44,298 bases of DNA, from contig JAUSJN010000021.1 of NCBI GenBank assembly GCA_030647325.1, forward strand, positions 1-44,298. Direction: 5' to 3'. Position 1 is the stretch's first letter. Each line of letters starts with the position of its first letter. Of this stretch, positions 1-44,298 are shown piece after piece. The notes below the pieces were generated by a model, which saw only the letters and a program-made list of their open reading frames with translations, was not told the DNA's origin and did no database searches. The position numbers and the translations under genes are program-made. The DNA comes from Nanobdellota archaeon (GTDB taxonomy: Archaea; Nanobdellota; Nanobdellia; Woesearchaeales; GW2011-AR9).

Positions 1-126
1 TTCCTCGCTGATCAGGCCAGAAAGTTCGTTGATTTTAGCCTTTAACTTTTGCTCTAGTTCATCACTTTTTACCTTGCCGCTATCTAGAATTTTCTGTTTG
101 ATTTCTGCTAAAGGAACCTTATACAT
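1..126 (-). CDS. Partial CDS (N-terminus only, runs off the window): possible RPA/OB-fold single-stranded DNA-binding protein
   Basis: Reverse-strand ATG at 126 opens MYKVPLAEIKQKILDSGKVKSDELEQKLKAKINELSGLISEE..., which resembles the N-terminal helical module of archaeal replication factor A proteins; truncated at base 1. Confidence 0.5.
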   Translation of the reverse strand, partial: MYKVPLAEIKQKILDSGKVKSDELEQKLKAKINELSGLISEE

Positions 127-198
127 TGCAACCACCCCTAATAAGAAAAGGAGATAAAAATCATTTATAACTATTTATAGGCTGTAGGATATAACTTA

Positions 199-963
199 CT
201 AATTCATCTCAAAATCCAATCCAGCTTTATACTGCACCGGCACAAACTTCCCTTTTTCAAACACAGCATATTTCTGCGGACTTTCTATACAGAAAGCAAC
301 TTTCCTTCCCTGCTCTGCAAATTGTTCTTGTTTGCAACTACCAAACTTCCAGTATGAAGGTTTCACTTTCTCTAAACAGTCCTGAAGCTGTGGTGCAGAT
401 CTACATTCATTCACTAACTTCTTCGCTTCATCCTGTAATTTGAAATATTCATCGAAATCATAATCTACATCAACTCTAAAGCCTGGATTAAGAGTATAGT
501 ATTGTTCATTTTTCTTGCCCAAAAGCACCTCTCTATCAGTCTTGCCGATCAACTCTTTACCTTGGCGGGATAGGATAAAACTAGCCTCCTTATCGTGCTT
601 TTTATACAAGGTATTAAACTGCTCATTGACTTCCTGATCTACATTGAGGAAACAAAAATCCTTACCTTTATTCCAATAAGTAACTTCTTCTACAGTGCCG
701 CAGGAAGGTGTATCTGTAAATCCGCCCTTAGAAGCCAAAGACAAGACCGTTTTCCTTCCAATCTCCAGGGCTACCTGATCACGGTCCGCCAACTGCTTTT
801 CTGCTTCTACAAAATTATAGTGCAGGAAATCCAACTGCCAGGTTCCCTTTGGTTTAACCCCAAATTCTACTGGAGAGAGTACCGCAAACGCTAAAGCAAA
901 GATGACCACGATCCCGATCCAGTGAAATAACGCGCCTTTTTTTGATTTCATTATGTTATCCAA
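199..963 (-). CDS. Pilin-like / N-terminally anchored protein (KSKKG|ALFHW...)
   Basis: 254-aa ORF; N-terminal KSKKG followed by a ~20-aa hydrophobic helix, then an extracellular-type domain with Cys; overlaps the upstream gene by 8 nt. Confidence 0.75.
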   Translation of the reverse strand: MDNIMKSKKGALFHWIGIVVIFALAFAVLSPVEFGVKPKGTWQLDFLHYNFVEAEKQLADRDQVALEIGRKTVLSLASKGGFTDTPSCGTVEEVTYWNKGKDFCFLNVDQEVNEQFNTLYKKHDKEASFILSRQGKELIGKTDREVLLGKKNEQYYTLNPGFRVDVDYDFDEYFKLQDEAKKLVNECRSAPQLQDCLEKVKPSYWKFGSCKQEQFAEQGRKVAFCIESPQKYAVFEKGKFVPVQYKAGLDFEMN

Positions 964-1471
964 ATAGCTTGATCACAATATTTTTTTTATTTCCTATGCC
1001 ATCTATATTAGTTAAATACAATGCTCCCTTCTCGTTACCCAAAAAGACTACATTGTTGTAGGATAATAACGGTTCCGGCTCCTCTTCCGTCCCATAGGAG
1101 ACAGAATCATATACTGCTACCCCTCCTTCTAGGTGCTGTTGCTCAAAATAGGTCTGCATCTTTTCTGTGAAAAGAGTTTCATCATCGGCGTTCACGGCTG
1201 AAATAATGAGGTCTTTCATCATCACTTCTTTGTTATCCAGTAAAGCCGGCGAATTGACCAGATTCAAAAGCGCTTCCTGGCCGTAGAAGGAAGCTATCCT
1301 TTCCGAAGTTCGCTCCGCCTTGTCGCTGGCATCGGTACGCAAAATCACCACCGCAAAAAATCCCAGCATGGAAAGTATCAATACAAAGGAAAGTAGATCA
1401 GTAAAATCATCCATAAGGCCCTTTTTATTTTTAATCAGTGATCCTGCCATCTTAAATCCTCGTCTGAACAT
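956..1471 (-). CDS. Pilin-like / N-terminally anchored protein
   Basis: 171-aa ORF; IKNKKG|LMDDFTDLLSFVLILSMLGFFAVVIL class III-like signal; overlaps both neighbours. Confidence 0.72.
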   Translation of the reverse strand: MFRRGFKMAGSLIKNKKGLMDDFTDLLSFVLILSMLGFFAVVILRTDASDKAERTSERIASFYGQEALLNLVNSPALLDNKEVMMKDLIISAVNADDETLFTEKMQTYFEQQHLEGGVAVYDSVSYGTEEEPEPLLSYNNVVFLGNEKGALYLTNIDGIGNKKNIVIKLFG

Positions 1472-1943
1472 TTATCACTAATCGCGTAGGTTCAAATCTA
1501 TCTCCATTTCGTACCAAGACTTGCTTATACAAGGTAAAATCCACTTTGTTGAAGAAATTATTACTCGTCAGCAATTTCTTCTTTCCATCAATATTCGGTG
1601 TATAACCTTCCAACTCCAAGGCAAAATTGAAATCGGTAAAACCTTTTTCCGGTTCAGTGCGGTAACATTTGTCCATCCGTTCCTGAGTAAATTTCTGCAG
1701 ATCAATGACTCCGGCAAAGATTCTTCCGGTAGTTGGATCTTGATATGTAAAACATTCTGGGGTGTTGACAAAACGCAGGCTGATAAGCTCCGCACGCAGC
1801 TCCGAGGGAACTTCCACTAACGATCCTTTATATTGCGGAAGAAGGACAAACATCAGGATAAGTGCGGCTACCACCACCATGAACGCAGCAATACCCCAAT
1901 ACATCTGTTTCCTGGTCAGATCAAATATATCATCTTCTCCCAT
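1452..1943 (-). CDS. N-terminally anchored protein of the pilin-like cluster
   Basis: 163-aa ORF; TRKQMYWGIAAFMVVVAALILMFVLL N-terminal helix; overlaps the downstream gene by 20 nt. Confidence 0.68.
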   Translation of the reverse strand: MGEDDIFDLTRKQMYWGIAAFMVVVAALILMFVLLPQYKGSLVEVPSELRAELISLRFVNTPECFTYQDPTTGRIFAGVIDLQKFTQERMDKCYRTEPEKGFTDFNFALELEGYTPNIDGKKKLLTSNNFFNKVDFTLYKQVLVRNGDRFEPTRLVINVQTRI

Positions 1944-1945
1944 AT

Positions 1946-2395
1946 TTATTTCTCCGGCATCTCTTCAGCAGCTGCCGTGATCAAGCATTCCTGCAATACT
2001 ATTTTTTTCTTTTCTTTAGCTAGGCATAAACGATCCCGGTCTTCCAAAGTCCCGAAAGCCTGATATCCTTCTGGAAGAGAGAAATATCGGATGATTTTCT
2101 GATGTTCTCCTTCTCCTTTGATGAAAACAGTTATGGATCCGGAACTGAGAATAAACGTGTACTGAGAAACATTACCTGGATATTGTACCGTTGCCTCTCC
2201 GGGAGTTCCTATTAACGTGTCTACCATCATCTTGATGTCATCAGCGATGACGATTTTATTAGTCGTTTCCGAACTGGCAAATTTGGAAGCCATGCTAAAG
2301 ATCAAAGCAGCAGAAATAAGGATAATGATGATCTCCAGGATCATCATCAAGGTGGTGATCCCTCTTTTATTCATATTCCTATTCATTGGTTCCAC
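1946..2395 (-). CDS. Pilin-like / N-terminally anchored protein
   Basis: 149-aa ORF; MNKRG|ITTLMMILEIIIILISAALIFSMASKF. Confidence 0.72.
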   Translation of the reverse strand: MEPMNRNMNKRGITTLMMILEIIIILISAALIFSMASKFASSETTNKIVIADDIKMMVDTLIGTPGEATVQYPGNVSQYTFILSSGSITVFIKGEGEHQKIIRYFSLPEGYQAFGTLEDRDRLCLAKEKKKIVLQECLITAAAEEMPEK

Positions 2396-3062
2396 CGTAA
2401 TTGCCGATTAAACGAATGGTATCACTACCTTCTTTGATAAAATATAATACTGACCTTCTATCTATTTCATAATAGCTATACACCACTTTTGATTTTTTAG
2501 CCAAAGCCCGCTCGATCATAAAACCATCAGAACAGGTATATGATTCCACTAATGTTCCTTTACCGATGCTGCAGGTCTCTACTTCTAGATTATAATCAAG
2601 GTCTGTACAGACAACTCTCTTAGGAGTGACCGTAATCTTTCCTTTGAGTTCAAGTTCGATGACACTGACTTTTTCGAAAAGAGTGGTATCAAAATCTGTA
2701 TCCCGGAAAAGGCATAAGCAGTTTTTGGAATCATCACATTGTCCAGGTTTAAGTAGATGGATAGAATAATCATTATTAGGAAGTTTTGCGTCGACCTCGA
2801 CAACGACTTCTTGCGCAGCTTTTTCAAAATATACTATCGCTGTCTCTTCGTCCATGATCAAAAGATCGCTCTTCTGTTCCCCCACCTGCCCGAGCTCAGC
2901 AAAGGTGTCCAATTCCTTCACGAATTCAGAAAAATTATCCTGTGCCTGCTCACTGGTCCTAAAAATACCGGAAACAAGATAACAGGCAGGGATGAAAATC
3001 ATCAGGCATAAGAGTAAGGAAATCAAAAACTGCACCATGATCCCTCTCTTGTTGTGCCACAT
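2379..3062 (-). CDS. Pilin-like / N-terminally anchored Cys-containing protein
   Basis: 227-aa ORF; HNKRG|IMVQFLISLLLCLMIFIPACYLVSG; overlaps the downstream gene by 17 nt. Confidence 0.72.
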   Translation of the reverse strand: MWHNKRGIMVQFLISLLLCLMIFIPACYLVSGIFRTSEQAQDNFSEFVKELDTFAELGQVGEQKSDLLIMDEETAIVYFEKAAQEVVVEVDAKLPNNDYSIHLLKPGQCDDSKNCLCLFRDTDFDTTLFEKVSVIELELKGKITVTPKRVVCTDLDYNLEVETCSIGKGTLVESYTCSDGFMIERALAKKSKVVYSYYEIDRRSVLYFIKEGSDTIRLIGNYGGTNE

Positions 3063-3941
3063 TTATTGTTTCCACCACTCGCCACTTAGGCATTTGTAGA
3101 TTTGGTTGTTGCGTAAAATATGGTTTATCCCTTCCTGAGCTTCTCTACAACCATACCAAAATCCTTGATCGCAAATTAAAGATCCGTATTCTGGTTTTGA
3201 TTTCCAGGCCCATTGGAAAAGATTTTTTGGATCACCTTCATTAGGTTTTGACTGATAATCATTGGTTAGATCAACTTTTAGAGGAAGATAACCTTGCAGA
3301 GGAATGATCCTGCCATCAGAAACTTTAGCCTGGCCGCAGTCATTTCCTTCATTATCATCCTCACTGCCCATGATCCAGCATCCATCTTTGAGAGGCTGAA
3401 GATTGAATTCATCATCGCAATCATTATCTTCGCTATGACAATCTACTGCTCCCGTACCGCCGACGAAACCGGTGCAGGCCAACCTGATCGTTCCATCTTG
3501 TGGAAGATCAGGATCATTATCATCATCCCCAAATATTTCTATTGATTGATACCTCTTGGATTGGACTGCTTGTTGAGGTTCTTCTTCGCCACCATGTTCT
3601 ACGGTAATTGTTCCGACGGTAACTTCTCCAGTTATTCCGCAAGGAGGCTCGCTGTTGTACTTCTTTACATCCTCTTGTTTTTGCTCTTCAGCAAATGCGG
3701 CTGGACAGCCATCATACATGGGATCACCAAAAGTGCAAGGGCATTTGTCAAAGAAATTACGGGTGCCATCTTTATCGGCATCACCTTGGATTCCGCCAAT
3801 TTGTGTTCCAACTATCTCACTCTGCTGGAAAAGTCTGGGAACAAGAATTATCACCAAGAGGATAACGATCACTGCTAAAACAATAAGTATCTCTCCTAAA
3901 AGGCCGATCGGGCTTACTCCTTTTTTATTTAGTCGCATCAT
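3063..3941 (-). CDS. Pilin-like anchored protein with TSP3-like Ca-binding repeat and a Cys/Trp-rich C-terminal module
   Basis: 292-aa ORF; LNKKG|VSPIGLLGEILIVLAVIVILLVIILV, then DADKDGTRNFFDKCPCTFGDPMYDGC (TSP3-like); the C-terminal module resembles part of the 1782-aa protein. Confidence 0.75.
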   Translation of the reverse strand: MMRLNKKGVSPIGLLGEILIVLAVIVILLVIILVPRLFQQSEIVGTQIGGIQGDADKDGTRNFFDKCPCTFGDPMYDGCPAAFAEEQKQEDVKKYNSEPPCGITGEVTVGTITVEHGGEEEPQQAVQSKRYQSIEIFGDDDNDPDLPQDGTIRLACTGFVGGTGAVDCHSEDNDCDDEFNLQPLKDGCWIMGSEDDNEGNDCGQAKVSDGRIIPLQGYLPLKVDLTNDYQSKPNEGDPKNLFQWAWKSKPEYGSLICDQGFWYGCREAQEGINHILRNNQIYKCLSGEWWKQ

Positions 3942-3953
3942 CTCACCTTATTG

Positions 3954-4850
3954 CTATTGTCCGGCAATATCCTCTTCTCCACATAAATCTTGAGCAGTAT
4001 CCAACGTGCCAACATAGATGGAACTGACTTCCCGCTCACTATACGCTTGTTCCACGTTATTGATGTAATCTGGATCAGTTAAATAAGCTTCCCGTCCTTC
4101 AGCGGCTAATCCTCCTGCTGCTCCTAAAAAGACCGCGCCGACAATCCCAGCAGGAGGAAAAAGAATCCCAGCTGCTGTTCCCAGAGCTGCTCCGGTCCAG
4201 AAGGTGCTTTGCTCCTTATTCTTAGGCATCATGGAAATAGCATAACCGTGCTGGGGTAAAATTTCCGGGACTGTAAATACTACTCTTCCCGGTCCGCCGT
4301 GTGCTTGGATGTAATCCAGGTATGTTTTGTTCACTTTAGCATACGTTTTGGTGCGTAAATATTCGTTGATCTCTGCTGCCTCGATAGGGCCGCCAGGAAT
4401 TTCATCCTGGTCGATCAATAGGGAATAGCAATTAAAACAATCATTTTTGCCTAAACCTTCCACCGACAGGGCTTTTAGATATCCTGCGCTGCTAAAACCG
4501 TCTAAGATCTCATCATATCTTCCTTCATTGAACATCCACCAGCAGCGCGCCATCTTATCTGAAACTTCCTTGAGAACTTGTTCCCGCGATCCTGAAATTT
4601 TTTTATCGATAGTCCGGCATAACGGCGGCGCTAATTTCAGTTCAAATCCGGAAGTCTCGCCGACCTGGATCGCAGTTCTTGCCCTTTGAGCGATAGAAGT
4701 CTGGCACAACAATTCTGCTTCCAGATCAGTGGTTTTAGAGGCAAACTGGCCCAAAAGACCGGCGATCAAAAAGAATGAGATCAGCAATAGCGATGCAGTT
4801 ATGATAAACTCCATCCCCAATCCTTTTTTTGATCTTATAGTTAACTGCAT
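3954..4850 (-). CDS. Pilin-like anchored protein with internal Gly/Ala-rich hydrophobic segment
   Basis: 298-aa ORF; RSKKG|LGMEFIITASLLLISFFLIAGLLGQF; internal TGAALGTAAGILFPPAGIVGAVFLGAAGGLAAE. Confidence 0.73.
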   Translation of the reverse strand: MQLTIRSKKGLGMEFIITASLLLISFFLIAGLLGQFASKTTDLEAELLCQTSIAQRARTAIQVGETSGFELKLAPPLCRTIDKKISGSREQVLKEVSDKMARCWWMFNEGRYDEILDGFSSAGYLKALSVEGLGKNDCFNCYSLLIDQDEIPGGPIEAAEINEYLRTKTYAKVNKTYLDYIQAHGGPGRVVFTVPEILPQHGYAISMMPKNKEQSTFWTGAALGTAAGILFPPAGIVGAVFLGAAGGLAAEGREAYLTDPDYINNVEQAYSEREVSSIYVGTLDTAQDLCGEEDIAGQ

Positions 4851-5626
4851 AGTTGCAGTTCTCCTTGATCTATCCTAAATTGGATTGAATTTTTCTCGCC
4901 TAGGCTAAAATAATCATTATCTATGCCGTCATCATCATAATTTGCGACCTTATTGGTGGGGAAGAAACAGACATGCTGGCCATCCGGCGTAAATAACCAG
5001 CCCTCATTTTCAAAGTTATCATTTTCATCATTCACCGTACCAGAATCAAATCCTCCAACACTGATCCTATTCCCATCAGCGCCGGAAGTTCCATACCAGA
5101 TAGTGAGCGAGCTTGCCTCTTTAAAATAAGGATAGTATAATTCTTTTTCGTCTATAAAATGAGTGAAAAAGTTTTTACTTATCCCTCCTTCCCCTGCGAT
5201 AACACACGGTTTCAGCCCTGGGAATTCAGCCGCTAGATCAGCGATGGTCTGTTTTCCTCCTGCTCCGCCAGAGACGGTCAAAAGAGTTTTATCACCACGT
5301 AGATCAAATTCTAAAGAAGTTCCTCCTTCACCCAGATCAGACATAGTTCCAGCATTAGAAAAGCAATTTTTATTTCCTAGCTTTAGCATTCCTTTGATAG
5401 TGTCTCCAAGCAGTATAATCTCTTCTCTATGCGCATCCGGAATGGTCACTTCTGCTTTTTGCTCTTCTAAACCTACGGAAATTTTTGGAAGGACATCTTT
5501 TGCTCCCAAGATCAATCCTTTTGCCTTGTCAAAAAGTCCCTCTTCCGGCCGGAATAATATAGCCAGCACCACGATCAAAACCACTAAGGGTATGAGAAAC
5601 ATGAACACTTTTGAAGCGGTTCCCAT
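4841..5626 (-). CDS. N-terminally anchored extracellular protein of the cluster
   Basis: 261-aa ORF; MGTASKVFMFLIPLVVLIVVLAILFRPEEG; overlaps the downstream gene by 10 nt. Confidence 0.7.
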   Translation of the reverse strand: MGTASKVFMFLIPLVVLIVVLAILFRPEEGLFDKAKGLILGAKDVLPKISVGLEEQKAEVTIPDAHREEIILLGDTIKGMLKLGNKNCFSNAGTMSDLGEGGTSLEFDLRGDKTLLTVSGGAGGKQTIADLAAEFPGLKPCVIAGEGGISKNFFTHFIDEKELYYPYFKEASSLTIWYGTSGADGNRISVGGFDSGTVNDENDNFENEGWLFTPDGQHVCFFPTNKVANYDDDGIDNDYFSLGEKNSIQFRIDQGELQLCS

Positions 5627-5628
5627 GC

Positions 5629-5775
5629 TTAAAAAAGGTTGAAGAATTTCTCTAGCAACCCCGCTCCCTCTCCTTTAAGTACAAAATAAAGCATCCCGGC
5701 CGCGAAGAAAAAAACTAAGAGAATGATGATCCACACGATGTATTCAAGTTCCGTCGCTCCTCTTTGTGATGCCAT
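5629..5775 (-). CDS. Minimal type IV pilin-like protein (48 aa; not in supplied ORF track)
   Basis: Hand translation of the reverse strand: MASQRGATELEYIVWIIILLVFFFAAGMLYFVLKGEGAGLLEKFFNLF*. R-G| then ATELE puts Glu at +5, followed by a hydrophobic helix. Stop lies 2 nt before the next start codon (5626). Confidence 0.7.
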   Translation of the reverse strand: MASQRGATELEYIVWIIILLVFFFAAGMLYFVLKGEGAGLLEKFFNLF

Positions 5776-5792
5776 GCCAATTTTTCGACCAT

Positions 5793-5921
5793 TCACGGTG
5801 ATAACGGTGCAAATTTCTTTTGCAGTCCGTACACGATAATCCCAAACAACAGCAACGCCAGGATGATGATGACGATCAAAGCTATCGTTTCATTCTGCAT
5901 CGCTTTTTTATGCCACTTCAT
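5793..5921 (-). CDS. Minimal pilin-like / single-helix protein (42 aa; not in supplied ORF track)
   Basis: Hand translation: MKWHKKAMQNETIALIVIIILALLLFGIIVYGLQKKFAPLSP*. KKA + polar/Glu + hydrophobic helix; fits between genes ending at 5926 and starting at 5775. Confidence 0.6.
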   Translation of the reverse strand: MKWHKKAMQNETIALIVIIILALLLFGIIVYGLQKKFAPLSP

Positions 5922-5925
5922 GGTA

Positions 5926-6243
5926 CTACGCAACAGCTTTTTTAATACCTAAACAGCATTCTTGACTTTCTCCGCATTCAAACAATGTTGAGGGAGTGCC
6001 TCCTTCGACGTCACGGCAAGTATCTATATCGACACATTTCCCGCCGGTCGTTTCGCACGCTGACAGCCCAGCTTCCGCTTTCTGTGTGCCACGGCCGAAG
6101 AAGGTAAGCAGCACTACTACTACAATTAACACCAGCAGTGCACCGGCGATGATCCACCACATGTCCGCTTCACCTTTCTTCGTTATCGTCATAGCTTGTA
6201 TATCTTCTGCCGTATTCAGCTTACTTAACTTTGCCACACGCAA
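5926..6243 (-). CDS. Small pilin-like Cys-rich protein
   Basis: 105-aa ORF (true start possibly the internal Met of MTITKKGEADMWW); ITKKG|EADMWWIIAGALLVLIVVVVLLTFF then six Cys in a short tail (CETTGGKCVDIDTC...CGESQECC). Confidence 0.7.
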   Translation of the reverse strand: MRVAKLSKLNTAEDIQAMTITKKGEADMWWIIAGALLVLIVVVVLLTFFGRGTQKAEAGLSACETTGGKCVDIDTCRDVEGGTPSTLFECGESQECCLGIKKAVA

Positions 6244-6596
6244 CCGGATCCAGACTCACAAGATTCCTTGCTGTCGCTGAATTCTTTACATCTGTCAATT
6301 TCATCCCTGAAGCTTGATCTTGCAGCATCCCGTTCCTCTTCTGAACTTGTGCCATCATATTGGCTCATGAATGCATTTTCAAAAGATTCTCCCGGTCGGC
6401 ATTGGCCGTAGAAAATTCGCATCTTGAATAACTCAGTTTTAGTCTCTTCACCTACTTTTTGAGTGAATTTACCGGTTTGGCCAGTAAAAATAACCACTAA
6501 AACAACCAGAACGATCAACGCTAAAGCAGCAACAATAATAACATTTATCGGCAAACCTTGCCCTTTCCTTGAAAACATCATTCTCACACACCTCAT
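6225..6596 (-). CDS. Small pilin-like protein
   Basis: 123-aa ORF; FSRKG|QGLPINVIIVAALALIVLVVLVVIF; overlaps the downstream gene by 19 nt; TATA-like ATTTATATAT upstream. Confidence 0.7.
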   Translation of the reverse strand: MRCVRMMFSRKGQGLPINVIIVAALALIVLVVLVVIFTGQTGKFTQKVGEETKTELFKMRIFYGQCRPGESFENAFMSQYDGTSSEEERDAARSSFRDEIDRCKEFSDSKESCESGSGCVWQS

Positions 6597-6691
6597 TTTG
6601 AAACTATAGCACCTGCTATTTCCTTTGAACCAAGAACAAAATTAGATATATAAATGTTGCGAAGATTCTAAGTTAATAAAAATTATTTTTT

Positions 6692-6785
6692 AGCGCCGAT
6701 GGCGCAAGACAAACCGGGGGTTGTCCCTTACGGGGTGGTTTGTAGGGCACGGTAACGTGACCGTCTTGCCGCCATGATGGCGTGC
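6692..6785. ncRNA. GC-rich, highly foldable intergenic element; candidate structured RNA or REP-like palindrome (strand unresolved)
   Basis: Paired segments seen by eye: CAAGAC(6705-6710)/GTCTTG(6763-6768), AAACC(6711-6715)/GGTTT(6737-6741), CACG-GTAA-CGTG (6748-6759, GNRA loop on + strand), GCGCC-GAT-GGCGC (6693-6705), CGCCA-TGA-TGGCG (6770-6782). Markedly GC-rich between AT-rich flanks; no ORF. Confidence 0.45.
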
Positions 6786-6811
6786 AGGAAAGAATAATCA
6801 TCATAACGTCT

Positions 6812-7399
6812 TCAATCACACAAATAAAGAGCATTCTCCACTAATCCCGCTTCTGTGTTTATCGGGAACAATCCTGAACTATCCCGTTCCTTCCATTTAG
6901 GACATCCGCCCACCACAATAGGCTCAATGATATCAATAGCTTCCTCGCCCTGGAACGGAATCAGCTGGGAATGAAATTCATAATTCTTATTCCAACTCCC
7001 TAACGTATTTTGCAAGGAATAGGTGATCATCTCATGTAAAAAAGCACAGCTATGCAATACTTTCCCCGATATAGGTCCTATGCATTGGTATATAGAGATA
7101 TCTACATCCCTATACCTGGCACAATCTTCGATTACATCACCCCCTATTTTTGGCGCTCCCTGGCTTAAAGAATAACAGGCCGCTTTCTCGCTGATGGTTG
7201 TTTTCATCAGCGCGCTCATGGTGCTATATGCTAACCCTTTACGGGTAAATATCTTTTTTTGTGGTTCAGATTTCAAGGCAAAGGTAGCCATAAACAGCAT
7301 GCCTAAAGCGATCAAGATAACGATCACCACCAACCCGATCGCTTCCATCTGTCCCCGAACATCTTTTTTCATTTTCATATTATCCTTAGGTCTCATCAT
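6812..7399 (-). CDS. Pilin-like anchored protein
   Basis: 195-aa ORF; KKDVRG|QMEAIGLVVIVILIALGMLFMATFAL (Q at +1); 4-nt overlap with the upstream gene. Confidence 0.72.
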   Translation of the reverse strand: MMRPKDNMKMKKDVRGQMEAIGLVVIVILIALGMLFMATFALKSEPQKKIFTRKGLAYSTMSALMKTTISEKAACYSLSQGAPKIGGDVIEDCARYRDVDISIYQCIGPISGKVLHSCAFLHEMITYSLQNTLGSWNKNYEFHSQLIPFQGEEAIDIIEPIVVGGCPKWKERDSSGLFPINTEAGLVENALYLCD

Positions 7400-7923
7400 G
7401 AATATACCGTCACCGAAACATATCCGAATCCATATTCCGGCTGATTGATCCCCGCTAATTCATCGCGTAAGGTAACCACAAAAAAGGTAGGTTCTTTCCG
7501 AGTGAATTCCGGCTTTGGCTTATCATACAATATCCAGGTCTGATTTTCAGGATAGGTCTCCTGCACCTCAATAGTCGCATAGGAAAATATCTCAAAATAA
7601 TACTCATCTAGATACTGCTGCATGGTCTTCTGGGTCGCATTCAGTTTTAAGACGTCAAAACAATTATCTTCCGGTTCCGCTTCGCCCCGGCTGCAGATCA
7701 ATTCCGGCATGAATAATGCTTTCAGGGTGCTCTCCATGGCCCGTGCGGCCAGCAATTCTTCCTGCTTCTCCTGAAAAGCGATCTTCTGGTAACGAAAATA
7801 AAAAACTACTCCGAACAAGAGCAGCACAAAAAATATGAAAAGGATAGCGATTGTCTCGGTCATCTGCAGCTGTCCTTTGCGCGTCATTCTTCTGTTCATT
7901 CTTTTTTGTTCTATAGTCTTCAT
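7396..7923 (-). CDS. Pilin-like anchored protein
   Basis: 175-aa ORF; MTRKG|QLQMTETIAILFIFFVLLLFGVVFYF. Confidence 0.73.
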   Translation of the reverse strand: MKTIEQKRMNRRMTRKGQLQMTETIAILFIFFVLLLFGVVFYFRYQKIAFQEKQEELLAARAMESTLKALFMPELICSRGEAEPEDNCFDVLKLNATQKTMQQYLDEYYFEIFSYATIEVQETYPENQTWILYDKPKPEFTRKEPTFFVVTLRDELAGINQPEYGFGYVSVTVYS

Positions 7924-7935
7924 CTTCCTTCCTCA

Positions 7936-9087
7936 TCAATACAATGAAACACTGCAGGAGATCCGTAATTTATCATTGATAATCTTGAGCTGGTCCGCTG
8001 CGACAATCAGATCTACGCAAGAGTCTTGCTGCAATCGGCAGGCGGTGGTGGCATGCGATAACTTTGTCAACGCGTCCAGCGCATTGTCATTATACTGTGC
8101 TAAATGTCCTAAGCACTCACTAGAGCTGTCCACTTCATAATATTTGATCAGTTCCCCTATTTTTCCACCTGCTTCACCGAAGGCTATCTCTTCTCCTCCA
8201 TACACTTTCGTCAATAATTCCAGTCGTCTAAAAGTTTTACCCATGTTACACCAATACATCTGGTCATCGGCAGCGAAGATCGCTGCATATTTAGCTGCAT
8301 CTTTTTCCCCGGGCAAGGAAATCACCCGTACTGACTCCAGGTTCAGTTTCTGCCAGCTCGAACCTTGCTTTTGATAGAAATCAACTTGATTTGCTCCAGT
8401 AAATACCACCGCGCTGACTTCCGCATCTTCAAACGACTGCAATTGCGCAGGAACGCTGGAACCGGGAATGATCGTGCCGCTGGTATCGATGATCCGTACT
8501 TGTAAATTTTCTTCCGGCTCGATCTGCTGCAATCCTGAAACATAGATCCGTTCAATACCTTCTGTTGAATTCAAGAACTCATTCACGAACTCCGCATCGT
8601 TTCCCATGACATAATACTTAATGGTGGAAGGGATGACCAACAAAAAATCCATGACTTTAAAGGGCATGCCATAGGGCAAGCTCCAGGTCACGATCCTTGA
8701 ACTCTGTATCTCGTGAGGAGCAAAGATAGCATCTATAGAATTTTGCGTCCGAGCTGGCCGATCTTTGATGCCGAACTCGCTTACGCCATCTATGCATTGA
8801 AAATACAAAGTATAGTCAGCCAAACCGCTGGCATCGATGAAATTTTTGGTCTTTTCTGAAACGCCGGCGCCGGCAAGGATAGAACTCATCACTTCCACTA
8901 CTTCACCGGAAAGCCGTTCTTCTGAAATTGCTTTCTGCCGTGTTACTAATCCAACAAAAAACAGCAGGATCACTGTACCGGCGATCAGGATATACACCCA
9001 ATTAAAAGTGACCTCCATCTGGGCTTTCCTTCCTATAGGAAGGTCACGAACGAAGTGACTTGACTTTCCAGATATTTTTCTGCTCAT
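7936..9087 (-). CDS. Pilin-like anchored protein, larger ectodomain
   Basis: 383-aa ORF; IGRKA|QMEVTFNWVYILIAGTVILLFFVGLV. Confidence 0.73.
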   Translation of the reverse strand: MSRKISGKSSHFVRDLPIGRKAQMEVTFNWVYILIAGTVILLFFVGLVTRQKAISEERLSGEVVEVMSSILAGAGVSEKTKNFIDASGLADYTLYFQCIDGVSEFGIKDRPARTQNSIDAIFAPHEIQSSRIVTWSLPYGMPFKVMDFLLVIPSTIKYYVMGNDAEFVNEFLNSTEGIERIYVSGLQQIEPEENLQVRIIDTSGTIIPGSSVPAQLQSFEDAEVSAVVFTGANQVDFYQKQGSSWQKLNLESVRVISLPGEKDAAKYAAIFAADDQMYWCNMGKTFRRLELLTKVYGGEEIAFGEAGGKIGELIKYYEVDSSSECLGHLAQYNDNALDALTKLSHATTACRLQQDSCVDLIVAADQLKIINDKLRISCSVSLY

Positions 9088-9093
9088 GCTACC

Positions 9094-9630
9094 TCAACCT
9101 TCAGAAGGCAATTCAGAGAGCAGTGTCTTATCTCCTCTTCCTTCCATCACGATACTGAAAGCTCCCTGCTTGATAGGGATGCATAAGAAATTCTTTCCGT
9201 TTTCTTCTTCCATGCTGACTTTATATACTTTAATTTTAACCGGCGCTGGAGGAGTGAGAAAAACATTTTCATCTACTCCATCATACCATTTTCCTGAAGT
9301 AGAAGCGACTTCCCAGACACTGCAGGCAATCTGGTCGGATTGACATAGTTCGGGATCATATGGCTTATCAAGATCCACAAAACAGATCTGAGTATAGGTT
9401 ACAGGAGTAGAATATCTCTCTACCCGTACCGAACCGAATTCCGTATATATTTTTTTTATATCACTTTCTAATCCGGTTTTGAACTGCACAAAAGCGACAT
9501 CCTCTCCACTTTTCAAAAATCCACTTATAGCGCGATACCCAAACATCAAAATCAAGGCAAAAGAAAGCGCAGCTATGATGAAAACAAAGACTTGTCCTAC
9601 TCCGACTCCTTTTTTATTCCTAAAAACCAT
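9094..9630 (-). CDS. Pilin-like anchored protein
   Basis: 178-aa ORF; RNKKG|VGVGQVFVFIIAALSFALILMFGY. Confidence 0.72.
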   Translation of the reverse strand: MVFRNKKGVGVGQVFVFIIAALSFALILMFGYRAISGFLKSGEDVAFVQFKTGLESDIKKIYTEFGSVRVERYSTPVTYTQICFVDLDKPYDPELCQSDQIACSVWEVASTSGKWYDGVDENVFLTPPAPVKIKVYKVSMEEENGKNFLCIPIKQGAFSIVMEGRGDKTLLSELPSEG

Positions 9631-9663
9631 AAAACCGATTCTCCCGATAATTTAACGTTTGAT

Positions 9664-12600
9664 TTACCCTTTTCTTTTTTTGCTTATCTTCTGTAATTTT
9701 TCAAAAATGTCTTTTGCCTCGTCTTTATCTACGACTTTGTTGATATCTTTCTTTTCCGCTTGTTTAGCTATATTTTCTAATTTTGCAAAGATTCCTTTCT
9801 CTTCCGACCGAAGACCCGGTTTGATCTCTTCTTTATGCTCTGCATATCTTTGCGCTAAGTTGCTTACCTTAGAGACATGATCTCTTGCCGGACTGCGCAG
9901 CAGCGGTTCGAGATGCGGTATCTGTGCCGATTGTTTTCCAAATTCTCCAAACACTTCTCGTCTAGCCCGCGTCTTAGCACGATCCTCGCGAGACTTTCGG
10001 AGAGATGCTAGTTTATCTGTCCACGATTGAACTATTTTTTGTGGTTGGATCACTGAAGCTGCGGCAGGCCTCGCTGTTGGTCTAGCGATCCCATATGGTC
10101 GGGCTGCTGTTGCTCCAGGGCGCCTGGTGCGTGGCGAAGTGTAATAATGCACTAAGTATCCTGCTCCGCCCAATACCAGCAATAATCCCAGAATCAGGAA
10201 GACCCAGGCTACGACATCTAATGTTATCGCCGCAGGTTTCTTTATCGCAGTGACACTTACTCCAACCTTGCCAGGTTCGGCCACACAGGGATTGAATTCT
10301 TTGGTATACTCTTCGTAATTGGTATAACTGTCTTCATCATAATCTTCTAAAGTATCACTTATCGTATTGCCATCGGAATCAGAGCTGATGTAATCCAGGC
10401 GGCATTCATCTCCATAATATAATTTTTCCCACATGTCTGGCAATCCATCTTTATCAGCATCTTTTCCTCGTTCAGACAAGGGTATCTGCCCGCTGGCACA
10501 GCCTATCTCATCGATCACTTTTCCTGCTGCCGTGCCGGAACATTGATCGCAGCTGTCCAACACCGTATCACCGTCAGCGTCCAGCAAGGTGATCCGCTGT
10601 GAACCAGTGTAATTATTGCCTACACTATCTTTCACCGCATAACATAGCCATCCTGACTTATCAAAGAGAATCTTTTGTCCGTTGTAAGATTGCGCCGGCA
10701 AGCAGAGATTGGCCGAAGCTGCTTTCCCATACATGATGCCGCAGCCATTCGCATCGCCGCATTGCAGTTCTACCGGCGTAGAAGTACAGCTCTCAGGTAA
10801 GGAATCGTTAATCAGCACGATGACCGCAGGAGCTCCTTCATCGCTTTCACACGAGGCAAGATCTGCAGAAGTGACCGCAAATCCATCACTATATCCGAAG
10901 CTGCCTATATTTCCAGCTGCATCAGTGGCAGCTACTTTTAATTTATACTTATGTCCTTCCTGTAGGCTGGTCGTCGGGACTGCTAAGGGCAGACCTGGCC
11001 CAACGGACGCATCAAAGATCAAGGTTCCGAGAGAAGATCCAAAGGAACCAAGACCAGAAGAAAAGCTGCTGGCATTACTTCCATTCTGGGAAGTGGGAAG
11101 GGAGCCGTTAACGGGGCTTGCTAAAGTAGATGCCGGCCCCAGGCCCAGATCGTACACTTCATAATAATAACTGCTGATGTTATTCTCATTGGTGCTGACC
11201 ATCACTGGCATCGTCGCCGCACCGCAAGTTGCGGTTCCGTCATTGACGGAAGAGATGTACGGCGGAGTTTGGTCGATGGTGAACATGGCACTGGCTTCGG
11301 TGAGATGATCTTCGATCATGCAGCGGACAGGTATGATGTGTTTCTTTTCTTCCAGGCCGTTCAAGGTGGTGCTATGCACAGTACCCATTCCGCTCGGGAA
11401 GGGCAGGTATTCTAAACCTTGTTTATACTCGCATAATGCTCTCTTGGTCGTTTCGACCACCAGAGTGATATTTTTCTGCTGGGTATATCCGCTCGGCGTA
11501 ATTTTATTGATCGCTCCTAGAGCGCTGTAATCGACAGTAAAGGTTATCTCGGCAGCTTCAGAAATATCCCCGGCGCCATTCTTACAGGCTACTCTCAGCA
11601 CATACTCCTTTTTCGCTCCTTGGAAATTTATGTTGAAAATAGTCTGATGCTCGGTATCCAGCTGGTTTAGCTCCAGTCCTGGGAAAGAAAATTCCATGGT
11701 ATCAAATTCATTGCTTCCTGCGCCGTCAGAATCATCACTGAATCTGCAGACCGTCTTATCGTCGGTGTTTACACTCAAGGTCGTAGTTATCCCCTCTCCG
11801 ATAAAGCTGGGGCTGGCTGAAGCGCTGGTGACCTCAGGTTTAGTCGGGTCGAATTCAAGAGAAACTTTCTGTTCCGGACCTAGCTTATTTTCCCAGTTCA
11901 GGCACTGCACATATAACGACTTTACTCCTCCATTTTGTGGATATTCTGAAAACACGCTTTCAGGGAAATTTTCTACGATGTATTTGCCTTCTGCATTTGG
12001 TTTCAGGACCTTGTGCACGGGCATAGTATTGTAGTTAAATCCGCTAGCAAAGTCGAATTTACACTCCACGGTCGGAACTCTGGTGAAGAATTGCAGAGGG
12101 AATATCGGTTCATCGCTTATTGCCCATTTCTGGTCCTGATACCAATACATGGACGGTTTTTCTAAGATGATGCCGTATCCTTCAATCCTGACCATACCAC
12201 AGGTTGGTTGATACACCGGATTATCCGCGACATCAGTTGAGTAATAACAGATTAAGCTGCTCTCCTTTAAATTAATGACTTGGTTGAATTCCTTGTAGCC
12301 CGGATCATTGACCAATTCGCAACCCTCGCCCAGGCAATAAAATGTACTTTCGCATTCAAAGCCGTCGTTGTTACATTCAAAAGAGATCTGGGTTGAATTG
12401 ATGAAATACTCTTCCCAGCCATAACCTTGCGGGGTCACCACCCTTGTTCCTTCTTGTAAGATGACCTGGGTTGCCGGAGTACTGAAATCAATCTTAAATT
12501 GCAGATATTCCTCAAACGATTCTGAACTGAAAAGATCTGTACAGATTATTTTATATTCGCCGGCATATTCTCGTTCCACAAAGCCGGGAACAGCATCAGT

Positions 12601-15600
12601 CTTATGTTTTTTACCATTCTCATCACTGATAAAATCAGCCACTTTTTCATTGATTGCGGAAAGATATAAGCCGCAGCTTGCTCCGATGGTTGTTTCTGCT
12701 TCAAACTCAATATTGGTAGATGCGACTGCGCCGTATAATTTTGGTGTTATCAGGTTAATTTTTTCTTCTAGATCAAAAGTATAGGTTTTCTGTTTGGTAT
12801 TGACATTTCCTTGGTTATCATCACAAGTGACGGTAAGTTCATGCTTTATGCCTTCCATATCTTTGAAAATCGCTTCTTTCTGCTGCTTGGAACGGTCAAT
12901 CACGATACTTTTCTCTCCCCCGGCTGGCAGCACTTGCTTGGTCGTGAAGGTACACTGCATCGGCTCATTCGTTCCATCCAAATATACGGTCAAGGTAGTT
13001 TTGTCGGCGACTGTCTCTATTTCCTGATTGATCTCAAATTGCGGAGGGACGTTATCGATGTACACAAATGCCGTCTGCACATCTTCCTGGTTAAAGTATT
13101 TGTCCTTGGAATAAAACTTCAAGGCATAGGTCTGTCCCGGAACTTGTTCTTCCAAGGAACTGAGGACATTTACCACCACAGTCTCATCTTTTAATTTTCC
13201 TGGATATGCTTTTTCGGTAAAAGAAGTACATAAAGTAGGACTTCCCGGTGCAGCACTGGTCAAGCAGTATCCTATCGCTCCCAAGGGACTTTCTTTATCT
13301 TTAGCTTGGAAAGTAAGATTTGATTTGGTCAAGGAAAGAACATTGGCTCCAGCTAAAACTAATTTAGTGATCGGAGCGCCATTATCTACTTTACAAGCAG
13401 CCTGTTCTCCGGCATTACTGAATGCAGCACAATCATCCTTAAGATTACCATCGCCATCTTTCACGCAGCTGCCTGCCCCGCCGGGTATGCCGCTCCAGAC
13501 ACATCTTCCCCAATCACATTGATCGGTAGAAAGAGTGATTTCCTGGCGATCATTCTTTTCTAGATTCTGTCCTCCAGTACATTCGCTTTCAAATTGATAG
13601 GTGTAACAATTAGTCTGGCTGGTCGGCTCGTCGCCGCAGGAAGCGCAATAACTGAGAGCTTTAGCCTGAGTGACTGAGTTAGAGAAACAAGCTCCCAAGG
13701 AAGAACAGACTTTGTCAGTGCAGAAATAATTTTCATACAATCCCCCTTCTGGACCGCAGAGTGAGCAGCGATCGTCATCATCATAATCCTTCTCGACGCA
13801 ATATCCTGCTCCTGTTTCCGGAGTGACCGTTGTAGGGATATTCAAGCCTGAAAATAATTGGCTATAGTCTATGAAAGGAGTAGTTTGCGCACTATCGACC
13901 CATTCACAATCTATGCCTAAACAATTATTGAAAGTACACGCATCTTTGCCTTTGTAATCAAAACAACTGCTTACAGTGTCACAACGATTACATTGATTGA
14001 CAATGGTGCTGTTACTGGAATCATAATAACAATATGCGGCCGCGCCGGTCTCTTCCGGAGCGGCTCCGGTACCCGGGTTATAACATTCATTACGAGAGTA
14101 GTATAAACCAAAATGACCGGCTCCTAAACTGCACACCCCGGCATCTTTACAGATGGCATTATGCTGGCCTACTTCTGAACAGAAATAAATCTCTCCGCCG
14201 CCATCATTAACAGAACAATCCTGAGAAACAATCAACTTATTTTGTTCATCACAGGTCCATATTTTTTTACGTTCAACGGTGACTCCGGCCGTACAGAATA
14301 AATCCCAGCCCGCTGATTCAGAATATCTTCCCTCACAGGCTTTATCCCCTAAAGTTATGGAAGCGATCGCTGCTTTCTTAGACTGAAGACCGCCGTCATA
14401 GGTAGCGATAATCTCATACTTGTAGGTCTTACTCCATTCAACATCCGCGTCCAGCTTGGAAGATTCGGCGGCAGAGATGGTAAATTGATCTACCTGGGCC
14501 GCTCCTTCGTATTTTGTTATCTGATAATTCAATACTTCAGGACATGGTTTTGCCCATTCCAAAAGAATTTCTTCCTTCCCCCGGACATGGCTTGCAGAAA
14601 ATTGAGCCACATCTTTAGGAGGGTTGCCAAAACTGCATTCTCCGATGAATTTTGACAAGAAAATATTTTCAGTAGACCCCAATCCTTCAACGATGAGTAC
14701 TTGTTTTGGATCGCTGTTATAATCCTGATACGAAGCGGTGATTTTATGCTCGCCCGCCGCCAGCAGAAATTCATAACTTCCATCAGGATACTTAGAGAGG
14801 CCCTTGAAAATTCCATCGACATAGATCTTAGCGCCAAAAATTTCCAGATCCGTGCCCACATCTATTTTTTTATTATTATTCACATCAAGGTAGGTCTTTC
14901 CTTTGATTCCTTGGAAGGTGGTGCTCACTAATTCAAAATCCAATGGAGAGACACCTTCGCTCACTATCACAATTTTTTGTAATGGTTGATACCCGATTTT
15001 GCTGGCAGTGACGGTATAAGAATCCGGAAGGAGATTAGGAATGATATATCCTCCATCCGCATCGCTGGCTATCTGCCCATTACTGGGTCCGCTCCAAGAG
15101 ATGGTAGCACCCTGGATAGTCGCCTGAGCGACACTTTTTACCGTTCCCTGTATTGATCCTGCACCGGCAGATTTTGTCAGTACGATATTTTTGACGGCCT
15201 GCTGTCCAGACTGCAAAATCAGTTCAAAAGTAGAAGGAAGAAATCCTGCTGCTGATGCCTTCACTAAATAGGTGCCTGGATTAAGGGAAGGAAAAGAGTA
15301 TGCTCCATTCGCACCGGTAGTAGTTTTCTGTGGTGTCCCTTCTAAAGAGACTTCAACATTCGCCAGAGGAGTATTATCCTGATCAGCAACTGAACCAGTT
15401 AAACTTCCAGGAGTTATCTGAACACCGCAATAAAGCTGGTTGCATTTCGCGGTACTCATCCCTAAGCTGTTGTCATACACAATCTCAGAAAACGGAACCC
15501 CTCGGTTAGTCGCTTCTTTTTCACATTGGTACTTGTTCAGGTTAAAGCTGCAGAAGGTATCAACTTTACAGCAGCCAGGAGAACACCAGTACGAAAATTG

Positions 15601-15924
15601 GTCCTGGGGAACTTCTGTTCCACCCAATTGCGTACAAACACCTTTAGCATGCAACTGGCAATCTACGCTGCAGGTGATTTCCTGACATTCATTGAACTCC
15701 GCGCAGTTTGATCCTGCCACAAAGTGTTGATTCAGATCACAATCCTCATGTTGACTGCAATCAGCTTCCGCTTCTGTATCCAGGATTCCGGGAACGCAAT
15801 AAAGGTCCTCGCTGCCTTCTGGGTATACATAACATCCGCTGGTCTGTGCCAGAGCGGAAAGTGATGAAAAGACTGCTAGAAGTAACACTAAAACTACTAA
15901 AGATAAACCTCTTTTTTTGAACAT
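9664..15924 (-). CDS. Giant multidomain surface protein: signal peptide, Cys-rich modules, ~3 carboxypeptidase-regulatory-like repeats, FnIII/Ig-like repeats, TSP3-like repeats, C-terminal TM helix and basic cytoplasmic tail
   Basis: 2086-aa ORF; MFKKRGLSLVVLVLLLAVFSSLSALA signal; GSLTGSVADQDNTPLANVEVSLEGTPQKTTTGANGAYSFPSLNPGTYLVKASAAGF-type repeats; DADGDTVLDSCDQC / DADKDGLPDMWEKLYYGD; TM VVAWVFLILGLLLVLGGAGYLVHYY followed by an R/K-rich tail. Confidence 0.85.
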   Translation of the reverse strand: MFKKRGLSLVVLVLLLAVFSSLSALAQTSGCYVYPEGSEDLYCVPGILDTEAEADCSQHEDCDLNQHFVAGSNCAEFNECQEITCSVDCQLHAKGVCTQLGGTEVPQDQFSYWCSPGCCKVDTFCSFNLNKYQCEKEATNRGVPFSEIVYDNSLGMSTAKCNQLYCGVQITPGSLTGSVADQDNTPLANVEVSLEGTPQKTTTGANGAYSFPSLNPGTYLVKASAAGFLPSTFELILQSGQQAVKNIVLTKSAGAGSIQGTVKSVAQATIQGATISWSGPSNGQIASDADGGYIIPNLLPDSYTVTASKIGYQPLQKIVIVSEGVSPLDFELVSTTFQGIKGKTYLDVNNNKKIDVGTDLEIFGAKIYVDGIFKGLSKYPDGSYEFLLAAGEHKITASYQDYNSDPKQVLIVEGLGSTENIFLSKFIGECSFGNPPKDVAQFSASHVRGKEEILLEWAKPCPEVLNYQITKYEGAAQVDQFTISAAESSKLDADVEWSKTYKYEIIATYDGGLQSKKAAIASITLGDKACEGRYSESAGWDLFCTAGVTVERKKIWTCDEQNKLIVSQDCSVNDGGGEIYFCSEVGQHNAICKDAGVCSLGAGHFGLYYSRNECYNPGTGAAPEETGAAAYCYYDSSNSTIVNQCNRCDTVSSCFDYKGKDACTFNNCLGIDCEWVDSAQTTPFIDYSQLFSGLNIPTTVTPETGAGYCVEKDYDDDDRCSLCGPEGGLYENYFCTDKVCSSLGACFSNSVTQAKALSYCASCGDEPTSQTNCYTYQFESECTGGQNLEKNDRQEITLSTDQCDWGRCVWSGIPGGAGSCVKDGDGNLKDDCAAFSNAGEQAACKVDNGAPITKLVLAGANVLSLTKSNLTFQAKDKESPLGAIGYCLTSAAPGSPTLCTSFTEKAYPGKLKDETVVVNVLSSLEEQVPGQTYALKFYSKDKYFNQEDVQTAFVYIDNVPPQFEINQEIETVADKTTLTVYLDGTNEPMQCTFTTKQVLPAGGEKSIVIDRSKQQKEAIFKDMEGIKHELTVTCDDNQGNVNTKQKTYTFDLEEKINLITPKLYGAVASTNIEFEAETTIGASCGLYLSAINEKVADFISDENGKKHKTDAVPGFVEREYAGEYKIICTDLFSSESFEEYLQFKIDFSTPATQVILQEGTRVVTPQGYGWEEYFINSTQISFECNNDGFECESTFYCLGEGCELVNDPGYKEFNQVINLKESSLICYYSTDVADNPVYQPTCGMVRIEGYGIILEKPSMYWYQDQKWAISDEPIFPLQFFTRVPTVECKFDFASGFNYNTMPVHKVLKPNAEGKYIVENFPESVFSEYPQNGGVKSLYVQCLNWENKLGPEQKVSLEFDPTKPEVTSASASPSFIGEGITTTLSVNTDDKTVCRFSDDSDGAGSNEFDTMEFSFPGLELNQLDTEHQTIFNINFQGAKKEYVLRVACKNGAGDISEAAEITFTVDYSALGAINKITPSGYTQQKNITLVVETTKRALCEYKQGLEYLPFPSGMGTVHSTTLNGLEEKKHIIPVRCMIEDHLTEASAMFTIDQTPPYISSVNDGTATCGAATMPVMVSTNENNISSYYYEVYDLGLGPASTLASPVNGSLPTSQNGSNASSFSSGLGSFGSSLGTLIFDASVGPGLPLAVPTTSLQEGHKYKLKVAATDAAGNIGSFGYSDGFAVTSADLASCESDEGAPAVIVLINDSLPESCTSTPVELQCGDANGCGIMYGKAASANLCLPAQSYNGQKILFDKSGWLCYAVKDSVGNNYTGSQRITLLDADGDTVLDSCDQCSGTAAGKVIDEIGCASGQIPLSERGKDADKDGLPDMWEKLYYGDECRLDYISSDSDGNTISDTLEDYDEDSYTNYEEYTKEFNPCVAEPGKVGVSVTAIKKPAAITLDVVAWVFLILGLLLVLGGAGYLVHYYTSPRTRRPGATAARPYGIARPTARPAAASVIQPQKIVQSWTDKLASLRKSREDRAKTRARREVFGEFGKQSAQIPHLEPLLRSPARDHVSKVSNLAQRYAEHKEEIKPGLRSEEKGIFAKLENIAKQAEKKDINKVVDKDEAKDIFEKLQKISKKRKG

Positions 15925-15951
15925 CGTCCTCGTGATCTACTAAACTCTTTT

Positions 15952-15968
15952 GGTTTATAAATGTTGCT
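15952..15968 (-). promoter_or_regulatory. TATA-box-like promoter for the 2086-aa gene
   Basis: Reverse strand GCAACATTTATAAACC about 30-40 nt upstream of the ATG at 15924. Confidence 0.45.
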
Positions 15969-16018
15969 CGTAGTGAAGACGATAAAAAAGAGTAAACTCA
16001 ATTAAAAATTTAGGAGAT

Positions 16019-18586
16019 CTATGCATCTCCGGCACAACTATTATCAGCCTGGCAAACCCCATTAAATTTTCCATTAAAATTGCTGTCGCAGATCTGTCCT
16101 TCTGCCGTGCAGCCGCAGCTGAAATAAATGTCTGTCTCATCAAGAGCTTCCTCATCTCGGGCTATTTTATTGATATCAAAAGCCTTTACCTCTGCAGGCG
16201 GCCCGGTATAGGCGACCGGCTCTTGGCAGAAATCAGAACAGCCAAAATTTCCGTGGCACCAGCCCGCTTCTTCTCCTTCTCCGCTATATCCAAAAGCGAA
16301 AAGACCTGCGCATTTTACTTCGATATCGGTGCTGCAGCTGTCTTGTCCAGGATTGCCGCAGATTAAAATCTCTTCCTTCAGCTCATTTTTGAATTCGCCG
16401 TCGCAGATATTTCCCCTATTGCCGCTGCAGAATTGCTGCTGCACTTCTAATACATACCCTGATTTGAGGGAAGTGTAGGGCGTTCCAGGAAATTTCTTTG
16501 ATGTTACTTGACCATAACATCCAGGCTCTGGTTTGATGAAACATGGTTTAGGGTAGTCCGCACCGGCGATCTGCCAATCATTGGGGTTTTCTGCCACCCC
16601 GATGCAGCAGCTATGGGTCGCTTCAAAAGGATTGATCTCTTCGTCTTGGTCATAATCTCCTTGCAGGGTGTCAAAATTAAAATTAACATATTTCAGATCA
16701 TGATTTGGATAGGCCCAAGGGTGTTCTGGATTTCTATGCGGCACGCAGTCATTGACCACTACTTTGATTCCCTCCGATTCAACTTCATCAAATCGAGCGC
16801 AATATTGTGCACTGAAGGATAGATTTAATTCTCCTTTTTTGGTCGCTTCACGGAAATGGGGGAAAAATGATGCTGGCGAAAACAATTGGCTCCAGGCAGA
16901 AATATCATTCTTGTATCCGTTTAAAGTACAATCTTTTGACTTTGAACTTCCACCAGGGAAACTGAAACATCCCTCCTTTCCAGTTGATTGCAATCCTTCC
17001 GGAATCTTATAATCAAAATTTTCCGTTCCTACTCCGTCCTTGTTAGCATAGATCAATCTGATTTCCTGTGAATACGATGACGGCGGCGTGAAAGAATTCT
17101 CAGGGAATGCTACCTTCAGGAAGCTTGGATCTTCCCGCGATACTAAATACGCGTCTTGCATTGGAAAAATCTCGTTATAATTCTTCAACACTCCGTCCGA
17201 AGTCCTAAATTTATAGGCCATAAACAACGAAACTCCAAATTCCAACGGCCTGTCTATCAGTACGCGGACATCCTGCCAATCTTGCACGGCATGTTCATCA
17301 CGGGCATAGGTGCGGATAGTGTACGGTTCTTTTTTTTCCGCGATCTGCGTACGCGCATAACTCTGCCCTTCTGAATTGCCAAAGTCATCACTAAGGACAT
17401 TATAACTTACCCTATCTTCGTCAGGATCAAGCGCGGAAAGCGTGAGATTGATGATCCCTAATTCCTTATCACCTTTAATCACCAAATAATCGTACCCTGC
17501 TGCCGGACATTCAGATCTATGCACATAGTCCAATGCCGGCGGCCGATTTTGTCGTGCAAACTGGTAGGTATACAATTCTGGCGTGTTCAAAACACTGGAC
17601 GATTTAAAGATGAACATATCATCGCCGTTTGGTAAAGCCTGCCGGGACATTTCCATCCCCAAAGATGCATACTGTTCAGAAAACAAGGCCTGCTGGCAGA
17701 AAAAATAATTCTTGAAAGGAAGACAATTGCCGTTTTGCACTTCGATTTCATTTCCATAGGTAAAAGAAGTATTTAGTAAGGTAGTTTTGTTATAACTGAA
17801 ATCCACATACTGCCAATCCATTCTTAGAGGATAGCTTACTGCAGTATCAAGCAATGCTTTAAAACGGGTAGGGTAAAAGAAATCAAATTGTGATAAGTGA
17901 AAAAATTCTTCATTTCCTAAACTTAACTTTAAAGGATAGTTGACCTTCACATCAATGCCGGCGTCATGGATGCCCAAATTCAGATCAATTTCCTGAGATT
18001 CAAGCACTGCGCTGCTGGAGATATTTTCTTTGGTAAACTCGGCGACGCACCATACTGTCCTATTCAATAAAAAGCGTCGTAAATCATTTTGGATGGTGCT
18101 GGTTCGTAATTCCAATGAGCCAAAACCTACTTTGGTGTTCGGATAAGAATACTTACAAAATTCCTCAGGGCTGGATTCGTTGCTGCAGGGATAGGCATTT
18201 TCATATTCCAGATAAGGATCCCTGATCGTACCATAAAAAACCCGGTCATTGCCGACATTCACTCCGGAGATCCCTTCCTCAAAATGTCTCGTTCCACCGG
18301 GTTGGTCGCTCCATAATCTTCCCTGCTTTCCGATAAGGATCAATCCTTTCTCCAACTCATCGGTAAGGCAATCTTCAACAAAAATACGTAAGGCTTCCTT
18401 CTTGAAGGTCTTGGTGAGGGTTTTTTCCTGGATCTCCTGCAGCTGCCCTTTTTTAACTCCTGCGCTTAAGCTGAAGACAAAAATAAAGACAAAAAGAATT
18501 AACAGGCCCAGAATCATAAATACTGTGATCTGGGCTGATCGGGAAGGAGGAATAGTTCTAACTCTATTGGTCCTCTTTTTGTACAT
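16019..18586 (-). CDS. Large N-terminally anchored (class III-like) surface protein with Ig/cadherin-like and Cys-rich regions
   Basis: 855-aa ORF; PPSRSA|QITVFMILGLLILFVFIFVF; LTLSALDPDEDRVSYNV... Ig/cadherin-like; Cys-rich C-terminus. Confidence 0.8.
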   Translation of the reverse strand: MYKKRTNRVRTIPPSRSAQITVFMILGLLILFVFIFVFSLSAGVKKGQLQEIQEKTLTKTFKKEALRIFVEDCLTDELEKGLILIGKQGRLWSDQPGGTRHFEEGISGVNVGNDRVFYGTIRDPYLEYENAYPCSNESSPEEFCKYSYPNTKVGFGSLELRTSTIQNDLRRFLLNRTVWCVAEFTKENISSSAVLESQEIDLNLGIHDAGIDVKVNYPLKLSLGNEEFFHLSQFDFFYPTRFKALLDTAVSYPLRMDWQYVDFSYNKTTLLNTSFTYGNEIEVQNGNCLPFKNYFFCQQALFSEQYASLGMEMSRQALPNGDDMFIFKSSSVLNTPELYTYQFARQNRPPALDYVHRSECPAAGYDYLVIKGDKELGIINLTLSALDPDEDRVSYNVLSDDFGNSEGQSYARTQIAEKKEPYTIRTYARDEHAVQDWQDVRVLIDRPLEFGVSLFMAYKFRTSDGVLKNYNEIFPMQDAYLVSREDPSFLKVAFPENSFTPPSSYSQEIRLIYANKDGVGTENFDYKIPEGLQSTGKEGCFSFPGGSSKSKDCTLNGYKNDISAWSQLFSPASFFPHFREATKKGELNLSFSAQYCARFDEVESEGIKVVVNDCVPHRNPEHPWAYPNHDLKYVNFNFDTLQGDYDQDEEINPFEATHSCCIGVAENPNDWQIAGADYPKPCFIKPEPGCYGQVTSKKFPGTPYTSLKSGYVLEVQQQFCSGNRGNICDGEFKNELKEEILICGNPGQDSCSTDIEVKCAGLFAFGYSGEGEEAGWCHGNFGCSDFCQEPVAYTGPPAEVKAFDINKIARDEEALDETDIYFSCGCTAEGQICDSNFNGKFNGVCQADNSCAGDA

Positions 18587-18656
18587 AGAGAAAAGAAATT
18601 TTTGAAACTTATAAATCTATTCTGGGAGAAGTCAACGTCGTAATTTAATCGAAAAT

Positions 18657-21600
18657 CTAACTGCTCTCGCCGATCCGCAGCTTCGCCGTCATTTGCGGCC
18701 AGAAGAATTCTAATCCTTCATTTATCACTACTTTCTGGATGGTATCATTGACGGCGCAATGTATTTTCTCTATGCCGGAAGCTTGCTCCAGCAGCTCCAG
18801 CTGTAATTCTGGCGGAACTTTGATATTCTTGACATATTCACATACAGGAGTATCAAAGTTTTGATATTCAGCAACCAACGTTTGCTTCACGCCAGGGAAG
18901 ATCTCTTCTACTGCACGAACCTTTTTACCGTCAACATCCGCTAGGTAGATATTTCGGAAATTTTGCGCCTGGGTGACAAAGGTCTTTTCTGCGAGAAGGC
19001 CGGAACCAAAGAGATTCTCAAACCATTTCACAATTTTATCGACTACGCCCGGTTCTAATTGTATCCCTTCCCGGGCAAAGATTATCGCATTCAATCCATC
19101 AGAATGGTATAAGTCTGCGCTGCTGGGAAACTCTAATCCTTGTAGATTACATTCTATGAAATCGCTTCCGCTTCCTTGACAGACCTGGCTTAATTGTTCC
19201 TGCGGGATATTTAAAGAAACTAGGAAAGATTTTGGATCATTGATTTTCTTATTGAGAGTCGTGGCAAAGGCTACTTTGAACTGGCCGCCATCTTTATACT
19301 GCAATACACAAACATTATTGATGCAGGTGTTCTGGCCGTCGGGTACTAATCTCTTGCCCTGTGGATCTTTAACGTTGTTAAAACAGGTTGGTAATACTTG
19401 CGGCTGGGCCGGCTTTTGCAGGCTTTGTTGAAGTGTCTGCTGTTGCTTCTGGGTCACTAAAAATTCCCCACCCAGATAATTCTCGTTATTTCCTAGGTCT
19501 AGCAATGCTTCCCTATACGGAGAGCAGTACAGCACATATTCATCATTTTCCGCTACTTCCAATAACTTAGTCGCTAAAAATTTAGTCCTGCTGGTCCAGT
19601 TGCCCTGATTACAGTAATTATCAAAAATGTATTCGCTGTCGCTGATACAGATGGGATACTCGCCGTCATAGAAACTTTCTGCGGTATTCTCTGCTTTTCC
19701 TGAACCTAAGACAAAGCACTCATTTTCCTGCGGGCAGAATCCCCATTGCTGACTATTCCAGTCAAATTTCAATACAGAACGCTTCCATTCTCCCTCGATG
19801 CAGCGATAATCCCTTCCATCAGCGATATGTTCCGTCACCGTGGTCAACGAACTCATCGGCTCTACACAGGCATAGCCGTTCCAACAATAATTATTTGGAC
19901 AGCACGCTGCGCCTGATCGAGCATCTTGCAGAGGCCCAAGCTCAGGATGCGATTGATAGGAATATTCAGCTGGACCTAATACATCAACCACTTGCAGCGA
20001 TGGTTTTTCTACCTCACAGGGGCCGGTGAATTCTACAATGACGTAGGAAGCATCACTGGTATTAAACTGCGGTAACGCTGCGAACTGGCTGTTGCCATTT
20101 TTGTCGACTAGAGCTATCGTGGTCGTACATTCCTGCGCGGCGCTGAAATAAAGATCAACTGATGATGGGACCGAAATCCGTTCTGAGCGCAGCTTTTGAT
20201 TATTTCCCAGAGTCACTTTGTTATCTTTCACAAAACTGCTCTTTTCATCTGCTACTGCCTGATTAGTATTGACTAAAACTTCCCAATATGGTATTTTCGT
20301 GGCTGATGTTGCAAATTCTGTATTGGGCAGGAAATTGCGCGCCGGCACTACGGAAGTGGATTGGTTCAGAGATGAAGCTGATTTAATTTGTTCTTTTAAC
20401 ACTAATTCTACGGTTTCATAATATGCAGAGATATTTTGGCCATCTTCCGGCTTCTGCAGGGGATCGGCATAACCGACATGAGTCAATCCCGCTTCACTCC
20501 AGGTATTGACGATGGTAAATGCATCTTTATTATTCTCTTCTTCATGCACTTCGCTGAATGAGCAGGATTTATCTCCGATGACTGCGCAGTATTGCAGGTT
20601 CTTCTCATTGTCAAGATGAGTGATGAAATCTGCAGCCCGGCAGCCGTAAAATCCTACATCTTTGGTTGATTCCTCGCCTTCGTTATAATAAAGTACTTGT
20701 TGGGCGATCCTTTTTACCTTGAGATTAGCATATTCTGAAAATTCTTGATCTGGCTGGGTTATAGGCGTTTCATCCGAAGCTAATTTTCCGGTGACATAAT
20801 ACAATTCGTATAGATCGGGATGCAGGTTAGTCACTTTATATGGGGCATTCCCGGGAAGCGGGAATATACACTCAGTTTCGCTGCAGGCATAGGTTACTTT
20901 TTGGGTGACTGGCGTACTGGAAGATGAGGGGTTGCTGATAGGGAAGAACTGGTTTGGTTTTAATTTAGCGACCACAGAAAGAGGATGCGCCCATACATCT
21001 AAAAGCTCTTCTTTGCTGAGATATTGCGCCGGTCCGGCGAGCTGAAAGTTTTCGTCATCGGGATCTGTCGCTGACTGTACTTCCTTACCGATCGGTTCAT
21101 CAGTCACCCGATCATAAAAGAACAATTCTACCGGTGAGTTAGGATTATCACTCAAAGAGTCAGTAAACCATAATTTGGTTATGCCCCTATATTCCATCGG
21201 AAGCTCTGACCCGAAGTCTTCTGGGATGATGAAACTGCATAATCCAGTCGAAGTGTCTCCTACTTCTAATTTACTTGGGAAAAGATCTTCCTCATTACAT
21301 TTTAAGGTCCCTTCTTTCAGCGGAACATCATCCTCAGTAGTATCGGGACTTCCTTCATCAAAGACACGATAGTGCAAAGTGATTATCGGTAAGTCGATGG
21401 GACTATATTCTACTTCAAATTCTGTTTCCTGTGATTCAACTTCAAACTCAACGTCCATGACCGTATCGCCAGAAGCGATGGTCTGTGAATTCCAACAGCC
21501 GTAATAGGTCAGCTCTTCGGTTGAAGCGCCTTCCGGCAGATATCCTGTGCTCAGGCCAGCATAATATTCGTTCTTGGCGTTACCGCAGCAGTTCGCGGCC

Positions 21601-24005
21601 GGCTCAAATTCGCTTACTTCTTGGTCCTCACCTAACCATGCTTCTTCACCATATAAGGTCTGACAGAGATTTTCTCCGGTAATTCCCTGGTCAGGATTTC
21701 CTGCATCAGCGTCTTGTATCCAGGTGCTGGAAGCAGCTGAATCTTGACCAGAACAAAGTTGGCTTGGCAACGCAGCATCATCGCTGGTCAAGTAAATATT
21801 GCGGACCTCGATCAGATTATCGCTATCCGAACTTATCGTAAAACCCTGGATCGCCTTATAATCCTTATCTTTGATAGGCACTTGTACATGCATAAAAGTC
21901 GTTAAGTCTGAAAGCGGTGTATTGATAACATAGCCTAAAACATTTCCTTCAAAATAAATCACTTCTTCATCATTAACTTCTGGACCGACCAGTTTTAATT
22001 TTATTTTAAGGGGAAGTTGAAGATCCTTTAATTCTACCGGACTTCCTTCCGCATCTTTCACAAAACGAACCATGAAATTAAGATAATCATACCCGGTAAA
22101 ATCCAAAAAACCTTTGCCATAATATTTTTTATAGATCGCATTATATTTTATGGGGATTGTTTTGTCTATTATGGATTCTCTAAGGTAATCTCCTTCTGCT
22201 GTCGGCTCTTCTGGCAGCTCATCCAGCGGTGAAAGGATAGAGAGAGGAAGGGTATAAAGCCCTTCACCGGTGTAACGTCCCTTGACGCTTGGATTTTCCC
22301 GCTTCTCCCAATCGCCCGTACATTCTGCCCAAGCCCACCTATTCCCTTCTTGATAACAATAAAATCTATTGCTCAATTCTTCTTCTAAGCCTCCTGCCAA
22401 TGCCGAGGCTTCAAATGTTTTTTCGGCCTGCGCATCACATATCAACCAATCATCAGCATTCGAAACCGCATCAAAAGGAATTTCGCCGGGTCTCTTTATC
22501 GTGAATACCTTAAACAAAGTATTTGCGCCGGCCGCATCTACCCAGCACCAATTCTTATCTCCACAGCCGCTGTTGTCAAATATCTCTTCAATTCCGTTTC
22601 CTTCAAAATCTTTTTCCGTACTTACAAAATCTTTGTTATCAGTAAGACAGACAAAACTCTGTTGAGAATCAAGATCTGTTTTAACTACTCCGGCATCTTT
22701 TGCTCCTTCATATCCGCAGCAGTAACCGCTTTTAGAACCGCCTTCTTCTATTTCTATCCAATCGAATTCTTCGTTGTAGATATTTTTTGCACTGGTTGAG
22801 GCTTTATCGCATAACCATACTTCAGGATCGCCGCAGGTACTAGTTTCGGTACAAGAGTCACCTTCTTTTGGAGATGGTTCTTCTAATTCTGGCCCAATAT
22901 ACTTACAGACTCCGGTCGCTTCCTCCGAACTGGTGGGCATGATACATTCCTCTCCTTCTTCACAAAGGATAGATTCAGAACATACCGCATTACTCTCGCT
23001 GCAATGTCCTACAAAATCCTGTTCGCAAGACGCTTGGTTTAGATGACAGCTGTCAGCCGTATTTCCTATTTCCTCATCAAGCTTTTCTTTCACGCCTGGA
23101 CCGCCGCAGTCATTGTTGATCCCATCTCCGCAGACTTCGGCAGCACCAGCATTTATACAGATAGCACATTGGGAAAATTCGCCCGGATTCGCTTCACAGG
23201 CTCCTCTGGCCATCTTCCTGATATCTTCGACAGTTGTTCCTGCCGGAGTATCTTCCGCTGTCAGAGTAGGACATTCTACTCCTCTTCCAGCTAGATAATC
23301 ATCAGAAACATCATCATCACAATCTTCACTGGTTGTATATCCATCTCCATCTTGGTCGGTAGTCCATTCCCAAATTCCAGCTGGATTGTATCTACATTCA
23401 TAGGTCGCTCCATTGGCGACTATTTTATTTCCTTCATGTTCATCATTGTCGCAGCGCGCCCAGAAACCGGTATCGGTACAGATGTATTCCCATGGATCTT
23501 CAATGAACAGCGTATCAAAAAGCCACTTTTCATTACTACCACTAGCCGCAATATCATCGGCTAAAGATGTTATACTTTTACTCTCAGGACCAGCGCCGTT
23601 TCCCCACCTTGATCCTGGTTTTACACTTGCCACACCGCAGTCATCTGAGTCATATTCGTCATAATCCCCAACAAAAAACCAACAGCCACCTGCTGCAGGT
23701 TGGACCTGTGCATTAATGACGCATTCTTCATTCACTGTGAGGGGAATCTGGCCTGTCTCTGCTACCGCAAAGCTTCTACACGATCCTTGTTCGTTCTCAC
23801 CTGGTTCCGGATCATTACAATTTACAAAAGCTGTCCCTGCCGCGCCCGGACCTACATCACAATAAGGACAACTGGTTACTCCCACCGCAATAGAGACACA
23901 CTGTTCAGCTGCACAATGTTCTGTCCACCCAGCAAATCCAGAGAAACTAAATAGGCTAAAAAGTAAAATTATTACTAATAGAAACCCTCTTTTTTCACCG
24001 ATCAT
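18657..24005 (-). CDS. Giant secreted Cys-rich multidomain protein with MopE-like metal-binding motif
   Basis: 1782-aa ORF; MIGEKRGFLLVIILLFSLFSFSGFAG signal; DQDGDGYTTSEDCDDD...AEVCGDGINNDCGG (MopE-type); repeated C-x-G-x-W patterns; no obvious C-terminal TM. Confidence 0.82.
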   Translation of the reverse strand: MIGEKRGFLLVIILLFSLFSFSGFAGWTEHCAAEQCVSIAVGVTSCPYCDVGPGAAGTAFVNCNDPEPGENEQGSCRSFAVAETGQIPLTVNEECVINAQVQPAAGGCWFFVGDYDEYDSDDCGVASVKPGSRWGNGAGPESKSITSLADDIAASGSNEKWLFDTLFIEDPWEYICTDTGFWARCDNDEHEGNKIVANGATYECRYNPAGIWEWTTDQDGDGYTTSEDCDDDVSDDYLAGRGVECPTLTAEDTPAGTTVEDIRKMARGACEANPGEFSQCAICINAGAAEVCGDGINNDCGGPGVKEKLDEEIGNTADSCHLNQASCEQDFVGHCSESNAVCSESILCEEGEECIMPTSSEEATGVCKYIGPELEEPSPKEGDSCTETSTCGDPEVWLCDKASTSAKNIYNEEFDWIEIEEGGSKSGYCCGYEGAKDAGVVKTDLDSQQSFVCLTDNKDFVSTEKDFEGNGIEEIFDNSGCGDKNWCWVDAAGANTLFKVFTIKRPGEIPFDAVSNADDWLICDAQAEKTFEASALAGGLEEELSNRFYCYQEGNRWAWAECTGDWEKRENPSVKGRYTGEGLYTLPLSILSPLDELPEEPTAEGDYLRESIIDKTIPIKYNAIYKKYYGKGFLDFTGYDYLNFMVRFVKDAEGSPVELKDLQLPLKIKLKLVGPEVNDEEVIYFEGNVLGYVINTPLSDLTTFMHVQVPIKDKDYKAIQGFTISSDSDNLIEVRNIYLTSDDAALPSQLCSGQDSAASSTWIQDADAGNPDQGITGENLCQTLYGEEAWLGEDQEVSEFEPAANCCGNAKNEYYAGLSTGYLPEGASTEELTYYGCWNSQTIASGDTVMDVEFEVESQETEFEVEYSPIDLPIITLHYRVFDEGSPDTTEDDVPLKEGTLKCNEEDLFPSKLEVGDTSTGLCSFIIPEDFGSELPMEYRGITKLWFTDSLSDNPNSPVELFFYDRVTDEPIGKEVQSATDPDDENFQLAGPAQYLSKEELLDVWAHPLSVVAKLKPNQFFPISNPSSSSTPVTQKVTYACSETECIFPLPGNAPYKVTNLHPDLYELYYVTGKLASDETPITQPDQEFSEYANLKVKRIAQQVLYYNEGEESTKDVGFYGCRAADFITHLDNEKNLQYCAVIGDKSCSFSEVHEEENNKDAFTIVNTWSEAGLTHVGYADPLQKPEDGQNISAYYETVELVLKEQIKSASSLNQSTSVVPARNFLPNTEFATSATKIPYWEVLVNTNQAVADEKSSFVKDNKVTLGNNQKLRSERISVPSSVDLYFSAAQECTTTIALVDKNGNSQFAALPQFNTSDASYVIVEFTGPCEVEKPSLQVVDVLGPAEYSYQSHPELGPLQDARSGAACCPNNYCWNGYACVEPMSSLTTVTEHIADGRDYRCIEGEWKRSVLKFDWNSQQWGFCPQENECFVLGSGKAENTAESFYDGEYPICISDSEYIFDNYCNQGNWTSRTKFLATKLLEVAENDEYVLYCSPYREALLDLGNNENYLGGEFLVTQKQQQTLQQSLQKPAQPQVLPTCFNNVKDPQGKRLVPDGQNTCINNVCVLQYKDGGQFKVAFATTLNKKINDPKSFLVSLNIPQEQLSQVCQGSGSDFIECNLQGLEFPSSADLYHSDGLNAIIFAREGIQLEPGVVDKIVKWFENLFGSGLLAEKTFVTQAQNFRNIYLADVDGKKVRAVEEIFPGVKQTLVAEYQNFDTPVCEYVKNIKVPPELQLELLEQASGIEKIHCAVNDTIQKVVINEGLEFFWPQMTAKLRIGESS

Positions 24006-24027
24006 ACTCTATCTAAGTCAATAACTT

Positions 24028-24042
24028 AACCTATATAAATGT
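24028..24042 (-). promoter_or_regulatory. TATA-box-like promoter for the 1782-aa gene
   Basis: Reverse strand AACATTTATATAGG about 25-30 nt before the ATG at 24005; the same AACATTTATA core occurs upstream of 15924 and 6596. Confidence 0.5.
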
Positions 24043-24090
24043 TATTAAATGTCATGAGAACAAATAATTAAAAAAAATCAAAGAATTAAA

Positions 24091-24456
24091 CTAATAATCA
24101 ACCATATATTGATCGCAGTTGCCGACGTTGATGTATTGGCAGGAATTTTGCTCAATACAGTCGATCCATGCTGGAGCATTCTTGAAAAAATCGACTTTTT
24201 CAGGACTGCATTCGCGAGAAGCTTGACTCTTTTGTTCTTCAATGCTTACACCCCATGCTTCCTCGTAATCCTTAAACTTTTGTGGATCGCATTCGTATAA
24301 TCGCGCAGCAACATCATCACAATTGTTTATTTCTTTACCAGAGGGACCTTGGTTTTCTCCCACAGCGTAGGTGTTATAGGTATCTCCGCAAGCAGTCAAC
24401 GCTGCTCCTAATACCAATACTCTCGTTTTGTTTCTCAATAAGTTTGTCAATGACAT
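24091..24456 (-). CDS. Small Cys-rich putative lipoprotein
   Basis: 121-aa ORF; N-terminal RNKTRVLVLGAALTACGDT has a lipobox-like LTAC|G; secreted Cys-rich remainder; TATA-like TTTATAAATAAA upstream (~24500). Confidence 0.65.
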   Translation of the reverse strand: MSLTNLLRNKTRVLVLGAALTACGDTYNTYAVGENQGPSGKEINNCDDVAARLYECDPQKFKDYEEAWGVSIEEQKSQASRECSPEKVDFFKNAPAWIDCIEQNSCQYINVGNCDQYMVDY

Positions 24457-24519
24457 TTTTAAGATCCTCCTTGCTTTAGTTAACTACTCTTGGATAGTAA
24501 TTTATTTATAAAGCTATCT

Positions 24520-25044
24520 TTAAAAACCTAAAACTCTGCCTAAGGCCTGTAAATCCTTGGCTGAGCGCATCTCTTCTGTAGAACTGGCAAAACTGCACAA
24601 CATCATAGTAACTTTATACTTTTTACATAATTTTACATTAAACATTAGTCTAGCTAATAGCCTAGCTTTATCCGAAGAATTCAATAGTTCAGAAAATGGA
24701 AATGCCAGGATCTTTCTTTTCTCAGCAGCCAGCTTGCACAAGACCTGATCTAATCCTCCGCGAACATAATGCAGGCTGTCTTTAGGGTTGATGTTTTCCA
24801 TGCCGTACACGATATCTACACTACTTCTCTCCAAGGCAAAGCGCAGCATCTCCTCCGAATCAGCTTTGAAAAATGTCTTTAATTTTTTATTTCTGGCCGT
24901 ATCGATTTCCTTCAACAGTTCCTTCTGGGTTTTTCCTTTTAGTAAAACAAAATCGCTGTCTAAGAAATACACTTTAGTAAAGCCTAACTCTGCCGCCAGC
25001 TTCTCGATCTCCGCGTTTTTCTTCATCAAAACATAATCATCCAT
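24520..25044 (-). CDS. rnp3: Ribonuclease P protein component 3 (Rpp30/p30 family)
   Basis: 174-aa ORF; VDIVYGMENIN...VRGGLDQVLCKLAAEKRKILAFPFSELLNS...LMFNVKLCKKYKVTMMLCSFASSTEEMRSAKDLQALGRVLGF is the Rpp30 pattern. Confidence 0.8.
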   Translation of the reverse strand: MDDYVLMKKNAEIEKLAAELGFTKVYFLDSDFVLLKGKTQKELLKEIDTARNKKLKTFFKADSEEMLRFALERSSVDIVYGMENINPKDSLHYVRGGLDQVLCKLAAEKRKILAFPFSELLNSSDKARLLARLMFNVKLCKKYKVTMMLCSFASSTEEMRSAKDLQALGRVLGF

Positions 25045-25138
25045 ATACTAGAAAATAACCATCAAATTTATAAAATATCTGCCAAAATAACTTCCTAGAC
25101 TAAACTGTGCCTTACTTAGAGACGCAGAGAGGTAAAGA

Positions 25139-25342
25139 ATGTACATCGAAATATACAACGAACGAGAACAAAATACTATCAAGGTTGAATTTGCAGGAAC
25201 AATAGTAAAAGAACTTCTACAGCATCTTAAACTCAATCCCGAAGTATTCTTAGTGGTCCGTAATAGTGAAGTCATAACCGAAGAGGAGACGCTGCAAGAT
25301 AACGACCGGATAGAACTTCTCAGCGTCATTTCCGGAGGATAG
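25139..25342 (+). CDS. ThiS/MoaD-like ubiquitin-fold sulfur carrier (SAMP-like)
   Basis: 67-aa beta-grasp-sized ORF ending in ...DNDRIELLSVISGG* (C-terminal diglycine). Confidence 0.88.
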   Translation: MYIEIYNEREQNTIKVEFAGTIVKELLQHLKLNPEVFLVVRNSEVITEEETLQDNDRIELLSVISGG

Positions 25343-25344
25343 AA

Positions 25345-26280
25345 ATGAGCTGCACAAAATGCGACCATAAGGCGGTGATCTCTCTCCAGCACGGCAACCT
25401 CTGTAAAAGCCATTTCATAGATTATTTTGAAGAGAAAGTATTCAAGACCATCAACAAGTACCAGCTCATCGGCAGGAACGAGAAATTATGTGTAGCTGTC
25501 TCTGGTGGAAAAGATTCTCTTACCGTGCTTTATCTCACTAAGAAGTATTTGGAGAAAAATAATCTTCCTGCCAATAATCTCCTCGCCCTGGCGGTTGATG
25601 AAGGGATAGATCAATACCGGGAGAAAACTCTCATCGACCTCAAGAAGTTCTGTACAGAACATCAGGTCCCCTTAACTGTAGTTTCTTTCCAGGAAGAATT
25701 GGGAAAAACCCTGGACCAAGCATACCCCATCATAAACAAAGATGCTAGCAAGAAACCCTGCAATGTCTGCGGGGTCTGGAGGCGGTATTTACTTAACAAA
25801 CACGCCAAGAAATTAGGTGCAGACAAAGTCATCACCGGACATAATCTCGACGATGAAGCCCAAGCGATCATCATGAATATTTTCAAAGCTAATACTGGAT
25901 TGGCAGCAAGATTAGGACCCATTTCCGGAGTAGAGGAGCATGATTTGTTCATCCAGCGAGTCAAACCATTATATTTCTGTGCAGAGAAAGAAGTCCGCCT
26001 TTATGCACTACTGAAAAACTTCCAGATCCAATTTACCGAATGCCCTTACTCCAAAGAAGGTTATCGACATCACATCCAGGAAATGCTGAACGATTTTGAA
26101 CATAAATACAAGGGAACGAAACAAGGAATTGTCAATTCTTTCTTAGCCATGCTGCCTTTATTGCAAAACCAGGAAAAAAAAGGACTGTCAAGCATACAGC
26201 AATGCAGTAAATGCCAGGAAGCATCTAACAAAGATGTCTGCAACGCCTGCATGATGAAGGAGACCATCCAAAATGCATAA
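25345..26280 (+). CDS. tRNA 2-thiolation ATPase (NcsA/TtuA/Ctu1, TIGR00269-like)
   Basis: 311-aa ORF; Zn-finger CTKCDHKA...C..H, PP-loop VSGGKDSLT, CNVCGVWRRYLLN, ECPYS, C-terminal CSKCQ...CNAC. Confidence 0.9.
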   Translation: MSCTKCDHKAVISLQHGNLCKSHFIDYFEEKVFKTINKYQLIGRNEKLCVAVSGGKDSLTVLYLTKKYLEKNNLPANNLLALAVDEGIDQYREKTLIDLKKFCTEHQVPLTVVSFQEELGKTLDQAYPIINKDASKKPCNVCGVWRRYLLNKHAKKLGADKVITGHNLDDEAQAIIMNIFKANTGLAARLGPISGVEEHDLFIQRVKPLYFCAEKEVRLYALLKNFQIQFTECPYSKEGYRHHIQEMLNDFEHKYKGTKQGIVNSFLAMLPLLQNQEKKGLSSIQQCSKCQEASNKDVCNACMMKETIQNA

Positions 26281-27238
26281 TCATCCTCGGTACTCACGGC
26301 AAATCTTGCTGCAGGAAATTGGCAAGGAAGGACAAGTAATCTTGCAAAATAAAAAAGTCGCGATTGTAGGAATCGGCGCCCTTGGAACTGTTGCTGCTGA
26401 ATTACTAGCTCGGGCTGGTGTTGGTAATCTACTCCTCATCGATCGGGATGTTGTGGAACAATCAAACTTACAGCGACAAACGTTGTTCGACGAAAAAGAC
26501 ATCGGGAAAAATAAAGCTACTGCTGCAGAAAAAAGAATTAAAGAGATCAACTCAGAGATAAACGTAGAGTCTCTCACTGTTCACCTTAGTCCAAAAAATA
26601 TAGAAACATTGCAAAATGCTGATCTTATCCTTGACTGCACTGATAATCTGCAGACCAGATTTTTGATCAATGATTACTGTCGTAAAGAAAAGAAACCTTG
26701 GATCTACGCAGCCGCAATCAAGACTTCTGGGTATGTCATGCCCGTACTTCCCTATGGGCCATGCCTACAGTGCTTTTTGTATGAAAGCAACCAAGAAACC
26801 TGCGATACTGTAGGCGTACTGAATACTATCACTGTATCCATCGCTTCGTTACAGGCAACTGTGGCCTTAAAGATGCTTTTAGGAAAAGAAACTGGATTGA
26901 TCTTATATCACTATGACATCTGGAATCAGAATTTCAAAAAATTAAACATAAAAAAGAAAGAAAATTGCCCTACTTGTTCGGGCATTTTCTCTCACTTAGA
27001 AAAAAAAGAAACCTCCAAATATATCCGCTTCTGTTCGACGGGAAAATATCAAGTTCTCGGTCCAAAAGTAGATTTACAAGAGATAAAAAAACGTTGGGAG
27101 AAAATAGGCGCGGTTGCAGAAGATACTACTTCCTTGCAATTCCAAAATATTACTTTATTTGACGATGGAAGAGCGCTCATCAACGCTCAATCAGCAGAAG
27201 AAGCAGAGGCGATCTATTCAAAGATGGTTGGAAACTGA
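26273..27238 (+). CDS. E1-like adenylyltransferase (ThiF/MoeB/UbaA family) with C-terminal extension
   Basis: 321-aa ORF; RYSRQILLQEIGKEGQ, GIGALGTVAAELLARAG, DRDVVEQSNLQRQ, CLQC...CPTC; overlaps the upstream gene by 8 nt. Confidence 0.9.
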   Translation: MHNHPRYSRQILLQEIGKEGQVILQNKKVAIVGIGALGTVAAELLARAGVGNLLLIDRDVVEQSNLQRQTLFDEKDIGKNKATAAEKRIKEINSEINVESLTVHLSPKNIETLQNADLILDCTDNLQTRFLINDYCRKEKKPWIYAAAIKTSGYVMPVLPYGPCLQCFLYESNQETCDTVGVLNTITVSIASLQATVALKMLLGKETGLILYHYDIWNQNFKKLNIKKKENCPTCSGIFSHLEKKETSKYIRFCSTGKYQVLGPKVDLQEIKKRWEKIGAVAEDTTSLQFQNITLFDDGRALINAQSAEEAEAIYSKMVGN

Positions 27239-27283
27239 TTTGTAAGTGCTAAGAACCTAGAAAACTTATTAAACAGATACTTC

Positions 27284-27979
27284 TTGTTTAGGGGAATGAG
27301 TGAACGGACTTTTAATACATTATTTATGCTTTCATCTGTTGATGGAAAGATTTCAACTGGAAGCACTGACCAGAGGGATGTGGACAAAGATTTTCCAAAA
27401 ATAAAAGGATTAAGTGAGGGATTACCTCAGTATTACGAACTAGAGCAACAAACAGACTTACATTCATTCAATACTGGAAGAGTGATGGCAAAAATAGGAA
27501 TGAATGAGAAAAAAGAGATTAAGAAAACTCCTGTAAGCTTTATTATTTTAGACAACACTCATCTCAATAAAACAGGTGTGGAGAATTTAATCCAAAAAAG
27601 TAAGAAACTTTACCTTGTTACAACTAATAAAAATCATCCCGCATTTAAGCTGAAAAAAAAATTAGAACTACTTTATTATCCGAAAGAAATTGATTTTGAG
27701 GATTTGTTCAAAAAACTGAAACAAAAACATAAAGTAGAGAAAGTAACAATTCAATCTGGTGGAACTTTGAATGCTATTTTGGTAAGAAAAGGTTTGATTG
27801 ATAGAGTTTCTATCGTAATTGCTCCCGCCCTGATTGGAGGTAAAGACACTTCTACCCTCGTAGATGGAAAATCTTTGAGTTCAGAACGGGATTTGCAACA
27901 AATTAAAGTTCTTAAGCTAAGAACATGTGAAAAATTAAAGAATTCTTATTTGCACTTAGAGTATGATGTTATGAATTAG
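27284..27979 (+). CDS. RibD C-terminal-domain / DHFR-like reductase family protein
   Basis: 231-aa ORF; LFMLSSVDGKIST...VTIQSGGTLNAILVRKGLIDRVSIVIAPALIGGKDTSTLV pattern. Confidence 0.78.
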   Translation: MFRGMSERTFNTLFMLSSVDGKISTGSTDQRDVDKDFPKIKGLSEGLPQYYELEQQTDLHSFNTGRVMAKIGMNEKKEIKKTPVSFIILDNTHLNKTGVENLIQKSKKLYLVTTNKNHPAFKLKKKLELLYYPKEIDFEDLFKKLKQKHKVEKVTIQSGGTLNAILVRKGLIDRVSIVIAPALIGGKDTSTLVDGKSLSSERDLQQIKVLKLRTCEKLKNSYLHLEYDVMN

Positions 27980-28618
27980 TTAGGAATAAAGATTGTTTTC
28001 AACAATATACTGTTCCACAGCAGGAATCATGTCAAGCTCTCTTCTGGTATCCTGTCGGAATGATTCCCGAATCAAAGTTGAGTTGTATCCTTTCTCTGGA
28101 ATAACATTCTGGATAACTTCACTCTCGCGGATTTTAGCTGGGATGCCTTCTTTGAATTTACCATCTCGGGCTGAAAATACAAATTTCAGGCGAGGATTCG
28201 TATAACACTCGGGGTGGTCAAGGTAATATTGGATTCTATCATCACCCATTATTCTAAAGATCAAAGTATCATCTGGAAAATAATTAAGAAGTGCTTGGAG
28301 AGCCTTATCTTGTCCGCCTTCTCTCAAAAGTTCCTCGAGATTAGGATCAGCGACACGCACGGCACCCATCGCAAAAGCGAGCAGACTCATATTCTTACGA
28401 TGCAGGTAAGGAGTAGCATCGGATTTGTTAGTAGTAATTGGATTTGGTGAGACATAAGTCATATCGAATTTGAGGTCATGGATCATTCTCCCGACTAGCT
28501 CGACATGTCCAGGATGAGGTGGATCAAAGGCTCCTGTGTAAAAGCCGATTCTTCGTGGCCATGCGTCGTGTTCCGCTTTACTTTCTAAAAAAAGATTTCT
28601 CATCATGGTTGTTTGCAT
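27980..28618 (-). CDS. NadD-like nucleotidyltransferase (nicotinate/nicotinamide-nucleotide adenylyltransferase family)
   Basis: 212-aa ORF; IGFYTGAFDPPHPGHVELV (HxGH) and NSTLIRESF motif; abuts the convergent 27979 stop. Confidence 0.78.
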   Translation of the reverse strand: MQTTMMRNLFLESKAEHDAWPRRIGFYTGAFDPPHPGHVELVGRMIHDLKFDMTYVSPNPITTNKSDATPYLHRKNMSLLAFAMGAVRVADPNLEELLREGGQDKALQALLNYFPDDTLIFRIMGDDRIQYYLDHPECYTNPRLKFVFSARDGKFKEGIPAKIRESEVIQNVIPEKGYNSTLIRESFRQDTRRELDMIPAVEQYIVENNLYS

Positions 28619-28659
28619 GCCAATATTATATTTATAAATTTACCTAAGACGAAAAATAA

Positions 28660-29520
28660 TCAATTAGAAATCAAACTTTTATAATATTTCAGTTGCTTTT
28701 CTATCTGTTTCTTTGAATAAGCAATCAGCGGTTTCATGATGGTTAAATTTGTTTTCCGCTTTGTTTCTTCACTAAGAACTTGCCCGGTCACCAGAATTGA
28801 AATTTCTTTTTTAACTGCCAATCCTTCCAATTCGACAAAATCCTTCACCACTTGCAATTTCAATTCAGCCGGACTAAAGGCTTGCAATAAAGAAACATCT
28901 GAAATACGCGATTCCTCAAAAGCGACAGGAACCACACTGCATCCTCGCTTCATAAACAACAATCCAGCCAGCAAACTTGCTTCATTTTCAACCAACAAAA
29001 TCACCTTTCCTTCTACTCCAGTAGGCAATCCGCCGCCGCAAAGAACCGTTTCAGAAAACAAATAAGCTCCTTCATGGTTGATTTCTATTTCTAAAACCAC
29101 ATCAGGCGAAGAAGAAGAAAACCTTAATCCTGTCTCTTTCTCGACCTGTTCGCCTACTATTCTATTAAACTCTGGTGAAGTGATCGGAAATGACTTATCA
29201 GAACGTTTAGTGCTTACCTTGAAGGTGCCTTTTCTACCTTGTAATAACTGCACCACTTTAGCCTGTATCTGCGCCGTATCTTTTTCCACATGAACTGCAG
29301 GTGAATAGGATACCAATCCAAACACCCGACGTAGAGCAGAATGGGATGGAAAATAGGGCATTAACATCCTTCCCCGACTATTCCGGACCTTTAATCCGGA
29401 AACACCCTCGTTTTTGAGGATTTTAGCTATATTTTCCACTAATTTACGCTCAAAAATCCCTTTATTCCCGCCTTTAAGAAAAATCTCGCCGTACCGTAAT
29501 AAGATAGTATCGCAAACCAT
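28660..29520 (-). CDS. ThiI-like THUMP/PP-loop-fold protein with degenerate PP-loop (ORF opens at 29625; likely start at 29520)
   Basis: MVCDTILLRYGEIFLKGGNKGIFERKLVENI..., THUMP-like segment, GGLPTGVEGKVILLVENEASLLAGLLFMKRGC where the canonical SGGxDSP is missing. Confidence 0.8.
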   Translation of the reverse strand: MVCDTILLRYGEIFLKGGNKGIFERKLVENIAKILKNEGVSGLKVRNSRGRMLMPYFPSHSALRRVFGLVSYSPAVHVEKDTAQIQAKVVQLLQGRKGTFKVSTKRSDKSFPITSPEFNRIVGEQVEKETGLRFSSSSPDVVLEIEINHEGAYLFSETVLCGGGLPTGVEGKVILLVENEASLLAGLLFMKRGCSVVPVAFEESRISDVSLLQAFSPAELKLQVVKDFVELEGLAVKKEISILVTGQVLSEETKRKTNLTIMKPLIAYSKKQIEKQLKYYKSLISN

Positions 29521-29664
29521 GAGAATGATCGCCATAAATTCCTTTAAAAATGTTCCCTCTGCAACCCCTTGATTTCGGGTGGAACTAAATAAGCTATTTA
29601 TAAAGGCAATATTTAAATAGTCCAAACCTATTTATAAGTAAAATTGAAACCGGGGGCATCTCAA

Positions 29665-30237
29665 ATGGCAAAAAAAAGTTCTAAAATAACTTCTAAAAAA
29701 GAAATAACCATCGTTAATATCGTTATTTCCAGCAGTCTTGAAAAAGATATCCCTTTAGAAAAGATGGCCGCTACCCTGCCCAACACCGAATATAACCCTG
29801 AACAGTTCCCGGGATTAGTATTGCGTATCAAAGATCCTAAGACTTCTGCTCTCATTTTCTCAAGCGGAAAGATTGTCTGCACTGGTGCGAGAACCATGGA
29901 ACAGGTAGAGTTAAGCATCCAAAGCATCATCAAAAGCCTTAAGAAATTGAACATCCATGTCACTATCAAACCGATAATCACTGTTCAAAACATTGTTGCT
30001 TCAGGAAGCATCGGCATGGCCTTAAACCTTAACGTACTAGGTTTAAAGTTGCCCAATACCGAATATGAACCAGAACAGTTTCCCGGCCTGGTACATAAAC
30101 TCAAGGGAACCAGCGCTACTTTCTTGCTTTTCAGCAATGGAAAAATAGTCTGCACTGGCACAAAAACAGAAAAGGAAGTAAACGAAGCCACTGATCTGTT
30201 GATAGAGCGATTAAAGAAAGTATTGGAAAAGCCATAA
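29665..30237 (+). CDS. tbp: TATA-box-binding protein (TBP)
   Basis: Two pseudo-repeats: LPNTEYNPEQFPGLVLRIKDPKTSALIFSSGKIVCTGARTMEQ and LPNTEYEPEQFPGLVHKLKGTSATFLLFSNGKIVCTGTKTEKEV; start taken at ATGGCAAAAAAAAG. Confidence 0.97.
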   Translation: MAKKSSKITSKKEITIVNIVISSSLEKDIPLEKMAATLPNTEYNPEQFPGLVLRIKDPKTSALIFSSGKIVCTGARTMEQVELSIQSIIKSLKKLNIHVTIKPIITVQNIVASGSIGMALNLNVLGLKLPNTEYEPEQFPGLVHKLKGTSATFLLFSNGKIVCTGTKTEKEVNEATDLLIERLKKVLEKP

Positions 30238-30314
30238 AGTCGCATATAAATATTTATATAATTATCACTTTATTTTTATTTATTCATTAACAATAAGAGG
30301 AAACTCTCTAGGGG

Positions 30315-32345
30315 GTGGGCATGGAAGTCGACGAACAGATCAAGACATTTAGAGACTTTATTGAACAAAACTATTACCCACAATTACTGGAAGCGGTCCG
30401 TAAAGGGGAGTCATATATCAAGCTTGATTTTTCTGAATTAGTCAAATTTAACACAGAAATCGCTGAAGAACTATTGGAAAATCCGCAGGAGCTTCTCAAA
30501 GCGGGAGAGATCGCCATCAAAGAATTTGATCTGCCCAAGAAAGTCAGCAAATTCAATATCCGTTTCATCAATCTTCCGGAATCACAGAAAGTCCTGATCA
30601 GCGAAATCAGGAGCAAGCACCTCAATAAATTACTTTGGGTGGATGGAATTGTCCGTAACAAGACCGATGTGCGCCCGCATGTCAGCGCCTCAAAATTTGA
30701 ATGTCCTTCCTGCGGAAATATACTCTCCGTGCTGCAGCTGGATCAGAAATACAAAGAACCGACCCGCTGCGGCTGTGGAAGAAAAGGAAAATTCAAGGAA
30801 ATATCAAAAGAGTTAGTCGACGGACAAGGATTGGTGCTGGAAGAAGCGGCAGAAGATCTGGAAGGATTTCAGCCCAAAAGAATAAATGTTTTCCTGCGGG
30901 ATGACCTCGTTTCACCGCTTACTGAACGGAAAAGCAGTCCTGGATCAAGGATACAGTTAGTTGGCTGGGTCACCGAAGTGCCGATTACTCTGAAGACAGG
31001 TGGTCAATCCATTAAATTTGAACTCATTGTTGAAGCTAATTCTCTAGAAGCATTACATGACGACACTCTGAGCCTTAACATTACCGAGAAGGATATGGAA
31101 GAGATAATGAAAATTGCTAAGTCTCCTGACCCTCTTCACCTTCTCGCAACCAGTCTTGCTCCTTCAATTTATGGACACGACAAGATAAAAGAAGCGATCA
31201 TATTGCAGTTAGCCGGAGGATGCCGTAAGGTTCGCCCAGATGGAGTCACTACCAGGGGAGATATGCATATGCTTCTGATCGGAGATCCTGGTAGTGGTAA
31301 AAGCCAGCTTCTCAAAAGAATCTCTCAGATCGCGCCTAAAGCCCGTTTTGTCAGCGGAAAAGGGGCAACTGGAGCAGGATTGACCGCCGCAGTAGTAAAA
31401 GACGAATTTTTAGGAGGCTGGTCCCTGGAAGCAGGAACCTTGGTTTTAGCTAATAGGGGATTTGCGATCATAGATGAAATGGACAAGATGGGAAAAGAAG
31501 ATACTTCTGCATTGCACGAAGCTCTTGAGCAGCAGACCGTCAGTATCGCTAAAGCTAACATCCAGGCGACATTGAGATGTGAGACTACCGTCTTAGCCGC
31601 AGCCAATCCTAAATTCGGGCGTTTTGATCCTTATGATTTGATTGGTAATCAGATCAACTTGCCTCCTACTTTGATAAACAGGTTTGATCTTATATTCCCG
31701 GTTAAAGATCTGCCCAATCGCGAGAAAGACGAGACTACCGCTTCTTTTATTTTGAATTTCCATAAAGATCCATCCAAAGCAGTGGCAGAAATATCTACTG
31801 AGCTGATGCGCAAATATTTTTCCTATGTTCGTCTGAAAATGAACCCTAAGATGAGTGACGTCGCGATCGAGGAGATCAAGGAATATTACGTTTCTATGCG
31901 TAATTCCGGCATTCCTGAAGAAGGCGGAGTGCGCAGCATCCCTATTACTGCTAGACAGCTGGAAGCGCTGATCAGGCTGTCAGAAGCTTCTGCAAAGATA
32001 AGATTGGCAAAAACCGTCACCAAAAAAGATGCTCAGAAAGCCATCGAACTAGTAAGCCACTGCCTCAATGAAACTGCCAAAGACAGCGAGACCGGAAAAA
32101 TAGATATCGATCGTCTTGGCGGCAGCAGGATAACTGCCACTCAGCGAAATAGCCTTAGCGTCATGAAAGAAATAATCTCTGCTCTAGAAGAACAGCTCAA
32201 TTCAAAGATAATTCCGGTTGAAAATATCGTGGAGGCGGCTAAAGAGAAAAATATCCCTCCTGAAAAGGTAGAAGAGTCGCTGGAAAAATTACGCCGGTCA
32301 GGCGATATTTTTGAGCCAAAACGGGGATTCGTGCAGAGGTTATAA
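30315..32345 (+). CDS. mcm: Replicative minichromosome maintenance helicase MCM
   Basis: 676-aa ORF; CPSCGN Zn finger, Walker A GDPGSGKSQLLK, Walker B GFAIIDEMDKM, arginine finger LINRFDLIF, C-terminal wHTH. Confidence 0.97.
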   Translation: MGMEVDEQIKTFRDFIEQNYYPQLLEAVRKGESYIKLDFSELVKFNTEIAEELLENPQELLKAGEIAIKEFDLPKKVSKFNIRFINLPESQKVLISEIRSKHLNKLLWVDGIVRNKTDVRPHVSASKFECPSCGNILSVLQLDQKYKEPTRCGCGRKGKFKEISKELVDGQGLVLEEAAEDLEGFQPKRINVFLRDDLVSPLTERKSSPGSRIQLVGWVTEVPITLKTGGQSIKFELIVEANSLEALHDDTLSLNITEKDMEEIMKIAKSPDPLHLLATSLAPSIYGHDKIKEAIILQLAGGCRKVRPDGVTTRGDMHMLLIGDPGSGKSQLLKRISQIAPKARFVSGKGATGAGLTAAVVKDEFLGGWSLEAGTLVLANRGFAIIDEMDKMGKEDTSALHEALEQQTVSIAKANIQATLRCETTVLAAANPKFGRFDPYDLIGNQINLPPTLINRFDLIFPVKDLPNREKDETTASFILNFHKDPSKAVAEISTELMRKYFSYVRLKMNPKMSDVAIEEIKEYYVSMRNSGIPEEGGVRSIPITARQLEALIRLSEASAKIRLAKTVTKKDAQKAIELVSHCLNETAKDSETGKIDIDRLGGSRITATQRNSLSVMKEIISALEEQLNSKIIPVENIVEAAKEKNIPPEKVEESLEKLRRSGDIFEPKRGFVQRL

Positions 32346-32354
32346 TAATCGGGT

Positions 32355-33098
32355 TTGCAAATGGAAACAGAAAACAAATCATTCTTCCGATTTCCTGCAG
32401 AAAAAATCTCCATACGGGAATTGGAAGAAGGGAAACATATAGAAGAAAAAGACCAAAGCCCTAATTATATTTTAGTGGATGAAAATAAAAAAATATTTAG
32501 GATCAACATCATAGCTACCTTGGTCCACAAGGAGTTGCGGGGATCGGTGACCTCTATTTTGATAGACGACGGAAGCGGAAAGATAATTCTCCGCATTTTC
32601 GAAGAAAACAAGGCAGTTTTCCATTTAGAAGTAGGTGACGTGGTGCAGGTGATCGGCAAGATAAGGGTTTTCAATCAAGAGAAGTATGTTTTTCCAGAGA
32701 TCATCAAAAAAATAAACCCCTTTTGGCTGAAAGTTCGTTCTTTGGAAGTACAACGAGATAAAAAACAAACAGAAAAGGAAGAAAAAATCGTCCAAAAAAT
32801 AGAACCTAAAAAAAGCGAAGACAAAAAAGAGATAGCCAAAGAGATAATCTCGTCAAAGAAAATCGTTCAAGATATAGATAATCTTGAAGTGATCAGTGAA
32901 GAGATAGAAGAAAACGATCCATTATTGCCTTTTGAAAAATTATCTAAATTGATATCTGAATTAGATAAGGGAGAAGGCGCCATGATCGAAGAGATCATTG
33001 AAAAATCACCTTTGGAAAAGACGGAAGAATTGATAGAGAAGATGCTGGAAAACGGAGATATTTTCCAGAATATGCCTGGGAAAGTGCGACTTCTTTGA
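32355..33098 (+). CDS. OB-fold (RPA-like) protein with C-terminal winged-helix-like segment
   Basis: 247-aa ORF; RINIIATLVHKELRGSVTSILIDDGSGKIILRIFEENKAVFHLEVGDVVQVIGKIRVFNQEKYVFPEII; C-terminal IEEIIEKSPLEKTEELIEKMLENGDIFQNMPGKVRLL. Confidence 0.75.
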   Translation: MQMETENKSFFRFPAEKISIRELEEGKHIEEKDQSPNYILVDENKKIFRINIIATLVHKELRGSVTSILIDDGSGKIILRIFEENKAVFHLEVGDVVQVIGKIRVFNQEKYVFPEIIKKINPFWLKVRSLEVQRDKKQTEKEEKIVQKIEPKKSEDKKEIAKEIISSKKIVQDIDNLEVISEEIEENDPLLPFEKLSKLISELDKGEGAMIEEIIEKSPLEKTEELIEKMLENGDIFQNMPGKVRLL

Positions 33099-33129
33099 TT
33101 GATATTTTTTATTTTAAGAAAGCAGTAAT

Positions 33130-33999
33130 TTAAGAAAACAACAAAGGAGTGATGTACACTTCCACGATTCCCCCTACCAATAAAAATCCTATACTTATGA
33201 GAACTAAGTCCAATACATCAGCCATGATTGAATCATAACTCAGATCTTTCTTGATCAAGGCCATGGAAAGTATTCCCCCAGCTAAACCAACAATAAAATA
33301 TGCGGTTATTTCTAAAATACCATGTAACATATATTTTAAAAAACTAAATGCAGTTGTTGTAAAATAGGAAGAAAATAATCCAAATCCGGCAAGGGAAGCA
33401 GTTTCTGCCAGCCTGCTCTTGATCAAACTTCCTACCGCAGCAGCAATGACTGAAGCATTCCAGGTCAAAATGAATAAAGCTCCTGTTCCATATAATAAAG
33501 AAAAAATGAGACAGAAGAAAAGTACCTTTAGATTATTTAAGAAAATCTTGATGAAAATGTCTGCTTTAGTGGCTTGTCCGGTGATATCTTCTCCGACAAT
33601 GCTTCCCCTCACATAATTATTTACATTTACGATGGCCTTATGTTGTAGATCGAAGACGCTCTCTACCATTCCGTGTGGTAAAAAGACGTAAGAAAATATT
33701 AATGCTGTAGTTACACCTAAAAACATAAATAATAAGAAGATGATCACTTTGGCATGCTCTTGTAATAATTTCCATTCTCCTTCATATTTAATATCTAATT
33801 CTTCTTCGCTTTTGACCGTAACATACATGGTCGGCAATATAGCTATGACAATCAGAAATACGGTCAAAAGGCCGGATACCTCTTTAAAGACCAGATATGA
33901 TAAAAATAAAGCTATGATTGAATATACAAAGCCGACAATAAACATTTCCCAAGGTTTTTTCTTCAAAACAAAAGGATTAAAGATATATTCCAGAACCAT
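33130..33999 (-). CDS. SpoIIM-like (stage II sporulation protein M family) multi-pass membrane protein
   Basis: 289-aa ORF with several TM helices; LFSLLYGTGALFILTWNASVIAAAVG and C-terminal TM pattern typical of SpoIIM/DUF95 proteins. Confidence 0.75.
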   Translation of the reverse strand: MVLEYIFNPFVLKKKPWEMFIVGFVYSIIALFLSYLVFKEVSGLLTVFLIVIAILPTMYVTVKSEEELDIKYEGEWKLLQEHAKVIIFLLFMFLGVTTALIFSYVFLPHGMVESVFDLQHKAIVNVNNYVRGSIVGEDITGQATKADIFIKIFLNNLKVLFFCLIFSLLYGTGALFILTWNASVIAAAVGSLIKSRLAETASLAGFGLFSSYFTTTAFSFLKYMLHGILEITAYFIVGLAGGILSMALIKKDLSYDSIMADVLDLVLISIGFLLVGGIVEVYITPLLFS

Positions 34000-34120
34000 T
34001 CACTACTTATATTGAAATAGAAAATATATAAATATTCCTATGAGCTTAGATCAAAATTAGCTCAGTCCTACTTTTCTAAGTTAAGTATAATAGTATAATA
34101 TAAAAATAGTCTAAAAAGCG

Positions 34121-34149
34121 CCCTCTCCCCTTGATTTCCGATGGAAGAT
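34121..34149 (-). promoter_or_regulatory. ORB-like origin recognition box, reverse orientation
   Basis: Reverse strand ATCTTCCATCGGAAATCAAGGGGAGAGGG: TTCCA..GAAA..AAGGGG pattern with G-string; 22/29 identical to the element at 34755-34783. Confidence 0.7.
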
Positions 34150-34310
34150 GTAAAAATCAAAAAATGAAATATATCATCTTCATTGTTTAAGGTATCTTTG
34201 TGAGGAAAGTATCTCTTTAAGCTCTTATTTTATTATTATCCTCATTTCTTTTAGAACTTTTGAAGTAATGGTTGATAGTGTTTTATATCAATAAAAAAGG
34301 TTAAATGCAA

Positions 34311-34517
34311 TTATATCCTAACTCTTTTTTAGCTCCTTCTTGCTTTTCTTCTGATTCTCATCCTTTGATATTTTATATTATGATTATCATTTATTACTTA
34401 TTTATTACTTATATATTTTCAATATAGAAAATAATAATATAATAATAAAACAATAATAAATAAGATTAAAGATAAGATTAATTTATAGTTGATTAATAAC
34501 TATAAAATTGCATTTAA
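34311..34517. repeat. 12-bp perfect inverted repeat bracketing an AT-rich candidate duplex-unwinding element
   Basis: TTAAATGCAATT (34311-34322) and its exact reverse complement AATTGCATTTAA (34506-34517); the interior is extremely AT-rich (e.g. aaaataataatataataataaaacaataataaataa). Confidence 0.7.
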
Positions 34518-34754
34518 CAATAAATTGTTATGTGATTAAGCTTAGGCTTATCGAAGAAGATTATTTGCAGGAGATAGAAGTAAAAGTTAAAGGAAAAGGA
34601 AGAAGTGTAATATTCAAGAAAACAAAAGACAAGATATTTATAATTGTTCCACTAGCAACCTAGGTGATGGAAAATCTAAATGTAAATCTATATCCTTCAT
34701 ATCCAGATACTTTATTAATCATGAGCAGGGGATATTACAAATTGCAATCAATTC

Positions 34755-34783
34755 ATTTTCCATAAGAAACGAAGGGGTCAGGG
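34755..34783 (+). promoter_or_regulatory. ORB-like origin recognition box, forward orientation
   Basis: ATTTTCCATAAGAAACGAAGGGGTCAGGG; TTCCAT..GAAA..AAGGGG core with G-string. Confidence 0.7.
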
Positions 34784-34837
34784 TAGTTAGGGATGAGTAT
34801 AAGGAAATAAGAGTGATTAGAGGGAAAAAGAGATACG

Positions 34838-36040
34838 ATGGCAGAAATAAAGAATTTTTTTGAGAATTATCTGAAAAAGGATTCTATCTTTATAGATAAG
34901 AAGATTTTACTTCCTTCTTATATCCCTGATGAGATTTTATATCGTGAAGAACAGCTGCAAGAAGTGGCTAATATTCTTGCGCCGGTCTTAAGGATGGAAA
35001 AACCTTCTAATCTGTTCATTTATGGTAAAACAGGCACTGGTAAGACTATCTCCATGAAACATATCATTGTTTCCATGGATAAAGTGGCAGCTCAAAATAA
35101 TCTGCCTTTAAGATGTATTTATTTGAATTGCAAGCTAAAAAGAGTGGCTGATACAGAATATCGCCTGATTGCTCAATTGATCAAGGAATTGGGGCAGGAA
35201 ATCCCTTCTACCGGGCTTCCTACCGATGAAGTGTATAATATCTTCTATAAGCTACTTGACCGCGAGAAACAGACAGTGCTCTTAGTTTTGGATGAAATAG
35301 ACCAGCTTACCAAGAAAATAGGAGATGAGATCTTATATAACTTAACCAGGATAAATGTTGAATTAAAGAAATCTCAGATTAGTTTAGTAGGGATCTCCAA
35401 CAATCTAGTCTTTACTGAGCATCTTGATCCTAGAATAAAAAGCAGCCTTTCTGAAGAAGAGCTTATCTTTTCACCATATAATGCTTTACAGATCCAGGAC
35501 ATTCTACGCAAAAGAGCGGCAAACGCCTTTAAAGAAGGCACCCTGCAGCCGGGCGTTATTGAGAAATGTGCTGCTTACTCTGCCCGTGATCATGGTGATG
35601 CCCGTAGAGCTATCGATCTACTGCGCATTGCCGGAGAATTAGCTGAACGAAGCGGTTCTTCTATAGTAGAAATACAACATCTTGATGAAGCAGAAAAGAA
35701 GATAGAATCTGATAAGATAATTAATGCTGCGACTAACCAGCCTAAACAATTCCAGTCCGTGTTGTATGCAATCTTGTTGATCGCGCCGCAAAAGAAAAAT
35801 TTTTTCACCGGGGAGATTTATGATGTTTACAAGAATCTATGCAAGCAGACTAAACTAAATACGCTTACTCAACGCCGGGTTTCTGATATCATTGCCGAGA
35901 TGGATATGCTGGGAATAATCAATGCTAAAATAATTTCCAAAGGCCGCTACGGAAGAACCAGAGACATGTCTTTGTCTGTCGACGAGAATTTAGTCTTGAA
36001 ATTAAAATCAGTATTGGAAAAATCACTGCAATTGGCCTGA
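34838..36040 (+). CDS. cdc6: Orc1/Cdc6 replication initiator
   Basis: 400-aa ORF; Walker A IYGKTGTGKTISMKH, Walker B VLLVLDEIDQL, sensor GISNNL, ...ARDHGDARRAIDLLR, C-terminal wHTH. Confidence 0.97.
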   Translation: MAEIKNFFENYLKKDSIFIDKKILLPSYIPDEILYREEQLQEVANILAPVLRMEKPSNLFIYGKTGTGKTISMKHIIVSMDKVAAQNNLPLRCIYLNCKLKRVADTEYRLIAQLIKELGQEIPSTGLPTDEVYNIFYKLLDREKQTVLLVLDEIDQLTKKIGDEILYNLTRINVELKKSQISLVGISNNLVFTEHLDPRIKSSLSEEELIFSPYNALQIQDILRKRAANAFKEGTLQPGVIEKCAAYSARDHGDARRAIDLLRIAGELAERSGSSIVEIQHLDEAEKKIESDKIINAATNQPKQFQSVLYAILLIAPQKKNFFTGEIYDVYKNLCKQTKLNTLTQRRVSDIIAEMDMLGIINAKIISKGRYGRTRDMSLSVDENLVLKLKSVLEKSLQLA

Positions 36041-36075
36041 TTATATGATCATTAATATACATCATTTTTAATTAT

Positions 36076-37839
36076 TTGAGGAACATGGAAGAAAGAAAAA
36101 AGATTATAGAGGATATGTTTGAAAGAGGAATCCTGGTTAGTCAGGATGTTCTTGATGCAAAATTAGATGGGGTTTTGACTGATAATTTAGTGGGTAAATT
36201 AGAGCAGGAACGCGATTTATTGGTTTTGAATAATGATTATGTTGACATCGTCACCAAACAAAAAAGTCTGGTAGATTGGTATGAGGTAGATTCTTTGCGG
36301 GTACAGGCTGAAAAAGATCGGGATGATGAATTATATCAAGCGCAACTTCAGAGTTTTAAACAAGCAGAATTACAGGTACAAGGGCCTGATTTTGAGCAGA
36401 AGCAGCATCTCAATAGTTTGGAAACCGAAATTAATCTGCCACAAGAAGGTGCCGAGTCTATTTCTGTAAATACTCTTTCTTCAGACGCGGACCAAGAATT
36501 GACATTATCCAACGAGGCTTCTCCTGAATTTATGGCCTCTTCTCCAGAATTAGCCTTGTCATCATCTTCCTTATCCTCTCCTTCACAGGTGCAGATAGTG
36601 ATTTCCTATAAAAATGAAGCAAGAAAATTTGAAGTGAAGGATTTTACTTTATTATTCACTTCCAGATATCGATTTTTAGAGGGGATTTTACGGCAAAGAC
36701 AGGAATTGCAGAATACCATGCCCATCAGTAGACTTTTAGCCAAAAAGGAAAAAGAAAATGTTTCCACCATCGCGTTGATCGAAGAGATCAGCGAGACCAA
36801 GAATGGGAATGTCATGGTGACTGCTGAAGATATGACTGGGAGGATAAAAATCCTTTTCTCCAAAAACAAAAAGGATCTTTATCAGAAAGCGAAAGATCTG
36901 ATCTTAGACGAAGTGATAGGCATCAGCGGCGTTTTAGGCGATAAGATCATTTTTGGTGAAGAGATAGTCTGGCCTGATGTTCCCGCTAATAACCAGCTTA
37001 AGAAAAGTGAGGTAGAAGAATATGCGATCTTCTTATCTGATATCCACGTAGGATCAAAACTGTTCTTAAAAGAAGAATTCAACAAATTTTTACGCTGGAT
37101 CAATGCGGAAGCAGGCAATCCGGCTCAACGTGAAATAGCAAAAAAAGTGAAATATATCATTATCGCCGGCGATTTGGTGGATGGGGTGGGAATTTATCCT
37201 TCTCAGCAGGATGAATTGGCAGTTCATGACATAGTTGCTCAATATGAAGAATTTTCTGAACTTATTAAAAAAATACCTGTCGAAAAAAAGATCATCATCT
37301 GCCCCGGCAATCATGATGCAGTGCATTTAGCTGAACCGCAATCCTCGTTTGACGAAACCTTTGCTCCCAGCTTATTCAAGATTCCCAATGTGACTTTGGT
37401 CACTAATCCATCCATGGTCAATATTGGAAAGACAGAAACATTTCCTGGTTTTGATGTGTTGTTGTATCACGGCTACAGTTTTGATTACTATGTAGCTAAT
37501 GTAGATTCTATCCGTAATAATGGCGGCTACCATCGGGCAGACCTGATCATAAAATTCTTGTTGAAGCGAAGACATCTGGCTCCCTCATTCAAATCCACTC
37601 CCTATTTTCCGGGTCACAAAGAAGATCCCCTGCTCATCAAAAAGATCCCTGACTTTCTAATCAGTGGCCACATCCATTATTCCAACGTCGCTAACTATAA
37701 AGGGATCACGACGGTGTCGGGCAGCTGCTGGCAGGGAACAACCAGCTTCCAAGAAAAGCTTGGTCATCAGCCTGAGCCAGCCCGCGTTCCTATAGTAAAT
37801 CTCAAGACTCGAGAGATCAAGGTCTTGAAATTTGGATAA
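36076..37839 (+). CDS. polB: DNA polymerase D small subunit (DP1), calcineurin-like 3'-5' exonuclease
   Basis: 587-aa ORF; LSDIHVGS, GDLVDGVGIYPSQQDEL, CPGNHDA, YHGYSFD, SGHIHYSNV all present. Confidence 0.95.
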   Translation: MRNMEERKKIIEDMFERGILVSQDVLDAKLDGVLTDNLVGKLEQERDLLVLNNDYVDIVTKQKSLVDWYEVDSLRVQAEKDRDDELYQAQLQSFKQAELQVQGPDFEQKQHLNSLETEINLPQEGAESISVNTLSSDADQELTLSNEASPEFMASSPELALSSSSLSSPSQVQIVISYKNEARKFEVKDFTLLFTSRYRFLEGILRQRQELQNTMPISRLLAKKEKENVSTIALIEEISETKNGNVMVTAEDMTGRIKILFSKNKKDLYQKAKDLILDEVIGISGVLGDKIIFGEEIVWPDVPANNQLKKSEVEEYAIFLSDIHVGSKLFLKEEFNKFLRWINAEAGNPAQREIAKKVKYIIIAGDLVDGVGIYPSQQDELAVHDIVAQYEEFSELIKKIPVEKKIIICPGNHDAVHLAEPQSSFDETFAPSLFKIPNVTLVTNPSMVNIGKTETFPGFDVLLYHGYSFDYYVANVDSIRNNGGYHRADLIIKFLLKRRHLAPSFKSTPYFPGHKEDPLLIKKIPDFLISGHIHYSNVANYKGITTVSGSCWQGTTSFQEKLGHQPEPARVPIVNLKTREIKVLKFG

Positions 37840-37884
37840 TCATCGTAATCAAGATAGTAACGATAGTAAAATAAAAGAAAAAGA

Positions 37885-40800
37885 GTGGACATGAAAGCAT
37901 CGCCCCATATACAAGAATACTTTGATAAGATAGGGAAAGGTATTCAGGAAGCGTATGAAGTAGCAAGGGCTGCACGCAAAAAAGGCCTTGACCCCGAGTC
38001 AGATGTTTCCATTCCTCTGACCAAAAACATGGCCGAGAGAGTTGTAGGACTGATCTCCGTTGTCGCACCACAGGTAACTGATTCTAAAGTGACGGAAAGA
38101 ATAACTGAGTTGGAAAAAGAGTATGGTCTTCTTGACTGGCGGGTTGGCTTTAGGATTGCTGAAGAAGTAGCGCAAGAAAAACACTGTAAGTTCAAGGATA
38201 AACTGGAAGCCATGGAAGTAGGGATCCGGGTAGGATTTGCCTACTTGACCTTGGGAATAGTTTCCGCTCCTCTGGAAGGATTTATCGGTCTAAAGATAAA
38301 AAAACGCAGGGATGGAAAAGAATATTTTGCCCTGCAATATGCCGGCCCGATCAGGGGCGCTGGCGGAACTGCTGCTTCTACTTCCGTCATCCTGGCAGAT
38401 TATGTCAGGATCAAGATGGGATACCATCCTTATGATCCTGACGAAAAAGAAATAAACCGCTTCATTATCGAGATCCAGGACTATCACGAAAGAGTCACCA
38501 ACCTGCAATACCGACCTTCTGATGAAGAAGTCAAATTCATGGCCTCCCACTTGCCGGTAGAGGTCGATGGAGATCCTACTGAAGAGATAGAAGTCTCAAA
38601 CTATAAAGATATTCCCCGCATTGAAACTAATTTTATCCGCGGGGGGATGGCCTTAGTCATGGCCGAGGGGCTTTGTCAGAAAGCGCCTAAGCTCTGGAAG
38701 CGCCTTTCTAAATGGGGAAAGGATTTTGGCCTGGATTGGGAATTCATGAACGAATTTTTGCAGCTGAAGGAAAAGATCCATGCCCAGCATGCCGCTGCGA
38801 AGGAAAAAGAAAAAACTACAGAGACAAAAAAAGTGGTCAAGGCTAACAATACTTTTATTATGGACATGGTTGCGGGAAGACCGATCTTGACGCACCCCCT
38901 GGGAATAGGTGGGCTGCGCTTGCGCTATGGCCGCACCCGCGTGTCAGGATTTTCTGCCGCAGGGATGCATCCAGCTACCTTGATGGTGTTAGAGAAGTAT
39001 ATCGCTATCGGGACCCAGTTGAAAGTAGAACGCCCCGGAAAGGGAGCTACGGTTACCATCTGTGATACAATAGAAGGCCCCATCGTCCGTCTTAAAGATG
39101 GTTCTGTTCTGAAACTTAAAACTGAAGAAGCAGCCAGGCAGCATAATCCAAATATTGAGGAGATCGTTTTTTTAGGAGACATCATGTTTAATTATGGGGA
39201 TTTTTCTGAGAGTGGCCATTATCTTGCTCCGGCTGGGTATTGTCCGGAGTGGTGGGTGCAGGAAGTCGAAAAGAGCATACAAGAAAAATACGAGGGAAAA
39301 AACTCTGCCGCAGCCAAGGAGATAGTGATAGAAGAAGAACGCCTGCAAAAGATCCTATCCTCGCCGCTGTTTGAATTTCCTACTATTGAAGAAGCAGTAG
39401 CTATCAGCAGCATTCTCAAGGTGCCTTTACATCCTGAATATACTTTTTATTGGAAATTGGTCAGCCCGGCAGATGTTGTATTATTATTACAGTGGCTGAA
39501 GCAGGGAAAGATCAAGAAAGACGAGAAAGAGATCAAAAAGATAATTGCACCGTATTATCAAAATCAGGAACTACATAAGAAAGGAAAAAAAATTCTTGAG
39601 TTTCTTGGTGTGCCGCACAGCGTAGTAAATAAAGAGAATATTGTTCTGGAACGGGAAGAAGCGATGGTGCTGGCACTTTGTTTTAACATCGATGATCAGG
39701 CCAGCTTAGAGAAAGTGGAATGTTCCATTTCTCAGGAAAAAGATGGCTTGGAACTGGTAAATAGGATCAGTTCTATCAAACTTCGGGATAAAGCCGGAAC
39801 CTTTATCGGTGCCAGGATGGGAAGACCGGAAAAAGCGAAGATGCGTCATCTTACTGGAAGTCCACAAGTTTTATTTCCGGTCGGGGAAGAAGGCGATCGG
39901 TTTCGCAGCTTTCAGTCTGCCCTGGAAGCAGGAAAAGTTCAAAGCACCTTCCCGACATTTTTCTGTACACCCTGCAACAAGGAAATGGTCTACCGCAGCT
40001 GTGAAGAATGTGGAAAAGGATGCGTGCAAAGATATAATTGCAACTACTGCGGACTTCTTGAAAAAGATACCTGCCGGCACGGGAAGACTTTTCCCTACAA
40101 AAAAGCTGATATAGATATACAATATTACTTTACCAAAGCCAAAGAACGCCTGGGAGAGAAGCTTCACGCGGATCTGATCAAGGGCGTCCGAGGAACATCC
40201 AATAAAAATCATGTCGTAGAACATCTTGCCAAAGGCATTCTCCGGGCTAAACATGATGTTTATGTCAACAAGGAAGGGACTACTCGCTATGATTGCACTG
40301 AACTTCCTATCACTCATTTTAAACCAAAAGAGATCGGCACTTCTGTAGAAAAATTACGGGAGCTAGGTTATCCTAAAGATATCCATGGACAAGAGCTTAG
40401 TGACGATAACCAGATCTTAGAATTAAAGCCGCAGGATATCATCCTTCCAGGTTTTGACTCTTTAGACGAATCAGCCCCTAAAGTATTGAAACGGGTCTCT
40501 CAGTTTGTCGATGATCTTTTAGTGCAATTTTATGGATTAAAGCCATTTTATAACCTCCAGAAAGAAGAGGATTTGACCGGCCATCTAGTGATCGCTCTTG
40601 CACCGCACATTTCTGCAGGTCTGGTTGGGAGAATAATTGGTTCTTCACAAACGCAAGGATTACTTGCTCATCCCACTTTCCATGCTGGTCTGCGTCGGGA
40701 TTGTGACGGCGATGAAGCGGCGGTGATGCTGTTGATGGACGCGCTGCTTAATTTTTCCCGCCAATTTCTCCCTAATACCAGGGGATCGACCATGGATGCG

Positions 40801-41472
40801 CCTTTGGTTTTGACCTCTTTCTTGGATCCCACGGAAGTCGACGACCAAGTTCACGGAGTGGACGTAGTCTGGAGATATCCATTAGAATTGTACGAAGCTT
40901 CCTTGGAATTGAAAAATCCCTGGGAAGTCAAGTACGGGCCGGAAAAGAAAAAAGTGGAACAGCTCTCTGACCGTCTTGGTACAGAAAGACAGTACGAAGG
41001 ATATGGATTTACCCATCATGTTGATAATTTCAACAAAGGCATCCAATGCTCAGCTTACAAAATACTCCCTTCTATGGAAGAAAAATTATTTGGCCAGATG
41101 GAGATCGCCAAGAAAGTCCGTGCAGTAGACATGGATGATGTGGCTAAGTTGGTCATCCAGAAACATTTCTTGCGTGACATCAAGGGTAATCTACGTAAAT
41201 TTTCCATGCAGCAGTTCCGCTGCGTCAAATGCAATGCGAAGTTCAGGAGGCCTCCGCTCATCAATAAATGTACGGCTTGCGGCGGTAGATTGATATTTAC
41301 CATCTCGGAAGGATCAGTGGTTAAATATTTGATACCCTCACTTAAACTGGCAGAGAAATATGATTTTTCACCTTATCTGAAGCAGACCTTGGATATGGTA
41401 AAAGAACAAGTAGATATGATCTTCGGCAAAGAGAAAGATAAGCAGGTAGGACTAGGAAGCTTTATGGGTTGA
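37885..41472 (+). CDS. polC: DNA polymerase D large subunit (DP2), intein-free
   Basis: 1195-aa ORF; RGAGGTAAS, FRGG-type motifs, FHAGLRRDCDGDEAAVMLLMDALLNFS catalytic region uninterrupted, C-terminal CxxC zinc fingers. Confidence 0.96.
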   Translation: MDMKASPHIQEYFDKIGKGIQEAYEVARAARKKGLDPESDVSIPLTKNMAERVVGLISVVAPQVTDSKVTERITELEKEYGLLDWRVGFRIAEEVAQEKHCKFKDKLEAMEVGIRVGFAYLTLGIVSAPLEGFIGLKIKKRRDGKEYFALQYAGPIRGAGGTAASTSVILADYVRIKMGYHPYDPDEKEINRFIIEIQDYHERVTNLQYRPSDEEVKFMASHLPVEVDGDPTEEIEVSNYKDIPRIETNFIRGGMALVMAEGLCQKAPKLWKRLSKWGKDFGLDWEFMNEFLQLKEKIHAQHAAAKEKEKTTETKKVVKANNTFIMDMVAGRPILTHPLGIGGLRLRYGRTRVSGFSAAGMHPATLMVLEKYIAIGTQLKVERPGKGATVTICDTIEGPIVRLKDGSVLKLKTEEAARQHNPNIEEIVFLGDIMFNYGDFSESGHYLAPAGYCPEWWVQEVEKSIQEKYEGKNSAAAKEIVIEEERLQKILSSPLFEFPTIEEAVAISSILKVPLHPEYTFYWKLVSPADVVLLLQWLKQGKIKKDEKEIKKIIAPYYQNQELHKKGKKILEFLGVPHSVVNKENIVLEREEAMVLALCFNIDDQASLEKVECSISQEKDGLELVNRISSIKLRDKAGTFIGARMGRPEKAKMRHLTGSPQVLFPVGEEGDRFRSFQSALEAGKVQSTFPTFFCTPCNKEMVYRSCEECGKGCVQRYNCNYCGLLEKDTCRHGKTFPYKKADIDIQYYFTKAKERLGEKLHADLIKGVRGTSNKNHVVEHLAKGILRAKHDVYVNKEGTTRYDCTELPITHFKPKEIGTSVEKLRELGYPKDIHGQELSDDNQILELKPQDIILPGFDSLDESAPKVLKRVSQFVDDLLVQFYGLKPFYNLQKEEDLTGHLVIALAPHISAGLVGRIIGSSQTQGLLAHPTFHAGLRRDCDGDEAAVMLLMDALLNFSRQFLPNTRGSTMDAPLVLTSFLDPTEVDDQVHGVDVVWRYPLELYEASLELKNPWEVKYGPEKKKVEQLSDRLGTERQYEGYGFTHHVDNFNKGIQCSAYKILPSMEEKLFGQMEIAKKVRAVDMDDVAKLVIQKHFLRDIKGNLRKFSMQQFRCVKCNAKFRRPPLINKCTACGGRLIFTISEGSVVKYLIPSLKLAEKYDFSPYLKQTLDMVKEQVDMIFGKEKDKQVGLGSFMG

Positions 41473-41501
41473 GAAAAGAGTTAAATTTTTGATATATATC
41501 A

Positions 41502-41798
41502 TCACTCGTTCATGATCTCTGCATGTGGAACTTTATCAATAAAAATGATCTTCTTAGGATCGACTAAATCCATCTCTACTCCGATAGCTACGGATGCTTT
41601 TCCAGTAAGATGCAGATGTCTGGCGGTCATCATGATCTGTTTAACTTCTTCTTTACTCTTGACTTCGCCTTGGTAGAATTTTTTGGTCAGATCTAATTGC
41701 AGCCTTTCTTCTTCAAATTTTTTACCGATGATATCAGAATCAGTGACCACTACCAACATTCCAAATTGGCTTTGTTTTTTAGCAACGATATATTCCAT
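41502..41798 (-). CDS. DUF424 family protein (ORF opens at 41882; likely start MEYIVAKK at 41798)
   Basis: ...GKKFEEERLQLDLTKKFYQGEVKSKEEVKQIMMTARHLHLTGKASVAIGVEMDLVDPKKIIFIDKVPHAEI matches the DUF424 pattern; next to aIF2-beta as commonly seen. Confidence 0.8.
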   Translation of the reverse strand: MEYIVAKKQSQFGMLVVVTDSDIIGKKFEEERLQLDLTKKFYQGEVKSKEEVKQIMMTARHLHLTGKASVAIGVEMDLVDPKKIIFIDKVPHAEIMNE

Positions 41799-41811
41799 CT
41801 TGGTAGATTCT

Positions 41812-42219
41812 TTAAATATTCTTGACCGGTTTTTTTGCCCCGCAAGCCTGGCATTTGAGGTAAGTAATTCCTTTTTCTTCAATTAAGGTAGTTTCAGGTT
41901 TGTTGCACTCAGAGCAGAAAACATATTCACTGGCATATTTCTTGATCTTCTTATTGATGATAGAAGCAGCTACCTTAGTTCCTAAGATAGCCCGATCTTT
42001 TTCATATTTTCCTGGAGTCGCCAATTCGCGTAACAGGTATTTTAGCAGATGACTTTCATCCCGACGCAGGCTTTTAGCGATTTGCTTGAGATTAGCCAAG
42101 ACTGTTTTGTTTCCTTCTAGATGTCCTTTGATTTTCTCAATGACAAAACGTTCCCCACCCTGGGTCTGCTCCGGCAATTCTTCCTGGGCCTTCTTCAATA
42201 ATTGTTCATATCCGTCCAT
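41812..42219 (-). CDS. Translation initiation factor aIF2 subunit beta
   Basis: 135-aa ORF; GNKTVLANLKQIAKSLRRDESHLLKYLLRELATPGKYEKDRAILGTKVAASIINKKIKKYASEYVFCSECNKPETTLIEEKGITYLKCQACGAKKPV. Confidence 0.95.
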   Translation of the reverse strand: MDGYEQLLKKAQEELPEQTQGGERFVIEKIKGHLEGNKTVLANLKQIAKSLRRDESHLLKYLLRELATPGKYEKDRAILGTKVAASIINKKIKKYASEYVFCSECNKPETTLIEEKGITYLKCQACGAKKPVKNI

Positions 42220-42336
42220 AGGTATCTAATTTCAATCTTCTTTTATAAAGATTTACCTTTTAGTTACCGTAATGTTTATATACCTAAATATATTGTTCTG
42301 GCTATAGGTAAGTTCATACAAAGAGGTGTGTAGGAA

Positions 42337-42534
42337 ATGGCTCTATTAGAGATTCAACAAGTAATTCTGGCAGTTATCATCGGAACACTTTTGGCGATAG
42401 TATATTCCCTGCGTGTTCTAATTCTATTGGAAAGAAGAGTAGCTTCCATGGAAATGAACATCCAAAAATTGACTGGGAAAGTGTTAAAAGAAGAGATAAG
42501 CATTCAGAAAGCGCTTTCTAGAAAAAAGAAATAA
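42337..42534 (+). CDS. Small single-TM protein of unknown function
   Basis: 65-aa ORF; N-terminal TM QQVILAVIIGTLLAIVYSLRVLILL then a charged coiled-coil-like tail; TATA-like tttatatacctaaatata upstream. Confidence 0.65.
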   Translation: MALLEIQQVILAVIIGTLLAIVYSLRVLILLERRVASMEMNIQKLTGKVLKEEISIQKALSRKKK

Positions 42535-42544
42535 TTTTTTATTG

Positions 42545-43195
42545 TTATAATTTCTTTTTTACTAATTTTTTTGCCTTGGTTGTCGCTTGTTTTTTAGCTG
42601 CCGGAACTTTTCTTTGCTTTTCCCGCTTTCGGGCTTTGACTTCTTTCTTGCTGGCCTTTGATACGGTTTTTCGCGCTTTTCTTTTCTCCATCAACTCTTC
42701 CAGCTCAGCTTCGGTCTCTCCTACTTTCTTGCGTAAAGTCTCGACTCTTTCCGCATTATTTTCCTGCGACAGCAATTCACCGCACTCTGGGCAGTGGAAC
42801 TCAAAATCCATGGCCTGATCAAAATTAAGCCGCACGCAGCGGTTTGGGCAAGTGAAAAACAATTCCTTGCTTTCTTCTTCCAGGCGCTGCTGCAGTTTTC
42901 CTAACAATTCTTTTTTTCTCTTGATGTAGCTGAATTTTATGCTTTCCGGCTGAAGCGTCCAATAGTAGATATACCAGCCTTTTATCTTGTCCTTTTTGCG
43001 TATGAAACTGACTAAGTTATGATTATACAGAAGATAAAGCATCTTGCGCACGATCTTGATGTCTTTCTTCAGCTTGTCTGCCAATTCAAATTCAGAAACA
43101 TTTTGTTTGCCCGAAAGCTCCTTGACCAAAGGCAATCCTTCTTCTCCCAGGATGGAAAGCATGATCTCTTCAATTTTTTTTTGAGTCAGGCGCAT
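42545..43195 (-). CDS. tfe: Transcription factor E alpha (TFE) with long Lys/Ala-rich C-terminal tail
   Basis: 216-aa ORF; wHTH ...ELADKLKKDIKIVRKMLYLLYNHNLVSFIRKKDKIKGWYIYYWTL, zinc ribbon FTCPNRCVRLNFDQAMDFEFHCPECGELL. Confidence 0.9.
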   Translation of the reverse strand: MRLTQKKIEEIMLSILGEEGLPLVKELSGKQNVSEFELADKLKKDIKIVRKMLYLLYNHNLVSFIRKKDKIKGWYIYYWTLQPESIKFSYIKRKKELLGKLQQRLEEESKELFFTCPNRCVRLNFDQAMDFEFHCPECGELLSQENNAERVETLRKKVGETEAELEELMEKRKARKTVSKASKKEVKARKREKQRKVPAAKKQATTKAKKLVKKKL

Positions 43196-43250
43196 TTTGT
43201 AGAATCTTTTTGATTAAAGGGATTTTATGTATATTTTGGTAGTGACGCTT

Positions 43251-43667
43251 TTAAATGTTTCGTTGCAAGTCGGCATTATGTTTATCTAATAATTCTTCTA
43301 CCGTCAATCCTTTCCTTTTTGCTAATTCTACGGAGACGGCCCAGCATTTTCCGGTATTTTCGATATCCTCCAGCATCATGAAATACCACGGCTCGCTGGG
43401 GAATTTGACCCCGATCCATCCTTCTGCTCCAAATTTATTGGCAAACGTCCGTAACTGCTCGATCTCTTCGTTTAAGAGGTATTTTTTGGTCTCTGCCGTG
43501 ACTTTACATTCGATAGCTACCCTACGCATAGCATTTCCGGCCAAGACGTCAGGAGAAGGATAACGGCTGCTTCCTGAACCTGCTGCCCGGATGCAGACCC
43601 AGCCATTTTCATTAAACACTTTCACTAATTCCCGTTCTCCTTTAGAGCCCTTGGCCTTGGTGTTCAT
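43251..43667 (-). CDS. hjc: Archaeal Holliday junction resolvase Hjc
   Basis: 138-aa ORF; KGSKGERELVKVFNENGWVCIRAAGSGSSRYPSPDVLAGN...VAIECKVT catalytic pattern. Confidence 0.9.
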   Translation of the reverse strand: MNTKAKGSKGERELVKVFNENGWVCIRAAGSGSSRYPSPDVLAGNAMRRVAIECKVTAETKKYLLNEEIEQLRTFANKFGAEGWIGVKFPSEPWYFMMLEDIENTGKCWAVSVELAKRKGLTVEELLDKHNADLQRNI

Positions 43668-43687
43668 GAAGTAAGGAGAGAAAAGGA

Positions 43688-44239
43688 TTATTTAAGTTCT
43701 TCGAGCTTAGAATTTATTTTCAATTCAACATGGATCATGGCCATCATGATGGCATCTTTAGTATGATCTTTTCTTGTTTTTCTATTTTTTGTCAACACTC
43801 CGCTGACCCCTTCTGATTTTGCCACCTGCGGATTTTGGGTAAGCCCTAGCTTATAACAGGCATCATTGAGGTTGATCCCTTCTTCGGCCATTATTTTATC
43901 TATCGCTTCCGGGCACTTGAAAGCAGAAGAAATGCCAAAATAGTAATTTTGACCATCATAAATAGCACAGGCAGTGTATTGCATCTTACCAGCGAAAGGA
44001 AACTCATCTAAGCCGGACTCCAGGCCGATACCGTAATCACACTGAATATGATGATACGCATTTCTGGCCCTGTTCCGAGCTCCATCCATTATTTCTTGGC
44101 GTGACATCGGTTGATCAGAAACCTCTGAAGCTGCCTCAACACCGGCAAGTTCTGCATTCTTGAAAAAAGAATAAAGTGAAATCGTTTCTTTGACGGCCTC
44201 AATCTTGGTTGGATTAGTGGAGCCGATAACAATTTTCAT
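43688..44239 (-). CDS. Inosine/xanthosine triphosphatase (DUF84/YjjX family)
   Basis: 183-aa ORF; MKIVIGSTNPTKIEAVKETI...GARNRARNAYH...GIGLESGLDEF...TKDAIMMAM. Confidence 0.88.
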   Translation of the reverse strand: MKIVIGSTNPTKIEAVKETISLYSFFKNAELAGVEAASEVSDQPMSRQEIMDGARNRARNAYHHIQCDYGIGLESGLDEFPFAGKMQYTACAIYDGQNYYFGISSAFKCPEAIDKIMAEEGINLNDACYKLGLTQNPQVAKSEGVSGVLTKNRKTRKDHTKDAIMMAMIHVELKINSKLEELK

Positions 44240-44298
44240 AAAATTAAGGCTAAGGAACTTCTTTAAATAAATTTCTGTGATGAAGAAAGGAAATAAAA

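Follow-up and report, generated by a model that had tools for sequence, protein, structure and literature searches.

A conserved pilin-rich gene array of a woesearchaeote as a candidate tip/priming module of a type IV filament

Within the window, by which we mean the whole 44,298-nucleotide stretch of DNA analysed here, positions 199-24005 hold a 24-kb operon, an uninterrupted minus-strand series of 19 genes that we take, with a probability of roughly 0.55, to serve as tip/priming and specialisation module in a Woesearchaeota type IV filament. The best explanation of its makeup is a set of minor pilins with a giant adhesin, enlarged in Woesearchaeales by extra pilins and two headless micropilins. 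The preliminary description of this DNA had proposed a candidate novel surface appendage or attachment system. Since the core resembles known pilus tip/priming modules (4-5 minor pilins and a Cys-rich giant), the array is probably not a new appendage complete in itself. Other parts of the description held: the organism is a woesearchaeote and thus of DPANN origin, and the subunits are many and mostly single-copy. Fifteen products are class III-like pilins, two are otherwise N-terminally anchored and two are Sec-exported giants; their genes mostly overlap by a few bases or are separated by gaps of less than about 100 bp. They are listed below, a slash within a peptide marking the class III-like site.

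big2, 18657..24005, minus strand: Sec-exported surface protein, 1782 aa, 68 Cys; first gene of the array
p16, 16019..18586, minus strand: class III-like pilin head (RSA/QITVF) with a large variable Cys-rich C-terminal module
big1, 9664..15924, minus strand: surface protein with Sec signal, 2086 aa, 78 Cys
p15, 9094..9630, minus strand: core minor pilin
p14, 7936..9087, minus strand: core minor pilin, 383 aa
p13, 7396..7923, minus strand: core minor pilin, RKG/QLQMTETIA
p12, 6812..7399, minus strand: core minor pilin, VRG/QMEAIGL
p11, 6225..6596, minus strand: small class III-like pilin with Cys
p10, 5926..6192, minus strand: small class III-like pilin rich in Cys; probable start MTITKKG
p9b, 5793..5921, minus strand: headless micropilin, 42 aa
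p9a, 5629..5775, minus strand: headless micropilin, 48 aa, SQRG/ATELEYIVW
p8, 4841..5626, minus strand: N-terminally anchored ectodomain protein; class III site absent
p7, 3954..4850, minus strand: class III-like pilin, 298 aa, conserved cysteines
p6, 3063..3941, minus strand: class III-like pilin, 292 aa, 12 Cys
p5, 2379..3062, minus strand: class III-like pilin, 227 aa
p4, 1946..2395, minus strand: class III-like pilin, NKRG/ITT
p3, 1452..1943, minus strand: N-terminally anchored protein; class III site not clear
p2, 956..1471, minus strand: class III-like pilin, NKKG/LMDD
p1, 199..951, minus strand: class III-like pilin; last conserved gene of the array

Class III-like sites were called by a motif pattern together with hydropathy scans, which recovered (K/R)(K/R)(G/A/S) followed by a hydrophobic start in p1, p2, p4-p7, p9a, p9b and p10-p16. 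By this pattern the class III prepilin signal, a trait of type IV filaments, is present in 15 of the 19 array genes. Such starts occur in 15 of the 18 array genes screened but in only 6 of 299 genes elsewhere in the same genome, the background being 306 kb of sampled stretches (Fisher p ~2e-18), and at least 88% of orthologues keep the site in p15, p14, p13, p12, p11, p10, p9a, p7, p5, p4, p2 and p1. Given this enrichment and the retention of the site in orthologues, the starts in the array are not due to chance. As for p3 and p8, both have an N-terminal transmembrane segment without a class III-like site (p3 is ambiguous, with a site in 14 of 26 orthologues; for p8 it is 2 of 30), and they are not pilins. 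Thus, the pilin-like N-termini claimed at the outset are real for 15 products and conserved, while the list needs amending in that p3 and p8 are anchored without a clear site and the p9b micro-ORF had been overlooked. Likewise, of the three giants proposed, big1 and big2 have N-termini that resemble ordinary Sec signal peptides despite a KRG near the start, and p16 is itself a class III-like pilin.

In AlphaFold2 models, p14 (pLDDT 90.5) has a helix at residues 30-76 (47 residues) followed by beta and helical domains, and p15 (pLDDT 92.4) has a helix at residues 7-63 (57 residues) that leads into a beta domain; a long N-terminal alpha1 helix with a globular head, another type IV filament trait, is hence predicted for both. 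Foldseek and PDB sequence searches returned no significant PDB fold match and no reliable match for either protein, so that structural homology to known minor pilins is not demonstrated. Among the smaller subunits, p9a and p9b have the family consensuses KKG/MEMWQLVLIIL..LLDKLGGLL and KKG-VDWxSPxTLV..LKGRLLP, respectively, p9b occupies the same position in most family loci, and p8 carries the conserved motifs CVIAG and ICFFPT. Because iterative p9b profiles drifted into p13, both micropilins were recounted by position in the relatives; the iterative profiles for p6 and p1 also drifted in part. A Flp-like 'EY' at +5/+6 of p9a was dropped, as relatives do not conserve it, and weak matches of p2 to Ribosomal_S24e and of p5 to Pmp3 were set aside as chance matches on transmembrane or short segments.

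The gene order is conserved in relatives. In 12-15 genera of the family most of the array, up to about 19 genes, retains its arrangement, and the six-gene core p16-giant-p15-p14-p13-p12 reappears across the order as well as in further class lineages. The most widely detected member, p14, is found in 118 of 148 phylum genomes and gave no match in the other 30, and conservation of p15 likewise reaches class level. In class-level loci the gene after p12 encodes an S-layer protein (at least 13 genomes); within the Woesearchaeales array no gene with PF05124 turned up, though most of these genomes carry one elsewhere. That the series is a coincidental neighbourhood of unrelated surface genes might be argued from the subunits themselves, which show little mutual similarity and no detected families in Pfam or NCBIfam. 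Such synteny refutes this reading, to which we give next to no weight.

The giants and p16 vary among relatives. In big1, two CarboxypepD_reg domains (Pfam) are accompanied by a C-terminal transmembrane segment (1900-1918) with a basic tail on the cytosolic side; in class-level loci its slot is filled by a Sec-exported giant of ~1100-1370 aa that lacks the C-terminal segment. The N-terminal segment is the sole hydrophobic one of big2, which has no Pfam match and whose orthologues occupy the equivalent slot in roughly a dozen relatives. Strong p16 homologues are present in 20 of 20 sampled family genomes, and the homology of the N-terminal part, a conserved pilin head of about 250 residues, extends across order and class. 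Total length runs from 250-282 aa in class-level loci to 394-2225 aa in the order, and this constant head on a protein of ~250 to 2225 aa fits the expectation for a modular tip pilin; p16 is our predicted tip adhesin. A second p16 paralogue and Sec giants sit elsewhere in the same genome. At order level, some relatives have an M23 peptidase domain inserted in their p1 orthologue.

An assembly engine encoded elsewhere, as the preliminary description had supposed, was indeed found in the same genome. It comprises a CpaF/FlaI-like ATPase (G000:C41, PF00437) whose PDB neighbours are afGspE, CpaF and FlaI, an A24-family prepilin peptidase (G000:C50, PF01478, E 4.4e-16), the only one detected in the genome, and a putative TadC-like platform (G000:C30). 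With PF00482 from Pfam no platform matched in this genome, and taken alone this had suggested that the platform was missing. Recurrent weak sub-threshold PF00482 matches in a conserved ~730-aa protein of relatives led to C30, which an alignment profile finds in 146 of 148 phylum genomes; the Pfam-level absence was thus misleading. C30 matches the PF00482-positive TadC of a relative pairwise over 72 columns at 33% identity, and one of its orthologues matches PF00482 at E 3.5e-4, below the cut-off; the assignment is remote and less certain than those of the ATPase and peptidase. The ATPase scores 125 bits against a cut-off of 550 for the archaellum motor FlaI (NF058587) and 42.6 bits against 1000 for the bindosome BasE type (NF053672). 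Ordinary Sec/TAT export, lost synteny or a missing engine had been named as findings that would count against the original idea, and none of the three was encountered. In the coordinates compared, the engine genes never adjoin the array, so the two are linked by exclusion; the array pilins would use this engine.

The core has the makeup of known priming modules, in which one giant is joined by four minor pilins (PMC7541494). As in the PilY1/FimU-PilVWX module, with its tip/priming role, the core clusters a giant surface protein with four minor pilins, to which the array adds the modular pilin p16 and about ten further pilins. This likeness is one of composition and architecture only: Pfam searches of the array matched neither the PilY1 domains (C-terminal beta-propeller, vWFA) nor FimU/PilVWX. 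The C-terminal transmembrane segment of the family's big1, unlike PilY1, counts against a tip module. The Tad TadE/F/G and Myxococcus Kil 'Tip' complexes, which have variable terminal domains (PMC12075869), share with our system an engine of the CpaF/TadC type, minor pilins whose C-terminal modules vary and duplicated tip sets, but the array has far more subunits and belongs to an archaeal S-layer envelope; Flp, TadE, TadF and TadG gave no Pfam match in the tested subunits, a result compatible with remote homology. Among archaea, Thermoproteales T4P loci similarly place minor pilins beside large S-layer-like proteins with conserved cysteines and one C-terminal transmembrane segment (Makarova 2016, PMC4858521), although there the engine lies inside the locus, the pilins are fewer and the lineages are different. 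In cluster-2 DPANN, including Woesearchaeota, type IV pilus-like loci that also encode coiled-coil proteins have been described (Hamm 2024, PMC11291902). The CpaF ATPase, TadC and coiled-coil proteins of those loci have counterparts in the engine neighbourhood reported here (L003, L084); that work covers the engine and coiled-coil proteins, with FlaF/PilA in locus 1, but not an engine-less pilin array. DPANN 'dark matter' islands, whose unknown signal-peptide proteins were proposed as diverse pilins (Makarova 2019, PMC6393860, Fig. 2A), were identified through FlaI and TadC within the locus. DPANN loci with an engine of this kind are already known (Hamm 2024; Makarova 2019), and we found no published description of the array.

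The absence of an identified major pilin, and a set of fifteen pilins that far exceeds the 4-5 of known tip complexes, are points against a tip module. So are the separation of the engine genes from the array, the lack of a significant fold match for p14 and p15, the two members p3 and p8 that are not pilins, and the 30 phylum genomes in which p14 gave no match. Subunits that are different and mostly single-copy, with no obvious major pilin, an S-layer gene that immediately follows the core in class-level genomes and the C-terminal membrane anchor of big1 could also suit a non-filamentous, bindosome-like or pseudopilus assembly, in which the engine would build a short complex of unlike subunits, within or beneath the S-layer, to capture host nutrients or secrete surface proteins. 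We regard this as possible but rather doubtful, as the ATPase falls far under the BasE cut-off, Pfam finds no substrate-binding-protein domains in the subunits and the core composition matches pilus priming modules. It seems unlikely that the pilins, some fifteen distinct ones including two headless helices, build a short multi-subunit spike instead of a homopolymer, as a lineage-wide heteromeric machine of DPANN archaea anchored through the S-layer; such a spike would dock to the host and, given an M23 pilin, locally open its wall.

Less credible still is a scaffold that ties the S-layer to the membrane without assembly by a type IV engine; the S-layer gene adjoining the core in class-level loci and the Cys-rich giants would agree with it, but a simple anchor would not need class III-like sites, which most orthologues keep, a prepilin peptidase is present, and the Woesearchaeales array shows no PF05124 gene. 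Type IV filaments with minor pilins are capable of DNA uptake, and on that ground a DNA-uptake pilus may be considered. We judge it very improbable, since a ComEC homologue occurs in 0 of 40 family genomes while the same profile detects it in 10 bacterial control genomes. The uptake role suggested earlier finds no support.

Under the tip/priming module that we prefer, the fifteen prepilins would enter the membrane and have their KKG/KKA leaders cut by the A24 peptidase. The core pilins p12-p15 would join p16 in a complex of minor pilins seated on the TadC-like platform. The CpaF/FlaI-like ATPase would push this complex outward together with the giant Cys-rich protein, which it would bind, and p16 would display its variable Cys-rich module as an adhesin. 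That the array pilins form a tip is inferred, and so is the identity of the shaft, which p9a/p9b may make or adapt, or else pilins with genes elsewhere (for example beside the peptidase). The filament would pass the S-layer and attach to another cell, probably a host, and in some relatives a p1 with M23 peptidase could loosen a wall. Adhesion to host cells is suggested by lifestyle and by analogy.

It is still to be explained how DPANN archaea hold on to their hosts, and most of their surface genes lack annotation. An ordered and conserved set of genes that most of the phylum's sampled genomes possess can now be named: a core of four pilins with a modular pilin and a giant, beside an S-layer gene, which we place together with a previously noted, pilin-poor engine. 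It supplies candidates for a tip adhesin (p16, big1), a wall-opening subunit (p1-M23 of relatives) and a shaft (p9a/p9b), and it shows that Pfam-based surveys miss the platform protein and the micropilins. The array is a candidate tool for host-cell contact.

The window is the entire contig C69 of the source genome (G000; 958 kb in 74 contigs, ~90% complete), and because a protein search returned Woesearchaeota and Nanoarchaeota MAGs as its relatives, the organism is a DPANN archaeon. The array and the other features of the window are as follows.

24005-199, minus strand: array of 19 genes, in the order big2, p16, big1, p15, p14, p13, p12, p11, p10, p9b, p9a, p8, p7, p6, p5, p4, p3, p2, p1
24091-24456, minus strand: short ORF resembling a lipoprotein (LGAALTACGD), immediately upstream of the array
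30315-41472: replication island, by sequence reading, with MCM, an OB-fold protein, Orc1/Cdc6, PolD DP1 and PolD DP2 adjoining one another
33130-33999: SpoIIM-family membrane protein (PF01944, E 7e-17), a family with a proposed role in archaeal membrane remodelling (PMC5898192)
34000-34837: AT-rich gap upstream of Orc1/Cdc6 with several inverted repeats, which may be a replication origin

A strict class III-like pattern, in which at least two K/R and a G or A precede a hydrophobic segment, matched 15 of 18 screened array genes versus 6 of 299 genes in a 306-kb sample of the source genome (Fisher p ~2e-18). These 15 include the Cys-rich giants big1 and big2, yet their starts resemble Sec signal peptides, while p9a and p16 carry a site outside the strict pattern; since the giants drop out and these two come in, pattern-based prediction gives 15 pilins among the 19 genes. 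For 12 subunits nearly every orthologue keeps the site; it is present in just 2 of 30 orthologues of p8 and is ambiguous in p3. The pilin-like starts proposed for most of the series in the preliminary description stand for 15 genes but not for big1, big2 or p8, nor clearly for p3. In AlphaFold2 models, p14 (pLDDT 90.5) and p15 (pLDDT 92.4) each begin with one long helix that leads into a head containing beta structure; p14 has a further, helical domain. With an E threshold of 0.001, neither matched a solved structure. Two micropilins of ~40-50 residues, p9a and p9b, consist of little beyond leader and helix and hold a constant position in most loci of the family. In our judgement, the subunits are very probably pilins.

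The conserved synteny anticipated for relatives was indeed found. When p16 was searched against 148 genomes of the phylum, every one of the 20 sampled family members had a strong match, and many other families matched at the N-terminus. Among the neighbourhoods of 19 relatives, where several array loci end at contig ends, most of the array was unchanged in order and orientation in ~12-15 genera; p16 was separated from the remaining array genes in three genomes (G022, G052, G062). With profiles built from family members, those for p6 and p1 showing partial drift, we recovered the order p16-big1-p15-p14-p13-p12 and many downstream pilins in 11 loci from other families of the order, and this core in 7 loci from other lineages of the class, certain members being undetected in certain loci. 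Alone, p14 was present in 118 of the 148 genomes. In class-level loci the gene next after p12 encodes a methanococcal-type S-layer protein (PF05124). Of the 27 class-level genomes that have p14, coordinate comparison places this gene ~3.5-5 kb after p14, in the same orientation, in at least 13, and several others are truncated at a contig end; Woesearchaeales have their S-layer gene elsewhere, outside the array. By sequence reading, a putative PCNA (sliding-clamp-like) gene stands directly or closely before the p16-giant core in class-level loci such as L173 (G074), L181 (G057) and L185 (G142).

In p16 the pilin head is conserved and the C-terminal part ranges from nothing to ~2000 residues, class-level p16 (250-282 residues) being without it. 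The class-level giant beside p16 is ~1100-1370 residues long, contains over 50 Cys and lacks a C-terminal TM; the order and family giant is larger, and often fused to or placed before a segment bearing a C-terminal TM and basic tail. Many relatives encode, between p16 and big1, a protein of ~300-420 residues with the same two ends, which is missing in the window. An M23 peptidase domain was present in 4 of 7 order-level p1 orthologues (Pfam E <1e-12), three of them with both HxGxD and HLHFG motifs, and absent from every family p1 checked, including that of the window.

An assembly engine had been expected outside the window, and its three parts are indeed encoded on other contigs. The source genome has a single T2SSE ATPase (C41), related most closely, among solved structures, to A. 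fulgidus GspE, CpaF and FlaI, and a single A24 peptidase (C50), adjoined by two more pilin-like genes, one meeting the strict pattern. The Pfam T2SSF model detected no platform in this genome; because weak T2SSF matches recurred in a conserved protein of ~730 residues, we built an alignment, which located this remote platform in 146 of 148 phylum genomes, including on C30 of the source genome. One orthologue matches PF00482 at E 3.5e-4, below the curated cut-off, and a relative's PF00482-positive TadC shares 33% identity with the profile along 72 aligned columns. In G105 the ATPase lies 2 kb from the platform and is adjoined by two coiled-coil proteins, matching the CpaF/TadC/coiled-coil loci reported in cluster-2 DPANN, Woesearchaeota among them (PMC11291902). 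A few family members have an additional PF00482-positive TadB/TadC pair beside an ATPase-sized gene (L087, G095:C22), and therefore an extra Tad-like system.

Directly upstream of the platform gene on C30 (L184:3117-11775) is a series of surface proteins of the anchored or Sec type; one of them contains two LamG-type lectin domains and DUF4215 repeats. A short tail motif, roughly GxxDxxIxxxLxxxGWxxxxIxxAf, recurs in surface proteins that have C-terminal TMs, and a similar motif starts the coiled-coil protein adjoining the ATPase, which hints that they have a cytosolic partner in common. The loci concerned are:

L184:7175-8056 and L184:10765-11775, source genome
L180/L181, G057:C1
L003:6653-7231

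The six-gene core resembles in composition the PilY1 module of bacterial type IVa pili, whose giant and four co-encoded minor pilins first prime assembly and afterwards stay at the tip as adhesin (PMC7541494), and the Tad pili of predatory Myxococcus, whose minor-pilin sets with variable terminal domains are interchangeable tips acting on prey (PMC12075869). On our analysis p16 behaves like a modular tip pilin, with a second copy (795 residues) elsewhere in the source genome beside Sec-type giants of 1080 and 830 residues (L072:1778-9925, contig C47), possibly a second, exchangeable tip set. Because of this composition and the modular, duplicated p16, we favour, with moderate support (probability about 0.55), the array as a tip/priming and specialisation module of a filament. 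An engine next to a pilin array was not seen in the genomes compared, and we connect the two by exclusion, as the source genome shows just one such ATPase. The main rival is a non-filamentous surface complex. A DNA-uptake pilus is disfavoured, ComEC being absent in 40 family genomes.

DPANN islands of uncharacterised signal-peptide proteins proposed to be pilins (PMC6393860) and the engine loci (PMC11291902) are already known; in accessible texts we found no published account of an engine-less ordered array, phylum-wide core, S-layer neighbourhood, M23 pilin or micropilins. The tip/priming module would belong to a filament driven by a CpaF/TadC-like engine, the most likely use of which is holding on to other cells; adhesion to a host is a more tentative proposal than the tip role.
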